From contig NZ_CANMQS010000004.1 in the NCBI RefSeq assembly GCF_947500075.1, positions 434,001 to 498,000 of the forward strand: a stretch of DNA of 64,000 bases. The letters are read 5' to 3'. Position numbers and translations under genes: made by a program. The notes beneath the pieces were generated by a model. The model was not told the DNA's origin. It ran no database searches and worked only from the letters and a program-made list of their open reading frames with translations. This stretch comes from an uncultured Sulfitobacter sp. (lineage in GTDB: Bacteria; Pseudomonadota; Alphaproteobacteria; Rhodobacterales; Rhodobacteraceae). How positions within the stretch are numbered: position 1 is the stretch's first letter; each line of letters starts with the position of its first letter. This document shows, piece after piece, positions 1 through 64,000 of the stretch.

Positions 1-1063
1 TTACGCGCCAGTCGTTTGCAAAGACGCCGATCTGTTCGGGCATGAAGGCGATGTGCTGTGTGCCCTCCGGCAGGGGTGTGCCTTCGGGCAGCACCGCGCA
101 GAGCGTGTTGCCCTCGAACCCGACGCGGACGATCCGGTGGCGGCCCACGTCTTCTACTTGCGTGACCTGCACGGGCAGGCCGCTGGCATCTGTGGTGAAG
201 GTGACAAATTCCGGCCGGATGCCGATCTGCGTGTGGCCTTCGGGCGATTTGTATCCGGCACCCAGGGGAATCTGATGGCTGCCGATGGTCGCCATGTTCC
301 CGTCGATCTTGGCATCCAGAAGGTTCATGCCCGGCGAGCCGATGAAATAGCCCACAAAGGTATGCTCAGGCCGTTCAAACAGCTCTTCCGGCGTGCCCAG
401 TTGCACCACACGGCCGTCGTGCATGACCACCACTTTGTCGGCAAAAGTCAGCGCCTCTGTCTGGTCGTGGGTGACGTAGATCATCGTGTGCCCGAACTCG
501 CGGTGCAGCTGCTTGAGTTGGGTGCGCAGCTCCCACTTCATGTGCGGGTCGATCACCGTCAGCGGCTCATCAAAGAGGATGGCATTCACATCCTCGCGCA
601 CCATGCCGCGTCCGAGGGAGATTTTCTGCTTTTCATCCGCCGTCAGCCCGCGCGCCTTGCGCGAAAGCTGGCTGTCCATGCCGATCATCTGAGCAATCTG
701 CTGCACACGGTCCTTGATGTAGCTGGCCTGCATCCCGCGGTTGCGCAGCGGAAAGGCCAGGTTATCGCGCACGGTCATCGTGTCGTAGACCACCGGAAAC
801 TGAAACACCTGCGCGATGTTACGCGCGGTGGTCGGCGCGTGGGTCATGTCCGCGCCGTCAAACAGGATCTGCCCGCGGGTGGGCTCCAGCAGGCCGGAGA
901 TGATGTTCAATAGCGTGGATTTGCCACAACCCGATGCGCCCAGCAGCGCATAGGCCCCGCCATCGTCCCAATCCAGATCAATGGTCTTGAGGGCAAAGTC
1001 GTCCTCCCCGCCCGGTTTGGGCAGGTAGCTGTGGGCAAGGTCTTTGAGTTCAATACGAGCCAT
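1..1063 (-). CDS. ABC transporter ATP-binding protein (UgpC/MalK type), degenerate signature; 3' end cut by window edge
   Basis: Cytoplasmic ATPase subunit of a carbohydrate or polyol ABC importer. The frame is open from the ATG at 1063 to the window edge (354 codons), so only a few residues should be missing. Walker A is GASGCGKST (residues 42-50), Walker B is AILFDEP (catalytic E166) and the H-loop is VTHDQ with H199. The signature that should be LSGGQ reads LTADEKQ at 140-146, so this subunit offers a defective signature to its partner. The C-terminal third is the usual MalK-like OB-fold regulatory region. It lies 7 bp downstream of a second ATPase with the reciprocal defect, so I infer that the two form a heterodimer. 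The arrangement recalls the paired ATPases of rhizobial glycerol (GlpST-type) importers; the substrate here is unproven. The TTA at positions 1-3 is out of frame and is not its stop. Confidence 0.9.
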
Positions 1064-1070
1064 GGACGCC

Positions 1071-2156
1071 TCAGGCAGCGGCAGCATAGGCCGCAGGCAA
1101 TGCCAGCTGACCGTCTGCGTCAAAAAGATAGATGTGTTTCGGGTCGAGCCAGAGCGTGATGTCGCTGCCTGCCTCAAAGTCATGCACACCGTGGACCAGC
1201 GCGACCCATTTGTCGTCGCCGTGATGGAGGTGCAGGAAGGTTTCAGAGCCTGTGATCTCTGCAATGCCAAGGGTGCAGGTCAGCGCCATGGATTGGTCGG
1301 ATTCAGCGTTCAGGTTCAGGTGGTTGGGCCGGAAGCCTGCGCGATAGTCCCCGTCTGCCAGATCAGCAAACGCCCCGCCCACGGGGGCAGAGGTGCCATC
1401 CGCCATGATCAGCTGCCCGCCCTCCTTGCGGCAAGGCGTGAAGTTCATCGGCGGATCGGAATAGACACGCGCGGTGGTGGCGTCCTTGGGGTGGCGGTAG
1501 ACATCTGTCGCGGGGCCAAATTGGGTGATGCGCCCTTCGAACAGGGTTGCGGTATTGCCACCCAGCAGCAGTGCCTCTTCAGGTTCTGTTGTGGCATAGA
1601 CAAAGATCGCGCCACTGTCGCGGAAGATGCGCGGAATTTCAGCGCGCAGTTCCTCGCGCAGTTTGTAATCAAGGTTCGCCAGCGGCTCATCCAGCAGCAC
1701 CAGATCGCTTTCCTTGACCAAGGCACGGGCCAGCGCGCAGCGTTGCTGCTGCCCGCCGGACAGTTCCAGCGGCTTGCGGTCGAGCATTTCCGTGAGGCGC
1801 AGCATCTCTGCTGATTTGCGCACGGCGGCGTCAATCTCTGCCTTGCTCTTGCCCATCAGTTTCAGCGGAGAGGCGATGTTATCAAAGACGGTCATCGACG
1901 GGTAGTTGATGAACTGCTGATAGACCATCGCCACCTTGCGGTCCTGTACCCGCATACCAGTGACGTCCTTGCCATGGGCCAGCACTTGCCCGGTGGTGGG
2001 CTTGTCCAGGCCTGCCATCAGCCGCATCAGCGTGGTCTTGCCCGCCAGCGTTGGACCCAACAGCACGTTCATCGTGCCCGGTTCCAGCTTCAGATCGGTG
2101 TTGTAGATATGCGTGCGTCCGCGCACCTTCATGGAGACATCGCGCAGTTCAAGCAT
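1071..2156 (-). CDS. ABC transporter ATP-binding protein (UgpC/MalK type), H-loop histidine missing
   Basis: 361-aa cytoplasmic ATPase of the same importer. Walker A is GPTLAGKT (34-41), the Q-loop is VYQQF, the signature is a canonical LSGGQ (132-136) and Walker B is LVLLDEP with E157. The switch histidine expected in a VTHD motif is replaced: the sequence reads VYATTEP, with T190 in the His position. In a heterodimer with the downstream ATPase, its intact LSGGQ would face the partner's intact Walker A/B/His. Its own nucleotide site would lack both the switch His and an opposing signature. The start codon overlaps the end of the upstream kinase gene by 8 bp, which indicates translational coupling. 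The matching permeases are probably the pair at 12333-13984. Confidence 0.92.
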   Translation of the reverse strand: MLELRDVSMKVRGRTHIYNTDLKLEPGTMNVLLGPTLAGKTTLMRLMAGLDKPTTGQVLAHGKDVTGMRVQDRKVAMVYQQFINYPSMTVFDNIASPLKLMGKSKAEIDAAVRKSAEMLRLTEMLDRKPLELSGGQQQRCALARALVKESDLVLLDEPLANLDYKLREELRAEIPRIFRDSGAIFVYATTEPEEALLLGGNTATLFEGRITQFGPATDVYRHPKDATTARVYSDPPMNFTPCRKEGGQLIMADGTSAPVGGAFADLADGDYRAGFRPNHLNLNAESDQSMALTCTLGIAEITGSETFLHLHHGDDKWVALVHGVHDFEAGSDITLWLDPKHIYLFDADGQLALPAAYAAAA

Positions 2157-3696
2157 GGTCCATCTCCAGTTCGGGGGCAGGGGCGGTGTCTTGGGTGGCG
2201 ATCATGGCTGATGCCATCGCGTCGCGCAGGGCAGCGTAGCGGGGGTATTTGGCCAGATGGACCGCGCCGCGCTCTGCGTTGGTGTCGTGGCGGCGGGCGA
2301 TGCCGCCCATGCCAGTCACGGCATCTGACAGCGTGTCAAACGCGCCCACACCGGAGGCCGCACACATCGCGGTCCCAAGCGCGCCAAACTCTGAACCCCT
2401 GGGCACTTCAATCGGCAATCCCAGAATGTCGGCAAACATCTCCGTCCAGAGCGGGCTTTGCGTGGCACCACCCGTCATGCGGATGACTTCGGGCCGTGCG
2501 GCGTCTTTGCCCGTCAGGGCGATGTCCAGATCAGCCTTGTGTGAGAATACGATACCCTCGAACACCGCGAGCAGGGTCTTGTCGAGATCGGTGCGCGCGC
2601 TCATCCCGACCAGTCCTGCGGGGGCGCCTTCCGGACCGCCAAAAAGGTAGGGGAAGAACATCGCATTGGTGTGCTGCCCCCTGGCCCGCGCGACGGCGGC
2701 GTTGACCGTGTCGTAAATGTTGTCCATGCCTTCCAGCGTGTCGTCGTGCAGCAGCAGCGTTTTCACGACCCATTCAAGGTTGGACGCCGAGGTGGGGGAG
2801 CCCTGCACCGCCAGCCAACCGCCCAGCGGATAGGCGAATTGCAGCATCGGGACCGCGTCCATCTTGGGGGCTTGATCATGCAGGGTTGCCGCGATGGAAA
2901 ACGTGCCCGCGACCATGCTCATCTGATCAGGCCGGGTGACCATAGACGCCATCGCGGAAGCCGACATATCAACCGTGCCGCGTACCACGGGCGTGCCTTG
3001 CTTGAGGCCGGTCAGGGCGGCAGCCTCGGCGGTGACATACCCTGCGACGTCGTCCGAGGGGCCAATGTCAGGCAGTTTGGGCATCATCTGTTCCAGCCCC
3101 AAAAGGCGCAACATGTCTTCTGAATAGGAGCCCTTGGCCACGTCGATCAGCGCCGCAGAACCTGCATCGGTAAAATCGGTGGAGCGGTCACCACAAAGCT
3201 GCGCGCGCAGGTAGTCCTTGCAGAACGTGATGGTCTGCGTCTTCGCCATCACCTCAGGCTCATTGTCCTGAAGCCACGCGATCAATGCAGCGCTTTGCCC
3301 CGGCCATGGCACCTGGTTCACGAGCATTGCGAGTTCCTGAGCACGGCCATCCACCGCCCATTGCCCCACCATCTCCGCAGCGCGCCCGTCGGTGGATACG
3401 ATACCCGGCCGGGTGGGGTTGTTGTCACTGTCCAGAAGGTACAATCCACTGCCATATCCCGATACGCTGATCGCCAGAACATCCCCCGGATCGGTGCCGG
3501 AGTGTTGCAGAACGGTGGAGATCGCTTCGGCAGCCGCGCGCCACATGGCATCGGGGTCGCGTTCGGTCCAGCCGAGGGTGGGAAAGTATGTCACGTTGCG
3601 GCTGCGGGCGCAGGCTTTCTCGGCCCCGGTGAGGTCGAAAAGTGCGGCCTTTGTCATTGTGCCACCGGCATCAATGCCGATCACGCACTCTCCCAT
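2149..3696 (-). CDS. FGGY-family carbohydrate/polyol kinase
   Basis: 515-aa sugar or polyol kinase of the ASKHA fold. The N-terminal phosphate-1 motif GIDAGGTMTKAA and the C-terminal RMTGGATQSPLW adenosine-motif region are visible. FGGY kinases use ATP to phosphorylate a terminal hydroxyl of sugars or polyols such as xylulose, ribitol, glycerol and erythritol. The start at 3696 is preferred over an upstream in-frame start because a strong GGAGGA site lies 4-5 nt before it. It is the first gene of the leftward operon with two ABC ATPases and is divergent from a GlpD-type dehydrogenase, so it probably phosphorylates the imported polyol. The substrate cannot be assigned from sequence alone. The second FGGY kinase at 7516 is clearly a different paralogue. 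Confidence 0.88.
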   Translation of the reverse strand: MGECVIGIDAGGTMTKAALFDLTGAEKACARSRNVTYFPTLGWTERDPDAMWRAAAEAISTVLQHSGTDPGDVLAISVSGYGSGLYLLDSDNNPTRPGIVSTDGRAAEMVGQWAVDGRAQELAMLVNQVPWPGQSAALIAWLQDNEPEVMAKTQTITFCKDYLRAQLCGDRSTDFTDAGSAALIDVAKGSYSEDMLRLLGLEQMMPKLPDIGPSDDVAGYVTAEAAALTGLKQGTPVVRGTVDMSASAMASMVTRPDQMSMVAGTFSIAATLHDQAPKMDAVPMLQFAYPLGGWLAVQGSPTSASNLEWVVKTLLLHDDTLEGMDNIYDTVNAAVARARGQHTNAMFFPYLFGGPEGAPAGLVGMSARTDLDKTLLAVFEGIVFSHKADLDIALTGKDAARPEVIRMTGGATQSPLWTEMFADILGLPIEVPRGSEFGALGTAMCAASGVGAFDTLSDAVTGMGGIARRHDTNAERGAVHLAKYPRYAALRDAMASAMIATQDTAPAPELEMDHA

Positions 3697-3736
3697 GGCT
3701 TCCTCCCCCCGTTGTTGAGTCGCAAAGCGGCCCACA

Positions 3737-3752
3737 ACTTGTCATTACGAGT
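3737..3752. promoter_or_regulatory. Candidate GntR/UTRA operator, copy 1
   Basis: The 16-mer ACTTGTCATTACGAGT is an imperfect palindrome located 41 bp upstream of the kinase start (3696). It has a near-identical copy at 3855. Its frame (ACT.GT....AC.AGT) fits the palindromes described for UTRA-type GntR repressors such as NagR and DasR. A repressor of that class is encoded in the adjacent operon at 5637. The function is inferred. Confidence 0.55.
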
Positions 3753-3854
3753 GAGCGTAAGGAACTGCGACAACATGTCAAGCAACAGAATCGGGCCCTT
3801 GGAAATAAAGCATTTGCGCTGCGGCGCGGCATAACATTCTCTTGCCGTTAGACA

Positions 3855-3870
3855 ACTTATCATTACAAGT
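3855..3870. promoter_or_regulatory. Candidate GntR/UTRA operator, copy 2
   Basis: The 16-mer ACTTATCATTACAAGT matches the copy at 3737 at 14 of 16 positions and lies 70 bp upstream of the GlpD-like gene (3940). Two copies 118 bp apart, one in front of each divergent operon, suggest coordinated repression of both by the GntR protein at 5637. Confidence 0.55.
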
Positions 3871-3939
3871 AGAGAGGCCTCAGCCGGGCAGGTCAGGCGC
3901 TGCGTTCTGATCTGTCCGGCTGGTCAAAAGGAAGGTGGG

Positions 3940-5640
3940 ATGCGTACTAGGTCTGAGCTGCTGACACGCCTGCGGGCGCGTGGCGCACCCGATATTGTGA
4001 TCATCGGTGGCGGCATAAACGGGGTTGGGATCTACCGGGATCTGGCTGCTCAAGGCATTCCTGCGCTACTGGTTGATGCGGGTGATTTTTCCTCCGGCAC
4101 CAGTGCAGCGCCCTCACGATTGATCCACGGCGGGCTGCGGTATCTTGAAACCGGAGAGACCGCGCTGGTGCGGGAATCGTTGCTGGAACGCGACCGATTG
4201 CTGCACAACGCGCGCCACATGGTTTACCCGCAACCGGTGTGGATTCCCTTGAAAAGCTACCTTGCCGGGTCGTTTGATGCAGCTTTGCGGTTCTTCAAGC
4301 TGAAGAAGACGCCGGGGCGAAAAGGGGCTTTGCCCGTCGCGCTCGGGCTGCGCTTTTACGATATCTTCGGGCGCAAAACGCGGGTGATGCCAAAGCACCG
4401 GATCATCTCTGCCGCAAAGGCGCGGGCGGCCATGCCAAGCCTTGCACCCGATGTCATCATGGTGGGGGAGTTCCATGACGCCCGGATCAGTCATCCCGAA
4501 CGGCTGGTGCTGGAGCTGATCGCCGACGCGGAGGCGGACTGCCCGGATGCCATGGCGTTGCCCTATCTTGCAGCCGGTAAGCAATCGGGCGGCACGTTGA
4601 CCCTGACCGACCGGGAGCGGGGAGAAGAGATCACCGTCACGCCGAAGATCGTCGTAAATGCTGCGGGTGCATGGGTCGATCAGGTGCAATCCGGCCTTGG
4701 CTTTTCCGGCAGGCTCATGGGGGGCACGCGGGGCACGCATTTGGTCATCGGCAATCCTGCCCTTCTGGCGGAACTCAAGGGCCGGATGCTGTACTTTGAG
4801 ACGAAGGATTTCCGCGCCTGTCTGGCCCTGCCGCTGGATGCAGACCACGTTTATGTCGGCACCACGGATATTCGCACGGATGATCCCGATGACACGCGAT
4901 ACACGGAAGCTGAGGTCGACTACATCTTTGATGTCCTGCGGCCTGTTTTGCCCAAGGTTCTGTGGCGGCGGGAAGATGTCGTCTTTGTCATGGCGGGCAT
5001 TCGGCCGTTGCCGTTTCAGGACAACAAGGTGGGGGCCGCAGGTGCGATCAGCCGCGATCACCGGATTGACCATTTTGCCCGGACAACAGATCGCCCGTTT
5101 GAGACCTTCACGCTGGTCGGGGGGAAATGGACCACCTACCGGGCGCTGGCGGAAGAAGCGGTGGATGATGTGCTCAAACATCTGGGTAAGCCGCGTGTCA
5201 AAGGCACAGGGGATACTCCTATAGGCGGGGCAAAAGACCTGCCCACACCCCCTTCAAAACGTGCGGAATGGACAAGGGCGCTGGCCGCGGAAACGGGCGT
5301 TAGTCCGGCGCGCTGCGGTGATCTGGTTGCGCGCTATGGCAGCGGCGCGCAGGCTTTTGCAAAAGCTGAAGCAGGCGACAACCGCCGGTTTGAGGCGCTG
5401 GACGGGTATACCCCGGCGGAGATCGGTCTGATCTGCCAAACCGAACGGGTGTCGCGTCTTGAGGATATCGTTTTGCGGCGGACCCTGATGGGGTTCGAGG
5501 GCCGCACCAGCCGCGCCGCTCTGGAAGACGTCGCGGCCGTCGCCGCAGATGCGTTGAAATGGTCTGACGACAGGCGCGACAGTGAGGTGCAAAGCGTCAT
5601 CTCCACCCTGAAGGACACACATATGGTGCCGGGGCTATGA
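3940..5640 (+). CDS. GlpD-family FAD-dependent polyol-phosphate (glycerol-3-phosphate-like) dehydrogenase
   Basis: 566-aa flavoprotein. The FAD-binding motif IIGGGINGVG lies at residues 21-30, followed by the GlpD-typical SRLIHGGLRYLE and, later, GIRPLP and GGKWTTYR. The C-terminal GlpD helical domain is present. The family oxidises glycerol-3-phosphate, or related polyol phosphates such as erythritol phosphate in EryB, at the membrane and passes electrons to quinone. The start follows an AAGGAAGG site. The GntR regulator overlaps its stop codon (ATGA). It is one of two GlpD-family genes in the locus and differs clearly from the one at 10826, so it may act on another polyol phosphate than glycerol-3-phosphate. 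Confidence 0.87.
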   Translation: MRTRSELLTRLRARGAPDIVIIGGGINGVGIYRDLAAQGIPALLVDAGDFSSGTSAAPSRLIHGGLRYLETGETALVRESLLERDRLLHNARHMVYPQPVWIPLKSYLAGSFDAALRFFKLKKTPGRKGALPVALGLRFYDIFGRKTRVMPKHRIISAAKARAAMPSLAPDVIMVGEFHDARISHPERLVLELIADAEADCPDAMALPYLAAGKQSGGTLTLTDRERGEEITVTPKIVVNAAGAWVDQVQSGLGFSGRLMGGTRGTHLVIGNPALLAELKGRMLYFETKDFRACLALPLDADHVYVGTTDIRTDDPDDTRYTEAEVDYIFDVLRPVLPKVLWRREDVVFVMAGIRPLPFQDNKVGAAGAISRDHRIDHFARTTDRPFETFTLVGGKWTTYRALAEEAVDDVLKHLGKPRVKGTGDTPIGGAKDLPTPPSKRAEWTRALAAETGVSPARCGDLVARYGSGAQAFAKAEAGDNRRFEALDGYTPAEIGLICQTERVSRLEDIVLRRTLMGFEGRTSRAALEDVAAVAADALKWSDDRRDSEVQSVISTLKDTHMVPGL

Positions 5641-6443
5641 AACCACCAGCCACTCCAGACGAGCCGGTCGCGGACAAGCACGAGGTCAACGAAGGGGCCG
5701 CGCCACACAGGATGGACCGCACAGGTGCCGTGCCGCTCTGGCTTCAGGTCAAACAGTACCTGTCCGCGATGATCCGGGACAAAGGGCTTGCCGACCACGA
5801 TCGCCTGCCATCCGAGGCAACGCTGTGCAAGCAATTCGGCGTCTCCCGCACGGTGGTGCGCGAAGCGCTCGCGCAGATGGTCAACGAAGAACTGATCTAT
5901 CGCCATCAGGGCAAGGGCGCGTTTGTGCGTGGACGTCGCGAAGTTCAGAGCTTTGTCGGGTCCACCGTGGGGTTCAGCGGCGAATTGGCGGAGAAAAGGC
6001 ATGATGTCACACGGCGCATCCTGCGCCAGCAGGTGATCCTGCCCACCCACCGGATGCAACGGTTTCTGAAGATCGGCTCAAGCGAGCCGGTGGTGATCAT
6101 CGACCGCGTGCTCAGCGTGGATGGTGCGCCGCGCGCGATTGTGCGCTGGGCGATGCTGGAGCGGATGGTGCCGGGTCTGGTGGGGCTGCGGATGAGCAAT
6201 CGGTCGCTCTATGATACGATCTCCCGCCAGTATGGCATCCGGCTGGTGCAGGCGGAGCGCTGGATTGAGGCGGTGTCACTGTCGGCCGAAGATGCCGAAT
6301 TGCTGGGCGTGGAGGAGGGCAAGGCCGCGCTTTGTATCGAGTCGGTGGGGTCGAACGACACGCAGATCCCCATCGAATATTATCAGGCGCATTACCTCAG
6401 TGACCGGGCGCGTCTGCGGTTCGTGGTGTCCAACTCGTCCTGA
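5637..6443 (+). CDS. GntR-family transcriptional regulator, HutC/UTRA subfamily
   Basis: 268-aa repressor-type regulator. A winged helix spans about residues 30-95, including the recognition region KQFGVSRTVVREALAQMV. A UTRA ligand-binding domain occupies about 105-265; that fold senses small sugar or sugar-phosphate effectors. The ATG overlaps the stop of the GlpD-like gene by 4 bp. Two palindromes of the expected type (3737 and 3855) flank the divergent promoter just upstream, so I infer autoregulation and control of both operons with a polyol or its phosphate as inducer. Confidence 0.88.
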   Translation: MKPPATPDEPVADKHEVNEGAAPHRMDRTGAVPLWLQVKQYLSAMIRDKGLADHDRLPSEATLCKQFGVSRTVVREALAQMVNEELIYRHQGKGAFVRGRREVQSFVGSTVGFSGELAEKRHDVTRRILRQQVILPTHRMQRFLKIGSSEPVVIIDRVLSVDGAPRAIVRWAMLERMVPGLVGLRMSNRSLYDTISRQYGIRLVQAERWIEAVSLSAEDAELLGVEEGKAALCIESVGSNDTQIPIEYYQAHYLSDRARLRFVVSNSS

Positions 6444-6450
6444 TGGGTTG

Positions 6451-6479
6451 TTGACAGAACCTCCAAATTGAAAAATAAT
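6451..6479 (+). promoter_or_regulatory. Sigma70-type promoter for the SorC-kinase operon
   Basis: A consensus -35 hexamer TTGACA (6451-6456) is separated by exactly 17 bp from AATAAT (6474-6479), one base from TATAAT. It sits between the GntR stop and the SorC-family start (6542). This suggests that the second half of the polyol operon has its own promoter. Confidence 0.6.
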
Positions 6480-6486
6480 CCATTGG

Positions 6487-6500
6487 TGAAATTTATTTCA
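6487..6500. promoter_or_regulatory. Candidate operator (TGAAAT-TT-ATTTCA)
   Basis: A palindrome with perfect 6-bp arms lies just downstream of the promoter at 6451-6479. It is nested in a larger inverted pair, ATTGAAA (6467-6473) and TTTCAAT (6496-6502). The position over the transcription start fits repression, plausibly by the SorC-family regulator encoded immediately downstream. The binding protein is inferred. Confidence 0.45.
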
Positions 6501-6541
6501 ATCCCGCCAATCAGAGCGGTTGAGTGTCGGGTGGGGGAGCG

Positions 6542-7519
6542 ATGTCTCAGGCCAGTGTCAAGCAGAACAGAGCGGAGGATGCCGACATTGTCGCACGTGC
6601 CGCCTGGATGCACTTTGTTGGTGGGTTGACCCAGAACGAAGTTGCAAAGCGTCTTGGCGTGCCGACCACGCGCGCCCATCGTCACATCGCCCGCGCACAG
6701 ACGCTGGGCATGGTGCGGATCACCGTGGATGTCGCGGAAACCGGTTGCCTTGCTCTTGAGAGCCGTCTGGCAGAACGGTTCAATCTGTCGACCTGCCGCG
6801 TTGCAATGGACATACCGGGGCAGGAGGCCTTGCCGCTGCGCGCATTGGCGTCTGCCGGGTCAGACTGGTTTGCCAAGGTGCTTGACCGGGGCGCGCATCA
6901 GGTCATTGGCATCGGTCAGGGGCGGACGCTGGCTGCGACGGTGGATGCTTTGGCTGATCGGGAGCGGGCAACCCGCACCAGTTTCGTGTCGCTGCTTGGC
7001 GGGCTGACCCGGTCCTTCGCGGCGGCCCCCTACGACGTGATACATATGCTGTCCCAACGCACGGGCGCGGATGCCTGGCTGATGCCGGTGCCGCTCTATG
7101 TGGACAGTGAGGCAGACCGCACCGTGATGATGTCCCAGACCATGCTGCGGGAGATTTCAGAGCGGATGGCGCAGGCCACCCTTGCGGTTGTCGGCATCGG
7201 CGATCTGGAAAGCGGCTATGGCGCGATATCCGCGATGGAGGATGGGGCCGCGGCTTGCAAAACGCTTGCCGAAGCGGGGGCCGTCGCCGAAGTGCTGGGG
7301 CAGTTCCTGCAAGCCGATGGCCGCCCGGTTGAGACGCCGTTTGATCGTCGGGTCATGGCGCATCCGTTGAGCGCGCTGCGCGGCAGGGAGGTGGTGGCAA
7401 TTGCCGGCGGGACGTCCAAGCACCAAGCCATCCGGGGCGCGCTGCGCAGTGGTCTGCTGACCGGGCTGATCACGGATGAAGCCACAGCAAGAGCGCTGGA
7501 TGAGGATGCAGCGGGATGA
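6542..7519 (+). CDS. SorC/DeoR-family sugar-binding transcriptional regulator (EryD-like)
   Basis: 325-aa regulator. The N-terminal helix-turn-helix lies at about residues 20-55 (GLTQNEVAKRLGV then TRAHRHIARA). A long C-terminal sugar-phosphate-binding domain related to phosphosugar isomerases contains GIGQGRTL and SLLGGLTRS. The family includes SorC, LsrR and EryD, the repressor of erythritol catabolism in rhizobia and Brucella. The start at 6542 was chosen for the GGGGGAG site 2-8 nt before it rather than the in-frame GTG at 6524. It overlaps the following kinase gene by 4 bp (ATGA) and probably senses the phosphorylated product of that kinase. Confidence 0.88.
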   Translation: MSQASVKQNRAEDADIVARAAWMHFVGGLTQNEVAKRLGVPTTRAHRHIARAQTLGMVRITVDVAETGCLALESRLAERFNLSTCRVAMDIPGQEALPLRALASAGSDWFAKVLDRGAHQVIGIGQGRTLAATVDALADRERATRTSFVSLLGGLTRSFAAAPYDVIHMLSQRTGADAWLMPVPLYVDSEADRTVMMSQTMLREISERMAQATLAVVGIGDLESGYGAISAMEDGAAACKTLAEAGAVAEVLGQFLQADGRPVETPFDRRVMAHPLSALRGREVVAIAGGTSKHQAIRGALRSGLLTGLITDEATARALDEDAAG

Positions 7520-9075
7520 GCAAGGACATCCTCATTGGCATTGATGCGGGCACTTCTGTGATCAAGGCGGTTGCCTTTCAGCTTGATGGCACGCGGGCAG
7601 GCATCGCAACACGGCGCAACAGCTACACAACCCTGCCGGGGGGCGGGGTGGAGCAGGACATGCAGCGCACCTGGGCCGACACAGCGTCGGTCTTGGCCGA
7701 TCTGGTGAAGGAGGTGCCCAACCTCAGCAGCCGCGTGATCGGCATTGGTGTGACCGGACAGGGGGACGGGACCTGGCTGATCGATGATGCGGGCGATCCG
7801 GTGCATGACGGCTGGTTGTGGCTGGATGCGCGGGCGGCCGATGAAGCGGCGCAGATTGCCAGCGGACCGGGCAAAGACACGATTTATCAGGCCACGGGAA
7901 CTGGCGTGAACGTCTGCCAGATGCGCAGCCACCTCAAGTGGATGCAAACCCATGCGCCTGACTTGCTGGACCGCGCGGCAACGGCGTTTCATTGCAAGGA
8001 CTGGCTGCATTTCAAACTGACCAATGTGCGCGCCACTGACCCGACCGAAGGGGTCTTCACCTTCGGCGACTTTCGCACGCGGGACTATTCGGGCGCCGTT
8101 CTCGAAGCCTTGGGTCTGGAGAAACAGCGCCATCTTCTCCCGCCCATTCTGGATGGTTCGGCGCAGACCCATCCGCTGTCGGCAGAGGCCTCCGCTGCCA
8201 CGGGCCTGCCTGAAGGGTTGCCCGTTTCCTTGGGTTATGTGGACATTGCCTGCACGGGGCTGGGGGCTGGGCTTTATGATCCACAGGTGCAGGCGGGCGT
8301 CTCGGTGCTGGGCTCCACCGGTGCGCATCTGCGGTTTGTGCGGGATGTCGCAGGCGTCACGCTGAACCCGGAGCGCACGGGCTACACGCTGGCGATGCCC
8401 GGTGGCGCTTTGGCGCAGTTTCAGACCAACATGGCGGCAACGCTGAACATCGACTGGATGCTGGGGCTTGCCGCCGACATGATGCGTGCGCAGGGCATTG
8501 AACCGGCGCGGGATGCCATACTGGCCGGGCTGGATGCGCAGGTGATGGCCGCGCCCGCCGGTGCTGCGATGTACCACCCCTATATCTCTGCGGCGGGAGA
8601 GCGGGGACCCTTCACCGACACATCCGCGCGGGCCAGCTTCACCGGGCTGGATGCGACCACAAGCTGGGGCGGGATGATGCGCGCGGTGTTCGAGAGCCTC
8701 GCCCTTGCAACGCGCGATTGCTACGCCGCAATGGGTCCAATGCCTGCCGAAGTCCGGCTGAGCGGCGGTGGCGCGCGGTCCACTGCGTTGCGACAGATGC
8801 TGGCAGCGGCGCTGGGCGTGCCCGTGCGCACGGTGGCGCAGGAAGAGGCAGGAGCCGCAGGCGCTGTGATGATCGCCGGGATTGCGCTGGGCGTGTTTGA
8901 GGATGCGCAGGCCGCAACAGAGGCTTGGATCAGCCCGCTGTTGCAGGCTCCCGAGCCTCCCGACGCGGCGCTTGCCGACACGTTTGAAACCCTCTTTGAA
9001 GCCTACACCACCACACGCGCGGCCCTGTCCCCCGTCTGGGCGGCGCAGGCGCAGATGCGGGAAAAACTGACATGA
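7516..9075 (+). CDS. FGGY-family kinase, erythritol-kinase (EryA)-like
   Basis: 519-aa FGGY kinase. It begins DILIGIDAGTSVIKAVAF (phosphate-1 loop) and has TGQGDGTWL in the substrate region and RLSGGGARS near the C-terminus. Length and N-terminus resemble what I recall of EryA, which phosphorylates erythritol to L-erythritol-4-phosphate; this is recall, not an alignment. The pairing with a SorC/EryD-like regulator supports a tetritol or pentitol substrate, as does the GlpD/EryB-type dehydrogenase downstream. The gene is translationally coupled on both sides by ATGA overlaps. LsrK-like or xylulokinase-like activity cannot be excluded. Confidence 0.85.
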   Translation: MSKDILIGIDAGTSVIKAVAFQLDGTRAGIATRRNSYTTLPGGGVEQDMQRTWADTASVLADLVKEVPNLSSRVIGIGVTGQGDGTWLIDDAGDPVHDGWLWLDARAADEAAQIASGPGKDTIYQATGTGVNVCQMRSHLKWMQTHAPDLLDRAATAFHCKDWLHFKLTNVRATDPTEGVFTFGDFRTRDYSGAVLEALGLEKQRHLLPPILDGSAQTHPLSAEASAATGLPEGLPVSLGYVDIACTGLGAGLYDPQVQAGVSVLGSTGAHLRFVRDVAGVTLNPERTGYTLAMPGGALAQFQTNMAATLNIDWMLGLAADMMRAQGIEPARDAILAGLDAQVMAAPAGAAMYHPYISAAGERGPFTDTSARASFTGLDATTSWGGMMRAVFESLALATRDCYAAMGPMPAEVRLSGGGARSTALRQMLAAALGVPVRTVAQEEAGAAGAVMIAGIALGVFEDAQAATEAWISPLLQAPEPPDAALADTFETLFEAYTTTRAALSPVWAAQAQMREKLT

Positions 9076-10115
9076 CAACCGAGGTTGCAATCATCGGGGA
9101 CCGCTTCATGCGGTCGGATTTCTTTGTGGACGCTGTGCAGGCGGCATGCGGCGACCGGGTGGCGTGCCGGACCCTTGATCTGGGGTGGCCGGATGAGCCC
9201 ATGGCACACAAGGCCGGGCGTGCTGATCTGGCGGGCCTACACGAATACATGGGCGTGCCAGAGGATGTGATCGCCCACGTGGGCACCGCCCCTGTGTTGG
9301 TGACGCACCTTGCCCCTCTGTCCCGCACCATGTTCGACGCCATGCCCGCGCTGAAGCTGGTTGCTGTCGCGCGGGGTGGGCCGGTCAATATCGACATGAC
9401 AGCCGCCGCCGATCACGGTGTCAAAGTGGTGAACGCACCCGGACGCAATGCCTCTGCCGTGGCGGAATTCACCATCGGGGCCATTCTGGCCGAGACGCGC
9501 AACATCACCCGTGGTCATGATGCGCTGCGGCGTGGGGTCTACCGTGGTGATCTGTACCGCGCGGATATGGCGGGGGATGAACTGTCAGAGATGACCGTGG
9601 GCGTGATCGGTTACGGCGATATCGGCCGCCGGGTGGTGCAGTTGCTGCGCGCTTTTGGCACCCGCGTCCTTGTCACGGATCCTTACGTTGAACTGTCGGC
9701 AGAGCATGCCACCGATCCGGACATCACCCAATGTACCCTGGAGACGCTTTTGACCACGTCTGACGTTGTCTCCCTCCACCCGCGCGTGACCGAAGAGACG
9801 CGCCATTTGATCAACGCGGATGCCATCGCGGCGATGAAACCCGATGCCATTCTGATCAACACTGCGCGTGGCCCGCTGATGGACTATGATGCGCTCTATC
9901 ACGCGTTGAGCGCAGGCCATCTGCGCGGTGCCATGCTGGAGACTTTCGCGGTGGAGCCGACGCCGGCGAACCTGCCCCTGCTTAAACTGCCCAACGTGAC
10001 GCTGACGCCGCATATCGCCGGCGCGTCGCGTACCACCATTCGCATTGCTGCGGCCAAGGTCGCAGCAGAAGTCCAGCGCTGGCTTGACGGCGCGCCACCG
10101 CTTAACCCTTGCTGA
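9072..10115 (+). CDS. D-2-hydroxyacid dehydrogenase (NAD(P)-dependent)
   Basis: 347-aa dehydrogenase of the D-isomer-specific 2-hydroxyacid family. The Rossmann dinucleotide motif GVIGYGDIG is near residue 180, with the catalytic Arg in the NTARGPLMD block, the Glu in the AVEP region and the His in TPHIAGAS. Such enzymes interconvert 2-oxo acids and D-2-hydroxyacids, for example glyoxylate/glycolate or hydroxypyruvate/glycerate. The ATG overlaps the kinase stop and the aldolase follows by 11 bp, so it belongs to the polyol pathway. The substrate is not assigned. A role in C2 products (glycolate/glyoxylate) or in oxidising a sugar acid would suit the neighbours. Confidence 0.85.
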   Translation: MTTEVAIIGDRFMRSDFFVDAVQAACGDRVACRTLDLGWPDEPMAHKAGRADLAGLHEYMGVPEDVIAHVGTAPVLVTHLAPLSRTMFDAMPALKLVAVARGGPVNIDMTAAADHGVKVVNAPGRNASAVAEFTIGAILAETRNITRGHDALRRGVYRGDLYRADMAGDELSEMTVGVIGYGDIGRRVVQLLRAFGTRVLVTDPYVELSAEHATDPDITQCTLETLLTTSDVVSLHPRVTEETRHLINADAIAAMKPDAILINTARGPLMDYDALYHALSAGHLRGAMLETFAVEPTPANLPLLKLPNVTLTPHIAGASRTTIRIAAAKVAAEVQRWLDGAPPLNPC

Positions 10116-10126
10116 CAGGAGCCCCC

Positions 10127-10822
10127 ATGGACAAAGCAGAAAAAGATCTCAGACAGGCGATCATCGACCAATGCAGGTTCATGAATTCCTCTGGGCTTAA
10201 TCAGGGGACATCGGGCAATATCTCGGCCCGTTACAAGGACCGGATGCTGATTTCCCCCTCCGCCACACCCTATGACCAACTGACGCCGGAGATGATCGCG
10301 TCGATGCCCTTTGACGGGGAATACGGATCCTGGGACGGGCCGCTGAAACCCTCCACCGAATGGCGGTTTCACTTTGATATTCTCAAGAACCGCACGGATA
10401 TGACGGCGGTGGTGCATGCCCATCCGACCTATTGCACGGCGCTGGCCATGGCCCGCAAGGAGATCCCCGCCGCACATTACATGATCGCGGTTTTCGGCGG
10501 CTCCCACGTGCGCTGCGCGCCCTTTGCCTGCTATGGCACTGCGGCCCTGTCCGAACTGGCGATTGAGGCGCTGCAAGACCGCACCGCCTGCCTGCTGGCC
10601 AATCACGGCTCCATCGCGATGGGAGAGGATCTGGACAAAGCCATGTGGCGCGCGGTCGAACTGGAGACAATTGCCCGGCAGTATTACCTGTCGCTGTGCA
10701 TCGGTGGTCCTGTGTTGCTGAATGAGGATGAGATCGCCCAGACCATGGCGGGGTTCGGATCCTACGGCGTGCAGGACGACTACAAGGATGTCGCCGCAGG
10801 CACATCCGGCAAGAAGGGCTGA
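10127..10822 (+). CDS. Class II aldolase/adducin-family protein (FucA/AraD-like)
   Basis: 231-aa zinc aldolase. It shows the NQGTSGNISAR substrate loop, the catalytic Glu in PSTEWRFH, the metal-binding pair in HAHPTY and the third His in ANHGSIAMG. Family members are L-fuculose-1-phosphate aldolase (ketose-1-phosphate to DHAP plus an aldehyde) and L-ribulose-5-phosphate epimerase. The start at 10127 follows ACAGGAG. Between a 2-hydroxyacid dehydrogenase and a GlpD-type dehydrogenase, it probably cleaves a ketose phosphate to DHAP and a short aldehyde such as glycolaldehyde. Known erythritol clusters use EryC/H/I isomerases at this step instead. Confidence 0.87.
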   Translation: MDKAEKDLRQAIIDQCRFMNSSGLNQGTSGNISARYKDRMLISPSATPYDQLTPEMIASMPFDGEYGSWDGPLKPSTEWRFHFDILKNRTDMTAVVHAHPTYCTALAMARKEIPAAHYMIAVFGGSHVRCAPFACYGTAALSELAIEALQDRTACLLANHGSIAMGEDLDKAMWRAVELETIARQYYLSLCIGGPVLLNEDEIAQTMAGFGSYGVQDDYKDVAAGTSGKKG

Positions 10823-10825
10823 GTG

Positions 10826-12319
10826 ATGGCAGCGCCTGTTGATCTGCTGGTCATCGGTGGGGGCATCAACGGTGTTGGTGTGGCCCGCGATGCGGCAGGT
10901 CGGGGGCTGTCTGTGGTGCTGGCCGAAAAGGATGATCTGGGGGAGGGGACGTCTTCGCGGTCCGGCAAATACATTCATGGCGGGCTGCGGTATCTGGAGT
11001 ACTACGAATTCCGTCTTGTGCGCGAAGCGCTGATCGAACGCGAGGTTGTGCTGTCCGCCGCACCGCATCTGGCGTGGCCCCTGCGGTTGATGCTGGTGCA
11101 TTCACCTGCGCAGCGGCCCCGATGGCTGATCCGGCTTGGGTTGTTCCTCTATGACCATCTGGGCGGGCGCAAACGCATCCCCGCGACGAAACCCGTGCGG
11201 TTGGACCGCGCCCCCGAAGGGCAGATGGTGCGCGATACCTTTCCCAACGGCTTTGCCTACTACGACGTCTGGGTCGATGACGCGCGGCTGGTGGTGCTGA
11301 ACGCGCTGGATGCCGCACGGCTGGGGGCCGAGGTGCTGACGCGCACGGCCGTCACCTCCGCCCGGCGTGACGGCGATCTGTGGGTCGCGCAGCTGACCCA
11401 GTCTGACGGCACGGCGCGAGAGGTCCATGCCCGCGCTATCGTCAACACCGCTGGGCCGTGGGTGGAGCAGGTGCTGGGCAATGTCGCCGGCGTCAATTCC
11501 ACCAAACGCATCCGGCTGGTCAAAGGCAGCCATATCGTGATGAAGCGCTGGTGGCAGGGCGACCATGGCTATGTCCTGCAAGCGCCTGACAATCGGCTGA
11601 TCTTCGTGAACCCCTATATGGACGATCTGGCGCTGATCGGCACCACCGACATCCCCTTCGAAGGCGCACCGGAAGAGGTGAAGATCGAAGACCATGAGAT
11701 CGACTATCTGCTGGGCATCCTGAACACGCATTTCAAAACCGACCTGACGTCGGGTGATCTGGTCTGGTCCTATTCCGGTGTGCGGCCCTTGTTTGACGAT
11801 GACGCGGCCAAAGGCGCTTCTGCGGTCACGCGGGACTACACGTTTGAGCTGGATGGCGGGCAGCCGGGCCGCGCGCCGATCCTGTCGGCATTTGGTGGCA
11901 AGCTGACCACCTATCGCAAGCTGTCCGAAGCCGCACTGCGCAAGCTGGAGACTACCTTTCCCCAAATGGGCCGACCCTGGACGGCGGACGCGCCTTTGCC
12001 GGGCGGTAATCTGCTGAATGCGGATTTTGACACATGGTTTGCCGGGTTCCAGTCCCGCTGGCCGTGGCTGCCGCCCGATCTGGCCCGTCATTACGCCCGC
12101 TGTTACGGCACCCGAGCCGATGAGATGTTGAAAGGCGCTGAGGCGCTGGAGGATCTCGGCCCCCGTTTCGGCGGGCTTTTCTACACCCGTGAAGCCGAAT
12201 GGCTGCGCGCGCAGGAATGGGCGCAGACCGCTGACGACATGCTGTTGCGCCGCACCAAACATGGCGTTTTGATGAGCGCGGCTGAACAGGCCCAGGTGGC
12301 CAACTGGATCGCCAGCTAA
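10826..12319 (+). CDS. glpD: Glycerol-3-phosphate dehydrogenase (GlpD/EryB family)
   Basis: 497-aa membrane-associated FAD dehydrogenase. DLLVIGGGINGVGVARDAAGRG at the N-terminus binds FAD. GTSSRSGKYIHGGLRYLE and SGVRPL...GGKLTTYRKL are typical of GlpD, and the C-terminal helical domain is present. It would oxidise glycerol-3-phosphate to DHAP, or a tetritol phosphate in the manner of EryB, and reduce quinone. The start is the ATG at 10826 rather than the GTG three bases earlier. It sits between the aldolase and the permease genes. Of the two GlpD-family proteins in the window this one is closer to housekeeping GlpD in length and motifs. Confidence 0.88.
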   Translation: MAAPVDLLVIGGGINGVGVARDAAGRGLSVVLAEKDDLGEGTSSRSGKYIHGGLRYLEYYEFRLVREALIEREVVLSAAPHLAWPLRLMLVHSPAQRPRWLIRLGLFLYDHLGGRKRIPATKPVRLDRAPEGQMVRDTFPNGFAYYDVWVDDARLVVLNALDAARLGAEVLTRTAVTSARRDGDLWVAQLTQSDGTAREVHARAIVNTAGPWVEQVLGNVAGVNSTKRIRLVKGSHIVMKRWWQGDHGYVLQAPDNRLIFVNPYMDDLALIGTTDIPFEGAPEEVKIEDHEIDYLLGILNTHFKTDLTSGDLVWSYSGVRPLFDDDAAKGASAVTRDYTFELDGGQPGRAPILSAFGGKLTTYRKLSEAALRKLETTFPQMGRPWTADAPLPGGNLLNADFDTWFAGFQSRWPWLPPDLARHYARCYGTRADEMLKGAEALEDLGPRFGGLFYTREAEWLRAQEWAQTADDMLLRRTKHGVLMSAAEQAQVANWIAS

Positions 12320-12332
12320 CGGGGGAGGGGCA

Positions 12333-13193
12333 ATGACCAGCGACGCACGCGCATGGCTCTACATCGCGCCGGCGGCTGTATTGCTGCTGTTGGTTGGCGG
12401 CATCCCGCTGGCGATCAACGCCTATCATTCGTTCTTCGATATCTTCTCGCTCGAAAACAAATTCTGGGTGGGGGGCGAATGGTATGTCAGCATCCTGACG
12501 TCAGAGCGGTTCTACGACAGCCTGATGCGCAGCCTGCTGTTCTCAACCGTGGTGATCTGCGTGCAATTCCCGCTGGGGCTGTTGATTGCCCTGTCCCTGC
12601 CGCGCGGCGGCTGGGTGCGGTCGCTGGGGCTGATCCTGTTGGCCGTGCCCTTGGTGGTGCCCTGGAACATGATCCCCGCCATCTGGCTGAGCCTGATCAA
12701 CCCTGAGACAGGGGCCATCGGTCAGCTGATCACCGCCTTCGACATCCCCTTTGATTACAAGTTCAACCCGGTGCACACATGGCTCCTGCTGGTGGTGATG
12801 GATACCTGGCATTGGGTCGGGCTGGTGGCGATCCTTGCGTGCTCTGGCCTTGCAGGCATCGCGCCTGCCTACTACCAGGCCGCCGCCATCGACCGTGCCA
12901 GCCGCTGGCAGGTGTTCCGGTTCATTGAATTGCCCAAACTCACGGGGGCCCTGACCATGGCGCTGCTGCTGCGGTTCATGGACAGTTTCATGATCTACAC
13001 CGAAGCCTTCGGCATCAATGCAGGCGGGCCAAGCGGGGCGACCACCTTCCTGTCCCTTGATCTGGGGGAAGAGATCAAGGCCTTCAACTACGGTCCCGCT
13101 GCTGCCCGGTCGGTGATCTATTTCGCCATCACGCTGCTGATCGTGCACGCCTTCTGGCGGTTGCTCTCCGCCCGGCGCGAGGACGCGGGATGA
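12333..13193 (+). CDS. ABC transporter permease, sugar/polyol type (UgpA/MalF-like)
   Basis: 286-aa inner-membrane permease with six predicted transmembrane segments. The EAA coupling loop reads YYQAAAIDRASRWQVFRFIELP, where contact with an ABC ATPase is made. A strong GGGGGAGGGG site precedes the ATG. It is the first of two permeases at the end of the polyol operon. No ATPase accompanies them on this strand, so I infer that they pair with the divergent ATPases at 1-2156. No periplasmic binding protein is present in the window. Confidence 0.9.
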   Translation: MTSDARAWLYIAPAAVLLLLVGGIPLAINAYHSFFDIFSLENKFWVGGEWYVSILTSERFYDSLMRSLLFSTVVICVQFPLGLLIALSLPRGGWVRSLGLILLAVPLVVPWNMIPAIWLSLINPETGAIGQLITAFDIPFDYKFNPVHTWLLLVVMDTWHWVGLVAILACSGLAGIAPAYYQAAAIDRASRWQVFRFIELPKLTGALTMALLLRFMDSFMIYTEAFGINAGGPSGATTFLSLDLGEEIKAFNYGPAAARSVIYFAITLLIVHAFWRLLSARREDAG

Positions 13194-13984
13194 CCCTCAA
13201 GCGCATCTTGGGGACCTTTGGATTTCTGGCGCTGACGGTGTTTATCCTGCTGCCGCTGGTGCAGGTGATCGTGCTGAGCTTTCTGTCTACGCTGCACCAT
13301 GAGACGGCTCCCAAAGGCAGCCTGACGCTGCTGAACTACGCCAACATCTTCCGCACGGACCGGCTGGTGGCGTCGTTCCTCAACTCCACCATCTACGTCT
13401 CTCTCAACGTGGCCCTCACGCTGATCGTCGCCTTGCCTGCCGCCTATGCCTTCGCCCGGTTCCCGTTCCGTGGCGCCCGTGCGACGTTCTTTGCGCTGCT
13501 GGCCTTTCGCGTCACGCCACCTGTGGTGCTGTCGCTGCCGGCCTTCCTGCTTTTTGCGCAGATCGACATGCTGAACACCCCCGTCGGCGTGGCACTGGCC
13601 CATTGCGTGTTCAACGTGCCGATTGCCATCTGGATACTCGAAAGTTTCATCAGGGGCGTGCCGAAAGAGCTGGACGAAACAGCCTTCCTTGATGGGTATT
13701 CCACGCCCGGTTTCATCATCAAACACCTGATCCCGGTGATTGCGCCGGGCATCGGCGCGGCGGCTTTCTTCTGCTTCATGTTCTCCTGGGTAGAAGTCGT
13801 CTTTGCCCGCACGCTGACCATCACCGATGGCAAACCGATCACCACAGCCATCTCCAGCCTCTTTGGGTTTCAGACCGACATCGGGCTGGTCATGGCCATG
13901 ACCAGCCTGTCGCTGGTACCGGGGCTGGTGATGATCTGGTTTGTCCGCAACCACCTGTCGCGGGGGTTCACGGTGCGGGTCTGA
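13190..13984 (+). CDS. ABC transporter permease, sugar/polyol type (UgpE/MalG-like)
   Basis: 264-aa inner-membrane permease with six predicted segments. The EAA loop is ELDETAFLDGYSTPGFIIKH, near residue 160. The ATG overlaps the stop of the first permease (ATGA), as is usual for obligate permease heterodimers. It is the last gene of the polyol operon and ends 25 bp before the convergent bhcD. Confidence 0.9.
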   Translation: MTLKRILGTFGFLALTVFILLPLVQVIVLSFLSTLHHETAPKGSLTLLNYANIFRTDRLVASFLNSTIYVSLNVALTLIVALPAAYAFARFPFRGARATFFALLAFRVTPPVVLSLPAFLLFAQIDMLNTPVGVALAHCVFNVPIAIWILESFIRGVPKELDETAFLDGYSTPGFIIKHLIPVIAPGIGAAAFFCFMFSWVEVVFARTLTITDGKPITTAISSLFGFQTDIGLVMAMTSLSLVPGLVMIWFVRNHLSRGFTVRV

Positions 13985-14009
13985 AGGGAGGCGCAGAGGG
14001 GCGGGTGCT

Positions 14010-14975
14010 TCAGAAATCCACTTCAATCGCCTTGCCGGTTTCGATGGCCAGATCGACCACAGCAGACGCAACGGCGAGGTCTTGCAGACCCACACCTGTG
14101 CCATCAAACAACGTGATCTGATCGGCAGAGGTCCGACCCGGATGGGTGCCGTTGATGACAGCGCCCAGTTGCGCCACATCCGTCTCCTTGATCAGCCCGG
14201 CGGCAATGGCGTGTTGCGCTTCGCCGATGGAGATGGATTGCGCGACTTCATCGGTGAACACAGTTGCGCGAACCAGCAGTTCGGCCTCGACCTCTTGCTT
14301 GCCTTTGGTGTCGGTGCCCATGCAGGCGATGTGGGTGCCGGGGGAGACATGGTCAGCCATCAACGACGGCGCAAAGGCGGAGGTGATTGAGATGATCACG
14401 TCTGCCTCTACCATGCCGGGCAGGTCGACAGCCTCAAACGGCAGGCCAGCCTCTGTTGCGACTTTCTCAATGTTGGGCAGCATGTCAGGGTGATAGTTCC
14501 AGCCGATCACCTTTTCGAAATCGCGCTGCTCCAAAGCGGCGCTCAGTTGGAAGGTGGCCTGGTGGCCGGCACCGATCATGCCGATGACCTTGGCGTCGTC
14601 ACGCGCGAGGTGTTTGATGGAAACCGACGAGGCCGCAGCGGTGCGCAGGGCGGTCAGAAGGTTGCCACCCACCATGGCTTTGACCATGCCGGTGTCGGGA
14701 TCAAACAGGAACACGGTGGACTGGTGATTGATCAGGCCACGCTTTTCGAGGTTGTTTGGCCAGTACCCCCCGGCCTTGAGACCCAAGGTCAGCCCCGCCT
14801 GATCGAACCCGCCTTTGAAGCCATACAGCGCATCTTCGTGGCCAATGGCTTCGCGGATGACGGGGAAGTTGTAGGCGTCTCCGGCGGCCATGGCGGCAAA
14901 GACCTTTTCGACCGCGTCAAAGGAGGCTTCACGGGTGATCAGGTCAGCGATTTCGCGTTCGGGGACGATGTACAT
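14010..14975 (-). CDS. bhcD: Iminosuccinate reductase (BhcD), ornithine cyclodeaminase family
   Basis: 321-aa NAD(P)H-binding protein of the ornithine cyclodeaminase/mu-crystallin family. It has the Rossmann motif GMIGAGHQA in the middle and the family block GGNLLTALRTAAASS before it. As last gene of the bhcA-B-C-D order it is assigned to reduction of iminosuccinate to aspartate, the step that regenerates the amino donor of the beta-hydroxyaspartate cycle. The ATG at 14975 begins MYIVPEREI; a longer upstream frame has no family similarity. The order and the divergent IclR gene match the cluster characterised in Paracoccus denitrificans. Confidence 0.93.
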   Translation of the reverse strand: MYIVPEREIADLITREASFDAVEKVFAAMAAGDAYNFPVIREAIGHEDALYGFKGGFDQAGLTLGLKAGGYWPNNLEKRGLINHQSTVFLFDPDTGMVKAMVGGNLLTALRTAAASSVSIKHLARDDAKVIGMIGAGHQATFQLSAALEQRDFEKVIGWNYHPDMLPNIEKVATEAGLPFEAVDLPGMVEADVIISITSAFAPSLMADHVSPGTHIACMGTDTKGKQEVEAELLVRATVFTDEVAQSISIGEAQHAIAAGLIKETDVAQLGAVINGTHPGRTSADQITLFDGTGVGLQDLAVASAVVDLAIETGKAIEVDF

Positions 14976-15037
14976 TTTGGGATTCCGATGTGGTGTTTGG
15001 AGGGAAGGGTGCGCGTGTACCGCGCACCACGTTGATT

Positions 15038-16201
15038 TTAATACGCTTTGCCGCGGGCGGACACAGGCCACAACGTCTCAACCTTGCCGCCGCGCACGCC
15101 GACGTACCAATCGTGCACATTGGCGGTGGGGTCACAGTGACCGGGCACCAGCTTGAGCTTGTCGTTGACCTTCAGCACCCCTTCGGGGTCCATGACCACA
15201 CCATGCTCATCCGAGCATTTGACGTATTCCACATCCGTGCGCCCAAAGATCACCGGCAGACCGCTGTCGATGGATTGCGCCTTGAGGCCCGCATCCACAA
15301 TCGCCTTGTCCGCCTTGGCGTGGGACATCACGGAGGTCAACAGGAAGAACGCGTTCTCCCACTCGCCCTGATCAATCCGCTTGCCGTCCTTGTCGAGGAT
15401 GCGGCCATAATCCGCGTCCATGAAGGCGTAGGAGCCACACTGCAGCTCATTGAACACGCCGGAGTTGCTTTCAAAGTAATAGGAGCCCGTGCCGCCGCCG
15501 CCGACGATGTCGCATTCAATGCCGTCTGCTGCCAGCGTGTCCACCGCGTCACGCACCATGGCGATGGCGATGTCGATCTTGGCTTTGCGGTCCTCATAGC
15601 TGTCCATGTGCTGCATCGCGCCCTGATAGGCTTGCAGACCGGCGAACTTGAGACCTTCAGCGGCGTCGATGGCTTTGGCGATCTCGACCACCTCGGGCGT
15701 GGTGGTCACACCGCAACGGCCCGCGCCGCAGTCGATCTCCACCAGACATTCGATCTGGGTGCCGTGCTTTTGCGCAGCAGCTGACAGATCCGCCACATTG
15801 GCCACGTCATCCACACAGCAGATCGTCCGCGCGCCCAGCTTGGGCATCCGCGCCAGACGGTCGATTTTCTCGGGCTGACGCACCTGATTGGAGACCAGAA
15901 CGTCCTTGATGCCGCCACGGGCGAACACCTCCGCTTCAGACACCTTCTGGCAGCACACGCCGCAGGCACCGCCCAACTCAACCTGCAGCTTGGCCACGTC
16001 GACGGACTTGTGCATCTTGCCATGCACCCGGTGGCGCATGCCGTGGGCCTTGGCGTAATCGCCCATCTTCTTGATGTTGCGCTCCAGCGCGTCCAGATCG
16101 AGCACGAGGGAAGGTGTCTGGATATCCGCTTCGTCCATGCCGGGCAGGGCAGGGACGTCGAAACCGACTTCGAGACCTTCAAATTTTGACTGTACGTTCA
16201 T
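15038..16201 (-). CDS. bhcC: beta-Hydroxyaspartate aldolase (BhcC)
   Basis: 387-aa PLP enzyme of the D-threonine aldolase / D-serine dehydratase (alanine-racemase fold) family. The PLP lysine is K62 in HRVHGKMHK, and PGHCDPT near the C-terminus is the metal-binding His/Cys motif. In the cycle it condenses glycine and glyoxylate to (2R,3S)-beta-hydroxyaspartate. The start at 16201 follows AAGGGAG; an upstream in-frame start at 16228 lies inside the spacer from bhcB. It is encoded between bhcB (14 bp upstream) and bhcD (62 bp downstream). Confidence 0.94.
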   Translation of the reverse strand: MNVQSKFEGLEVGFDVPALPGMDEADIQTPSLVLDLDALERNIKKMGDYAKAHGMRHRVHGKMHKSVDVAKLQVELGGACGVCCQKVSEAEVFARGGIKDVLVSNQVRQPEKIDRLARMPKLGARTICCVDDVANVADLSAAAQKHGTQIECLVEIDCGAGRCGVTTTPEVVEIAKAIDAAEGLKFAGLQAYQGAMQHMDSYEDRKAKIDIAIAMVRDAVDTLAADGIECDIVGGGGTGSYYFESNSGVFNELQCGSYAFMDADYGRILDKDGKRIDQGEWENAFFLLTSVMSHAKADKAIVDAGLKAQSIDSGLPVIFGRTDVEYVKCSDEHGVVMDPEGVLKVNDKLKLVPGHCDPTANVHDWYVGVRGGKVETLWPVSARGKAY

Positions 16202-16215
16202 GGTCTTATCTCCCT

Positions 16216-17181
16216 TCAAAGAGTCCAAGGCAGTTTGTCGAGGTCGACATTCCCGCCCGTGATGATGATGCCGACGCGCTTGCCTGCGAACCGGTCCTTG
16301 TTTTTCAGAATCGTGGCGAGTGGGACGGAGGAGCTGGCCTCCATCACGACGCGCAGGTGTTTCCAGGTCAGTTTCATCGCGTCGATGATCTCTTCCTCAG
16401 ACGCGGTGATGATGTCCGTCACGTGGTTGGAAACAAAATGCCATGTCAGGTCCTTGAGCGGCACCAGCAACCCGTCCGCGATGGTCTTGGGCGCGTCATC
16501 GGCAATGATGTAACCCGCCTTGAAGCTGCGGTAGGCGTCATCGGCCTGTTCCGGCTCTGCCGCGATGATCTGCGCCTCTGGTGCCAGATGCGAGAGCGTC
16601 AGGCAGGTGCCGGAGATCATGCCGCCGCCGCCAATGGGGGCCATGACGATGTCGAGGCCGTCTGTCTGTTCCATAAACTCCCGCGCGCAAGTGCCTTGGC
16701 CGGCGATCACACGCGGATCGTTGTAGGGGTGCACGAAATCACCGCCCGTGCGCGCCTGTACCTCGGCGAAAGTCGCTTCGCGGGAGGTGGTGGAGGGCTC
16801 ACATTCGGTGATTTGCCCGCCATAGCGCCGCACGGTGTCCTTCTTGGCCTGTGGGGCCGTGGTGGGCATGACCACGTTGCACGGAATGCCGCGGCGGCTG
16901 GCCGCGTAGCTGAGGCAGGAGGCGTGGTTGCCCGACGAATGCGTGGCCACACCCAGTTTGGCCTTCTCATCGCTGAGCCCGAACACCGCATTGGTGGCCC
17001 CGCGCACTTTGAACGCACCCGGTTCCTGAAAGTTCTCGCATTTGAAGAACAGCTCTGCGCCCGTCAGTTCATTGAGGTAGGCAGAGGTCCGGACAGGCGT
17101 GCGGTTGATATAGGGTTCAATCCGCGCATGCGCTTCCAGCATGTCGTCAAACGTCGGGATATACATCGGGTTGCCGAGCAT
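16216..17181 (-). CDS. bhcB: beta-Hydroxyaspartate dehydratase (BhcB)
   Basis: 321-aa fold-type II PLP enzyme of the serine/threonine dehydratase family. The PLP lysine is K58 in FKVRGA, the substrate loop is HSSGNHASCLSY and the phosphate-binding loop is GGGGMISG. It dehydrates beta-hydroxyaspartate to iminosuccinate. The ATG shares one base with the stop of bhcA (TAATG), which indicates tight coupling. A start five codons further in (17166) is possible. General threonine deaminase is the alternative by homology, but the operon makes the bhc assignment firm. Confidence 0.93.
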   Translation of the reverse strand: MLGNPMYIPTFDDMLEAHARIEPYINRTPVRTSAYLNELTGAELFFKCENFQEPGAFKVRGATNAVFGLSDEKAKLGVATHSSGNHASCLSYAASRRGIPCNVVMPTTAPQAKKDTVRRYGGQITECEPSTTSREATFAEVQARTGGDFVHPYNDPRVIAGQGTCAREFMEQTDGLDIVMAPIGGGGMISGTCLTLSHLAPEAQIIAAEPEQADDAYRSFKAGYIIADDAPKTIADGLLVPLKDLTWHFVSNHVTDIITASEEEIIDAMKLTWKHLRVVMEASSSVPLATILKNKDRFAGKRVGIIITGGNVDLDKLPWTL

Positions 17182-18371
17182 TATGCAGCATCCTTCAGTG
17201 TTGTGGCGGGGTTGGCACGGTAGAACTCCTGTGCCGCCGCCACGCCGGAGCCGAGTTTGATGTCCAGACCCAGATCAGCCATGCACATCTCTGCTGTGGC
17301 GATGCCCGAAAGCGTCATCACATCTGTCAGGCTGCCAAGGTGACCGATACGGAAGACTTTGCCCGCAACCTCACCCAGACCCACGCCAAAGGCCACGCCA
17401 TAAGTCTCGGCCGCGTGGGTGACGATGTCAGTGGCGTTGAAGCCATCGGGCGTGCGGATCGCGCTGACGGTGTCGGAATAGACCTCAGGGGAGGCGGCGC
17501 AGAGCTCAAGCCCCCAGGCGTCGACAGCGGCGCGTACACCTGTGGCAATGCGGGTGTGGCGGGCGAAGACGTTCTCCAACCCTTCCTTCAGCAGCATGTC
17601 ACAAGCCATGTTCAACCCGTTCAGCAGACCCACGGCAGGCGTGTAGGGGTAGGCGTTGTTGTCATAGCCCTTGGCCATGTCGTGCACGTCAAAGAAGGTG
17701 CGGGGCAGGGTGCCTGTCTTGGTGGCCTGCATCGCCTTGTCGCTGAAGCCCACGATGGCGAGCCCGGCAGAAAGCATAAAACCCTTCTGAGAGCCGGTCA
17801 CGGCAACATCCACGCCCCACTCGTCGAAACGGAAGTCCATGGAGCCGATGGAGGACACGCCATCGACAAACAGCAGGGCAGGGTGGCCTGCGGCATCCAG
17901 TGCGGTACGCACGGCGGCGATGTCGGATTTCACGCCCGTGGCGGTTTCATTATGCGTGGCCAGCACCGCTTTGATCTGGTGGCTTTTGTCGGCGGTCAGG
18001 ATTTCCTCATAGCGGTGCGCAGGCAGGCCTTCGCCCCAGGGGGTTTCCACGATTTCGACGTCCAAGGCGTGACGCTGGCACATGTCGATCCAACGATGGG
18101 AGAACATGCCGCTGCGGGCCGCCAAAATCTTGTCACCCGCGCTGAGGCAATTGGTCAGCGCTGTTTCCCAGCCGCCGGTGCCGGTGGAGGGGAAGATGAA
18201 CACTTCCGCGCTGCCGCTTTTCAGGATCTCCTGAACGCCCGCCCGTGCCGGATGCAGGATCTGACCAAACAGAGGCGAGCGATGGTCGATGGTTGGCATG
18301 TCGCAGGCTTTGCGCAGGGCCTCGGGGATGTTGGTGGGGCCCGGAATGAAAACGGGGTTCTGAAAGCTCAT
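17181..18371 (-). CDS. bhcA: Aspartate-glyoxylate aminotransferase (BhcA)
   Basis: 396-aa class V aminotransferase of the serine/alanine-glyoxylate type. It has the N-terminal FIPGPTNIP motif, the cofactor-binding Asp in LLFVDGVSS and the PLP lysine K196 in TGSQKGFML. In the beta-hydroxyaspartate cycle it transfers the amino group of aspartate to glyoxylate, giving glycine and oxaloacetate. A good AAGGAGATGG site precedes the ATG. It is the first gene of the bhc operon, divergent from bhcR across an AT-rich intergenic region with palindromes. Confidence 0.94.
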   Translation of the reverse strand: MSFQNPVFIPGPTNIPEALRKACDMPTIDHRSPLFGQILHPARAGVQEILKSGSAEVFIFPSTGTGGWETALTNCLSAGDKILAARSGMFSHRWIDMCQRHALDVEIVETPWGEGLPAHRYEEILTADKSHQIKAVLATHNETATGVKSDIAAVRTALDAAGHPALLFVDGVSSIGSMDFRFDEWGVDVAVTGSQKGFMLSAGLAIVGFSDKAMQATKTGTLPRTFFDVHDMAKGYDNNAYPYTPAVGLLNGLNMACDMLLKEGLENVFARHTRIATGVRAAVDAWGLELCAASPEVYSDTVSAIRTPDGFNATDIVTHAAETYGVAFGVGLGEVAGKVFRIGHLGSLTDVMTLSGIATAEMCMADLGLDIKLGSGVAAAQEFYRANPATTLKDAA

Positions 18372-18434
18372 GATCCATCTCCTTGGTGATGTTGAGGTCT
18401 GTATAAGGGGCCGTTCCTATGCTGTATATTTTTT

Positions 18435-18449
18435 TGAAATCGTTTTTCA
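18435..18449. promoter_or_regulatory. Candidate BhcR operator 1
   Basis: TGAAATCGTTTTTCA is a 15-bp palindrome of form TGAA-N7-TTCA in the bhcA/bhcR intergenic region. It resembles the 15-bp layout of IclR-family operators (TGGAAAT...). A second TGAA-N7-TTCA site lies 71 bp away. Imperfect longer arms (18419-18433 and 18466-18478, ATGCT...ATATTTTT) surround it. Confidence 0.45.
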
Positions 18450-18505
18450 GAAGTGAGAAATGTAGAAAAATATAGCATTGTCATGGGTTTATATTTTTCA
18501 TATTG

Positions 18506-18520
18506 TGAATTGATATTTCA
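18506..18520. promoter_or_regulatory. Candidate BhcR operator 2
   Basis: TGAATTGATATTTCA has the same TGAA-N7-TTCA frame as the site at 18435 and ends 20 bp before the bhcR start, a position suited to autoregulation. The function is inferred from symmetry and location only. Confidence 0.45.
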
Positions 18521-18540
18521 TTTACGTTTAGAGGACTCCG

Positions 18541-19392
18541 ATGGAATCACCTGATACCGCTGACGAAAGCCCCCGCCGCGCGCGGGGCCGGCCCCGCGGC
18601 TGGGACGACAAGACTGCGCAAAACACCATCAAATCGCTGGACCGCGCGATGCAGGTGTTTGAGTTCCTGAGCGAAGCGCAGGGCAAGGCGCTGAGCACCA
18701 TCGCCGCCGAGATGAAGCAGTCCCCCGCGACCGTCTACCGTATTCTGGTGACGCTTGAAGGCCGGGGATTGGTGGAGTTCGACCCTGTTGAACAAGTCTG
18801 GCACATCGGCCCGCAGGCCTTTGTCATTGGCGCGCGGTTCCTGCGCCGCACCAGCCTCGTGGACCGCGCCCGCCCCGTCATGCGCAAGCTGATGGAGCAG
18901 ACCGGAGAGACAGCAAATCTGGGGGTGGAGAAGGAAGGGTTCGTACTGTTTCTCAGTCAGGTGGAAACCCACGCCACCATCCGCGCGTTCTTTCCCCCCG
19001 GTACGCTGTCGCCCATGCACGCATCGGGTATCGGCAAGGCCTTGCTGGCAGAGATGGACGATGCACGGTTGCAGCGCACGCTGGAAGGGCGGGTGCTGGA
19101 AGCCTTCACCGACCACACGATCACCGATTTCGCAGCGCTCCGCGACGATCTGGCAGCCGTGCGGGCGCGGGGATTCTCAATCGACGGTGAGGAAAAGAAC
19201 CTTGGCATGCGGTGTATCGCGGCCCCGGTGTTCGATGTCGCCGGAGAGGCGGTTGCAGGCATTTCCGTGTCCGGCCCGGTCAGCCGCGTCAGCGCAGAGG
19301 ATACTGACCGGTTGAGCCGTTTCGTTGTGGCAGCGGCAGAGGATCTATCGCTGGCGATTGGCGGAAAAGGGCGGGCGACGGTCATGCGCTGA
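18541..19392 (+). CDS. bhcR: IclR-family regulator of the beta-hydroxyaspartate cycle (BhcR)
   Basis: 283-aa IclR-type regulator. After a basic arginine-rich N-terminus the winged helix occupies about residues 28-90 (STIAAEMKQSPATVYRILVTLE). The effector-binding GAF-like domain spans about 105-275, with MHASGIGKALLA and the AAPVFD block. In Paracoccus the BhcR protein binds the bhc promoter and responds to glyoxylate. The divergent position relative to bhcA supports the same role here. Confidence 0.9.
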   Translation: MESPDTADESPRRARGRPRGWDDKTAQNTIKSLDRAMQVFEFLSEAQGKALSTIAAEMKQSPATVYRILVTLEGRGLVEFDPVEQVWHIGPQAFVIGARFLRRTSLVDRARPVMRKLMEQTGETANLGVEKEGFVLFLSQVETHATIRAFFPPGTLSPMHASGIGKALLAEMDDARLQRTLEGRVLEAFTDHTITDFAALRDDLAAVRARGFSIDGEEKNLGMRCIAAPVFDVAGEAVAGISVSGPVSRVSAEDTDRLSRFVVAAAEDLSLAIGGKGRATVMR

Positions 19393-19396
19393 CCAA

Positions 19397-19410
19397 TTGA
19401 TGCGGATCAA
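19397..19410. promoter_or_regulatory. FNR/FnrL box (perfect)
   Basis: TTGATGCGGATCAA matches TTGAT-N4-ATCAA exactly. It lies 4 bp after bhcR and 54 bp before the small ORF at 19465. It is the first FNR box in the window and marks the start of the low-oxygen island. Confidence 0.75.
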
Positions 19411-19464
19411 TCCCTCAGGGCTGGTGAACGGTAGCCTGAGCCATCTCAGCCACGAGGACCGACA

Positions 19465-19674
19465 ATGGCAACATCTGACACAGCCGACCCGCCAGGAGAG
19501 ACCCCGCAGGAAGCGCCGATGCCGGTTGATCCCGGTGAAGCGCCGCTTGCTCCGGAAAGCCCGCAACCGATGGATCCAACCCGCGATCCCCAAACGCCTG
19601 AAATCCCGCAGACCACACCGCCAGCAGAAGACCCGCCGCCCGATCCGTTTGATGACGGGAATTTCCCGGTCTAG
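19465..19674 (+). CDS. Small proline- and acid-rich hypothetical protein
   Basis: 69-aa protein of no family I recognise. It is dominated by Pro, Asp/Glu and Thr (repeated PQ/PP/DP units) and is probably disordered; there is no signal peptide or membrane segment. An ACGAGGA site precedes the ATG and a perfect FNR box lies 54 bp upstream, which argues that it is expressed. The next gene follows by 36 bp, so the two may form an FNR-controlled operon. Confidence 0.55.
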   Translation: MATSDTADPPGETPQEAPMPVDPGEAPLAPESPQPMDPTRDPQTPEIPQTTPPAEDPPPDPFDDGNFPV

Positions 19675-19710
19675 CGTGCCGCGTAGCGGGAAAGCGCAAA
19701 GGAAGGCATG

Positions 19711-20553
19711 ATGCGCCTTGCTGTCGTGAGTGCCGGCCTGATTTTTGCGGTGGTGTCAGGGCTTGCGCTGTGGCGGGCGTGGAACCACCGGGCAGACCGG
19801 GCCGAGATGGCGCGTCTGTCTGCGCTGCAACCCTCAGACCCTGTACCATTCAGATATGACATGATTGCCGGTTTGCCGGAACCAGCACAGCGGTTTTTCC
19901 GGTTTTCGATTGCCGAGGGCACGCCGCTTTTGCCTGTTGTGACCATACGGATGCACGGGCGGTTCAGCATCGGCAACAAGGACGCGCCCAACGACTTGGC
20001 GATGCAGGCAACCCAGATACTGGCTGCACCTGAGGGTTTTATCTGGAAAGTGAAAGCGGGCGCCGGTGTCATGCGTCTGTCAGGATCTGACAGCGCCAAA
20101 TGGACCCGGTTCTGGATTGGATCAATCTGGCCCGTTGCACGACGTGGTGGGGATGCAGACCACAGGCGCGCGGCCTTTGGGCGCTATGTGGCTGAGGCGG
20201 TGTTCTGGTCTCCGGCTGCGGTCCTGCCCGGCCCGAATGTCAGATGGCAGGCGGTTGATGAAGACACGGCGCGGGTGACAGTCCACCATGCTGATCTGAC
20301 GCAAAGTGTTGATCTGACGGTGTCGAAGGAGGGTCAGCCAACCCAGATTGTCTTCGACCGCTGGAGCGATGCAAACCCAAGAAAGACCTACCAATTCCAG
20401 CCTTTCGGTGGGACCTTTTCAGCATTTCAGGACTTTCAGGGTTACCGGCTCCCGACGCGGGTGGCGGCCGGAAACTTCTTTGGAACGGATGAGTATTTCG
20501 CATTCTACCACGCTGAGGTGGATGAGATTTCATTTCCGGCGCGATCACCCTGA
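19711..20553 (+). CDS. Conserved hypothetical membrane-anchored protein (DUF6544/DUF6920-like)
   Basis: 280-aa protein with an N-terminal hydrophobic anchor (VVSAGLIFAVVSGLAL). The soluble domain has ARRGGDADHRRAAFGRYVAEAVFWSPAAVLP, a pattern I associate with an uncharacterised family of periplasmic proteins. Tandem ATGs at 19708 and 19711 follow an AAAGGAAGG site; the second has the better spacing. The role is unknown. It is probably cotranscribed with the proline-rich ORF from the FNR box at 19397. Confidence 0.7.
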   Translation: MRLAVVSAGLIFAVVSGLALWRAWNHRADRAEMARLSALQPSDPVPFRYDMIAGLPEPAQRFFRFSIAEGTPLLPVVTIRMHGRFSIGNKDAPNDLAMQATQILAAPEGFIWKVKAGAGVMRLSGSDSAKWTRFWIGSIWPVARRGGDADHRRAAFGRYVAEAVFWSPAAVLPGPNVRWQAVDEDTARVTVHHADLTQSVDLTVSKEGQPTQIVFDRWSDANPRKTYQFQPFGGTFSAFQDFQGYRLPTRVAAGNFFGTDEYFAFYHAEVDEISFPARSP

Positions 20554-20587
20554 TGCGCGGCCTGCGCGACTGACCTAGGCGCCTTCA

Positions 20588-20601
20588 TTGATTTTTCTCA
20601 A
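20588..20601. promoter_or_regulatory. FNR-like box (one mismatch)
   Basis: TTGATTTTTCTCAA differs from TTGAT-N4-ATCAA at one position and lies 95 bp upstream of the persulfide dioxygenase gene start. Confidence 0.5.
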
Positions 20602-20696
20602 GGGTCCTCCGTGCGATCCGGACCAATGTGACCAAGTCACTGACCTGTCCGGTGGGCTGCCGTATGTCTGCGGCCAACCTCAGAATGGAGAACCAA

Positions 20697-21581
20697 ATGA
20701 CACAGTATCCCATACGCATGGATGTTCATCCCGACGTCGCGCCTTTCTTTGATCCCCAGACCAATACAATCAGCTATGTGGTGAAAGACCCCAACTCGAC
20801 CGCCTGCGCGGTGATCGACTCCGTCATGGACATTGATGTTGCGGCAGGGCGGATCACCTATGAGCACGCAGATGAGATCGTCGCCCATATTGAGGCGCAG
20901 GGCCTGAAACTTGAGTGGCTGATCGAAAGCCATGTCCATGCCGACCACCTGTCGGCTGCGCCCTACATCCAGTCGAAGCTGGGCGGCAGGATCGGGATCG
21001 GGGAGAAGATCACCATCGTGCAGGATACCTTCGGCAAGGTGTTCAACGAAGGCACCGAGTTCCAGCGAGACGGGTCGCAGTTTGACCAGTTGTTCAAGGA
21101 CGGCGACACCTACCAGATCGGTGGAATGCAAGGGTTTGCGATCCACACACCGGGTCATACGCCGGCATGTATGGTGCATGTGATCGGGAACGCGGCCTTC
21201 GTGGGTGATACGCTGTTCATGCCGGACGGCGGTTCAGCGCGGGCGGATTTTCCCGGTGGCGATGCAGGAGAATTGTACGATTCCATTCAGAAAGTGCTGG
21301 CGTTGCCCGATGAGATGCGGCTGTTCATGTGCCATGATTACGGCCCCGGCGGGCGTGAGATCATGTGGGAAACCACGGTCGCTGCTGAGAAGGAAAGCAA
21401 CATCCATGTGGGCCAGGGCAAGACCCGCGCGGAATTCATCGCATTCCGCGAGGCGCGGGATGCGACATTGGATGTGCCCAAGCTGATCCTGCCCTCGCTT
21501 CAGGTCAACATGCGCGCGGGTGACATTCCCAAAGCTGACAACGGCAAGCCGATGCTCAAGCTGCCCGTCAATGCGCTGTGA
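20697..21581 (+). CDS. blh: Persulfide dioxygenase-type MBL-fold protein (Blh/ETHE1-like)
   Basis: 294-aa metallo-beta-lactamase-fold protein. The metal motif is ESHVHADHLSAAPY and further ligands lie in HTPGHTPACMVH, GDTLFMPDGG and MCHDYGP. This set is typical of the ETHE1/Blh group, which oxidises glutathione persulfide to sulfite. The start at 20697 follows ATGGAG. It overlaps the region of a DUF442 gene downstream, a partner that is fused or adjacent in many bacteria, and a SulP transporter and di-haem cytochrome follow. I infer sulfide or persulfide detoxification under low oxygen. Confidence 0.85.
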   Translation: MTQYPIRMDVHPDVAPFFDPQTNTISYVVKDPNSTACAVIDSVMDIDVAAGRITYEHADEIVAHIEAQGLKLEWLIESHVHADHLSAAPYIQSKLGGRIGIGEKITIVQDTFGKVFNEGTEFQRDGSQFDQLFKDGDTYQIGGMQGFAIHTPGHTPACMVHVIGNAAFVGDTLFMPDGGSARADFPGGDAGELYDSIQKVLALPDEMRLFMCHDYGPGGREIMWETTVAAEKESNIHVGQGKTRAEFIAFREARDATLDVPKLILPSLQVNMRAGDIPKADNGKPMLKLPVNAL

Positions 21582-21604
21582 TGGACACCCGTTGGAGAGA
21601 CATG

Positions 21605-22029
21605 ATGGACCTTCGCATGCTTTCAGACCAGTTTCTGGTCGCCCCTCAGATCAGCAAGGCCGATCTTGCCTTGGTCAAGGCCAAGGGCATCCGGTCGGTG
21701 ATTTGCAACAGACCGGATGGGGAGGAGGCCGATCAACCCACGTTTGAGGAGATGTCCGTCACCGCGAAACATCTGGGGCTGCACATGCGGCACATCCCGG
21801 TTTCCGGCGGGACGGTGCAGGATGCGGATGTGGCGCTGTTCAAAGACGCGCTGGGTGATCTGCCCAAACCGATCCTTGCCTACTGCCGCTCTGGCACCCG
21901 TCCGCCACGCTGTGGTCTTTGGCGCAAGCCAAGGCGATGCCCTTGGCCGATATCCTGCGGGCAACGCAGCAGGCCGGATATGACATGATAGAGGTCTTGC
22001 GATCTTTCACCGGAGCCGCTGAGGCATGA
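21605..22029 (+). pseudogene. DUF442 (TIGR01244-type) sulfide-associated phosphatase-like protein, frameshifted
   Basis: The first ~99 codons encode a DUF442 protein (MLSDQFLVAPQISKADL at the start) with the P-loop-like signature YCRSGTR. The frame breaks at about 21900. After ACC CG the reading shifts by one base: TCC GCC ACG CTG TGG from 21901 onward continues the family C-terminus (SATLWALAQA-like) to a TGA at 22027-22029. A single-base deletion is the simplest explanation. In the original frame a 136-codon aberrant product would result (from 21578). The start at 21605 has GGAGAG with 6-7 nt spacing. The lesion is either a real mutation or an assembly/sequencing error. Confidence 0.8.
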
Positions 22030-22078
22030 TCCGGGCCAGCGATACGCCATTGGGCCCCATTGCCGGCACACCGGTACA

Positions 22079-23887
22079 ATGACCTCGGGGCAACAGGGTT
22101 CACAGCAGCGGAGGGGATGGGCGCGGTACCTCCCGATTGTCGTCTGGGGCCGCGCTTATGATCGCGGGGCGGCGGTCAACGATCTGACGGCGGCGCTGAT
22201 CGTGACGATCATGCTTATCCCGCAGTCACTGGCCTATGCGATGCTGGCAGGACTGCCCCCCGAAGCAGGGCTTTACGCCTCCATCGTGCCGATCCTGCTC
22301 TATAGCGTGTTTGGCACCAGTCGGTCGCTGGCCGTCGGCCCGGTCGCTGTCGTTTCCCTCATGACTGCCGCCGCAATTGGAGAGGTGACGCGCACAATTG
22401 ATGTGGGGTACGCCACTGCCGCCTTGACCCTTGCGGGTCTGTCGGGCGGCATTCTGCTGGCCATGGGGGTGCTGAGGCTTGGGTTTGTGGCCAACTTCCT
22501 GTCCCATCCGGTGATATCGGGTTTTATCACAGCCTCCGGCATCCTGATCGCCGTGAGCCAGTTCAAACATATCATGGGCGTGGAGGCTGAGGGTCATACC
22601 CTCGTGGCGCTTTTGGCATCGCTCTGGACGCATCTGGATGCGGTGAACAGCCTGACCCTCGCGATTGGTCTGGCGGCAACGGCGTTTCTGTTCTGGGTGA
22701 GGACGGGGTTGAGGCCTGTGCTGATCCGCGCGGGGCTCAGGCCCGGTGCGGCGGATTTTCTGGCGAAAGCGGGTCCGGTGCTGGCCGTTGTGGCGACAAC
22801 CCTTGCGGTCTGGCAATTCGATCTGGACGCAAGCGGCGTCAACATTGTCGGAGCGGTCCCGCAAAGCCTGCCGCCGCTGACATGGCCGGATCTGTCTCTG
22901 GACCTGATCGCGGCGCTGTTTGTGCCTGCTGTGCTGATCTCGATCATCGGGTTTGTTGAATCCATTTCCGTGGCGCAAACTCTTGCCACTAGGAAACGCC
23001 AGAGGATCGACCCGGATCAGGAGTTGATCGGTCTGGGGGCGGCCAATATTGGCGCGTCTTTGACGGGGGGATTTCCCGTCACCGGGGGTTTTTCAAGATC
23101 GGTGGTGAATTTCGATGCCGGTGCTGAGACGCCAGCGGCGGGGGCTTTCACCGCCGCAGGGCTTGGCATCGCAGCGCTGTACCTGACGCCACTCATCTAT
23201 TTTCTGCCCAAAGCAACACTGGCCGCGACCATCATCGTTGCGGTGCTGTCTCTGGTCGATTTCCGGACCCTGCGGCACAGCTGGGCCTATTCCAAACGCG
23301 ACTTTGGCGCGGTGGCCGCGACCATGGTGCTGACGCTCGCCTTCGGGGTCGAGATCGGCGTGACCTCCGGCGTGGTCCTGTCGATCCTGCTGTTCCTCTA
23401 TGACACTTCGCGCCCACATGTGGCGGAGGTGGGGCAGGTCGCCGGCTCAGAACACTTCCGCAATATCCTGCGCCATGCCGTCAAAACGGACCCACAGGTC
23501 CTGACCTTGCGCATTGATCAAAGCCTCTATTTCGCCAACGCGCGGTTTCTGGAGGATTACATCTATGACCGTGTGGTCGAGGACAAGGGCCGCAGACACG
23601 TGGTGCTGATGTGTTCTGCGGTGAATGAGATCGATCTGAGCGCGCTTGAGACCTTGGAGTTGATCAACATCCGGCTCAAGGAGATCGGGATTGATCTGTC
23701 CCTGTCAGAAGTAAAGGGGCCGGTGATGGACAGGCTCAAGCAAAGCGCGTTTTTGGATCGGCTTACGGGGGAGGTATTCCTGTCCCAATTCGAAGCGTTC
23801 AAGGCGTTGTCCGGCATGGACTTGGACGTAGACCCCGAGGGCAATGTGGGCGCAATAGACCGCAGTATGGAAGGAAGTACAGCATGA
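22079..23887 (+). CDS. SulP-family anion transporter with C-terminal STAS domain
   Basis: 602-aa inner-membrane protein. Some ten or more hydrophobic segments fill residues 30-430, including the SulP signature region LIPQSLAYAMLAGLPPEAGLY, and a STAS domain covers about 450-560. SulP proteins carry sulfate, bicarbonate or other oxyanions. Placement behind a persulfide dioxygenase suggests sulfite/sulfate movement linked to sulfur oxidation. The ATG is preceded by only a weak ribosome site, and the downstream cytochrome gene overlaps its stop by 4 bp. Confidence 0.9.
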   Translation: MTSGQQGSQQRRGWARYLPIVVWGRAYDRGAAVNDLTAALIVTIMLIPQSLAYAMLAGLPPEAGLYASIVPILLYSVFGTSRSLAVGPVAVVSLMTAAAIGEVTRTIDVGYATAALTLAGLSGGILLAMGVLRLGFVANFLSHPVISGFITASGILIAVSQFKHIMGVEAEGHTLVALLASLWTHLDAVNSLTLAIGLAATAFLFWVRTGLRPVLIRAGLRPGAADFLAKAGPVLAVVATTLAVWQFDLDASGVNIVGAVPQSLPPLTWPDLSLDLIAALFVPAVLISIIGFVESISVAQTLATRKRQRIDPDQELIGLGAANIGASLTGGFPVTGGFSRSVVNFDAGAETPAAGAFTAAGLGIAALYLTPLIYFLPKATLAATIIVAVLSLVDFRTLRHSWAYSKRDFGAVAATMVLTLAFGVEIGVTSGVVLSILLFLYDTSRPHVAEVGQVAGSEHFRNILRHAVKTDPQVLTLRIDQSLYFANARFLEDYIYDRVVEDKGRRHVVLMCSAVNEIDLSALETLELINIRLKEIGIDLSLSEVKGPVMDRLKQSAFLDRLTGEVFLSQFEAFKALSGMDLDVDPEGNVGAIDRSMEGSTA

Positions 23888-24369
23888 CTGTTAAGACCGT
23901 GGTTCGTGCATTTCTGTTCAGCGTTTTCTGGGCTGGTGGCACTTCCGCAGATGATTTTCACCAGACCTTCGAAGCGCGCTGCATGAAGTGCCATGGGCAT
24001 TCGGGCGACTTTGCACGCAGGATGCTGACACTGAAGGATGGGAACGTCCTTGGCGGTGAGGAACAGCATCTGCGCCCTTTTCTGGAGCGACATCAGGGCG
24101 GTCTTTCAACCACCGAAATCGCGTTGTTCCTTGATACTTTCAAAACCCAACTGAGTTCGGAGAGTTTCTTCCAGGACAGGTGCTACACCTGTCACGGCAG
24201 GGCCTACACGTTCGTGCGGCTGAACCTGATCCAGCGGGACGGTGTTCTGATCGGGCGCTACACCGGTTTTGACACACAGCGTTTTCTGCTGGACCATGCC
24301 AGACTGACCGAAAGGGAAGCTGAGTGGATGTATGATCGCCTCAGCGCCATTTGGTTGGACTCCAGATAA
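23884..24369 (+). CDS. Periplasmic di-haem cytochrome c-like protein
   Basis: 161-aa protein with a signal peptide (hydrophobic residues 5-20, then TSA-DD). Two haem c attachment motifs follow, CMKCH at 33-37 and CYTCH at 100-104, giving two repeated cytochrome-like halves. It is translationally coupled to the SulP gene and would act as an electron carrier or sensor in the periplasm. The exact family is not recognised. The operon context suggests a role in sulfur-compound oxidation or low-oxygen respiration. Confidence 0.82.
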   Translation: MTVKTVVRAFLFSVFWAGGTSADDFHQTFEARCMKCHGHSGDFARRMLTLKDGNVLGGEEQHLRPFLERHQGGLSTTEIALFLDTFKTQLSSESFFQDRCYTCHGRAYTFVRLNLIQRDGVLIGRYTGFDTQRFLLDHARLTEREAEWMYDRLSAIWLDSR

Positions 24370-24432
24370 CCTGACGTCTGGCATGGGAATGGATGCGCCC
24401 CGGCGTCCTGAGCAGGGTCGCATCAAAGGGGT

Positions 24433-25278
24433 TTAGTGGCTCAGAAGAACCGGGAGCGCGGTCTGCTCGACCATTGACCGGGTGGTGCCGCCCAGAACGG
24501 TCTGCACCATGCGGGAATGGCCATAGGCACCCATCACGACCAGATCGGCGCCAAACTCCTGTGCGCGCTCCTGAATGCACTGGCCGACCTCACGCCCGCC
24601 GCTGGGAAACTGGGAAAGGGTGACAGTGCAGCCGTGATGGCTGAGCCATGCCGCAAGATCAGCACCGGGTTCCTGTCCATCCCGTTCGGATGTCATCACC
24701 GGGTCGATACAGCCGATCAGCACTTCCTTGGCCGCTTTCAGATGGGGCAGGGCGGCATGGGTGGCTGCGGCTGCGGCGTCGCTGCTGTCCCATGCGATGT
24801 AGATACGTTCGTTTGCATTGGCCAGCGATCCGTTGATGCGAAAGCCAATGGGGGAATGGAACAGAACACCGGACGCCGCTTCCCGCATGAATTCCGGTGT
24901 GTCGCGCAGGTTGGCGGCAAAGAACGCCTCATCACTGACCCGCGCCGCCCGTGCGACGTGGTGCTTGATGTCCTGCGTGACACACAGCGCTGACACGACA
25001 GCGCCCGATGTGTTGCTTTTGGCCAGCAGCCGTTCCACTGCGTTCACCCGGTCTTTCTGCGCGCTCTGCGCGTCGGCCACCAGTTCAGACCAATTGTCAG
25101 GGATGTTCATTCCCCCATAGGGCGGCACACCATAGGCATACATGGGCAGAATCGGTGCAAGCGCCAGAACAAGGCAGGTCAGATGGGTATCATCCCGTGC
25201 CGCCGCCTCTGCCGCATCGCTGATCTGGGCGTCGGGGGTGGCCGCGTTCATCACAAAGAGTATCGTCCGGCGGTTCAT
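24433..25278 (-). CDS. Universal stress protein, tandem UspA domains
   Basis: 281-aa protein with two Usp folds. The first (1-145) is degenerate. The second (150-281) carries the ATP-binding signature GAYGHSRMVQTVLGGTTRSMV near the C-terminus. The start at 25278 follows ATGGAG with good spacing; nine upstream codons were rejected. It is divergent from cbpA, with an FNR-like box between them (25361), so it is probably induced at low oxygen. Tandem Usp proteins are common in hypoxia regulons. Confidence 0.87.
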   Translation of the reverse strand: MNRRTILFVMNAATPDAQISDAAEAAARDDTHLTCLVLALAPILPMYAYGVPPYGGMNIPDNWSELVADAQSAQKDRVNAVERLLAKSNTSGAVVSALCVTQDIKHHVARAARVSDEAFFAANLRDTPEFMREAASGVLFHSPIGFRINGSLANANERIYIAWDSSDAAAAATHAALPHLKAAKEVLIGCIDPVMTSERDGQEPGADLAAWLSHHGCTVTLSQFPSGGREVGQCIQERAQEFGADLVVMGAYGHSRMVQTVLGGTTRSMVEQTALPVLLSH

Positions 25279-25360
25279 CGCAGTCTCCATTTGCTGAGCA
25301 TTCACCCGGATAGCCGTCCGGGCCGTCTGCCAAGGATGTCACACCGCCCGGTTGGAGCAA

Positions 25361-25374
25361 CTGATACAGATCAA
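25361..25374. promoter_or_regulatory. FNR-like box (one mismatch)
   Basis: CTGATACAGATCAA lies 59 bp before cbpA (25434) and 82 bp before the divergent usp gene (25278). Confidence 0.6.
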
Positions 25375-25433
25375 TCGCGACCCTCTGGCCGCGTGCCATT
25401 CTGCGCGAAACTGGAAGGCGCGGACCTCGGCAG

Positions 25434-26366
25434 ATGGAATTCAAAAATTATTATGACGTGCTTGGCGTATCGCGCGGGGCGGATGCGGCAGAGATCAAGA
25501 AAGCCTTTCGCAAGCTGGCGCGGACCTATCACCCTGACATCAACACGGGCGCTGAAGCGGAGGCGAAGTTCAAGGATGTGAATGAAGCCTATGAGGTTCT
25601 CAAGGATCCCGAACGCCGCGCGGCCTATGACCAATTGGGCAAGGAGCCTCCGCAAGGGGGCGCGGGCTACAGCCCGCCGCCGGGGTGGGACAGCGGTTTT
25701 GCGTTCTCAGACAGCGGCGGGCACGACGATGCGGCATTCAGCGAGTTCTTTGAAACCCTGTTCCGGCGTGACCGCGCCCCGAGGGGCGGCATGGGGGCCG
25801 CGCGCGGGGCCGACAGCCATGGCCGGATCGAGGTCGCGGTGGAGGATGCCTTTACCGGCGCGACCCGGCAGCTGAGCCTCAGATCTCCCGTGGTCGGGCC
25901 TGACGGCACTGTCACGCTGAAGCACCGGACCATCGCTGTGACCATCCCGAAGGGCATTGGCGCAGGCCAGCATATCCGGTTGGCAGGGCAGGGGGAGCCG
26001 GGATTTGGTCAGGGACCTGCGGGTGATCTGTTTCTCGAAGTCAGCTTTGCCCCCCATCCGGTCTACCGCCCCGATGGCAGGGACCTGCATCTGGATCTGC
26101 CGATCGCCCCTTGGGAAGCTGCGTTGGGCGGGCATGTCGTGATGCCAACCCCCGGAGGCAAGGTGGATCTGCGCATCCCCAGGAACGCGCGGACCGGTCA
26201 GAAGATGCGGCTGAAGGGCAAGGGCCTGCCGGGAACGCCCGCAGGCGACATCTATGCCACACTCAAGATTGTGAACCCGAAAGTCGAAACCGCGCAAGCG
26301 CGCGCCTTTTTCGAGAAGATGTCAAAGGAGATGCCCTTTGACCCGCGCGCCCATCTGGGAGGATAG
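25434..26366 (+). CDS. cbpA: DnaJ-type co-chaperone CbpA
   Basis: 310-aa class B J-protein. The N-terminal J domain (1-70) has the HPD motif at residues 33-35. A Gly-rich linker follows, with no zinc-finger repeats, and then two C-terminal substrate-binding beta domains. It stimulates DnaK ATPase and binds unfolded or nucleoid substrates. CbpM is encoded 3 bp downstream, which fixes the assignment over other DnaJ paralogues. The upstream FNR-like box suggests induction on oxygen limitation. Confidence 0.92.
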   Translation: MEFKNYYDVLGVSRGADAAEIKKAFRKLARTYHPDINTGAEAEAKFKDVNEAYEVLKDPERRAAYDQLGKEPPQGGAGYSPPPGWDSGFAFSDSGGHDDAAFSEFFETLFRRDRAPRGGMGAARGADSHGRIEVAVEDAFTGATRQLSLRSPVVGPDGTVTLKHRTIAVTIPKGIGAGQHIRLAGQGEPGFGQGPAGDLFLEVSFAPHPVYRPDGRDLHLDLPIAPWEAALGGHVVMPTPGGKVDLRIPRNARTGQKMRLKGKGLPGTPAGDIYATLKIVNPKVETAQARAFFEKMSKEMPFDPRAHLGG

Positions 26367-26369
26367 GAG

Positions 26370-26672
26370 ATGAAAAAGACCAAACCGCACAGCACGGTTG
26401 TGACCGCCTTGTCCCTACAGGACCTGTGCCGCTTCTGTCAGGCGGATGAAGCCTGGGTGATGGAACTGGTGCAACACGGGGTGCTGGAACCCAAAGGCAA
26501 CAGCGTGGAAAGTTGGCAGTTCATGGGCCGCAGCATCGTGCGCGCCAAGAAAGCGCGCCGCCTGAACCGTGATTTGGGCATCAACACCGCAGGTGTGGCG
26601 CTGGTGCTGGAACTGCTGGAAGAGCGGGACGCAGTGCTGAGGCGGCTGGCGCAATATGATGGGTTGAGCTGA
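26370..26672 (+). CDS. cbpM: Chaperone modulator CbpM
   Basis: 100-aa MerR-like helical protein that binds the J domain of CbpA and inhibits it. The sequence shows the LQDLCRFCQADEAWVMELVQHGVLEP helix-turn-helix-like N-terminus and a C-terminal dimer helix (LVLELLEERDAVLRRLA). It starts 3 bp after cbpA, as in other cbpAM operons. Confidence 0.87.
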   Translation: MKKTKPHSTVVTALSLQDLCRFCQADEAWVMELVQHGVLEPKGNSVESWQFMGRSIVRAKKARRLNRDLGINTAGVALVLELLEERDAVLRRLAQYDGLS

Positions 26673-26722
26673 ATGGAGAGGAACGCCTCGACACGGTAAG
26701 TGCCAATCCGACCTGTGCCCCA

Positions 26723-27535
26723 TCAAGGGGCCGGTTTCTGCCAGACCGCAAGATGGGCAGGCGCTGGAAAGGCCACCGCACCGTCCTCTGACGCAAAGCG
26801 CTGCAATCGGCTTTCCGCAGCGGCGACAAGGGCTTCGAAACCTGCGTCATCGATGTAGTCACTCAGCGTCCAGCCCCGCACGTCCAGCCGAACCCATTCC
26901 CGGATCGACGCAAACCGTGCGGTGCCCTGCACAGTCTGAATGTCCGCCTCTGCCAGCCCGCCGCCGTCCAGCACCCCGCGCAGTGTCTGCCTGTCACCCA
27001 GCACAAAGGGGGCCCGCAGCGCATCTGCGGCTTCGGACCCGAACATACTGTCAATCAGCGCGATCATCGCCGCATATCCGGGAGAGGTATCGGCATCATC
27101 CCACACGCTCAGGGCAAGCCGCCCCCCCGGACGCAGCACGCGGATCATCTCCCGCAATGCTTTTGACCTGTCATCAAAGAACATCAGGCCGAATTGGCAC
27201 AGCACCCGGTCAAACGTCTCGTCGGCAAAAGGCAGCGCCTCTGCCGGTGCCTGGGTCCATGCGATGTCGGGCGCGCGGGACCGGGCAACATCCAGCATTC
27301 CCTCATTCAGGTCGAGCCCGACAACATGCCCTTGCTGCCCAACCCGCCGCGCCGCGTCGCGGGTCGTTGCCCCGGTCCCGCAGGCGACGTCAAGCACGGC
27401 ATGCCCCGCGCCCACCTCTGCGGCCTCGCAAAGCGGCCCGGCCCATGCGCCAAAAAGTGCGGGGACAAAGAAATCATCATAGATTTCTGCGGCTGAGGCC
27501 GAAACCTGTCCGGTGTCTGCTGCTGCCTTGCTCAT
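26723..27535 (-). CDS. Class I SAM-dependent methyltransferase
   Basis: 270-aa UbiE/Methyltransf_11-like enzyme. Motif I is VLDVACGTGATT (about 48-59), motif II/III is PFADETFDRVLCQFGLMFF and motif post-III is VLRPGGRLALSVW. The substrate is unknown. It begins with GGAGGATACCC before the ATG and is divergent from the HxlR-family regulator at 27636, 100 bp away, which may control it. No FNR box was seen here. Confidence 0.85.
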   Translation of the reverse strand: MSKAAADTGQVSASAAEIYDDFFVPALFGAWAGPLCEAAEVGAGHAVLDVACGTGATTRDAARRVGQQGHVVGLDLNEGMLDVARSRAPDIAWTQAPAEALPFADETFDRVLCQFGLMFFDDRSKALREMIRVLRPGGRLALSVWDDADTSPGYAAMIALIDSMFGSEAADALRAPFVLGDRQTLRGVLDGGGLAEADIQTVQGTARFASIREWVRLDVRGWTLSDYIDDAGFEALVAAAESRLQRFASEDGAVAFPAPAHLAVWQKPAP

Positions 27536-27635
27536 GGGTATCCTCCGTCTGTTCAATTGTGATCAGCCAGATCGTGACCCAAAAGCCATTGCCGGGTATA
27601 GTTCGAAATCTGTAGCGATACGGAGGAAGTCTAGT

Positions 27636-28325
27636 ATGAAGTCCTACGGCCAGTTTTGCCCCGTCGCCAAAGCCGCAGAAGTCTTTTGCGAACGGTGGAA
27701 TGCACTGATCGTCCGGGATCTGGCGGCCGGGCCGCGCCGGTTCTCTCAATTGCAGCGCGGCGTGCCGCTCATGTCCCCATCGTTGTTGTCCTCCCGGTTG
27801 AAGTGGCTGGTGGAGGAAGGGGTCATCGCGCGCCAGGATGTCGGAGACCGGCACCCGGCTTATGCGCTGACCGAAGCGGGGCAGGAGTTTGTCCCGCTGG
27901 TTGAGGCATTGGGCGTCTGGGGGCAACGCTGGACCCGCAGGGAACTCAAGGCGCATGAAGTTGATCTGGGACTGCTGGTCTGGAGCCTGGAAAGCGCATC
28001 CGACCCGAACGCATTTGCTGGCAAGCGCTGCCTTGTCCGGCTGGAACTGACCGACCAGACAGAGGCGAAACGGTGGTGGTGGTTTCTTAACCAGAAGGGC
28101 CGGTGCGAGCTGTGCCTCGAAGATCCGGGGGGCGAGGTGAACCTCTATCTGGCATCGACGCTTCGGGACGCAATCTACCTCATCCGGGGCGATATCACCC
28201 CGTCCCGCGCGATGGAGACCGACCGGGTCGAGGTGCTTGGCGACAATTGGGCGCGTGACGCCTTTGTCAAATGGCTCAATCTCAGCCCGGTCACCAAGGT
28301 TGGGTCACGTCGTTGTGCGGATTGA
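27636..28325 (+). CDS. HxlR-family transcriptional regulator with C-terminal SCP2-like domain
   Basis: 229-aa regulator. The HxlR winged helix occupies about residues 1-100 (CPVAKAAEVFCERWNALIVRDL, then FSQLQRGVPLMSPSLLSSRLKWL). A C-terminal domain of about 110 residues resembles SCP2-type lipid-binding folds. Two cysteines near the N-terminus (FCP and FCER) could serve redox or electrophile sensing. The start follows CGGAGGAAG. It is divergent from the methyltransferase and abuts arcC tail to tail with no spacer. Confidence 0.85.
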   Translation: MKSYGQFCPVAKAAEVFCERWNALIVRDLAAGPRRFSQLQRGVPLMSPSLLSSRLKWLVEEGVIARQDVGDRHPAYALTEAGQEFVPLVEALGVWGQRWTRRELKAHEVDLGLLVWSLESASDPNAFAGKRCLVRLELTDQTEAKRWWWFLNQKGRCELCLEDPGGEVNLYLASTLRDAIYLIRGDITPSRAMETDRVEVLGDNWARDAFVKWLNLSPVTKVGSRRCAD

Positions 28326-29231
28326 TCACCCCGCTGGCGTATCCATGCTGACCCGCGTGCCCGTTGTCCCCTCAACCAATGCCATGCAATCCGCCAGCCT
28401 TCCGATGGCTGCAAAGCCACCTGTGGCGCGGGCAAAGTCGCAGGCGGCTTCAACCTTTGGCCCCATGGAGCCTGCGGGGAAGGTCTTTTCGCTCAGCGCC
28501 TGTGGTGTTGCGTGACGGATCACCTGCTGGTCCGGCGTGCCCCATCCATCAAAGACCCCTTCGACATCCGTCAGCATCAGGAAGGCATCGGCGTTCAACG
28601 CACGCGCCAGATGGCCGCTGGCGTGGTCCTTGTCGATCACCGCCTCAACGCCAACCATCATCCCGTCGGGTTTCTGCACAACCGGAATGCCGCCCCCGCC
28701 TGCGCAGATCACGATCACCCCCTGATCCAACAGCAGGTTGATCACGTCGATCTCCAGGATGCGCTGCGGCCGGGGGGAGGGGACCGTGCGGCGAAAATGC
28801 GCACCGTCCCGGCCAATCGTCCAGCCGCGCTCCGCGCTGAGCTGAACGGCTTCTTCTTCGGTATAGATCGGGCCGATGAACTTGGTCGGGGTCCGGAAGG
28901 CCGGATCGCGCGGATCCACTTCGATCTGGGTCAGCAGGGTCGCGTATTTCGCCGCAGGCACATAGGCGTTGTCCAGCTCCTGTTGCAGGACATAGCCGAT
29001 CATGCCGTCCGTCTCTGCCCCCAGCACATCAAGCGGGAACGGTCCGCCCTGCAAGGCCAGATACCCCACTTGCGGACCGTTGCCGTGGGTGATCACCACC
29101 TCATGGCCCGCCTCCAGCAGGGTGGCGAGGGATTTGGCCGCAACGCGAATACTCGCGCGTTGACCCGCAGCGGTCAGGGCTTCGCCCCGTTTTGACAAGG
29201 CGTTTCCACCCAAAGCAACGACAATGCGCAT
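28326..29231 (-). CDS. arcC: Carbamate kinase
   Basis: 301-aa amino-acid-kinase fold protein starting RIVVALGGNALSKRGE, with GNGPQVGYL, CAGGGGIPV and DKDHASGHLAR motifs. It makes ATP from carbamoyl phosphate, the energy-yielding last step of the arginine deiminase pathway. Last gene of the arc operon, directly following arcB. Confidence 0.95.
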   Translation of the reverse strand: MRIVVALGGNALSKRGEALTAAGQRASIRVAAKSLATLLEAGHEVVITHGNGPQVGYLALQGGPFPLDVLGAETDGMIGYVLQQELDNAYVPAAKYATLLTQIEVDPRDPAFRTPTKFIGPIYTEEEAVQLSAERGWTIGRDGAHFRRTVPSPRPQRILEIDVINLLLDQGVIVICAGGGGIPVVQKPDGMMVGVEAVIDKDHASGHLARALNADAFLMLTDVEGVFDGWGTPDQQVIRHATPQALSEKTFPAGSMGPKVEAACDFARATGGFAAIGRLADCMALVEGTTGTRVSMDTPAG

Positions 29232-30233
29232 TCAGGACCCCAAAGTTGCGACCAGAACGGCCTTGATGGTGTGCATCCGGTTCTCCGCCTGATCAAAGAC
29301 AATGGAGGCGGGGCTTTCAAAAACCTCCTCCGTCACCTCCATCGCGTCCAGTCCAAACGTGTCGCGGATATGTGTGCCCACCTCTGTTTCGGTATTATGA
29401 AACGCGGGCAGGCAGTGCATGAACCGGGCATGCGGATTGCCGGTCATGGCCATGACATCGGCATTCACCTGATAGGGCATCAGCAGTTTGATCCGCTCGG
29501 CCCAGACGTTCTCCGGCTCTCCCATGGACACCCAGACATCGGTGTAGACAACATCACATGCGCTAACGCCCTGCTGCACGTCTTCGGTCAGCAGGATGCG
29601 CGCGCCGGTGGCTTTCGCTTCGGCAAGTGCCGCATGCACGATCTTCTTGTCCGGCCAGAGCGTTTTCGGGCCGCACAGCCGCACGTCCATGCCGAGTTTC
29701 GCCGCACCGATGAGCAGGCTGTCGCCCATGTTGTTGCCGACATCGCCCAGAAAGCAGAACGCGATCTGACCCAGTGGTTTGTCCACATGTTCGCGCATCG
29801 TCAGCACATCGGCGAGGATCTGCGTGGGATGAAATTCATCCGTCAGACCGTTGTAGACCGGCACGCCTGACCACGCGGCGAGGGTCTCCACGATCTGCTG
29901 ACCAAAGCCACGGTATTCGATGGCGTCATAAACCCGGCCCAGCACGCGCGCGGTATCCTTGACGCTTTCCTTCTTGCCGATGTGACTGCCTGAGGGGCCC
30001 AGGTAGGTGACATGCGCGCCCTGATCATGGGCGGCGACTTCAAAGCCGATGCGTGTGCGGGTTGAATCCTTCTCGAAAATCAGGGCGATCTCCCGCCCTT
30101 TCAGGCTCTGTTGTTCGGTGCCTGCGTATTTGGCGGCCTTCAGATCAGCCGCGAGCTTCAGGAGGAACCTGATCTCTTGCGGGGTGAAGTCGCGCAGGGA
30201 CAGGAAAGAGCGGTTCTTGAGGTTGTAGGACAT
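29232..30233 (-). CDS. arcB: Ornithine carbamoyltransferase, catabolic
   Basis: 333-aa transcarbamylase. The carbamoyl-phosphate motif is STRTR ([12 protein letters not shown]) and the ornithine-binding motif is HCLP (FMHCLPAFH), followed by EVTEEVFE. The context with arcA and arcC makes it the catabolic enzyme, converting citrulline and phosphate to ornithine and carbamoyl phosphate. It lies directly against arcC and 3 bp from arcA. Confidence 0.94.
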
Positions 30234-30236
30234 CGG

Positions 30237-31460
30237 TTACTCCACCGGATCGCGTGAGATGGGGCAGGTCATGCAGTGCCCACCGCCGCGGCCGCGGCCC
30301 AGTTCCGCGCCCCGGATGGTGATCACCTCAATCCCTGCTTTGCGCAGCAGCGTGTTGGTATGAACGTTGCGGTCGTAGGCCAGCACCACACCGGGCTCCA
30401 ACGCGACGACATTGTTGCCATCGTCCCATTGCTCCCGCTCCTGCTCAAAGGCATCGCCGCCAGTGCCGATGATGTGGAGGCTGTCGATTTTCAGCGCTTC
30501 CTGCACCACATCGAAGATGTGGCCGGGGTCCTCGACCACGCGCAGGGCCTGTTTATCATCGGGATAAAGGGAGTAGCATTTGATTTGATCAGCCACCTGC
30601 GTGAAGCTGGTGACAGTGTCCTGCGCGCAGAAGGAAAACACCGTATCAAGGTGCATCGCCGCGCGGGAGGCCGGCATCTGGCAGGCGACGACACGCGCCG
30701 CCACGCCCTGATCAAACAGGGAGACGGCCAATTGCCCCACGGCCTGCGGTGTCGTGCGTTCACCCATGCCCACCAGAACACAGCCGTGCCCGATGGGCAT
30801 CACATCGCCGCCCTCAAGGGTCGCGGGGCCAAAGTCCTGATCGGGGTTGCCCCACCAGACCTTTGTCTTGCCTGCAAAGCGGGGATGGAACCGGTAGATG
30901 GCAGCGGCAATCAGCGTCTCCTGCTGGCGCGCGGGCCAGTGCATCGGGTTCAGCGTCACCCCTCCATAGATCCAGCACGAGGTATCGCGGGTGAAAATCA
31001 GGTTGGGCAAGGGCGGCAGCACAAACCCATCCGGCCCAAGGAACCGTCCAAACATGCTGTGCGGCGCAAAGGGCAGGTCCTGCACCGTGATGCCGCCTGT
31101 CACAAACCGGGTAAGCGCGGTGGAGGGCAGTTCATTCAGCCAGCCGCGCAGGTCCTCCATCATGCCAACACCAATGTGGTCTTCGGTGATCTTGCGGTCC
31201 AAAAGCCATGCGCGCGCCTCCGGCTGATCCAGAATTTCAGTCAGCAGGTCGTGCTGTTCCAGCACCTCCACCCCCCGGTCGCGCATCTTGTCGCAGAAGG
31301 CGAAGTGATCCTTGCGCGCCTCGTCAACCCAGAACACATCGTCAAACAGCAGCGCGTCGCAATTGCTGGGGGTCAGGCGCTCATGCGCCAGACCGGGGCG
31401 AGAGACCATAACGCTCCGCAGTTTCCCAACCTCAGAATGGACACCAAGGGGCGCGTTCAT
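30237..31460 (-). CDS. arcA: Arginine deiminase
   Basis: 407-aa guanidino-group-modifying enzyme. Visible motifs are FTRDTS, LEGGD, MHLDTVF and the catalytic cysteine C396 in [11 protein letters not shown]. It hydrolyses arginine to citrulline and ammonia, which also buffers acid. The ATG overlaps the stop of the antiporter gene by 4 bp. The operon is preceded by a two-mismatch FNR-like box, in keeping with anaerobic use in other bacteria. Confidence 0.95.
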
Positions 31461-32902
31461 AGCATCACCGCCGCGCTGAGCAGCGCCATCGACATCACCG
31501 TCAGGATCAGCAGCAGCGGCCAGATGAACCGCAGCCAGGTGTTGTAAGGCACCCGTCCGATGGCCAGACCGCCGACAACCACCGCATAGGTGGGGGCCAC
31601 CAGATTGGTGATCCCGATCGCGGTTTGAAAGGCGGTGACCGCAAGATCCCGGTCAACGCCTGCAAAGTCGGAAAGCGGTGCCATGATCGGCATGGACAAT
31701 ACCGCAAGGCCGGAGGTGGACGGGACCAGAAAGCTCATCAAGGCCTCGATCCCGAAAAGCGCGTTCACGAATGCAACCTGCGACATGCCGGTGATCCATC
31801 CCTCAAACGTGTGCAGAAAGGTGTCGGTGATGCGGCCCTGATCCATGATGATCACGATGCCCCGCGCCAACCCGATCACCAGTGCCACGCCCAGCAGATC
31901 ACGCGCTCCTTCGACAAAGGCGTTGGTGAACACCTTCTCTCCCAGCCACCCAAGTGTGCCGATCAGGATGGAGGAGGTGAGGAACAGCGCCGACATTTCC
32001 GCCATCCACCATCCCTGGGACGAGACGCCCCAAACCATCACAACAAAGGTTGCTGCAAAGAGGATCAGGATCACAATCTGCATCGCCGTCAGATGCGCGC
32101 CCGCTTCCGGGGCGTGTTTTTGCAGGAAATGCGCTTCGTTCTCTTCCTTCAGCGCAGCCACCAGCGACCGGGTGGGGTCCAGCCGCACCCGTTCGGCGTA
32201 GCGCATCACAAAGGCGACGGCGGCCAGCCATGAAAGGCCCAGGATCACAAATCGCAGCGGCATGCCATCGGTAAAGGGGATGTCCGCGGCGTTTGACGCA
32301 ATGGCCGTCGAAAACGGATTGATGGTGGAACCGATCACGCCAACACCGGCACCCAGCATGATGATCGCCACCCCGGTCAGTGCGTCATAGCCCGCCGCAA
32401 TCATGATGGGGATCAGCAGCACGTAGAAGGCCAGCGTTTCCTCCGCCATACCGTAGGTCGTTCCGCCCGCCGCAAAAAGCGCCATCATGATCGGGATCAT
32501 CCATTTCTCCCGCCCTTCGAGCCTGCGCATGGCCTGCGCCACCCCTGTGTTGATCGCACCGGTGGCCGTCACGACCCCCAGAAACCCCCCGACGATCAGC
32601 ACAAAGAGAGAGACATCAATCGCATTGGCGCTATAGCTCGCAGGGTCATAGAACCCCGCAATGGGCGCCAGCATCACCTCGACAAACCCCTGCGGGGCGG
32701 CTTCGACCTGCGCATAGGTGCCGGGCACGGGAACATCCTTGCCCAGGGCGCTGTTGGGCGCGCGCTCATATTCGCCAGCGGGGATAATCCATGTCAAAGC
32801 GGCCATGACGATGACGAGGACAAACAGGATCGTATAGGCGGTTGGAAACCAGCCCTGTTTCGGGGCTGGCTCGGGTGATCCGTATTGCGGTGGCAGTACC
32901 AT
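31457..32902 (-). CDS. YfcC-family basic amino acid antiporter (arginine/ornithine exchanger, ArcD role)
   Basis: 481-aa membrane protein with about 12-13 hydrophobic segments. It belongs to the YfcC/DcuC-like C4-dicarboxylate carrier group, shown by [23 protein letters not shown] and [13 protein letters not shown]. As first gene of an arcA-B-C operon it is inferred to exchange arginine for ornithine, in place of the APC-type ArcD. The start at 32902 is the ATG of MVLPPQYG. Confidence 0.87.
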
Positions 32903-32966
32903 CGGTCAGCCCTCCTGCTGTCAGATTGCTCTGCGCTGGATCATGGGCGGTCTTGCTCAGCGGCGA

Positions 32967-32980
32967 TTGAGATTGGTCAA
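32967..32980. promoter_or_regulatory. Weak FNR-like box (two mismatches) upstream of arc operon
   Basis: TTGAGATTGGTCAA deviates at two positions from TTGAT-N4-ATCAA but lies 64 bp before the first arc-operon start, the usual distance in this region. Confidence 0.4.
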
Positions 32981-32988
32981 TCGCAATG

Positions 32989-33642
32989 TCACTTTTTCAG
33001 CCGCTGCTTGTATTTTAGGTAGAGCCGTTTGTTCATCTGGATGAACTGCTCCAGACCCCGGCCCAGCACTCCTGCGGAATTGCGCCGCAGATAGAAATAG
33101 CCGGTCACGCTTGCCACCATCCCGCCAACCGCATTCACGATCAGGTCTCCCATGGTGTCATCCAACCCTGATTTCTGCATGTTCAGGCCAAAAAACACAT
33201 CCATCGCAAATTCAAAAACCTCCCATGTCGCGCCCACCGTCATGGCGACACAGAAGCTGATGAAGGCAATCGCGGACGGCGGGGCCGCAAACCGGTCGCC
33301 TTCAAACAGCATGAAGACAAACAGGAACCCGATCAGCCCAAACCCCATAGCGGAAGAGCCATGAAGGGCCAGATCCCACCACCAGAGACGCTCATAGAAA
33401 TCGAACGCCTCCCCCAGAAAGATCGAGGCGAAAAAGAACAATGTGGTGAACAGCAGGAATGGCAGGGGCAGGGCCAGTGACCAACGCGCAGCAAGCAGCG
33501 GCGGCACCAGGGACAGCGCCAGCGTAGCGATGCTGACAAAGGCAAGCGACCAGCGCGCAAGTCCAAGCGCCACCAGCCCTGTCGACAGCAGCAGTGCCCA
33601 GATCACCAACATGGTGATGCCGTTTTCCTTGATCAGTCTCAT
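32989..33642 (-). CDS. DUF2238/YjdF-type integral membrane protein
   Basis: 217-aa protein with six or seven hydrophobic segments. Conserved polar motifs within membrane segments include WWWDLALHGSSA, GATWEVFEFAMD and DTMGDLIVNAVGG, typical of this uncharacterised family. The basic tail (KRLYLKYKQRLKK) is cytoplasmic by the positive-inside rule. It is divergent from the EEP-family gene by 56 bp. Function unknown. Confidence 0.78.
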   Translation of the reverse strand: MRLIKENGITMLVIWALLLSTGLVALGLARWSLAFVSIATLALSLVPPLLAARWSLALPLPFLLFTTLFFFASIFLGEAFDFYERLWWWDLALHGSSAMGFGLIGFLFVFMLFEGDRFAAPPSAIAFISFCVAMTVGATWEVFEFAMDVFFGLNMQKSGLDDTMGDLIVNAVGGMVASVTGYFYLRRNSAGVLGRGLEQFIQMNKRLYLKYKQRLKK

Positions 33643-33698
33643 ATCTGTTTTGCCGGTCGCGTGTTAAATTCCAGCGGTCCTGTCCCTATATAACAGGG

Positions 33699-34403
33699 AT
33701 GAAGGATCACCAGATACGTATTGTCAGTTACAACGTGCGCAAGGCCCGCGGCCTTGATCAACAGCGCAAGCCAGAGCGGATCTTGAAGGTCATCAACGGG
33801 CTTGAGGCAGATATCGTCGTGCTTCAGGAAGCCGACAGGCGGCTTGGATCCCGCCGCCCCGCGCTGCCTCGGGCGATGATCGCGGAGGAGAGTGATTTTG
33901 AGCTGCTGGAACTGTCGGAAAACAAACTCAGTCTGGGATGGCACGGCAATGCGGTGTTGCTGCGCAGGGGCATTGCGGTTGACGACATACAAAGGCTCGA
34001 CCTGCCGGGGCTGGAACCACGCGGCGCAGTGCGTGTGAAGCTGAACATCGGCGCCGGGCTGACAGTGGTGGGGGCGCATCTGGGTCTGATGCGCCGTGAC
34101 CGCCGCGCGCAGTTTGACGTATTGAACGCGGCAACAGCCAAAGACGCACATTGCGTGATCGCGGGCGATTTCAACGAATGGTCGCACCGAAAGGGCACGG
34201 AGCCGTTGCAGGAACGGTTCGACATTCACAGCCCCGGCCAATCGTTTCACGCCAGACGGCCCGTTGCGGCCCTTGACCGGTTTGCGCTGTCCTTTGGTCT
34301 GGACCTGCGGGACGCAGGGGTTGAGCAGGGCGCAGTGGCGCGCGTGGCGTCAGACCATCTGCCAATCTGGTCCGACATCGCGGTGCCCGCCGCTACTTGC
34401 TGA
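33699..34403 (+). CDS. Endonuclease/exonuclease/phosphatase (EEP) family protein
   Basis: 234-aa EEP-fold metal-dependent hydrolase. It shows the N-terminal SYNVRKARG, the metal-binding VVLQEADRR, GDFNEW and the C-terminal SDHLPIW catalytic His. It has no signal peptide. The family covers nucleases and lipid or nucleotide phosphatases; no substrate can be assigned. Its 3' end overlaps the convergent usp gene by 11 bp. Confidence 0.82.
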   Translation: MKDHQIRIVSYNVRKARGLDQQRKPERILKVINGLEADIVVLQEADRRLGSRRPALPRAMIAEESDFELLELSENKLSLGWHGNAVLLRRGIAVDDIQRLDLPGLEPRGAVRVKLNIGAGLTVVGAHLGLMRRDRRAQFDVLNAATAKDAHCVIAGDFNEWSHRKGTEPLQERFDIHSPGQSFHARRPVAALDRFALSFGLDLRDAGVEQGAVARVASDHLPIWSDIAVPAATC

Positions 34404-35232
34404 ACAGCACCGGAAAACGCTGGTCGCGCAGCAGCGCGTAGGTGGTCGCGCCAATCACGAAGTCATAGGCCAGCGAATGGCCAAAGGCCCCCGTAACAAT
34501 CAGGTCAGCGCCCTTTTCAAAAGCCACCTCATTGAGAACATCCGCAATGCTGTCGCCCATGGGATCGCGGTGCTCCAGCGTGGGTTTGAGACCATGGCGG
34601 GCGAACATCTCAACCATATCAATGGCATCAGCGTCCTTGAAGGCATCCTGACCGCTGCTGCCGACGCGCAGCACCGTCAATTCGGTTCCTTCCGAGGCGA
34701 TGCTCAGCATGTCATGGGCGGCGCGGGCGGCTTCGCGGGTATCGCTCCAGCCCAGCAGGATGTTATTGCCGATTTCCGGGCCGTCGTAGTCCAGCGGCAC
34801 AACAACAACAGGGCGCCCGCTTTCGCGGATCACCTGTGACTGTGCATGGCGTTGGTCATACCGGTCGCTGTTCTTGTCCTCATGCGCCATGATCACCAGG
34901 TCCGCCGCACGCGCGCTTTCGATCATACGCTCCGAGGCGGATTGCGCCTCTGCCTTGACCAGACGGAATTCGCTGACGAAATCCTCCTGCGCAGTGTGAT
35001 CTGTGAACACCGCCTTGATGGCTTCGGATTCCTGTTTCTGGCTTTCGTTAAAGGCGGCAAAGGCCGGTTCGGGAATGTGCATCGCGATACCGGGATAGAC
35101 GACAAGCGCCTCAACCGTGTGCAGCCCGATCAGATGCGCCCCGTGCTTTCGCGCCAGCGGGACCGCAACCCTGAGCAATGTTGCGGCATGTTCGGGTGTG
35201 GTCAGACAAACCAGAATGGTCTTGGGTGCCAT
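34393..35232 (-). CDS. Universal stress protein, tandem UspA domains
   Basis: 279-aa protein with two Usp modules (about 1-145 and 150-279). The second ends in GAFGHSLAYDFVIGATTYALL, a variant of the Usp ATP-binding motif G-x2-G-x9-G. It follows the Hsp20 gene by 57 bp in the same direction and probably shares the FNR box at 35849. It is a distinct paralogue of the protein at 24433. Confidence 0.85.
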   Translation of the reverse strand: MAPKTILVCLTTPEHAATLLRVAVPLARKHGAHLIGLHTVEALVVYPGIAMHIPEPAFAAFNESQKQESEAIKAVFTDHTAQEDFVSEFRLVKAEAQSASERMIESARAADLVIMAHEDKNSDRYDQRHAQSQVIRESGRPVVVVPLDYDGPEIGNNILLGWSDTREAARAAHDMLSIASEGTELTVLRVGSSGQDAFKDADAIDMVEMFARHGLKPTLEHRDPMGDSIADVLNEVAFEKGADLIVTGAFGHSLAYDFVIGATTYALLRDQRFPVLFSK

Positions 35233-35289
35233 GGTCGTATTCCTTCAACTGCTATCCTTGCGGGGCACCCGGAGGTGCCCCGGCGCAGG

Positions 35290-35775
35290 TCAGCCTTTCT
35301 TGATGCTGATTTTCTGCACGTCTTCTTTGGCCGTAGCGGGCTTTGTGATCTTCAGTTTCAGAATTCCATCGTCAAACTGTGCATCAACGGCCCCTTCCTC
35401 TGGCGCAAAGCCAAGAGGGATCTGACGGCGGAAACTGCCGTAGCGGCGTTCAATCAGATGATAGTCGTCTTCCTTTTCCTCGTGATCCGCGCTCTTCTCA
35501 CCTTTGAGGATCAGGGTCTTACCCGAAATCGTGATGTCCAGATCGTCCTCTTTGACACCCGGCACTTCCGCGCTGACCTCAAACACATCGTCGTTTTCGC
35601 GGACGTCTATGGCGGGAAAGGCAGCACCTGAGAAAACCGATTGCGCGTCATCGTCCAACAAAGGGAAGCCGGATTTGAATTGATCCAGCAGACGGTTCAT
35701 CTCTCTCTGGAAGGAAGGAAAGAAGGCGCTTTCCCCTCCGTTACCTTGGCGTGGCGTAAGCGAGTGGCGTGACAT
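35290..35775 (-). CDS. Small heat shock protein, Hsp20/alpha-crystallin family
   Basis: 161-aa chaperone. The alpha-crystallin domain (about 55-150) has FEVSAEVPGVKEDDLDITI, the LILKGEK strand and a GILKLKI motif. The C-terminal IxI-type anchor is ISIKKG. It holds denatured proteins in an ATP-independent way. A perfect FNR box lies 73 bp upstream and no CIRCE or ROSE element was seen, so oxygen rather than heat may be the main signal. Confidence 0.93.
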   Translation of the reverse strand: MSRHSLTPRQGNGGESAFFPSFQREMNRLLDQFKSGFPLLDDDAQSVFSGAAFPAIDVRENDDVFEVSAEVPGVKEDDLDITISGKTLILKGEKSADHEEKEDDYHLIERRYGSFRRQIPLGFAPEEGAVDAQFDDGILKLKITKPATAKEDVQKISIKKG

Positions 35776-35848
35776 CTGAAGTCTCCTTTCTGAACAGCTG
35801 ACACCAATGCGTGTCTTCTGCTGCCTAGCAAATCACTGGGGGTTCGGA

Positions 35849-35862
35849 TTGATCCCGATCAA
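35849..35862. promoter_or_regulatory. FNR/FnrL box (perfect), divergent
   Basis: TTGATCCCGATCAA lies 73 bp from the hsp20 start (35775) and 64 bp from the bactofilin-like gene start (35927). Confidence 0.75.
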
Positions 35863-35926
35863 TCGAATGCGCGCGGTTTGGCGTAGGTCAGCCCCCAACA
35901 GGAATTGTTCAGGAAAGGGGACCGTG

Positions 35927-37108
35927 ATGCCCATTCTACCCAAGATCATTGCCGTTTTGATATGTTGCGGCGTTGCCCAGGCATCCTTTGCGGACACGGT
36001 TTCCGCGCAAAACGGGGACGATACCTTCTTTGCCGGCGCGCAGGTTAATCAGGCGGTGAATACCAGCGGGGACACGTTCATCTCTGCCCGGTCCGCGAAA
36101 GTGAGCGGTGCGTCGCAGGGGGATCTGCATGTCTCGGGGTTTGATGTCTCGGTCAGTGCGGATGCAAATGAAGATCTCTATGCGGCAGGGGCGAGTGTGG
36201 TCATCCGTGGCTCTGTCGGAGAGGATCTGACCGCCGCTGCCTTTTCCCTGCGGACAGAGAGCACCTCGCGGACGCAAGGCAATGCCCGTCTGATGGCCAA
36301 CTCGGTCACGGTGGAGGGACCTGTCGGCGGCGCACTTTCGGTGATGGGGCGCGATGTCATCCTGAACGCCGAAATCAATGGAGATGTGCGTGTGCTTGCC
36401 CAGACCCTGTCATTCGGGCCGGACGCAGTTGTCAATGGCACCCTGACCTATAGCACGGAAGAGAAGATGTCTGTGCCCACGCGCGTGGCAGCCGCGAACC
36501 GGGTCGAATTCGAGAAATTCTCCGGTGGGCGTGTCTGGGAAGAGTGGCAGAACGTTGGTGAGGACATGCCGGTCTTTCCAACCTTTGCCTCCATGTTTTT
36601 CGGTTTTCTCATCTCCCTGTTTTTCTTTCTGGTTCTGGGCGCGATCATGCTGGCCTTCATGCCCAAACGGTTGCGCCGTATGCGGCGCAGCATTGCTGAG
36701 GCGCCCGGCCAGACCCTTATTCTTGGGGTGATCGGCCTGTCGATGTTGATTGGCATGGTGCCGATCACGGCGATGACCATTGTCGGGCTGCCATTTGTCT
36801 TGATTGTCATATTGGCAATCGTGGTTGCCTGGACGCTTGGCTACGCCTTGGGCGCCTACAGCGTTGCAATGCGCGTCTGGACGGGGCTGGGCGGCGCGGA
36901 TGACCCCAGCAATGGCATCCGCCTGATGGTGCTTGCAGCGGCAATCACTTGCGTTGCACTGCTGAACTTCATCCCGTTTGTCGGGTGGGTGGTGAACTAC
37001 GCCCTTGTTCTGCTGGGCATCGGCGCAATGACCCGCGCGGTTTTTCAGTCGTTGATCGGCAGCCCCGACGTGGTCCTCGACGTTGATATGAAACCCATTG
37101 AAGACTGA
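35927..37108 (+). CDS. Exported bactofilin-like/polymer-forming membrane protein
   Basis: 393-aa protein. A signal peptide (MPILPKIIAVLICCGVAQASFA) precedes a ~170-residue region rich in short beta repeats (GDTFISA, GDLHVSG, EDLYAAG, EDLTAAA, GDVRVLA), as in bactofilin-type beta helices. The C-terminal half has about five to six hydrophobic segments with PTFASMFFGFLISLFFF and LIGMVPITAMTIVG. The start at 35927 follows AGGAAAGGGG. The role is unknown; an envelope scaffold made under low oxygen is plausible. Confidence 0.72.
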   Translation: MPILPKIIAVLICCGVAQASFADTVSAQNGDDTFFAGAQVNQAVNTSGDTFISARSAKVSGASQGDLHVSGFDVSVSADANEDLYAAGASVVIRGSVGEDLTAAAFSLRTESTSRTQGNARLMANSVTVEGPVGGALSVMGRDVILNAEINGDVRVLAQTLSFGPDAVVNGTLTYSTEEKMSVPTRVAAANRVEFEKFSGGRVWEEWQNVGEDMPVFPTFASMFFGFLISLFFFLVLGAIMLAFMPKRLRRMRRSIAEAPGQTLILGVIGLSMLIGMVPITAMTIVGLPFVLIVILAIVVAWTLGYALGAYSVAMRVWTGLGGADDPSNGIRLMVLAAAITCVALLNFIPFVGWVVNYALVLLGIGAMTRAVFQSLIGSPDVVLDVDMKPIED

Positions 37109-37129
37109 CCCTGAAGAAGGAGAAACAAG

Positions 37130-37561
37130 ATGTCTGCACAAGGTCTCGAAGTGATCGATCACAGCGTACATCTGGCCCACGAATGGATCGGAGAGCTTGC
37201 GGATCGGTTGGGCTATGTCTCAAGACGCAGCGCCTTGCGTCTGTTGCGTGTGGTGCTCCACCGCATCCGCGATCACTTGCAGCCTGATGAGCTTGCGCAA
37301 TTGTCGGCGCAACTGCCGATCCTGATCCGGGGGTTCTTCTTTGAAGGCTGGGTACCCAAGAAGACACCGATCAAGGAACGCAGCGCGGCTGATTTCCTTG
37401 CCTTTGTCGCAAGTCATATGGGCCAGAACGAAGAATACCGTGGCCGCGATGACATCAAATGCGTCTTTGATCTGCTGAACGGGCGGCTGAGCCGGGGAGA
37501 GGTGGAAGATGTGCGCGCCAGCCTGCCGGAACAACTGCGTGACATGTGGCCCGCTCCATAG
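37130..37561 (+). CDS. DUF2267 domain protein
   Basis: 143-aa soluble helical protein of the DUF2267 family (LRVVLHRIRDHLQPDELAQLSAQLPILIRGFFFEGW). AAGGAG precedes the ATG, 21 bp after the bactofilin-like gene. The stop codon TAG uses TA of the host sequence and the first G of an inverted-repeat element, so the native C-terminus may have been altered by the insertion. DUF2267 proteins are frequent in oxygen-stress islands; function unknown. Confidence 0.78.
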   Translation: MSAQGLEVIDHSVHLAHEWIGELADRLGYVSRRSALRLLRVVLHRIRDHLQPDELAQLSAQLPILIRGFFFEGWVPKKTPIKERSAADFLAFVASHMGQNEEYRGRDDIKCVFDLLNGRLSRGEVEDVRASLPEQLRDMWPAP

Positions 37562-37827
37562 GGTCTGTTGACATTCATCACAGTTCACCAGCGCGAGACG
37601 GATTTCGCCTTCAGTGAGCTGATTTGACCGCAGCGATGCGGGCCATCGGTAGGGCAAATCTGCGACGCTGGGGGCAAAATCTGCCGCGCCGCGAAGCGGT
37701 TTCGCCGAAATTGCCCAGGGCGTCGTCACGCGAGCTTGAAATAACCCGTTATTGCTGCGCTCCCGTTCCTAGACCTGAGCAATTTTGGACTGAAACTGGT
37801 GAATTGTGATGAATGTCAACAGACCCT
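37560..37827. mobile_element. MITE-like element with 32-bp terminal inverted repeats
   Basis: The arms 37560-37591 and 37796-37827 are inverted copies with a single mismatch; each begins AGGGTCTGTTGACATTCATC reading inward. The ~200-bp interior encodes no transposase. No convincing target-site duplication was seen. The ends look like those of an IS5-type element (recall only), so this is probably a non-autonomous or internally deleted insertion. This element accounts for most of the 325-bp gene-free gap between DUF2267 and the Crp/Fnr gene; the remaining 60 bp holds a GC-rich imperfect hairpin. Confidence 0.75.
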
Positions 37828-37886
37828 GGGAACGTAGACGGGACCGCGCAGGGTAATCGCGGCCCCGCCACAAACGGCGGCCCCCT

Positions 37887-38561
37887 TTAGTCGCCGTCGC
37901 CCAGGGACAGGCTCAGCAACGCTGTGGGGCGCCGAATGATAATCGTATGAATATTGTCGATGGCAATCACATTGCTCTTGCGCAATTGCGTGAAGGTCCG
38001 GCTGACGGTTTCGGTTGTCAGGCCAAGAAAGTCAGCAATGTCAGAGCGGCTCATGGGTAGGCTCACCTGCATGTAGCCGCCCACCTCTTCGCCCACCCGT
38101 TCGGTCAGGACGCAAAGAAACGACGCCAGCTTCTCGCAAGCCGACTTGCGCCCAAGCATCATGAAATGGTCCTGCATTGCGCTGATCTCCCGCAAGGCGG
38201 ATTGCAACAGCGCCGCGTGCAGTTCTGCATCGCCCTCTCCGTTCTCCAGAGCGGCCCGGCGGAAGGGCTGTAGCCGTGCGTCCGTCAGGGCTTCGCAATC
38301 GGTGTGATGCAAGCCATTGGCAGGAAAGCCGACAATGTCACCGGGATAGGCAAAGGCAATCACCTGTCGGCGGCCATCCGCCAGCAACCGGGTCAGCCGC
38401 AGCACACCCACCATCACTTGATACAGCCATTCGACCTCATCCCCTTCGAAATAGAGGTAAGAGCCTGGTTTTAAACGGGCTTCAGCCGTTTTGGTCATGA
38501 CGCTCTTTAGGGGTGTAATCGGGTTGGAGCGGCGGTGATCTGTTGGTATTGTCACATACAT
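37887..38561 (-). CDS. Crp/Fnr-family regulator, FixK-like (no Fe-S cysteines)
   Basis: 224-aa regulator. An N-terminal cyclic-nucleotide-binding-like beta roll (RLKPGSYLYFEGDEVEWLYQV) is followed by the C-terminal winged helix. The recognition helix TTETVSRTFTQL has the E-x-x-S-R arrangement of FNR/FixK proteins that read TTGAT half-sites. The N-terminal cysteine cluster needed for a [4Fe-4S] oxygen sensor is absent; the three Cys lie in the middle and in the dimer helix. The start at 38561 has GGAGG 8 nt upstream. It could amplify FnrL control of the many TTGAT boxes nearby. Confidence 0.85.
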   Translation of the reverse strand: MYVTIPTDHRRSNPITPLKSVMTKTAEARLKPGSYLYFEGDEVEWLYQVMVGVLRLTRLLADGRRQVIAFAYPGDIVGFPANGLHHTDCEALTDARLQPFRRAALENGEGDAELHAALLQSALREISAMQDHFMMLGRKSACEKLASFLCVLTERVGEEVGGYMQVSLPMSRSDIADFLGLTTETVSRTFTQLRKSNVIAIDNIHTIIIRRPTALLSLSLGDGD

Positions 38562-38638
38562 TCGGCTGGCCTCCAATTGCTGGGAGAGGCTATTGTGGCT
38601 CCGGAACGTAACCCGTGTTGTTACAGATTTGCGCGCTC

Positions 38639-38686
38639 TTGTATCATTTTGTATCGCTTCTTTTCATCGCCCCGGATTTGATACAA
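38639..38686. promoter_or_regulatory. TTGTATC repeats upstream of response regulator
   Basis: Direct copies of TTGTATC at 38639-38645 and 38649-38655 are spaced 10 bp start to start. An inverted copy GATACAA lies at 38680-38686. OmpR-type response regulators bind direct repeats at one-helical-turn spacing, and such a gene starts at 38730. Function inferred. Confidence 0.4.
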
Positions 38687-38729
38687 ATCGCTACCACAGG
38701 TTGTTGGCTGAATGGCAGGACAGGAAGGT

Positions 38730-39479
38730 ATGAAACACCAATCAATCCTCGTCGTCGATGATGATCCCAAGATCCGCAGCCTGCTGCGGAACGTTCTTGA
38801 GGATGATGGATTTGCCGTGCTTGAGGCTGAAACCGTGGTAGGCGTCCTTGATGCCCTTGCGGCATCACCGATCAGCCTGATCACACTGGATGTGCACCTG
38901 GGGTCTGAAAACGGTATTGACCTGGCACGCCAGATCAGAAGCACCTCTGCCGTTCCGATTGTCATGGTGTCCGGCAAGGATGACGTCATTGACCGGGTGG
39001 TGGGCCTCGAAGTGGGGGCGGATGACTACATCACCAAACCCTTCCACGTCCGCGAGGTGCTGGCGCGGATCAGAAGCGTGCTGCGCCGCGCCGATGGGGC
39101 ATCTCTTGACCCCAAGCAGAGGGATCGCACGCGCCCTGCGGACGCAACAGATGGGGAAAGCGCGCATTTCTGTTTTGATGGCATGACCGCGATCCCCGAT
39201 CAGATGGAACTGATCGACCGCGCAGGCGTCAGCTGCGCGCTGACAAGCGGTGATTTCAAACTACTGGATGTGTTTCTGAAGCGCCCGAAACGTGTTCTCT
39301 CACGGGATCAGCTGATGAACATGACCGGCGGCATGGAATGGAGCCCGCTGGACCGGACCATCGATAATCAGGTCGCCCGGCTTCGAAAGAAGATTGAACG
39401 CGACCCCGCAGACCCCAAGCTGATCAAGACCGTGCGCGGCGTGGGCTATACCTTTGCCTGCGAGGTGCAGGTGCTTTAG
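38730..39479 (+). CDS. OmpR/PhoB-type response regulator
   Basis: 249-aa response regulator. The receiver (1-120) has the acidic pair at D10-D12, phospho-acceptor D54 in ITLDVHLGSENG and K103 in TKPF. After a ~30-residue linker, a winged-helix DNA-binding domain spans about 150-245 (SRDQLMNM, DRTIDNQVARLRKKIE, VRGVGYTF). The start at 38730 follows AGGAAGG; an upstream ATG at 38712 is less likely. Its partner may be the convergent hybrid kinase, whose end overlaps by 4 bp. Confidence 0.88.
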   Translation: MKHQSILVVDDDPKIRSLLRNVLEDDGFAVLEAETVVGVLDALAASPISLITLDVHLGSENGIDLARQIRSTSAVPIVMVSGKDDVIDRVVGLEVGADDYITKPFHVREVLARIRSVLRRADGASLDPKQRDRTRPADATDGESAHFCFDGMTAIPDQMELIDRAGVSCALTSGDFKLLDVFLKRPKRVLSRDQLMNMTGGMEWSPLDRTIDNQVARLRKKIERDPADPKLIKTVRGVGYTFACEVQVL

Positions 39480-41023
39480 GGGCCGGGCGCCTCTGCCAGC
39501 AGTGCAGAAAGGCGTTTCACAAGCTCTGCCTGACGGTAAGGTTTGTGCAGGATATCAAAGGGTTGCCCATGCGACATTGATCCGGTGACAACATCGCTCG
39601 CATAGCCGGACGTCAACAGAACCTTCAGCTTCGGAAACTCTCTGTGAACGAGTTCGGCAAGGTCATAGCCGTTCAGCCGCCCCGGCATCACCAGATCGGA
39701 AAAGACAACATCCGCCTCAGCGCCGTCCTTGAGCATCTGATAGGCCTGATCGCCACTTTCCGCCTCCAATGTCTCAAATCCAAGATCGCGTATCCGCTCG
39801 ATAGAGAGTTTGCGCACGATCGGGTTGTCTTCGACGATCAGGATGACTTCGCCATTGCCCAGCGGTGTGTTCCTGGCAGCATCGGCGGGGGCTGTGCCGG
39901 GATCATCCTGTCCACCTGCCTGCAGATGGGCGGGGAAGTACAGGCCGAAGCTGGTGCCCAGACCAAGCTCGCTATAGAGGGTCACATGCCCGCCGGACTG
40001 ACGCACAAAGCCATAGACCATGGCCAACCCCAGCCCCGTGCCGCCGCTCTTTGCCTTGGTGGTGAAAAACGGCTCAAACGCGCGGCGCTGTGCCTCAAGG
40101 CTCATCCCGGCACCATCATCGCTGACCGACAGGCGGACGTAGCGGCCCGGCGTGATGTCTGTCTCCTGCGCCATATAGGTGTCATCAATCGTGACATTGG
40201 CGATGGAAACCAACAGCTCTCCCCCGGTGCCCATGGCGTCGCGGGCGTTCAGCGCTAGGTTCATCAGCGTAGACTGGAACTGCGAAGGATCAATCATCAC
40301 AGGATCAACGTCTGACGCGAAATCCGTCTTGATGCGAAAGCTCGAGCCCAGCGTGCGGCCCAGCAGTTTCAGCGTATCCACGCAAAGATCGCGTAAATCC
40401 GCGCTCACTGGTTTGAGGTCGCTGCGGCGGGCAAAGACCATCAGGCGGCTGGTCAGGTCAGCCCCCAGTTCCGCCGACCCAAGCGCGTCCTGTATAAGCG
40501 GCAGTTGCCGATCATCGGCACCGCGCATTTCAAGCAGTTCCAGATTGCCAATGATGACAGTCAGCAGGTTGTTGAAATCATGCGCAATCCCGCCAGTCAT
40601 CTGCCCAATCGCATCCATCCGTTGCGACCGCGCAAGGGCCTGTTCGGTTGTTCTGCGCTGTGTCAGATCGTGGAGGATCGCCACATAGGCCTGAATGCCG
40701 TCTGCCTGCGTCTTTCCAACGGACAAGTGCAGGGGCAGGAGCGTGCCGTCTTTCCGTCGGCCTTCCACGTCCCTGCCGGTTCCGTTGCGCCCCGCGCCTG
40801 ACGGATGATCCGCCGTCTCAAACGATTGAAAGAGCTGCGGTGCGCCGGGGATCAGCGTGCTGATGTCCTGCCCCAGCAGTTGACCGGTTCCAGCCTGAAA
40901 GAAACGTTCCGCAACGACATTGCTGCGCAAGATCTTGCCTGCGTCATCTGACACAATCACAGCGTCTGACGTCGCTTTCATAACGGCGTCCAGAATGGCG
41001 CTGTCCGCTGGGATGTCCGTCAT
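39476..41023 (-). CDS. PAS-containing hybrid sensor histidine kinase
   Basis: 515-aa soluble kinase. PAS domain about 8-125; HisKA with phospho-acceptor H148 in GGIAHDFNNLL; HATPase with NLALNARDAM (N box) and GGTGLGLAMV (G2 box); then a C-terminal receiver with Asp in VVFSDLVMPG and K in HKPY. There is no membrane segment, so the PAS domain senses an internal redox or ligand signal. The GGIAHDFNN box and fused receiver are of the HWE-unrelated, FixL/NtrB-like type. The start at 41023 has AGGAGG 8 nt upstream. The perfect FNR box at 41081 is 57 bp away. Confidence 0.88.
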   Translation of the reverse strand: MTDIPADSAILDAVMKATSDAVIVSDDAGKILRSNVVAERFFQAGTGQLLGQDISTLIPGAPQLFQSFETADHPSGAGRNGTGRDVEGRRKDGTLLPLHLSVGKTQADGIQAYVAILHDLTQRRTTEQALARSQRMDAIGQMTGGIAHDFNNLLTVIIGNLELLEMRGADDRQLPLIQDALGSAELGADLTSRLMVFARRSDLKPVSADLRDLCVDTLKLLGRTLGSSFRIKTDFASDVDPVMIDPSQFQSTLMNLALNARDAMGTGGELLVSIANVTIDDTYMAQETDITPGRYVRLSVSDDGAGMSLEAQRRAFEPFFTTKAKSGGTGLGLAMVYGFVRQSGGHVTLYSELGLGTSFGLYFPAHLQAGGQDDPGTAPADAARNTPLGNGEVILIVEDNPIVRKLSIERIRDLGFETLEAESGDQAYQMLKDGAEADVVFSDLVMPGRLNGYDLAELVHREFPKLKVLLTSGYASDVVTGSMSHGQPFDILHKPYRQAELVKRLSALLAEAPGP

Positions 41024-41080
41024 GCGCATGTCCTCCTGTGTTCAGCCTGCCAAATGGTGCACCGCAAGTGCAAGGGGCGA

Positions 41081-41094
41081 TTGATTTGCATCAA
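41081..41094. promoter_or_regulatory. FNR/FnrL box (perfect), divergent
   Basis: TTGATTTGCATCAA lies 57 bp from the kinase start (41023) and 54 bp from the Host_attach gene start (41149). Confidence 0.75.
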
Positions 41095-41148
41095 CGGTGG
41101 GCTGGCCCAATCTGTCACTTTTGGTGGTGATTGACACAGGAGCATGCA

Positions 41149-41586
41149 ATGAAAGCAGTCATTTCATGGGTCGTCCTGGCCAACGCGCGCGTGGCTCGGG
41201 TGTATGAACACGCAGGCCCCGGAAAGGGGCTGACCGCGCGGCAAGGCAAGACCTGGCACGCAGCACCGCTGCGCACCCACCGTGACAGGGCCGGGGTTGG
41301 CCACAGCATCGCAGGTCCCGGCATTCGCGCTGTTGAACAGACCCACCTGCGGGATCTGAACGATGCGCAGTTTGCCAAGGAGGTGATCGGTCATTTGTCC
41401 AAAGCCTATCTGGACAAGTCGTTTGACCGCCTGATCCTTGTCGCCGGGCCTCATATGCTGGGGCTGCTGCGCACGAACCTCGACACCCCGCTGAGCGCGG
41501 CCTTGCTGGGAGAGATCCCCAAGGATTTCTCCAACCAGCCGCTCAGCAGCCTCGAAGCACAACTTGGCGAATTGATCGCCATCTGA
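41149..41586 (+). CDS. Host_attach (PF10116-type) protein
   Basis: 145-aa soluble protein of the so-called host attachment family, recognised by WVVLANARVARVYE at the N-terminus and ILVAGPHMLGLLR in the second half. That fold is related to archaeal release factor/Vms1-type domains. The family name comes from plant-attachment work, but a stress function is as likely. Translation starts behind ACAGGAG. It is followed by a Usp gene 33 bp downstream, presumably in one FNR-controlled operon. Confidence 0.82.
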   Translation: MKAVISWVVLANARVARVYEHAGPGKGLTARQGKTWHAAPLRTHRDRAGVGHSIAGPGIRAVEQTHLRDLNDAQFAKEVIGHLSKAYLDKSFDRLILVAGPHMLGLLRTNLDTPLSAALLGEIPKDFSNQPLSSLEAQLGELIAI

Positions 41587-41619
41587 CCGCAGCCTGACGG
41601 CGTACCGAAGGAAAACGGC

Positions 41620-42066
41620 ATGTTCAGACAAATCATCGTGGGCCTTGATGGGTCAGAGAAGGCCAGGAAGGGCGCACATGTTGGCATCGACCTGGCCAGA
41701 TACTACTCCGGGCAGGTGACGCTGATTCACGTCCCCCACGCGGAAACCGCCGCGTTTGTCCTTGATTCCATGGCAGGATATCATTCCGGCCTCACCAGCC
41801 CCACCTTCGATGAAATCGAAAGGGCAGGGCAGAAGGTTCTGGATGAGGCGCTGATCATCGCCGCTGACATGGGGTTTGAAAGGATCAAGACCCATATGCC
41901 GCATGGAGATGCGGCAACCGAAATCCTCCTGCATGCCGATGAAATTGGCGCTGATCTGATCGTCACCGGGCGGCGTGGCCTCAGCGGCATCTCCAGCCTC
42001 GTTCTGGGCAGCACGACCCACCGCATCAGCCATCTGGCAAAATGCGCCTGTCTCTCCGTCATCTAG
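41620..42066 (+). CDS. Universal stress protein, single UspA domain
   Basis: 148-aa Usp with the complete ATP-binding signature GRRGLSGISSLVLGSTTHRI and an N-terminal IIVGLDGSEKA strand-loop. It is the third Usp of the window and the only single-domain one. It lies downstream of Host_attach in the same operon. Confidence 0.9.
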   Translation: MFRQIIVGLDGSEKARKGAHVGIDLARYYSGQVTLIHVPHAETAAFVLDSMAGYHSGLTSPTFDEIERAGQKVLDEALIIAADMGFERIKTHMPHGDAATEILLHADEIGADLIVTGRRGLSGISSLVLGSTTHRISHLAKCACLSVI

Positions 42067-42108
42067 CGGCGTCTTTGGCACGGCAGTTGACCGCATCCCG
42101 CGCGCGAT

Positions 42109-43254
42109 TCACGACGTCCTGGGACCGCTGGATGGGGAGAGGGGTGTCAGGCTGAGGTGCCGCGTCAGGTCCGACAGGGTGATGACCCCAAGAAGGTGAT
42201 GGTCCTGCACCACAAGGATCTTGCGGCGATTGGTTTTGCGGATGGTTTCGAACAGGGCGTCTATCCCCACATCCGGACCAATCATGACCTGATCGTTCAA
42301 TCCGACAAACACATCCCCGACCCGCGTCGTGACCCAGTTTTCCTGATCAATCCGGGACAAGACAGATCGGTCGATGTGACCCAGCAGAACCCCGTCTTCC
42401 ATCACCGGGGCAAAGCTGATGTTGCGGGGCAGAAAGACCTGATGAAGCAGTTCTGAAAGCGTCACCTGCGGGCTGACCGTCACTGGCGTGCGGCACATCA
42501 ATGCGGCCACCGATGTGCCCTCAAACGCCGCCTGCGCCCGTTGCATCGCATAGCTGGAGCGTGCAGCAACCAGTACAAACGCACCGATCAGCACGTACCA
42601 GATGCCCGCCAGCACATTGCCCTGAAACAACGCCAACACACCCAGAGCCATCAGCAGATACCCAAAGAACGCGCCCGATCGCGAGGCCGCTTTGGTCGCA
42701 GCCAGAGCGTCCCCCGTCCGATGCCAAAGATAAGCACGCAGGATGCGCCCGCCGTCCAGCGGAAATGCCGGCACCAGATTGAACAAGGCCAGCACAATGT
42801 TGACCAGCGCCAGATAGGAAAGCACCGCAACGCTTGCCGCCGCAGCGCCACCGAAAGCTACGATCAGGCTCAGGGTCCAGAACCCGACGCCAAGGCCCGC
42901 AGACATGACAGGCCCCGCGATTGCGATCCAGAATTCTGTGCGCGCGGATTTTGGCTCTGCCTCCAGCTCGGCCACGCCGCCAAACAGGAACAGAGTGATG
43001 GTCTTGATCGGAACACCCAACCGCCGCGCCACAACGGAATGGGCAAGCTCATGCAGCAGAAGTGAGGCGAACAATCCCAACATCGCCACAACCGCCATGA
43101 CCAGATAGACCGAACCGGTTCGGCCGGGCAGCGCATCCGGGAAATACCCTTGCGACAGGCTCCAGGTGACAAGCCCTGCGATGATCAGCCAGCTTGGATC
43201 AACCCTGATCTCAAAATTGTTAATGGTGCATATTTTCACGGCATTTGAGAACAT
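42109..43254 (-). CDS. Site-2 protease-family (M50) metalloprotease with CBS pair
   Basis: 381-aa membrane protein. The zinc motif HELAH is at 68-72 and the second ligand PLDGG at 166-169, both in membrane segments. A C-terminal pair of CBS domains covers about 245-370 (VTVSPQVTLSEL, KILVVQDHHLLGVITLSDL). It probably cleaves a membrane-bound regulator in response to adenine nucleotides sensed by the CBS domains. A homologous M50/CBS protein (Rv2625c) sits beside Usp genes in the mycobacterial DosR regulon. Confidence 0.88.
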   Translation of the reverse strand: MFSNAVKICTINNFEIRVDPSWLIIAGLVTWSLSQGYFPDALPGRTGSVYLVMAVVAMLGLFASLLLHELAHSVVARRLGVPIKTITLFLFGGVAELEAEPKSARTEFWIAIAGPVMSAGLGVGFWTLSLIVAFGGAAAASVAVLSYLALVNIVLALFNLVPAFPLDGGRILRAYLWHRTGDALAATKAASRSGAFFGYLLMALGVLALFQGNVLAGIWYVLIGAFVLVAARSSYAMQRAQAAFEGTSVAALMCRTPVTVSPQVTLSELLHQVFLPRNISFAPVMEDGVLLGHIDRSVLSRIDQENWVTTRVGDVFVGLNDQVMIGPDVGIDALFETIRKTNRRKILVVQDHHLLGVITLSDLTRHLSLTPLSPSSGPRTS

Positions 43255-43322
43255 ACGCCCTCCATCTTTGCCCTAAGGATAGCAATGGCGTTGCAGATCG
43301 AATTGATTTTCCGCAAGCCGTG

Positions 43323-44039
43323 TCAGGCGGGATGAAAAAGCCCGCCCACACCGTAGGCCAGAAGGGCCGCGACCCCCCCGATCAAGAGCGTTTCCAGACC
43401 GGAACGCCACCATTTCGCCAATGACCAACGGCTCTTTCCGGTGCCGATCAGGAAGAAGGTCAGCAAGGTCGCCAGAACCGAGGTTGCGAAGGGATTGGGC
43501 AGGCCAAGCAAAAACGGCAAAAGCGGCACCGCACCCGCAACCATGAACGCCGCAAACGTGGCCAGCGCCGCGCGCATCGGGTTCGGCTCTTCGCGGGCAA
43601 GCCCGTATTCATCGCTGAGCATCAGGTCGATCCAGTTCTGCTTGTTCCGGGTGATGGCCTGCGTGGCCTGCTCCAGAACATCCCCCGACAAGCCGCGCCT
43701 TGCCAGAATTTGCCGCAACTCTTCCCGCTCCCCTTCGGGGTGTTCTTCTATGTGCCGCTCCTCGATTTGAATGATGCGCTTGCGGTCATCCAGCTCTGCC
43801 TTGGTGCCGGAGTAGTTGCTGGCCGCCATCGAAAAGCCATCGGCCAGAATGTTCGCCAATCCAAGGGCAACGATGATCGTGTGGGACAGTCCCGCACCCT
43901 CAACCCCCGCAACAATAGCAAAGGTGGTGACCGCACCGTCGATCCCGCCATAGATCATGTCCTTGAGATGGCTCTGCTTTTGTCCTTCCGAAAGGCGGCG
44001 GGTGATGTCCTGGGGGCTGTGGCTGTGTTCCTGGGTCAT
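43323..44039 (-). CDS. VIT1/CCC1-family iron/manganese transporter-like protein
   Basis: 238-aa membrane protein. The N-terminal KDMIYGGIDGAVTTFAIVAG is the conserved first helix, with SMAASNYSG downstream. A charged cytoplasmic loop of about 60 residues (EERHIEEHPEGEREEL) could bind metal, and five hydrophobic segments are predicted. The start at 44039 matches the family N-terminus; the frame is open far upstream but antisense to the divergent gene. The transported ion is probably Fe2+ or Mn2+, by family. Confidence 0.85.
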   Translation of the reverse strand: MTQEHSHSPQDITRRLSEGQKQSHLKDMIYGGIDGAVTTFAIVAGVEGAGLSHTIIVALGLANILADGFSMAASNYSGTKAELDDRKRIIQIEERHIEEHPEGEREELRQILARRGLSGDVLEQATQAITRNKQNWIDLMLSDEYGLAREEPNPMRAALATFAAFMVAGAVPLLPFLLGLPNPFATSVLATLLTFFLIGTGKSRWSLAKWWRSGLETLLIGGVAALLAYGVGGLFHPA

Positions 44040-44073
44040 CCGGCAAGTCTGCCGCTTTTTTTGCCCTTCGTAA

Positions 44074-44087
44074 TTGAGCCAGATCAA
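44074..44087. promoter_or_regulatory. FNR-like box (one mismatch), divergent
   Basis: TTGAGCCAGATCAA lies 33-34 bp from both the VIT-family start (44039) and the CaCA-family start (44121). Confidence 0.55.
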
Positions 44088-44120
44088 GAAACGGCATGGA
44101 AGGTTTGTTAGGCGGACCCC

Positions 44121-45158
44121 ATGGATATTCCCGCAACCACGCTGGGGCAAAGCGCGCTGATCTTCTTGTTCAGCGCCATCTGTGTCTGGATCGCAGGCGC
44201 CCGGCTTGCCTATCTGGCGGACGCACTTGCCGATCGGTTCAAGCTCGCCAAATCGCTGATGGGGCTGCTGATCCTGTCGCTTGCCACCTCCTTGCCCGAG
44301 GTGGCGACAACGCTGGGTGCAGCCATTGGGCAGGCCCGTGATCTGGTGCTCAACAACCTCTTTGGTGGCATCACCCTGCAAACGGCAATTCTGGCGATGT
44401 CGGATTTCTGGGCGCGGGGGCCGATCACGAATTATCCACGCAAGGCCAATCACGCGCTGGAGGCGACGTTGCTGGTGCTGTTGCTGTCGGTGGCGTTGAT
44501 CATCACCAATCTGGGCGAAACATTTGTCTTTGCCGGGGTGGGGCTGGGCAGCGTGTGTATTGCTGTGGTCTATGGTGGCGCGATCTGGCTGCTGCGCCGG
44601 TATGATGACAGCAGCGACTGGGTGCCGGTTGATCTGCCCGATCCGGACCCGCTGGCCTTTCCCGCCCCGACCGGCCTGGCCGTGAAGAGCAACCGGGCTT
44701 TGATCGCCCAAGCCGCCGCAGCCTGCATCGCCATTTTGATCTTTGGCCTGCTGCTGGTCTTCTCTGCGGACCGCATTGCGGTTCAATCGGGGCTTGGTGC
44801 GGGGTTCATCGGGGTGACCTTGCTGGCGCTGGCGACCTCTCTGCCGGAACTGACCACCAGCATCGCGGCGGTGCGGATCGGGGCCTATACGATGGCGATT
44901 TCCAACATTTTCGGCAGCAACCTGATCATGCTGGTGCTGGTGTTCCCGGCGGACATCCTGTTTCGCAGTGGCCCGATCCTGCGAGACACGTCGCGCACGG
45001 TCAGCCTTGCGCTGTCCTTCGGCCTGGCGGTCACGGCCATCTATCTGATCGGTCTGATCGTGCGGCGCAAACCGCGTGTGGGGGATGTCGGGCTTGATTC
45101 CATTCTGGTGATGCTGACTTTCATGGCGAGCCTCGCGGCCTATTACTTCGCGCGTTGA
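44121..45158 (+). CDS. CaCA-family sodium/calcium exchanger-type protein
   Basis: 345-aa membrane protein with ten hydrophobic segments in two homologous halves. The alpha repeats are LATSLPEVATTLGAA and LATSLPELTTSIAAV, whose acidic residues coordinate Ca2+. It exports Ca2+ (or another cation) against Na+ or H+. It is divergent from the VIT gene, and its last 16 bp overlap the convergent P-type ATPase gene, so three cation transporters lie together. Confidence 0.88.
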   Translation: MDIPATTLGQSALIFLFSAICVWIAGARLAYLADALADRFKLAKSLMGLLILSLATSLPEVATTLGAAIGQARDLVLNNLFGGITLQTAILAMSDFWARGPITNYPRKANHALEATLLVLLLSVALIITNLGETFVFAGVGLGSVCIAVVYGGAIWLLRRYDDSSDWVPVDLPDPDPLAFPAPTGLAVKSNRALIAQAAAACIAILIFGLLLVFSADRIAVQSGLGAGFIGVTLLALATSLPELTTSIAAVRIGAYTMAISNIFGSNLIMLVLVFPADILFRSGPILRDTSRTVSLALSFGLAVTAIYLIGLIVRRKPRVGDVGLDSILVMLTFMASLAAYYFAR

Positions 45159-47722
45159 AAGCGCAGCACTGCGGCCTTCAGAACCTCTGGAACAACAAGG
45201 ATGGGCAGGGCGAAGGTGCCAATCATCAGCCATTGGTCAACACCCATGGGCACTGTGCGCAACAGGACTTGCAAAGGCGGCCAATAGACTGCCGCGACCT
45301 GAGCACCCAACGTCACGGCAAGCGCGATCAGCAGGAACGGATTGCTGAGCCAGCCAATCCGCCACCCCGTCAGCCGCAGGGAGCGGAAGGCGAAAACGCT
45401 GACTTTCTCAAACACCACCATGGCGGTGAACGCAGTGGTGCGGGCCAGTTCCAGACCAGACTCCATCAGGTGAAAGAAGATCCAAAGGCTCGACAACCCG
45501 GTGTAGGTGCCCAGCAGGACGATTGTGAGGATGCCATGCAGACCCAATATGGCGGTATGTTTGTCACGGGGGGGCTTCTGCATCTGATCCGGCTCGGATT
45601 TCTCTACCCCCAGTGCGACGGCCGTTACCCCGTCTGTGACAAGGTTCATCCACAGGATCTGCGTGGCCAGAAAGACCAGCGGCCCGCCGATGGCGATGTT
45701 CACGACAAGGGCAATCACCTCACCCGCGTTGGACGACAGCAGGTAGCGCACGAATTTCTGCACATTGGCGAATTGCCTGCGGCCCTCGCCGATGGCCCGC
45801 ACGATGGTGGCAAAGTTGTCATCCAGGAGCACCAGATCGGAGGCATCGCGTGCCACGTCCGTGCCGCGGATGCCCATGGACACCCCGATATCGGCCTGTT
45901 TGAGGGCCGGGGCGTCATTCACCCCGTCTCCGGTCATCGCGACGATCTGCCCCTGTGCCTGCAAGGCAGAGACAATGCGCATCTTCTGCGCAGGTTTCGT
46001 GCGGGCAAAAAGGACATCCTCCTTCAGCACGCCCGCAAGGGCCGTGTCGTCAAGCGCATCAAGATCCGCACCGGTCAGATGCTCTGTGACGTCCAGTGAA
46101 AGCTGCGCTGCGATGGCGCCTGCGGTAATCGGACTGTCGCCGGTGATCATGACCACCCGGATGCCTGCCGCACGGGCAGAGCGGATGGCATCGCGCACTT
46201 CCGCGCGCGGTGGATCAATGATGCCGACCAGCCCGACAAAGGTCATGTCCTGTTCGATGATCTGCTTGTCAGGCGCATCGCGGTGGGCAAATGCCATCAC
46301 GCGCAGCCCTTCTGCGGCAAGGCGGGTATAGGCGCGGGTGATCTCTTCGTGGACTTCTGCACGCAAAGGGCGCACCCCGGCCTGAGTCATGATCTGGCTA
46401 CAGACCTCAAGCACCTGTTCAGGTGCGCCTTTGGTCAGCACAACAGTCCCACGGTCCGCCTGATACAACACGCTCATCCGTTTGCGCGCACTGCTGAAGG
46501 GGATTTCAGCAAGCAGGTTGCGCTCTTCCGGCAGGCTGCACCAGCCCTTGTACCCCAACGTGATCAACGCGCCTTCGGTGGGGGCGCCGACCATGCGCCA
46601 CTCCGAGCCTTCGCGGTTCAGACGCGCATGGCTGCAATAGAGCCCGGTCTTCAACAAGGCGTCCAGAACCACATCATCTGCGGCCCGTATCCGGCTGCCA
46701 TCCAGTTCAATGTGCCCGGCCGGGTCATATCCTGTGCCGGTCACGTCATAGCGGCGGTCAAGCGTCCAGACATGCGTGGCGGTCATCTTGTTTTCGGTCA
46801 GCGTACCGGTCTTGTCCGTGCAGATCACCGATGCCGCGCCCAGCGTCTCAACCGCCTGCAACCGGCGCGCCAGAGCGTTCTGCCGTACCATCGCCGTGGC
46901 CCCCAGCGCCAGCGTGATGGTGACAACGGCGGGCAGCCCCTCGGGCACCATGGCCACCGACAGGGACAGCCCGGTCATGACCATCTCTGTCAGGTCACGC
47001 CCCAGATACAGCCCCAATCCGGCGACCCCTGCCGCAACCAGCAGTGCTGCGATGCCAAGCTGGCGCGCAAGCTGCCCCAGCTTCTTCTGAAGGTTTGTCG
47101 TCTTGGTCCCCACCGACCCGGTCAGATGAGCGATCTTGCCAAACTCCGTCCGGGCCCCAATTGCCGTCACTTCCGCTTCGGCGCGCCCCGCCGTGACAGA
47201 CGTCCCGGCAAAGACATCCAGTCGGCCCTCCTCGCGATCCTTTGCGACAGGCACCGATTCCCCTGTCAGGACGCTTTCATCCACCGCCAGTTCAACCGAT
47301 CGCCGCACCACGGCATCCGCCGCGATCTTCGCGCCGGGGGTCAGCACCAAAATGTCGCCGGGCACAATTTCCCGTGCGGGGATGACCTGCTCTTGCCCCG
47401 CGCGCAGCACCATTGCCTGCGGCGACAGAAGGTTGCGCAACGCGGTCAACGCGGTTTCTGCTTTCCATTCCTGACCAAAGCCGAGGGCCGCGTTCAGCAC
47501 CACAACAAGGGCGATGGTGACGGCATCCATCATCTCTCCCAGCGCCACAGCGACCGCCGCCGCCGCAACCAGGATCAAGACCAGAAAGCTGGAAAACTGA
47601 CGCAAAAGCACCCACAGCGCGCTTGTCTGCCTGATGGCAGGAAGCTCGTTCCAGCCGTGTTCTTCACGGGCCTTCTCGACCTCCTCTGGCGTCAAACCAG
47701 CCTGCTGCACATTCTCTGACAC
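45143..47722 (-). CDS. P2-type cation-transporting ATPase
   Basis: 859-aa P-type ATPase. Actuator motif LTGES (about 152-156), M4 motif PEGLP (260-264), phosphorylation Asp D303 in CTDKTGTLTE, nucleotide-domain KGAPE, and TGDGVNDAPALK. The PEGLP motif and size place it in the P2 (SERCA/PMCA-like, Ca2+ or Na+) group rather than the heavy-metal P1B group. Translation starts at GTG behind GAGGG. The FNR-like box at 47781 is 58 bp upstream. In mycobacteria a P2 ATPase (CtpF) is likewise part of the hypoxia regulon. Confidence 0.9.
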   Translation of the reverse strand: MSENVQQAGLTPEEVEKAREEHGWNELPAIRQTSALWVLLRQFSSFLVLILVAAAAVAVALGEMMDAVTIALVVVLNAALGFGQEWKAETALTALRNLLSPQAMVLRAGQEQVIPAREIVPGDILVLTPGAKIAADAVVRRSVELAVDESVLTGESVPVAKDREEGRLDVFAGTSVTAGRAEAEVTAIGARTEFGKIAHLTGSVGTKTTNLQKKLGQLARQLGIAALLVAAGVAGLGLYLGRDLTEMVMTGLSLSVAMVPEGLPAVVTITLALGATAMVRQNALARRLQAVETLGAASVICTDKTGTLTENKMTATHVWTLDRRYDVTGTGYDPAGHIELDGSRIRAADDVVLDALLKTGLYCSHARLNREGSEWRMVGAPTEGALITLGYKGWCSLPEERNLLAEIPFSSARKRMSVLYQADRGTVVLTKGAPEQVLEVCSQIMTQAGVRPLRAEVHEEITRAYTRLAAEGLRVMAFAHRDAPDKQIIEQDMTFVGLVGIIDPPRAEVRDAIRSARAAGIRVVMITGDSPITAGAIAAQLSLDVTEHLTGADLDALDDTALAGVLKEDVLFARTKPAQKMRIVSALQAQGQIVAMTGDGVNDAPALKQADIGVSMGIRGTDVARDASDLVLLDDNFATIVRAIGEGRRQFANVQKFVRYLLSSNAGEVIALVVNIAIGGPLVFLATQILWMNLVTDGVTAVALGVEKSEPDQMQKPPRDKHTAILGLHGILTIVLLGTYTGLSSLWIFFHLMESGLELARTTAFTAMVVFEKVSVFAFRSLRLTGWRIGWLSNPFLLIALAVTLGAQVAAVYWPPLQVLLRTVPMGVDQWLMIGTFALPILVVPEVLKAAVLRFQRAK

Positions 47723-47780
47723 GTGACACCCTCATCCTTTGAATGTTTGTGTCGGTATCAGGCGAAAACACAGTCAGTGA

Positions 47781-47794
47781 TTGAGCAATATCAA
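47781..47794. promoter_or_regulatory. FNR-like box (one mismatch), divergent
   Basis: TTGAGCAATATCAA lies 58 bp from the P-type ATPase start (47722) and 61 bp from the phasin start (47856). Confidence 0.6.
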
Positions 47795-47855
47795 CCCAAA
47801 CGCGCCCTGCGCCGCCTATTCTTTGCGGGTAACTTCACACATTGGAGGATCTACA

Positions 47856-48203
47856 ATGGCCAACACGCCACAAAAGCAGGACAGTACAGCCAAGCCCGAC
47901 GCAGAAGCATTCAACCCTTTCACCCAGCTTCAGGAGGCCGGTCTGGGCAATCTGATGGGGATGGGGACGGCATGGGTCGAAGCCATCAGCGATCTGGGCG
48001 CAGAGGTGGCCGGTTTCGTCGCGGAACGGATCAAGGAGGATGTCAAAACCCAGCATGAGATCCTGCATTGCAAGAACGTGACCGAACTACAGCATGTTCA
48101 GGCGCAATTCATGCAAAAGGCGATTGACCAGTATCAGGCCGAAACCGGCAAGCTGGTCGAAATGACAAGCAAGGCCTTTGCGCCAAAGACAACCGACAGC
48201 TGA
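47856..48203 (+). CDS. Phasin-family protein
   Basis: 115-aa helical amphipathic protein. The phasin pattern is visible in AWVEAISDLGAEVAGFVAERI and ELQHVQAQFMQKAIDQYQAETGKLVEM. Phasins coat polyhydroxyalkanoate granules. GGAGGA precedes the ATG. It is convergent with phaC, ending 2 bp from it, and is preceded by an FNR-like box, so granule formation seems tied to oxygen limitation. Confidence 0.85.
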   Translation: MANTPQKQDSTAKPDAEAFNPFTQLQEAGLGNLMGMGTAWVEAISDLGAEVAGFVAERIKEDVKTQHEILHCKNVTELQHVQAQFMQKAIDQYQAETGKLVEMTSKAFAPKTTDS

Positions 48204-48205
48204 GG

Positions 48206-49858
48206 TTACCCCAGAACGTAGCGGCCCGGTGCCGCGCCCATCACGGTCTCAAGGGCGTGGGTGTGCTTGGTCCGGGCACCGCTGCGCTTCTTGAGCCATG
48301 CCGCCCAGTGCGGCCACCACGAGCCGTCCTGTGGCGCATGTTCTGCAATCCACGCCGCTGCCGTCTTGTGTTTGTCACCTTCGGTCTTGTGGGCGCTGCG
48401 AAAATGGCGGCCCGGATGTCCGGGCTCAGACAGGATACCGCCATTGTGTCCGCCATTGGTCAGCACAAACGTCACATCCGTGTCGGTAAGCAGCGACAGC
48501 CGGTAGACGGAAACCCACGGTGACACGTGGTCGGTCTCGGTGGCCACGCAATACACATCCGCCCGAATGTCGCTCAGGGAGACAGCGGTTCCATCGACCT
48601 TGAACCGGCCCTTGGCCAGATCGTTCTTCAAGAACAGGCGGCGCAGGTATTCGGCATGCATGCGCGCAGGCATCCGCGTGGTATCCGCATTCCACGCCAG
48701 CAGCGGATTGTCAGCGGTACGCTCTGCCAGCAGATAGTGGCGGATGACCCTGCTCCAGATCAGATCATTGGAGCGGAGCAGTTGAAATGCGCCCGCCATC
48801 TGATCGGCCTTGAGGTATCCGGTGGTGGCCATGATGTCCTCAAGAAAGGCCACCTGACTTTCATTGATAAACAGCCCCAACTCCCCCGGTTCGGAGAAAT
48901 CGACCTGCGCCGCCAGCAGGCTGACGCTGGCAAAGGTCTCATCCCCGTCCCGCGCCAGTGCGGCCGCCGTGATGGAAAGCAACGTGCCGCCAAGGCAATA
49001 CCCGGCTGCGTGGATCCGGTCGTGACCCATTGAGTTGATGGCCTCAATCGCAGCACGTGGGCCCAGATCGACATAGTCCTGCATCGACAGGTCCGCGTCG
49101 CTGGCATCGGGGTTTTTCCACGACAGGATAAACACCTCAAACCCCTGATCGCGCAGATACGCGACCAGCGAACGCTGGGCGGTCAGGTCGAGAATGTAGA
49201 ATTTCATGATCCACGCGGGCACGATGAGGATCGGTTCAGGGTGGATGCGATCCGTTGTCGGGCGGTAGCGGATCAGTTCGGCCAATTCATTGCGCATCAC
49301 CACATCGCCGGGTGTCGTAGCCAGTGTCTCTCCCACTTTGAATGTGCCCGAGGCGCGAGGTTCCTTGCGCATCAAACGACCAAAGTCTTCCACCCAATAT
49401 TGGGCACCCAACATCAGGTTCTGTCCGCCCGTCTTGCGGGTGCGGTCAAGGACTTGCGGGTTCGTCAGCGCGAAATTGGCGGGCGAGAACATGTCCAGCC
49501 ACTGACGCGCGGTGAAGTTCACGACCTGCGCGTGTTTGGGATCAACGCCCGCCAGTCCAGTTGTCGCCGCCTCCCACCAATCCTGTGCTGCAAGAAACCT
49601 CTGGGCCATCACGTTGTAGGGAAAGGCGGCCCACGCAGGGTCGGCAAACCGGCGATCATGCCGTTCCTTCGGTTCAACCGTTTCGGCCCATGCGCGTTTG
49701 GCAAGTGTCGCCTGTTTCTCCGGTGACCCCATCAGATGCATCGCCCAATCCACATATGCCGTTGCAAGGGCCGTCGGCGAAAGCCCTGCGGTCAGCCGCC
49801 CAAGGGCCGCATGCCAATGCGCGTCCACACCGGGTTTCGGAGGGTCAGATCTGCTCAT
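48206..49858 (-). CDS. phaC: Poly(3-hydroxyalkanoate) synthase, class I-like
   Basis: 550-aa PHA synthase of the alpha/beta-hydrolase fold. The lipase-like box is GYCLGG with catalytic Cys C288, the Asp lies in ETDHVSPW and the His in NGGHNGGIL. The N-terminal domain has the class I pattern QWLDMFSPANFALTNPQVL. It polymerises 3-hydroxyacyl-CoA to carbon-storage granules. The gene overlaps the end of the membrane-fusion gene by 4 bp, so it is cotranscribed with the exporter, an odd partnership. It is probably an accessory synthase to a housekeeping phaC elsewhere. Confidence 0.9.
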   Translation of the reverse strand: MSRSDPPKPGVDAHWHAALGRLTAGLSPTALATAYVDWAMHLMGSPEKQATLAKRAWAETVEPKERHDRRFADPAWAAFPYNVMAQRFLAAQDWWEAATTGLAGVDPKHAQVVNFTARQWLDMFSPANFALTNPQVLDRTRKTGGQNLMLGAQYWVEDFGRLMRKEPRASGTFKVGETLATTPGDVVMRNELAELIRYRPTTDRIHPEPILIVPAWIMKFYILDLTAQRSLVAYLRDQGFEVFILSWKNPDASDADLSMQDYVDLGPRAAIEAINSMGHDRIHAAGYCLGGTLLSITAAALARDGDETFASVSLLAAQVDFSEPGELGLFINESQVAFLEDIMATTGYLKADQMAGAFQLLRSNDLIWSRVIRHYLLAERTADNPLLAWNADTTRMPARMHAEYLRRLFLKNDLAKGRFKVDGTAVSLSDIRADVYCVATETDHVSPWVSVYRLSLLTDTDVTFVLTNGGHNGGILSEPGHPGRHFRSAHKTEGDKHKTAAAWIAEHAPQDGSWWPHWAAWLKKRSGARTKHTHALETVMGAAPGRYVLG

Positions 49859-51066
49859 AACTGAGATCTTTCGACCAGCGGCACACCAGCCGCGATTGCA
49901 TCGCTGGGATGGGTGATGACACGTTCGTCCACTTCCAGCCCGCTGAGGACTTCGACCATGCGGTCATTGCGCTTGCCAAGCGTGACGACACGCCGCTCAG
50001 CAAGCCCCTCAATCGCAACGAATACCGCCCATTCACTGCCTTGGCGAAAAACGGCGCTCAACGGGATTTGAAGCGCGTCTTCAACGCGCCATTCAATGAT
50101 CCGCAGAAAGACGGAAAATCCATCCCCCAGACTGGGCCGCGCCTCTGCCGGGGTGGTAAGGGTGAAATAGGCATCGACCCTTTGCTCCTCGATCCCCAGT
50201 GCCGACACCTTGGTGCGGGCCTTGGGATCAATGCGCTCCAGCCGGGCCTCCAGCACCTCATCGCCGCCCCAACGTTCCACATAGGCCTTTGCGCCGGGCG
50301 ACAGGCGCACAGCGTCGTTGGACAGGATGTCGGCCACAAGCTCAAGCTGACCGGGATCGCCAATGCTCACCAGGGGTGCGCCAATTGTGACCGGCCGCTC
50401 GCTGATCGTCTCCACCGACAATACCACCCCATCCGTGGGCGAGGTGACCTGAACACAGCAGCCGTCGGGCGTCGGGTTCGCATCGGTCGGGACAAGCAAG
50501 GTCGCGCGCGCCCGTTCAATCGTGCCATTGGCCATCTCGATCCGGGCCTGTGCCGCTTCGATGGCGGCCTGTGCCACGGCAAGCCTCTGGGTGTCGTCCT
50601 CCATCCGAGTGATCGACGCAACCCCGCGGGACACAAGCGCCTGCGTGCGGTCGAACTGGGATTGGGCAAAGCGGGCCGTTTCCTGCGCCTGCTTGAGATC
50701 CGCCTGTGCCACGTGTCGTGCGGCCATGGCCTCCTGCAAGGACGCCTCCGCTTGCAACTGCGACCGCGCATCAAGCAATCCCGAAGAGGCAGGCTGCACA
50801 ATCGCGACAATTGTTTCGCCTGCCACGACGACGTCCCCCTCTGACACCGGCGACCGCAATGCCGTGCCCGAAATGGGGGAGGCCACCTCAAAAAGTTCGC
50901 GCACCTCGGTCTGGCCATCCGCGTTGATTGTCACTTCCAGCGGACCCCTGCGGACCGCAGCCAGATCGACTGCGACCGGATCGGCGCGAAAGCTGACGTA
51001 GGACAGCCCTGCCACCAGCGTTACGCCAATGCCAATCAGGACAAGTGTGCGGGTTGAATAAGCCAT
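49855..51066 (-). CDS. HlyD/MacA-type periplasmic adaptor (membrane fusion protein)
   Basis: 403-aa protein with an N-terminal membrane anchor (TLVLIGIGVTLVAGLSYV). A lipoyl/barrel-sandwich half-motif (VASPISGTALRSPVSEGDVV) precedes a coiled-coil hairpin (about 100-195, AQADLKQAQETARFAQSQFDR) and is followed by beta-barrel domains. It links an inner-membrane ABC pump to an outer-membrane channel. It is the third gene of the ABC operon and is coupled to phaC. Confidence 0.88.
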   Translation of the reverse strand: MAYSTRTLVLIGIGVTLVAGLSYVSFRADPVAVDLAAVRRGPLEVTINADGQTEVRELFEVASPISGTALRSPVSEGDVVVAGETIVAIVQPASSGLLDARSQLQAEASLQEAMAARHVAQADLKQAQETARFAQSQFDRTQALVSRGVASITRMEDDTQRLAVAQAAIEAAQARIEMANGTIERARATLLVPTDANPTPDGCCVQVTSPTDGVVLSVETISERPVTIGAPLVSIGDPGQLELVADILSNDAVRLSPGAKAYVERWGGDEVLEARLERIDPKARTKVSALGIEEQRVDAYFTLTTPAEARPSLGDGFSVFLRIIEWRVEDALQIPLSAVFRQGSEWAVFVAIEGLAERRVVTLGKRNDRMVEVLSGLEVDERVITHPSDAIAAGVPLVERSQL

Positions 51067-51070
51067 TGGG

Positions 51071-53434
51071 TTACTCCCTTGTTTTCATAACAGCCACCAG
51101 ATCAAGCCGGTCGAGCCTGCGCCGCACGATCAGTGCAGAGCCGAGTGCTGCACCCAGCACCACAAGGCTGGCGAACGAGAACCGCGCCGGGTTCAAAACC
51201 AGCGGGATCTGATAGAGGTCACTGGTGAAATTGCTGCTCATCAGGAAGGCGATATAGGCTCCGATTGCCCAGCCGAAGGGCTGTGCAACCAGCGCGATCA
51301 GCATCATTTCCCCCACCAGAATGTAGGAAACCTCCCCCCGCCCAAATCCCAGGATGCGCAGACTGGCCAGTTCGCGGGCGCGCTCCGACAACTGAATGCG
51401 GGCCGCGTTGTAGGTCACACCAATCGTGATCAGCACCGCGACGGCGATATAGATGGAATTCATCACCACAATGTTTTCCTCAATCGTCTCCTGAAAGGAC
51501 CGCCGGTTCTCGTTCATCTCAACGATGCCGGTGATGCGGGGCGTTTCCTTGATGACGGCATGCAGGGCGTCCGTCTCGTTCTCGTCCAGTGTCACATTCA
51601 CGGTTGAGACACGCGGCGCCTGCCGGAAGAGCGCGTTCATGTATTCAAAATCCATATACGCACCAAGGCCGAAGTGCAGTCCCACCAGCTCTGTCACGGT
51701 GATGTCGAAGGTCTCCCGCTTGCCCGTCAGAAACGCGACTTCGATCTTCTCTCCGGGCTGGACATCAAGGTGGGCGGCCAGCCGGTCGGACAAGACGATC
51801 CCACCGGGCGGCACATCGACCGGAAGGCCGTCGGAATCCAGCACGCGGCTCAGATCCGTCCCGGCGCGGCGCGCCTCGACAGCGGAGCGTTTGCTCAGGT
51901 AGCCATGCCGCAGGATGGCTGCGTGAAACTGCTGGCTTTCGGCTTGCAGGACACCGGGCAGGTTGCGCACATCCTCAAGAACCGCTTCGGGCACGTCTTC
52001 GGCAAACAGCAGCATCGCATCCTGCCGGTTGGTCTGAAAGAACGCCCGCTCGACGATTTCATCCAGTGCGTCATTGATGAAGGTCGCCGCAATCACCGAC
52101 GCCACAGCCAGCGCCAACCCCATTGAGGTCAGAAAACTGCGCAACGGCCACCGCAGGAGCGAGCGCAGGATCATCACCGTGGACTGTGCCAGACGCATCC
52201 GCGCCATTGCATCGTCAATGAGGGACCGCTTGAACCGCGGTGGGGCAGGGGGCTGCATCGCGACCGCAGGGGCAAGCCGCGCCGCCTTCATCGCCGCCTG
52301 CGCGGCCCCAAGGCTGGTGGTGGCAATCCCCGCCAGACCTGCTGCTGCATAGACCCAGTATGAAACGCGGAAGATCACATACGGAAAATCAAAGAACTCC
52401 GCATATTGCCGTGCGGTGGATTGGGCCAGTGCCGTCCCGGCAATCCAGCCAAGTCCAACCCCCACAACCGCGATCAACCCGGCAAGCATCAGGTAGTGCA
52501 GGCAGATTTCGGTGTTGGAATAGCCGATGGCCTTCAGCAATCCGATCTCGCTGCGTTCAAGCGTGATGATCCGGCTCATCACCATGCTGACCAGAAACCC
52601 CGATATGCCAAAGAAGATTGGCGGCAGGATGGCAGCCATGCCTTTCAACTGGTTGATCTCTGCATCCAGAAAAGCGTCTGACACCTGCGTGGCGCGATCA
52701 TAGGCGCGCCGCCCGCCAAAGGGTTCAAGCAACGTATCAAGCGCATCAATAACCGGTTCCGGTCTGAAACCCGCTGTCAGCGAAAGGGTGATATTGTTGA
52801 ACGCCCCCGTCATGTCAAAGGCGGCAGCGGCGGCCCGTTCGGACATCCAGATGATCCCGAAGGCCGCATTGTCCGGCATCAAGGCGCCCGGACCGATGGT
52901 GTAGATGAACTCAGGCGACAGAACCGTGCCGACGATGACCAACTCGCGTTTCTGCCCTTCAAGATTGGCGCTGAACGTATCGCCGGGGGCAAACCCGTGC
53001 TCCTGCGCAAAGGGGGCGTTGACGACAACTTCATCGGTGCTCGCCGGGTCGGGAAAGCGTCCCGACAGCAGCAATGGCACATTCAGAACCGGCTCCGCGG
53101 TTTCGGGATAGGACAGGATATGCCCGACTGCCGTCCGCGTTCGGCCGGGAATGTCCAGAATGGCAAACCCCGATATGCGCGCTTCGATGCTCTGCACCCC
53201 GTCGATCTGCGCAATCTCGGGCAACAGCGACAGCGGCGCGCGGGTCGTCTCGGCAAAGACATCGGCAAAGCGGTTCCGCTCGTAATAGGCAAGCCGCGTC
53301 TCGGACAGGGCGTTGTACATGCCAACGGAGGTCAGCAGGATCGCAACACCGCATGCCAGCACCAGCGCAATGGCAACGGCCTGCACCCAGAGGCGTTTGA
53401 AGTCGCGCAGCAGTTTCTGGTCAATGGCCTGCAT
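51071..53434 (-). CDS. FtsX/MacB-type ABC permease, duplicated (ten-helix form)
   Basis: 787-aa inner-membrane protein. One N-terminal segment precedes a large periplasmic domain (about 40-250). Two FtsX modules follow: one at about 265-380 and one at about 650-780, separated by a second extracytoplasmic domain. Its size and double FtsX layout are those of LolCE-like fused permeases used in lipoprotein or lipid transport. It lies between its ATPase (6 bp) and the adaptor (4 bp). Confidence 0.88.
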   Translation of the reverse strand: MQAIDQKLLRDFKRLWVQAVAIALVLACGVAILLTSVGMYNALSETRLAYYERNRFADVFAETTRAPLSLLPEIAQIDGVQSIEARISGFAILDIPGRTRTAVGHILSYPETAEPVLNVPLLLSGRFPDPASTDEVVVNAPFAQEHGFAPGDTFSANLEGQKRELVIVGTVLSPEFIYTIGPGALMPDNAAFGIIWMSERAAAAAFDMTGAFNNITLSLTAGFRPEPVIDALDTLLEPFGGRRAYDRATQVSDAFLDAEINQLKGMAAILPPIFFGISGFLVSMVMSRIITLERSEIGLLKAIGYSNTEICLHYLMLAGLIAVVGVGLGWIAGTALAQSTARQYAEFFDFPYVIFRVSYWVYAAAGLAGIATTSLGAAQAAMKAARLAPAVAMQPPAPPRFKRSLIDDAMARMRLAQSTVMILRSLLRWPLRSFLTSMGLALAVASVIAATFINDALDEIVERAFFQTNRQDAMLLFAEDVPEAVLEDVRNLPGVLQAESQQFHAAILRHGYLSKRSAVEARRAGTDLSRVLDSDGLPVDVPPGGIVLSDRLAAHLDVQPGEKIEVAFLTGKRETFDITVTELVGLHFGLGAYMDFEYMNALFRQAPRVSTVNVTLDENETDALHAVIKETPRITGIVEMNENRRSFQETIEENIVVMNSIYIAVAVLITIGVTYNAARIQLSERARELASLRILGFGRGEVSYILVGEMMLIALVAQPFGWAIGAYIAFLMSSNFTSDLYQIPLVLNPARFSFASLVVLGAALGSALIVRRRLDRLDLVAVMKTRE

Positions 53435-53440
53435 GCTGCC

Positions 53441-54148
53441 TCACCACACGATCTCGGACGGGGCGAGGCGGTCCTTGTTTTCCCGCGTTTCGCTGATCTT
53501 GCCGTCCTGAAAGAAAATGACCCGATGCGCCATGCGCTGAATTTCGGCGTTATGCGTGATGACAACGGTGGTGGTGCCGAACCGTTCGTTGATGTCGCGC
53601 AGCACCTCCAGCACCTGTACGCCTGTGGTGCTGTCAAGTGCACCGGTGGGTTCATCACACAGCAGGATCTGCGGCCGCTTGGCGATGGCACGCGCAATCG
53701 CCACGCGCTGCTGCTCGCCCCCCGACATCTCGGAAGGGAAGTGATCCATGCGTTTGCCCAGCCCCACCAGATCCAGCGCTTCTTCGGCAGGCATCGGATC
53801 AGGGGCCACATCCGTGACCAGTTGCACGTTCTCCCGCGCGGTCAGGCTGGGCACAAGGTTATAGAACTGAAAGACAAACCCCACGTGGTCCCGGCGATAT
53901 TTCGTCAAACCCCGGTCCGACATATCCGTCAGCTCTGTGTCCTCAAACCAGACACGCCCGTCCGTGGCATGATCCAGCCCGCCAAGTATGTTCAGCAGCG
54001 TCGATTTCCCGCTGCCCGACGGGCCAAGCAGGACGGTCAGCTCACTTTTGTAAAGCGCAAGGTCAACGCCCGCCAGAGCATAGACCTTCACCTCACCGGT
54101 TTCATAGACCTTGGTGATGCCTTCGGTTCTGAAGATGATGTCGGCCAC
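53441..54148 (-). CDS. ABC ATPase, MacB/LolD type
   Basis: 235-aa ATPase with Walker [10 protein letters not shown], signature MSGGEQQR, Walker B ILLCDEP and the H-loop VVITHN. It is the LolD/MacB-type nucleotide-binding subunit of the exporter. First gene of the exporter-phaC operon, with an FNR-like box about 48 bp upstream. Confidence 0.92.
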
Positions 54149-54196
54149 GGCGCTCTCCTGCTTGGGCCCGTTTTAGGCGCGGGGGTCAGGGGGGGA

Positions 54197-54210
54197 TTGA
54201 TCAATCTCAA
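54197..54210. promoter_or_regulatory. FNR-like box (one mismatch)
   Basis: TTGATCAATCTCAA overlaps the last codons of the flavodoxin gene and lies 48 bp from the start of the ABC exporter/phaC operon (54148). Confidence 0.5.
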
Positions 54211-54716
54211 TCCTGCGCATGTGCAGGCTGACTTGCGCGAAACTGTCGCAGGAATTCCCCGACCATCCGGTCCTCTTCATCCGTGCCTTCGACCCCGTTC
54301 GGCACGCAGGCCGTGGCAACAAATGCCCGTCCCAGATCCGCCGCGCCTGTTTCAAACGCCTTGTCCGGCGGGGAATGCGCGCCGCTCGTCAGGAACAGGG
54401 CGACGCCCCCCGCGTGATCCTGCATCGCGCGCAGCAGATTGCGCAGCGGCACGCTTGGATAGGACGTCCAGACCGGCCCGCACACAATCGCACGGTCAAA
54501 TCCCGCAAGGGATGGCAGCGCGACGCGCCCTGCGCCCGCACTCTGTTTCAGGCTGTTGTATCCCGCGCGCATGTAGCCAAAGATGCCACCGTATGCGGGG
54601 GCCGCGATCTCCAGCAACTGGCCCTGCACCTGCTGGGCCAGACGTTCGGCCAGTCGCCTTGAATGGCCCGTGCGCGAATAGAAGACGACAGCGGTTTGGG
54701 AAGTCCTTGCATCCAT
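54207..54716 (-). CDS. Flavodoxin-like protein
   Basis: 169-aa flavodoxin fold. The FMN phosphate-binding loop is FYSRTGHSRRLAERLA and the second loop lies in VCGPVWTSYPSVP. It may act as a low-potential electron carrier or as a quinone reductase under low oxygen. The start at 54716 has AAGGGG 8 nt before it; an ATG at 54722 is too close. It is divergent from the Crp-type regulator with a perfect FNR box between. Confidence 0.83.
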   Translation of the reverse strand: MDARTSQTAVVFYSRTGHSRRLAERLAQQVQGQLLEIAAPAYGGIFGYMRAGYNSLKQSAGAGRVALPSLAGFDRAIVCGPVWTSYPSVPLRNLLRAMQDHAGGVALFLTSGAHSPPDKAFETGAADLGRAFVATACVPNGVEGTDEEDRMVGEFLRQFRASQPAHAQD

Positions 54717-54770
54717 GATCATGTCCCCTTGGCATATGCAGGCAAATCTATCAGGACAGGCAGAGCCGGG

Positions 54771-54784
54771 TTGATACAGATCAA
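54771..54784. promoter_or_regulatory. FNR/FnrL box (perfect), divergent
   Basis: TTGATACAGATCAA lies 54 bp from the flavodoxin start (54716) and 49 bp from the Crp/Fnr gene start (54834). Confidence 0.75.
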
Positions 54785-54833
54785 TAGGCGCGGGGGTTTT
54801 CTGACCTAAAAGACCACAAAGAGGATGCAAACA

Positions 54834-55502
54834 ATGCTCAAGAACCCACCATGGAGAGATCGGTTTCCCGGACTGACCGGCCTGTCGGATGCTGTCTCCG
54901 ACCTGCTGGACCGGCGGGCGACATCCGCGCACCTGTCCAAGGGGTCGCTGATCTTCGGACCGGGCAAACCCGCGCAACACCTGCTGTTGCTGGTGTCCGG
55001 CACGGTGCGGGTGCAACAGCTGTCCGACGCGGGACGTGAGATCGTGCTCTACCGGGGCCATGCCGGGGAAAGCTGCGTTCTGACCACCGCCTGCCTTCTG
55101 GCGTTTGAGGATTACTCCGCCGAAGGCATCGCCGAAACCGATGTCGAAGCGATCCTGATCCCCCGCGACGCCTTTGATGAGATGATGTCCGTCTCCAAGG
55201 AATTCCGCGCCTTTGTGTTCGAAGCCTACTCCAAGCGCATCACGGAGCTGTTCATGGTCATCGAAGAGATTGCGTTCAAACGGATGGACATCCGCGTGGC
55301 GCAAAAGCTGATCGAACTCAAAGGGTCAGACAGTGTCCTGCATCTCACCCACCAGCAACTGGCGGTGGAACTTGGCACCGCGCGGGAGGTGATTTCCCGG
55401 CAACTCAAGGAATTTGAGCGTCGGGGGTGGGTGACCCTTGGCCGTGGCCAGATCGAATTGCAGGACATGGCGGCCATCGATCGGCTGGCAAAACTGCCAT
55501 AG
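54834..55502 (+). CDS. Crp/Fnr-family regulator with CRP-like recognition helix
   Basis: 222-aa regulator. The N-terminal beta roll (HLSKGSLIFGPGKPAQHLLLLVSGTVRV) and long dimer helix lead to a winged helix. Its recognition helix reads TAREVISRQLKEFE: R-E-x-x-x-R as in CRP, combined with the S-R of FNR. It should therefore prefer a TGTGA-like half-site, and a TGTGA-N5-TCACA palindrome lies 18 bp downstream of the gene. Cysteine-rich oxygen-sensor motifs are absent. The start at 54834 is set by AAGAGG 9 nt before it. It probably regulates the DUF2892/YeeE genes next door. Confidence 0.85.
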   Translation: MLKNPPWRDRFPGLTGLSDAVSDLLDRRATSAHLSKGSLIFGPGKPAQHLLLLVSGTVRVQQLSDAGREIVLYRGHAGESCVLTTACLLAFEDYSAEGIAETDVEAILIPRDAFDEMMSVSKEFRAFVFEAYSKRITELFMVIEEIAFKRMDIRVAQKLIELKGSDSVLHLTHQQLAVELGTAREVISRQLKEFERRGWVTLGRGQIELQDMAAIDRLAKLP

Positions 55503-55519
55503 GCCCACGCGCGGTGCCG

Positions 55520-55534
55520 TGTGACAAAATCACA
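55520..55534. promoter_or_regulatory. Candidate Crp-type palindrome TGTGA-N5-TCACA
   Basis: TGTGACAAAATCACA has perfect 5-bp arms and sits 57 bp before the DUF2892 gene, between it and the Crp/Fnr gene. CRP of enteric bacteria uses N6, so the spacing is one base shorter. Function inferred. Confidence 0.45.
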
Positions 55535-55590
55535 GACCGCGCGGCAAATACGGGTCATACTGAAACCAACAACCGTGAAAGGAAGAAGAC

Positions 55591-55803
55591 ATGTCTGCCA
55601 ATCTGGGAAGCTTTGACCGCCTGTTCAGGGCCGCTGTCGGCCTCATCCTGCTGTTCGCGCCGCTACTGAACCTGCCTGCGATCTGGTCCAGCGCCACATT
55701 TGCCTATGGCAGCATGGGCGTTGGCCTTGTGCTGATCCTGACCGCGCTTTTCCGGTTTTGCCCGCTGTACCGGGTCTTCGGCATCTCGACCTGCAAGCTC
55801 TGA
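55591..55803 (+). CDS. DUF2892 (YgaP-like) two-helix membrane protein
   Basis: 70-aa protein with two transmembrane helices (LFRAAVGLILLFAPLL and GSMGVGLVLILTALFRFCPLY). It has the N-terminal GSFDRLFR of the YgaP transmembrane domain and the C-terminal CPLYRVFGISTC. The two cysteines (CPLY, STC) could carry sulfane sulfur. It starts the operon with the YeeE genes (3 bp gap) and is preceded by GAAAGGAAG. Confidence 0.85.
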   Translation: MSANLGSFDRLFRAAVGLILLFAPLLNLPAIWSSATFAYGSMGVGLVLILTALFRFCPLYRVFGISTCKL

Positions 55804-55806
55804 CCT

Positions 55807-56238
55807 ATGGAAACAGAATTCACACCATTTGCCTCCCTTGCCGGGGGGGTGTTGATTGGGTTGGCGGCCGTGCTCCTGATGCTCTTGCGTGGGCGGATCA
55901 TGGGCGCCACCGGTGTGCTTGCAGGCGCGATGCTGCCTGCCAGCCGCTATGACTGGACCTGGCGGGCCGCGTTGCTTGCCGGGATGTTTGCAGGCCCCTG
56001 GGTCTTTTTCGCCCTTCAGGGCCAATTGCCCCAGATCGAGGTGCCTGCGGCCACGCCGATGCTGCTGGTCGGCGGCTTTCTGGTCGGGGTCGGGGTGACG
56101 CTGGGAAGCGGCTGTACCTCTGGCCATGGGGTGTGCGGGATGGCGCGGCTGTCATCCCGGTCATTTGCGTCGACGGCGATGTTCATGTTGACCACCGGTC
56201 TGACAGTCTACGCCCTGCGCCATCTTTGGGGAGCATGA
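55807..56238 (+). CDS. YeeE/YedE-family sulfur transporter subunit
   Basis: 143-aa membrane protein with four helices. The conserved GSGCTSGHGVCGMARLS lies between helices 3 and 4; its cysteines are thought to relay thiosulfate or sulfide species in YeeE. It is half-size, as in PmpA-type pairs, and pairs with the following gene (3 bp gap). Confidence 0.87.
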   Translation: METEFTPFASLAGGVLIGLAAVLLMLLRGRIMGATGVLAGAMLPASRYDWTWRAALLAGMFAGPWVFFALQGQLPQIEVPAATPMLLVGGFLVGVGVTLGSGCTSGHGVCGMARLSSRSFASTAMFMLTTGLTVYALRHLWGA

Positions 56239-56241
56239 ACC

Positions 56242-56688
56242 ATGCGTACACTCTGGACCTTCTTCATTGGCGTGATCTTCGGCACAGGTATCGCCTTTTC
56301 CGGCATGGCCAACCCTGCAAAGGTGATCAACTTCTTTGACGTGGCAGGAACGTGGGATCCAAGTCTTGCCTTTGTCATGGGCGGTGCGGTGGTGACGGCC
56401 TTCATCGGCTACCGCCTTGTCTGGCGCCGTGCGGCACCGATCTATGAACCGACTTTTGATATCCCTCAGAAAACCACACTTGATGCACGCCTGCTGACAG
56501 GTGCTGGCATCTTCGGGGTCGGATGGGGCATCGCGGGCTTTTGCCCCGGCGGGGCATTGCCGGCGCTGGGCACGCTGAATACGCAGGTGATCCTCTTCGT
56601 GCTGGCGCTGATCGCGGGTATGCTCGCCACGCGGTTTGTCTCCTCCGCACTGGCGCGCCAGCAATCACCGACCAGCGCCGCGCAGTAG
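56242..56688 (+). CDS. YeeE/YedE-family half-size partner (DUF6691/PmpB-like)
   Basis: 148-aa membrane protein with four helices and the motif GIAGFCPGGALPALG near residues 95-110, the counterpart of the cysteine motif in the partner. Together the two form one YeeE-like unit for sulfur-species uptake or export. The operon with DUF2892 and a Crp-type regulator suggests sulfide or sulfane-sulfur stress handling. Confidence 0.85.
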   Translation: MRTLWTFFIGVIFGTGIAFSGMANPAKVINFFDVAGTWDPSLAFVMGGAVVTAFIGYRLVWRRAAPIYEPTFDIPQKTTLDARLLTGAGIFGVGWGIAGFCPGGALPALGTLNTQVILFVLALIAGMLATRFVSSALARQQSPTSAAQ

Positions 56689-56708
56689 CGCAGAACGCTG
56701 TCGTGTCA

Positions 56709-56722
56709 TTGATCCCGGTCAA
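56709..56722. promoter_or_regulatory. FNR-like box (one mismatch)
   Basis: TTGATCCCGGTCAA lies 55 bp upstream of the DksA-like gene start. Confidence 0.55.
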
Positions 56723-56777
56723 TGCGAGGGCCGCTGCAACAGGCTAGGCTCTGTCCATCCACAACGAAGGACAGACC

Positions 56778-57101
56778 ATGCCAGACCTCACCCACTACGA
56801 AACACTGATCAAAGCGCGGCTCGGAGAGCTTGATGAGCGGGTTCACGACGTTGACCATGAGCTGGCAGAGCCGAAGTCAGCCGATTTGAACGAGCAGGCC
56901 ATCGACATCGAAGATGATGAGGTGCTGGAAAGTCTGGGTGCCGCTGCGCAAAAGGAGATCGCCTTGCTCAACCTGGCACTGGCCCGGATCGAAGACGGCA
57001 CCTACGGCATTTGCCAAAAATGCGAGGAGCCAATCTCCGATGCGCGGCTTGCAGCGGTGCTGTATGCGCCATTGTGCAAGACCTGCGCCCAGGGTGGCTG
57101 A
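56778..57101 (+). CDS. TraR/DksA-type zinc-finger protein
   Basis: 107-aa protein. An N-terminal coiled coil (about 1-70) ends in acidic EDDEVLESL, followed by a C4 zinc finger with C79, C82, C100 and C103 (CQKC...CKTC). It is shorter than DksA and like YbiI/TraR, and may bind the RNA polymerase secondary channel. FNR-like box 55 bp upstream. Tail to tail with the antiporter gene. Confidence 0.87.
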   Translation: MPDLTHYETLIKARLGELDERVHDVDHELAEPKSADLNEQAIDIEDDEVLESLGAAAQKEIALLNLALARIEDGTYGICQKCEEPISDARLAAVLYAPLCKTCAQGG

Positions 57102-57135
57102 AACAGGCCGCGTATGATGTGGGGTGCAACATGTC

Positions 57136-58281
57136 TCAGGCGCTGCGCCGGACGGCCCACATGGTGGCAAACGGACCGATCACTTCAAAGATAACGGTGG
57201 CACCGATGGTCAGGCTCATGATCTGATCGTGCCACTGTGGCAGGGTTTGCCCTGCCAGCAACGCCATCCCGATTGCAACACCGGCTTGGGGCAAAAGCGC
57301 AAGGCCAAACAGCTGGCGCTCACCCGGCGCACTGCCCGCTGCAACAGCACCAAGCCATCCGCCCAGCAAGCGCGATGCAATCCGCAACAGCACAAAGGTG
57401 AGCCCCAGAAAGCCCAGATCACCCAAGGTGCCCAGATCCAGCGATGCGCCCGCCAGTATGAAAAACACGATCATGAAGGGCCACTGGATATGCTCAATCT
57501 CATGAAACGCGCGGCTGTGATGGCGGGCCAGATTGACGATCAACGCCCCCGCCATCATGCCCGCCAGCAGGAATGACACATGCATCCAGACCGCAAGGCC
57601 TGCCGTCAGAAACCCGATGGCCAGCGCCTCAATCTGCAAGGGCTCACCCTGTTCAATCCGGCCGGTCAGAAAGGCCGCGGGCAAGCCGATCATCAGCCCC
57701 AGCCCAAGCGCGCCCGCGATCTCGTATAGGGCGGGCAGCACAACGGGCTCACCGTTCCCCGTCAAAAGCGCAGCCAGGGTCAGACACAGGCTGAAAACCA
57801 ACAGCCCCCAGGCATCATCAAGGGCAACGATACCCTTGATGATCTCGGTGAAACTGTTGGAAACCCCGCTTTGCCTCAGCACATCCAGCGTCGCGGCAGG
57901 GGCCGTGGCCGTGGCGATGCTGGCCAGAACCAGCGCCAGTGCAAAATCCACACCAAGCAGAGCCAGCCCGGCGGTCACGATGACCAGCGTGATCAGGACA
58001 ATCGCAATCGAAATTGTGAGGATCTCGCGCCCATGGGCCTTGAGGGTGGCAACCTTCAGGGACCCACCCAGCAGTATCGCAACCAGCGTCAGCGCCATAA
58101 CCGTCACGTTCTCGGTTAGCACGGCCATGCTCTGCGGCAGCAAACCCATCATGCCCGCAATCACCCCACAGACCAGCAACAGGGTGACACGCGGGATACG
58201 TGTCCGCCGCCCCAACTGGTCCGCGCCCAGACCAACGGCGAAGAGCACACCAAGGGTCAGAAGGGCGAATGGGTCAATCAT
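57136..58281 (-). CDS. CPA2-type cation/proton antiporter (KefB-like membrane domain)
   Basis: 381-aa membrane protein with about 12 hydrophobic segments. ATATAPAATLDVLRQSG and the acidic pair in KGIVALDDAWGLL fit the ion-binding core of CPA2 antiporters. There is no TrkA-N domain, unlike full-length KefB/C. Na+ or K+ exchange for H+ is inferred. The cytochrome c gene lies 45 bp upstream in the same direction. Confidence 0.87.
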   Translation of the reverse strand: MIDPFALLTLGVLFAVGLGADQLGRRTRIPRVTLLLVCGVIAGMMGLLPQSMAVLTENVTVMALTLVAILLGGSLKVATLKAHGREILTISIAIVLITLVIVTAGLALLGVDFALALVLASIATATAPAATLDVLRQSGVSNSFTEIIKGIVALDDAWGLLVFSLCLTLAALLTGNGEPVVLPALYEIAGALGLGLMIGLPAAFLTGRIEQGEPLQIEALAIGFLTAGLAVWMHVSFLLAGMMAGALIVNLARHHSRAFHEIEHIQWPFMIVFFILAGASLDLGTLGDLGFLGLTFVLLRIASRLLGGWLGAVAAGSAPGERQLFGLALLPQAGVAIGMALLAGQTLPQWHDQIMSLTIGATVIFEVIGPFATMWAVRRSA

Positions 58282-58326
58282 GTCAGGCGGAACCGGTGCT
58301 GCACGGGAGGTCGCAAATTGCGGGGA

Positions 58327-58752
58327 CTAACGCTGTATGGAGGCGAGATAATCCAGCAGGTCTTCAAAATCGGCCTCCAGCACTTCCCCATCGGCACCTC
58401 CCTCCGGGTAGACATGCCGCAACCCGACGGAGGCAAAATCAGGCATCGCCGCATCGGGGTCGTCTTTCTCCAGCAGGCCCATCACGAACCGCCTGACAAA
58501 CTCACGCGGGAAATACCCGTCGTTGCGTTGGCTGAGGCCGGTCAGATCCGGCGCTGGCACCCCCATCCCCAGTGAGGCAGGCCCCGCGCCTGCGCCTGCG
58601 GCGCCATGACATTGTGCGCATTCCTTGGCGTAAATCACCTGGCCCCGCTTTGCGCCCGTTTCAGCGCCCGTTTCAGCGTCTGTGAATGCGCCCGAACACG
58701 CGACCAAGGCAGTCAGCGCGAAAAGGAAACTGAATGAAGTCCGGATTTGCAT
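58327..58752 (-). CDS. Lipoprotein cytochrome c, mono-haem
   Basis: 141-aa protein. A signal peptide ends in the lipobox LVAC (start at 58752, MQIRTSFSF), so it is anchored to a membrane. The haem motif is CAQCH (about residues 45-49) and the axial Met is probably in AAMPDF. It would transfer electrons, for instance to a terminal oxidase or nitrogen-oxide reductase. A perfect FNR box is 95 bp upstream, shared with the divergent Mla operon. Confidence 0.86.
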   Translation of the reverse strand: MQIRTSFSFLFALTALVACSGAFTDAETGAETGAKRGQVIYAKECAQCHGAAGAGAGPASLGMGVPAPDLTGLSQRNDGYFPREFVRRFVMGLLEKDDPDAAMPDFASVGLRHVYPEGGADGEVLEADFEDLLDYLASIQR

Positions 58753-58847
58753 TCTGCTGGTTCTCTCCTGCCTGACTGGATTGCGGCGCAACGGGCACCA
58801 TGGCGGGCGCCTGCTTGCAAAGCTCTCACGATCTGAGAGGTTCCTAA

Positions 58848-58861
58848 TTGATCTGAATCAA
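58848..58861. promoter_or_regulatory. FNR/FnrL box (perfect), divergent
   Basis: TTGATCTGAATCAA lies 95 bp from the cytochrome c start (58752) and 92 bp from the MlaE-like start (58954). Confidence 0.7.
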
Positions 58862-58953
58862 AGTAGTCATTTCCCTACTTCCTAGGGATAGCAATGACCA
58901 AGAGGGTAGACGGGCCCCTAGCGATCAGAGTCCAGTGAACAGGGTGGTCCAAC

Positions 58954-60087
58954 GTGGTACGCGCACAGCCAATTTCCAACAGGACGATCAATACGTTCAT
59001 CGAGGAGGGCCGACTGGTTCTCACGGGGGCGCTGCTGATTGATACCCTGACCCAACTGCCACGGGACATCCTTTCCATACCCCATGACAACGTGTCTGCC
59101 ATTGATGTCTCCGGCTTGTCTCAGATTGACACGGCGGGTGCGTGGTTCCTGATCGAACAGCAAAACCGGACAGCACAGAGCGGGCCGCCCGCACAGATCA
59201 CGGGCGCGACGGATGTGCAGGCACAACTCATTGAAACCGTGCGGCGCCATATGCCACCCACTGACGGCCCCTCAGACAGGCCGATGTCCCTTGCCGACCA
59301 TCTGGAGGCCTTTGGCCAAAAAATCATGCGGGGTTACCGCATGATGTTGGAACTCACGTCTTTTCTGGGACAGGTGGTCGCCACGCTGGGCGGGATCGTC
59401 CGGCACCCCGGCCGACTGCGCCTGACCTCCGTTGTCCATCACTGTCAGGAAATCGGTGTGAGCGCGGTGCCCATCGTGGCACTGATGGCGTTTCTCATTG
59501 GTGTCGTGCTCGCGTTTCAGGGGTCCGCGCAGTTGCGGCAGTTCGGTGCAGAGGTGTTTGTCGTCGATCTGATCGCCATCTCGATCCTGCGGGAACTGGG
59601 CATCCTGTTGACCTCTATCATCGTGGCGGGGCGGTCGGGGTCGGCCTTCACGGCCGCCATCGGCTCCATGAAAATGCGCGAGGAAATTGACGCCATGCGC
59701 ACGCTTGGCCTTGATCCAGTGACAATCCTTGTGGTGCCGCGGGTGCTGGCGCTGATGCTGATGCTGCCTGCGCTGGGGTTCATCGCGAACATATCGGGGC
59801 TGATCGGCGGTATGCTGATGTCCTGGATCGAACTGGGCGTGTCACCGGCGGTCTTCCAGACCCGTCTGGTCAGCAACACGGACGTCTGGCACTTTGGCGT
59901 TGGCATGATCAAAGCGCCTTTCTTTGCGCTGATCATTGGCATCATCGGATGTTATGAAGGTATGAAAGTCGGCGGCAACGCTGAATCGCTGGGGCGGCTT
60001 ACCTCCGCATCTGTGGTGCTCTCGATCTTTCTGGTCATCGTGATGGACGCCCTGTTTTCCATCTTCTTTGCCGTGGTGGGTGTGTGA
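58954..60087 (+). CDS. mlaE: MlaE-type ABC lipid permease with N-terminal STAS domain
   Basis: 377-aa protein. Residues 1-100 form a STAS domain (NVSAIDVSGLSQIDTAGAWFLIE). The MlaE permease occupies 150-377 (VPIVALMAFLIGVVLAFQGSAQLRQFG, GRSGSAFTAAIGSMKMREEIDAM). In E. coli the STAS protein MlaB is separate; here it is fused. Translation starts at GTG behind AGGGTGG. It begins a four-gene operon for phospholipid transport between the membranes, apparently controlled by the FNR box 92 bp upstream. Confidence 0.9.
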   Translation: MVRAQPISNRTINTFIEEGRLVLTGALLIDTLTQLPRDILSIPHDNVSAIDVSGLSQIDTAGAWFLIEQQNRTAQSGPPAQITGATDVQAQLIETVRRHMPPTDGPSDRPMSLADHLEAFGQKIMRGYRMMLELTSFLGQVVATLGGIVRHPGRLRLTSVVHHCQEIGVSAVPIVALMAFLIGVVLAFQGSAQLRQFGAEVFVVDLIAISILRELGILLTSIIVAGRSGSAFTAAIGSMKMREEIDAMRTLGLDPVTILVVPRVLALMLMLPALGFIANISGLIGGMLMSWIELGVSPAVFQTRLVSNTDVWHFGVGMIKAPFFALIIGIIGCYEGMKVGGNAESLGRLTSASVVLSIFLVIVMDALFSIFFAVVGV

Positions 60088-60878
60088 TGGCCCCCGCAGA
60101 AGACCCCATCATCCGGGTGCGGGGGCTGGTCACGCGGTTTGGCACCCATACCGTGCACGATGGGCTGGATCTGGACGTCAGACGCGGAGAGATCGTCGGC
60201 GTGGTCGGCGGCTCCGGCACGGGCAAGTCGGTGCTTTTGCGCGCCATCGTCGGTCTGCTCGAACCCCAGGCCGGCCAGATTGAGGTCTTCGGACAAAGCG
60301 TGCGCGCCACATCAGATGCGGAGTTTCGCGCGCTGCGCCGCCGCTGGGGGGTGATGTTTCAGGATGGCGCGCTGTTTTCCTCGCTGACTGTGCGCCAGAA
60401 CGTCGAAGCGCCGATGCGCGAACAGCTACAGCTTGACGACCGCATGCGCGAAACCCTTGCCGGGATCAAGGTGCGCATGGTCGGCCTGCCGGAAAACGCG
60501 ATGCAGAAATACCCCTCTGAGCTGTCCGGCGGCATGCGCAAACGGGCAGGGTTCGCCCGCGCCATCGCCATGGACCCCGAGATCGTCTTTCTGGACGAAC
60601 CCACCGCCGGCCTTGATCCCATCGGCGCGGCCGCGTTTGATATCCTGATCAAGCAACTTCAGGCCGCTCTTGGGCTCACCGTCTTTCTTGTCACCCACGA
60701 TCTCGATAGCCTGCATGCCATCTGCGACCGTATTGCGGTCCTTGCGGATCAAAAGGTGCTGGCAGTGGGCACGATGGAGGACATGCTGAAAGTAGATCAC
60801 CCCTGGGTGCACGAATATTTCCACGGCCCGCGCGCCCGCGCGGCTTTGTCAACAGCCCAACCTGACGGGGTAAGGTAA
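60087..60878 (+). CDS. mlaF: MlaF-type ABC ATPase
   Basis: 263-aa ATPase with Walker A GGSGTGKS, signature LSGGMRKR (typical of MlaF/Ttg2A), Walker B IVFLDEPTAGLD and H-loop VTHD. The ATG overlaps the stop of mlaE (TGATG) and the gene shares one base with mlaD. An earlier GTG at 60084 is possible but adds only one residue. Confidence 0.92.
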   Translation: MAPAEDPIIRVRGLVTRFGTHTVHDGLDLDVRRGEIVGVVGGSGTGKSVLLRAIVGLLEPQAGQIEVFGQSVRATSDAEFRALRRRWGVMFQDGALFSSLTVRQNVEAPMREQLQLDDRMRETLAGIKVRMVGLPENAMQKYPSELSGGMRKRAGFARAIAMDPEIVFLDEPTAGLDPIGAAAFDILIKQLQAALGLTVFLVTHDLDSLHAICDRIAVLADQKVLAVGTMEDMLKVDHPWVHEYFHGPRARAALSTAQPDGVR

Positions 60879-62593
60879 TGGAAACCCGCGCGAATTTCAT
60901 CCTGATCGGGCTATTCACCCTGTTGTCCATTCTGGGCACGCTGGCATTCTTTGTCTGGCTGGCAAGCGTGCAGATCAACAAGCAATATCAGACCTATGGC
61001 ATCCTGCTTGAGGACGTCTCGGGCCTCGATCCGTCGGGAGACGTGCTGTTCAACGGCATTTCGGTGGGGCGCGTGATCGGGCTGCGCATTGCGGAACAGG
61101 ATCCCTCCAAGGTCTTCACCACCATCGAAATCGAAGCGGACACGCCGGTGCGGTCTGACACCATCGCGCAATTGCAGGCGCAGGGGGTCACAGGCGTCGC
61201 ATTTATCTCCCTGTCTGGCGGTACACTTTCCGCACCGCCATTGGTCGCGGATGAGAACGGATGGCTGATCATCCCCTCCCGCCGCTCCACCGTGCAATCC
61301 CTTGTGGAGGATGCCCCGAACCTGCTGGAAGAAGCGACCGAACTGCTGGAACAGTTTCAGGTGCTCACGGGGCCGGAAAACCAGGCCTACGTCAGCAACA
61401 TCCTGCGCAATCTGGACCGCTCATCAGGGCGTCTGGATCAGGCGCTGAACGATTTCTCCGAAATCTCCGGCACCGTGCGCGATGCAACCGCCCAGATCAG
61501 CGGTTTCACGGACCGCCTTGATACCATCGGCGCCTCGGTCACCACCACGCTTGAGCAGGCCGACAGCACGCTGACCGCGGCACGAGGCGCCTTTGAGGAA
61601 GCGCAAACCGCGCTGACCCGTTCCGTGGATGCAATAGACAGCGCCGAAGGCGTCTTTGATCAGGGGCAGCTTATCCTTGCGGAACAGGTGCCTGACATCC
61701 TCGCGCAGATATCCCAGGCCGCAGCACAGACAAACGCGGCGATTGCCGATCTACAGGCGCGGTCCGGCGCGACACTGGAGGGGTTCACCGAAACCTCCGA
61801 TCTGCTGAACAGCCGCCTCAAGGAACTCGAAGTCACGCTGCAAGAGGCCAACACCGCGTTTCTGGCGGTCACCGGTGCCTCAGACAGCTTTGATACGCTG
61901 GTCGTGGGGGACGGCGCGCAACTGGTGGCGGAGGCCCGCGTTGTCCTTGCTGACGCAAGGGCGGCGATCGCAACAATCGAAACGGTCATGCGCGATGATG
62001 TGCCCGTGATCATGACCGATATACGCGACGGGATCAGCACCGCGCGGCAGGCCGTTGATGACGTCGCCGCCAACCTGACCGGCGTGTCTAACAATCTCGC
62101 CCCCATGACCGATGAGATGCGAGAGGCGATTGCCTCTGCCAATACGTTGTTTGCCAAGGCGCAAGGCAGTCTGACGACCCTCGATACGACACTGGAGGTG
62201 GCAGAAGGCGCGCTGGGCGCTGCCCAGACGACCTTCGATGCCGCAACAGGGGTGCTGGAGACGGATTTTGAACCAATGATGACCGATCTACGCACAGCAT
62301 CTGACCAGATCAGCCGGGCCATTACGGAGGTGACCGCGGACATGCCCGCCGTGACCGAAGACCTGCGCGCCCTGATCGCGCGCAGTGACGCTGTGGTTCA
62401 GGACGTGCAGCGCACCGTCGCCCAGTCCAGACCCGGCATCAATGATTTTGCCAACCGGGGCCTGCCGGAAATGACGCGCCTTGCGGCTGAGGCACGCACG
62501 CTGGTCAAAACCCTTGGTGATCTGGTGCGCCGGATTGAGCGTGACCCCGCGCGTTTCATTCTCGACGGGCGCGTGCCCGAATACAGGAGGTAG
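60878..62593 (+). CDS. mlaD: MlaD/MCE-family protein with long C-terminal helical region
   Basis: 571-aa protein. An N-terminal anchor (FILIGLFTLLSILGTLAFFVWLA) is followed by one MCE domain (about 35-130, LLEDVSGLDPSGDVLFNGISVGRV). After it, more than 400 residues are predicted alpha-helical and Ala/Thr/Gln-rich. E. coli MlaD is about 180 residues, so the extra region may span the periplasm as a tunnel or tether, as in longer MCE proteins. Confidence 0.88.
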   Translation: METRANFILIGLFTLLSILGTLAFFVWLASVQINKQYQTYGILLEDVSGLDPSGDVLFNGISVGRVIGLRIAEQDPSKVFTTIEIEADTPVRSDTIAQLQAQGVTGVAFISLSGGTLSAPPLVADENGWLIIPSRRSTVQSLVEDAPNLLEEATELLEQFQVLTGPENQAYVSNILRNLDRSSGRLDQALNDFSEISGTVRDATAQISGFTDRLDTIGASVTTTLEQADSTLTAARGAFEEAQTALTRSVDAIDSAEGVFDQGQLILAEQVPDILAQISQAAAQTNAAIADLQARSGATLEGFTETSDLLNSRLKELEVTLQEANTAFLAVTGASDSFDTLVVGDGAQLVAEARVVLADARAAIATIETVMRDDVPVIMTDIRDGISTARQAVDDVAANLTGVSNNLAPMTDEMREAIASANTLFAKAQGSLTTLDTTLEVAEGALGAAQTTFDAATGVLETDFEPMMTDLRTASDQISRAITEVTADMPAVTEDLRALIARSDAVVQDVQRTVAQSRPGINDFANRGLPEMTRLAAEARTLVKTLGDLVRRIERDPARFILDGRVPEYRR

Positions 62594-62597
62594 TCCC

Positions 62598-63209
62598 ATG
62601 CCCGATCTGACCCGCCGTGTTGCCATGTCAGGGGCGCTCTTCGCCCTCGGAGGATGCAGTACGCTCAGCGCGCTCAGCAGCGCAAGTGAAGTGCTGGACA
62701 CCTACGATCTGACCCCGGCTTCCGGGTCGAAACAGGGGCGGCGGACCGCGCGCACCTTGCTGGTCGCCCGCCCGCAAGCCACCGCGGTGCTGACAACAGA
62801 CCGCATTCTGGTCAAACCGGATCCCGCAACCGTCACCTACCTGCCGGACGCGCGATGGGGGGACGAACTCCCTGCCGTGGTGCAGTCCCTGTTGATCCGC
62901 AGCATCTCTGAAACCGGGCGCATCGGATATGTGGGGCGCAGTGATGCGGGCCCGGTGCCGGACAAGGCGATGCTTGTCCGTATAGATGCGTTTGAAGTTC
63001 AGGAGGTACCTGCCGGCGGCTACCTTGTTGCGGTGGATATGGACCTGACGATCCTCAACGACCGGGACCAGACCGTCGTTGCATCGCGCCGCTTTCAGGA
63101 CACCGCCCGGATTCCAGATGATCAGCCAGCGACCATCGTCGGCGCGTTTCAGGCCATCCTTGATGCTGTGTTGCCGGCAATCGCCGATTGGGCGGTTGTG
63201 CGGGTGTAG
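62598..63209 (+). CDS. ABC-type transport auxiliary lipoprotein (Mla/PqiC-like)
   Basis: 203-aa protein with a lipoprotein signal (ALFALGGCS lipobox; MPDLTRR start behind CAGGAGG). The mature domain has YDLTPASGSKQGRRTARTLLVARPQA and a VADFQI-type core, typical of ABC_trans_aux lipoproteins that accompany MCE transporters in the periplasm. It is the last gene of the mla operon, 4 bp after mlaD. Confidence 0.86.
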   Translation: MPDLTRRVAMSGALFALGGCSTLSALSSASEVLDTYDLTPASGSKQGRRTARTLLVARPQATAVLTTDRILVKPDPATVTYLPDARWGDELPAVVQSLLIRSISETGRIGYVGRSDAGPVPDKAMLVRIDAFEVQEVPAGGYLVAVDMDLTILNDRDQTVVASRRFQDTARIPDDQPATIVGAFQAILDAVLPAIADWAVVRV

Positions 63210-63238
63210 CGGGGACCGGCAGCGAAAGCGGAACGGCA

Positions 63239-63252
63239 TTGATCCAGATCAG
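63239..63252. promoter_or_regulatory. FNR-like box (one mismatch)
   Basis: TTGATCCAGATCAG lies 64 bp upstream of the nitroreductase start. Confidence 0.55.
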
Positions 63253-63316
63253 GCGGGACGGGCGAAAGCGCTGTAGCGATGGGGCGACACCCACCTGCGC
63301 CTGAAAGGACGATGAT

Positions 63317-64000
63317 ATGCTGTCACGTCGACGACTGCTGACCACGGGTCTGTCCGCCGCCGCTCTCTGCGCCGTTGGCTACAGCATGTGGCCCCGCCTT
63401 GATGCCTACAATGAACAAGTCGCCCGCCAAAGACGGCTGATGGAAGCTGACCCGGAACGGGCGGATCTGATCCGCATGTCCACACTGGCCGCCAACAGCC
63501 ACAACACCCAGCCGTGGACCTTCCAACTGGAAGACCGCCGCGTGATCATCCGTCCGGATTTGACCCGGCGCACGGCTGTTGTCGATCCGGAGGATCATCA
63601 CCTCTACATCAGTCTGGGATGTGCTGCTGAAAACCTGTCTATCGCGGCCCGCACCCATGGATGGCAGCCGGCGCTTTCCGTTGTGCGCGGGGCGGAAACC
63701 GCGATCTCCATCGACCTCGACAGCACCGGTGCGAAAGCCTCTTACCTCTATCAGGCGATCCCCTTGCGGCAATCAACCCGGTCGGACTATGACGGGCGGG
63801 CGGTGCCGACACAGGACCTGAACACGCTGGCGGCGGCCGCAGCCCAGGAGGGCGTGTCGGTTCGGTTTGTCACAGACCCTTCTGACATGGATGCGATTGC
63901 AGATCTGGTGGTCGCGGGCAACGGCGTCCAGATGGACAACCCTGCGTTCATTCAGGAATTGCGCGACTGGATCCGGTTCACACCGGACCAGGCGATTGCC
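63317..64000 (+). CDS. Tat-exported nitroreductase-family protein (Acg-like), 3' end cut by window edge
   Basis: The visible 228 residues start with a twin-arginine signal (SRRRLLTTG plus a hydrophobic stretch). A nitroreductase-like domain follows with AANSHNTQPWTFQ and LGCAAENLSIAARTHGW. This is the pattern of the Acg (Rv2032) group of FMN-binding oxidoreductases, which often have lost the dimer partner half. AAAGGAC precedes the ATG. The upstream FNR-like box fits hypoxic induction; in mycobacteria acg belongs to the DosR regulon. The catalytic C-terminal part lies outside the window. Confidence 0.83.
   Translation, partial: MLSRRRLLTTGLSAAALCAVGYSMWPRLDAYNEQVARQRRLMEADPERADLIRMSTLAANSHNTQPWTFQLEDRRVIIRPDLTRRTAVVDPEDHHLYISLGCAAENLSIAARTHGWQPALSVVRGAETAISIDLDSTGAKASYLYQAIPLRQSTRSDYDGRAVPTQDLNTLAAAAAQEGVSVRFVTDPSDMDAIADLVVAGNGVQMDNPAFIQELRDWIRFTPDQAIA

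Follow-up and report, generated by a model that had tools for sequence, protein, structure and literature searches.

The mycobacterial dormancy regulon contains genes of the Usp, Hsp20, M50/CBS, P-ATPase and Acg-like classes, and its regulator, DosR/DevR, is a NarL/LuxR-type response regulator with a GAF-haem kinase. In Alphaproteobacteria, Table 1 of the predicted FNR/FixK/DNR core regulons contains entries for Hsp20, HlyD/ABC transporter (permease), CBS, cytochrome c, Usp(A) and DksA (Dufour, 2010; PMC2908626), and the available portion of a study of Dinoroseobacter shibae places several Usp genes among the FnrL targets (PMC5398030). A survey from 2016 that covered 50 genomes of Alphaproteobacteria, in the sections available, reported only FnrN-type regulators in Rhodobacterales and dated the hFixL-FxkR-FixKf pathway to the ancestor of the Rhizobiaceae (PMC4999443). 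Open-licence titles and abstract openings contained none on a hFixL-FxkR-FixK circuit in Rhodobacterales, which is weak evidence of absence, and no paper on roseobacter FnrL with Usp and arginine deiminase was found in the open-licence literature.

The stretch of Sulfitobacter DNA analyzed here (64 kb; the window) carries an island of stress genes and FNR/FixK boxes (anaeroboxes). This island is likely to be a low-oxygen stress regulon, modular and conserved among Rhodobacterales of the Sulfitobacter type, in which a circuit of the hFixL-FxkR-FixK type feeds a FixK-like activator and the anaerobox of the kinase gene provides a feed-forward from FnrL. The original prediction, which proposed FnrL control, missed the island-borne circuit and its K-box-like repeat, and FnrL is therefore not the sole candidate regulator. 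The features of the island are as follows.

19397-19410, perfect FNR/FixK box; about 62 bp upstream, measured from its centre, of a short proline-rich ORF at 19466
20588-20601, box with one mismatch; 102 bp before an MBL-fold gene
24433-25284, minus strand, Usp 1 (PF00582)
25361-25374, box with one mismatch; between Usp 1 and cbpA
25434-26672, plus strand, cbpA (DnaJ/DnaJ_C) and cbpM-like gene (MerR_2)
28326-32902, minus strand, arcDABC-type arginine deiminase cluster; named from translations, no box of its own
34393-35775, minus strand, Usp 2 and Hsp20
35849-35862, perfect box; in the gap separating Hsp20 from the bactofilin-like gene
35927-37561, plus strand, bactofilin-like membrane protein (below the Pfam cut-off) and DUF2267 protein
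37887-38561, minus strand, FixK-like Crp/Fnr regulator
38640-38655, plus strand, K-box-like direct repeat TGTATC-N4-TGTATC
38730-39479, plus strand, OmpR-type response regulator, FxkR-like
39476-41029, minus strand, PAS-HisKA-HATPase-REC hybrid kinase, hFixL-like
41081-41094, perfect box; about 59 bp from the kinase on one side and 61 bp from the baeRF/Host_attach gene on the other
41149-42066, plus strand, baeRF12/Host_attach protein and Usp 3
42109-43964, minus strand, M50/CBS membrane protease and VIT1 protein
44074-44087, box with one mismatch; between VIT1 and CaCA
44121-45158, plus strand, Na/Ca exchanger family protein (CaCA)
45143-47722, minus strand, P-type cation ATPase
47781-47794, box with one mismatch; between the P-ATPase and phasin
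47853-48203, plus strand, phasin (carbon-storage granule protein)
48206-54148, minus strand, ABC ATPase, FtsX permease, HlyD and PhaC, an apparent operon; the names HlyD and ABC ATPase come from the translations
54197-54210, box with one mismatch; about 55 bp upstream of the ABC ATPase
54771-54784, perfect box; about 47 bp upstream of the second Crp/Fnr gene
54825-55502, plus strand, second Crp/Fnr regulator, without an FNR-type Cys cluster; adjoins two YeeE-type genes
56709-56722, box with one mismatch; 63 bp before the DksA/TraR gene
56778-57101, plus strand, DksA-like protein
58848-58861, perfect box; flanked by cytochrome c and mlaE
58954-63209, plus strand, mlaEFD and auxiliary lipoprotein (MlaE, MlaD, ABC_trans_aux; for MlaF, the name comes from the translation)
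63239-63252, box with one mismatch; 71 bp before the Acg-like nitroreductase
63317-64000, plus strand, Acg-like nitroreductase, truncated at the end of the window; Pfam matches weak and under the cut-off

All five perfect TTGAT-N4-ATCAA sites reported originally (19397, 35849, 41081, 54771, and 58848) were recovered. Nine sites with one mismatch were counted (20588, 25361, 33783, 44074, 44496, 47781, 54197, 56709, and 63239) where seven had been reported; seven of the nine are intergenic, in agreement with the original prediction, and the other two lie within coding sequence (33783, EEP gene; 44496, CaCA gene). The span from 19397 to 63252 thus contains 14 boxes with at most one mismatch, five perfect and nine with one. 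As predicted, the 64-kb window has no box of this quality left of 19397, and the 32 kb to the right of the window contain a single one (window-equivalent position 87130). Shuffling the window gave a mean of 1.45 such boxes and a maximum of 5, compared with the 14 observed. The entire genome (4.86 Mb) contains 19 perfect boxes and 212 with at most one mismatch, and the expectation per 43.9 kb from the remaining genome is 0.13 and 1.80, respectively. Among 20,000 uniform random placements, any 43.9-kb stretch with 5 perfect sites occurred in 5 and one with 14 sites in 0. Box density is clustered rather than uniform across the genome, and the cluster is far beyond chance.

The original gene list (three Usp, Hsp20, CbpAM, P ATPase, M50/CBS, Acg-like, and others) was right. 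Its description of these genes as controlled needs qualification for arcD, a member of the DcuC family with no box within 200 bp, and for PhaC, which lacks a box of its own. PhaC is the final gene of what appears to be an ABC-FtsX-HlyD-PhaC operon, whose first gene is preceded, at about 55 bp, by a box.

The synteny search yielded eight Rhodobacterales loci of varying extent and 10 genomes of the genus. Across 19 Rhodobacterales loci, which are mutually related and in which a divergent gene pair counts one box twice, 128 of 344 upstream regions had a box that was perfect (45) or carried a single mismatch, compared with no more than 10 (none perfect) for any of 19 permuted half-sites in the same regions. 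Box-to-gene spacings were mostly fixed across loci (e.g., 47-50, 62-64, and 115-116 bp). Promoter-distance boxes are conserved in relatives, which assigns the island by its sites to an FNR/FixK (anaerobox) regulon and supports real, conserved, clustered boxes upstream of stress genes. The box at 35849 precedes the bactofilin gene in 12 of 13 loci and the Hsp20 gene in five of five; that at 44074 was found before VIT1 in eight of 11 and before CaCA in seven of seven, and that at 58848 before the cytochrome gene in eight of eight and before mlaE in three of eight. Upstream boxes were also present for the second Crp/Fnr gene and the DksA/TraR gene (9/10 loci each), the ABC ATPase gene (5/6) and the MBL-fold gene, which we take to be persulfide-dioxygenase-like (same spacing in 3/4). 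The kinase gene had an upstream box in only 10 of 17 loci, and the box at 47781 was found before the P-ATPase in three of eight and before phasin in five of 13. The box before the Acg-like nitroreductase (63239) was observed in the window only.

The response regulator was present in 31 of 58 genomes of the genus (one of the 31 matches, in G069, is borderline at 44%) and absent from 27, and a class-level search at E <= 1e-60 detected it patchily, in seven of 289 genomes with its own genome counted. The M50/CBS gene (21/21) and the bactofilin gene (14/14) were confined to genomes of the genus that have the response regulator. When box counts were compared between genomes that have the response regulator and those that lack it, three incomplete genomes were left out; among these, G006, which has 22 boxes and lacks the response regulator, runs counter to the trend.

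The FixK-like protein, whose start codon was chosen by eye from a conserved ATGTATG, lacks an FNR-type Cys cluster, and its best solved relative is FixK2 (4i2o, E 2.4e-34). It falls outside the rhizobial FixK9a/b group, and its grouping with FixK2 is weak (0.76). The response regulator contains PF00486 (Trans_reg_C) and is of the OmpR type. R. leguminosarum FxkR9 matches the island response regulator better than any other protein of this genome (47% vs. 39% for the next), orthology being accepted from this one-way search, and hFixL9 likewise matches the island kinase best (41% vs. 35%). A plasmid search with the response regulator returned at least 5000 matches, representing the whole OmpR family, and one R. 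etli plasmid match, among the matches listed, had neither kinase nor FixK pair adjoining; a direct comparison with pRL9 was therefore used. A copy on a plasmid of a related Sulfitobacter (L064) adjoins ccoNOQP, as in rhizobia.

Upstream regions of the fixK-like and response-regulator genes contained an FNR box in none of 18 loci each. A TGTATC-N4-TGTATC direct repeat lies between the two genes, and some form of it was detected in all 18 loci. Allowing A or T at the variable base and one mismatch, the repeat was present in 18 of 18; the strict form with at most one mismatch was present in 14 of 18, compared with one at most for the 119 other permutations. The pattern TGTAWC-N4-TGTAWC has one perfect match in the 4.86-Mb genome, which is the island repeat; near-matches are not enriched, with 19 in the genome at no more than one mismatch vs. 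33 for the reversed pattern, and the window contains three at no more than two mismatches vs. 3.31 expected. The repeat equals the K-box, GTTACA-N4-GTTACA, in place, spacing and orientation, those of the fixK9b-fxkR9 K-box, and the half-site, TGTATC (GATACA) in most loci, is one base off the rhizobial one. The published K-box spelling has 2-3 mismatches at best in the window. An inverted repeat, GTAAC-N7-GTTAC (38609-38625), is perfect in the window and absent from all the others of 12 aligned gaps; it was rejected.

The kinase is a hybrid with a FixL-type PAS domain, closest among solved structures to that of FixL, and a C-terminal receiver. The column of the haem-ligand His contains Q in the window kinase and H in all 24 readable relatives of the genus (26 kinase loci besides that of the window, two of them cut before the column); the rhizobial copies likewise have H. 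Mean identity of the PAS domain is 0.44 for the window kinase vs. 0.60-0.70 in relatives, and the kinase domain (0.81), the receiver domain (0.73) and the FixK-like and response-regulator genes are as conserved as those of relatives. The kinase beside the response regulator is missing in three of 29 loci of the genus and also in Tropicibacter. Judged from its sequence, the kinase of this strain seems to have a degenerate oxygen-sensor domain. If confirmed, this would be a natural experiment in the loss of a sensor, as a single strain is without the haem ligand that its relatives keep. Since the kinase PAS lacks the haem ligand, the oxygen signal in this strain probably enters mainly through FnrL.

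The predicted scheme of phosphotransfer, binding and oxygen response is that the FixL-like PAS hybrid kinase would phosphorylate the OmpR-type, FxkR-like regulator, which would bind the TGTATC repeat between fixK and its own gene and turn on the FixK-like activator. This activator would in turn act on genes for chaperones, Usp, ion pumps, carbon storage, the second Crp/Fnr and membrane maintenance, and the anaerobox of the kinase gene would close a feed-forward loop from FnrL. The anaeroboxes in the island promoters are predicted to be readable by both FnrL and the FixK-like protein. An E-xx-SR recognition helix, identified by eye, is common to FnrL, the FixK-like protein and another Crp/Fnr protein (L020); the boxes are therefore not assignable to one regulator, and either FnrL or the FixK-like protein could be their predicted user. 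A more specific reading, which we offer tentatively, is that a Rhodobacterales hFixL-FxkR-FixK circuit is bound to a modular dormancy-type stress island, and that loss of the haem pocket has decoupled the sensor from oxygen here and left the kinase core, regulator, operator and regulon intact, now serving another input or FnrL via the anaerobox of the kinase.

That the island just belongs to the FnrL regulon, with the local circuit vestigial or otherwise employed in this strain, is rather unlikely. This explanation is favored by an FnrL with a Cys cluster, whose gene lies on the same contig and adjoins hemN- and ccoN-like genes that have three perfect boxes, by the Usp targets of FnrL in the available account of D. 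shibae (PMC5398030), by the lost haem His and by the low PAS identity. Nevertheless, the conservation of the kinase and receiver domains, the FixK-like protein and the response regulator is unlike decay, and the tested island genes occur only with the response regulator, although linkage alone could explain the latter. The window was chosen for its cluster, which would favor chance or ascertainment by the reader of the window, but the genome-wide scan and the cross-species footprint contradict this explanation; it is refuted and retains practically no probability.

The likeness to the DosR regulon claimed in the original prediction is fair but general in function and did not extend to homology of control. 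No match to the DosR-box consensus was found with up to three mismatches. A scan of 40 island proteins, which covered genes from 19.4 kb rightward, found no NarL/LuxR-type regulator with a GAF-haem kinase; the single two-component pair consists of a Trans_reg_C (OmpR-type) regulator and a PAS-HisKA-REC hybrid kinase. A true relationship to the DosR/DevR dormancy regulon would accord with the common functional classes (Usp, Hsp20, M50/CBS, P-ATPase, and Acg-like) and with the clustering of Usp and nitroreductase genes around osdR in S. coelicolor, described in the available part of that report (PMC5069765), but it is largely refuted by the regulator families and is very improbable. Outside Rhodobacterales, a further island homologue was nearby in only six of 18 M50/CBS loci, 14 of which are from Streptomyces; as the other 12 were without another island homologue nearby at the cut-offs used, these loci give no evidence of one package shared across phyla. 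DosR-like is a functional analogy only.

The island resembles the DosR/DevR regulon and the Streptomyces OsdR cluster, as far as the latter is described in the available text (PMC5069765), in functional classes and in the clustering of low-oxygen survival genes, and differs from both in regulators, motif and lineage. Its likeness to the alphaproteobacterial core regulon is by annotation name only, and the available part of that work describes no single island with its own circuit (Dufour, 2010; PMC2908626); likewise, the accessible account of the D. shibae FnrL regulon describes no 44-kb island or FixK-type cascade (PMC5398030). If the preferred reading, a conserved regulon with its own FixK-type circuit, is confirmed, marine Rhodobacterales would have a second low-oxygen circuit beside FnrL, and a DosR-like set of survival functions would be tied to a FixK-type regulon. 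With the hFixL-FxkR-FixK pathway of Rhizobium leguminosarum and R. etli, as presented in the available portions of the two reports (PMC7888657; PMC4999443), the island has in common a FixL-like PAS kinase with a C-terminal receiver, an OmpR-type regulator, divergent fixK and fxkR genes that flank a direct repeat as the putative operator, and anaeroboxes downstream. It differs from the rhizobial pathway in its order, Rhodobacterales, in a half-site that is mostly TGTATC instead of TGTAAC, apparently in its FixK branch, in the PAS domain of this strain, which lacks the haem His, and in its output, which is a stress island.

A scan for the FNR/FixK box TTGAT-N4-ATCAA found 14 sites with at most one mismatch in the window, five of them perfect, and all lay within 19397-63252. 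The five perfect sites of the original prediction, and its statement that none occurs left of 19397, were reproduced; its seven one-mismatch sites became nine. The proposed clustering also emerged from the genome-wide scan (4.86 Mb; 19 perfect boxes, 212 with at most one mismatch), since the island held 5 of the 19 and 14 of the 212 in 0.9% of the genome. Under uniform random placement, five perfect boxes fell in some 43.9-kb stretch in 5 of 20,000 trials and 14 boxes in 0 of 20,000. Among the 14 perfect boxes outside the island, three were at hemN/fnrL-, ccoN- and ccoG-like genes and two preceded OmpW-like and HemA-like genes (genes named by eye from translations); several of the other nine lie within open frames and may have arisen by chance. 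Shortly ahead of the first box ends a stretch (14010-19392) of four genes and an IclR regulator that, judged from their translations, resemble the beta-hydroxyaspartate cycle genes bhcABCD and bhcR.

Pfam scans of 40 proteins, part of the island's gene content, confirmed the predicted three Usp, Hsp20, CbpA/CbpM, P-type ATPase and M50/CBS proteins, and detected VIT1, CaCA, phasin, PhaC, DksA, cytochrome c and MlaE/MlaD proteins. The predicted Acg-like nitroreductase, truncated at the window end, matched weakly. Box control of arginine deiminase and a carbon-storage synthase fared less well: arcDABC lies in the island but has no box here, and PhaC is linked to one solely via an apparent ABC-FtsX-HlyD-PhaC operon. 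The likeness drawn to the DosR regulon holds for functional classes and is functional only. A possible sulfur-handling set (20697-23887 and 55807-56688) comprises an MBL-fold protein, presumably persulfide-dioxygenase-like, a BLH phosphatase (21578-21988) whose frame is apparently broken near its end (short frame, odd tail), SulP, and two YeeE-type genes adjoining the second Crp/Fnr regulator.

Regulatory genes of the island included:
37887-38561, FixK-like Crp/Fnr gene
38730-39479, OmpR-type response regulator, divergent
39476-41029, PAS-HisKA-HATPase-REC hybrid kinase, convergent
54825-55502, second Crp/Fnr gene

The nearest solved relatives were FixK2 for the FixK-like protein (E 2.4e-34; FNR 2e-19) and FixL for the kinase PAS. 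In a tree, the FixK-like clade (support 0.99) stood apart from rhizobial FixK9a/b and joined FixK2 and a Terrarubrum FixK weakly (0.76), which weighs against a rhizobial-type local circuit. A second, more distant type of the FixK/response regulator/kinase trio is found on Sulfitobacter plasmid pDSM110093_a (L064), where its neighbours include ccoNOQP, ccoG/FixH/ccoS and Usp genes. In one genus genome the response regulator has nearly the same coordinates as on this plasmid, which makes Sulfitobacter, as GTDB defines it, the most likely genus. A similar trio on plasmid pB of Sinorhizobium meliloti LMB1 (L065) has as neighbours two Usp genes, argF and genes for a P-type ATPase and a CBS protein; two perfect anaeroboxes are close by.

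The suggested synteny search, anchored across Rhodobacterales on the M50/CBS protein, returned eight loci (Octadecabacter, Roseobacter, Sulfitobacter, Jannaschia and one Rhodobacteraceae MAG) that share the gene order around it to different degrees and have boxes in corresponding gaps; L040, a short contig, lacks the regulator genes. Among the 31 genus genomes that carry the response regulator, ten were also picked, mostly for long contigs and not at random, so its presence in all ten is by design; the FixK-like gene adjoined it in 10/10 and other genes were variably present. The 19 loci, counting the window, provided 344 upstream regions. Of these, 128 contained a box when one mismatch was tolerated, and 45 contained a perfect box; the corresponding counts for 19 permuted half-sites were 0-10 and 0. 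Weighing against the local circuit, the response regulator was absent from 27 of 58 genus genomes at E<=1e-50, and M50/CBS and bactofilin homologues were each found in 0/27 of these at the cut-offs used. In a comparison restricted to the 21 genomes with completeness of 90% or more, those with the regulator had more perfect boxes each (p 0.003, one-sided Mann-Whitney); this excluded three genomes of lower completeness, one of which opposed the trend. In genome G002, homologues of M50/CBS and bactofilin (C2:175424-178314) are interrupted by internal stop codons and may be decaying; their contig is not the one that carries the response regulator.

The gap between the fixK-like and response-regulator genes carries a direct repeat, TGTATC-ATTT-TGTATC. 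When up to one mismatch was allowed, the version with T or A at the variable base recurred at 18/18 loci and the strict form at 14/18; 119 other permutations reached no more than 1/18. Perfect TGTAWC-N4-TGTAWC occurs once in the genome, at this repeat. Genome-wide near-matches were not enriched (19 vs. 33 for the reversed pattern), so the case for the repeat rests on its conserved position. A direct repeat of 10-bp period fits an OmpR-type protein. An FNR box was found upstream of the FixK-like gene at 0/18 loci and upstream of the response regulator at 0/18, consistent with control by this second motif.

FnrL, encoded in the genome with its Cys cluster, is a candidate alternative reader of the island boxes, and its recognition helix is indistinguishable from that of the FixK-like protein, as is likewise described for the groups analysed in PMC4999443. 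We consider it fairly probable that one motif serves two readers: FnrL would read the boxes near anoxia, and the FixK-like activator, driven through the kinase and response regulator, would read the same boxes. Our confidence is slightly lowered by the genus loci, 3 of 29, in which the response regulator has no kinase next to it, and by the repeat's unenriched near-matches. Boxes before the kinase gene (10/17 loci) and the second Crp/Fnr gene (9/10) would create feed-forward loops. Binding, phosphotransfer and oxygen response are what we infer from these sequences.

At the haem-ligand position of the FixL PAS, H was present in 24/24 genus relatives that could be read (of 26 kinase loci other than that of the window, two are truncated at this column), as it was in R. 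leguminosarum hFixL9, S. meliloti and Terrarubrum. The window kinase has Q there, followed by a loop two residues shorter. Its PAS averaged 0.44 identity to 12 relatives, which themselves scored 0.60-0.70; DHp/CA (0.81) and REC (0.73) were within the normal range. This combination suggests a kinase whose sensory input has changed or decayed and whose output is retained.

The nearest experimentally studied counterparts are R. leguminosarum FxkR9 and hFixL9 from pRL9, whose coordinates agree with PMC7888657. FxkR9 matched the island response regulator best in this genome (47%; next 39%), and hFixL9 the island kinase (41%; next 35%). The rhizobial fixK9b-fxkR9 gap carries GGTAAC-AGTT-TGTAAC in the same orientation as the window repeat. 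Its distance to the start of fixK9b is about 95 bp; the corresponding distance here is about 86 bp. Two-stage operation of the kind proposed above for FnrL and the FixK-like activator is described for R. leguminosarum in PMC7888657.
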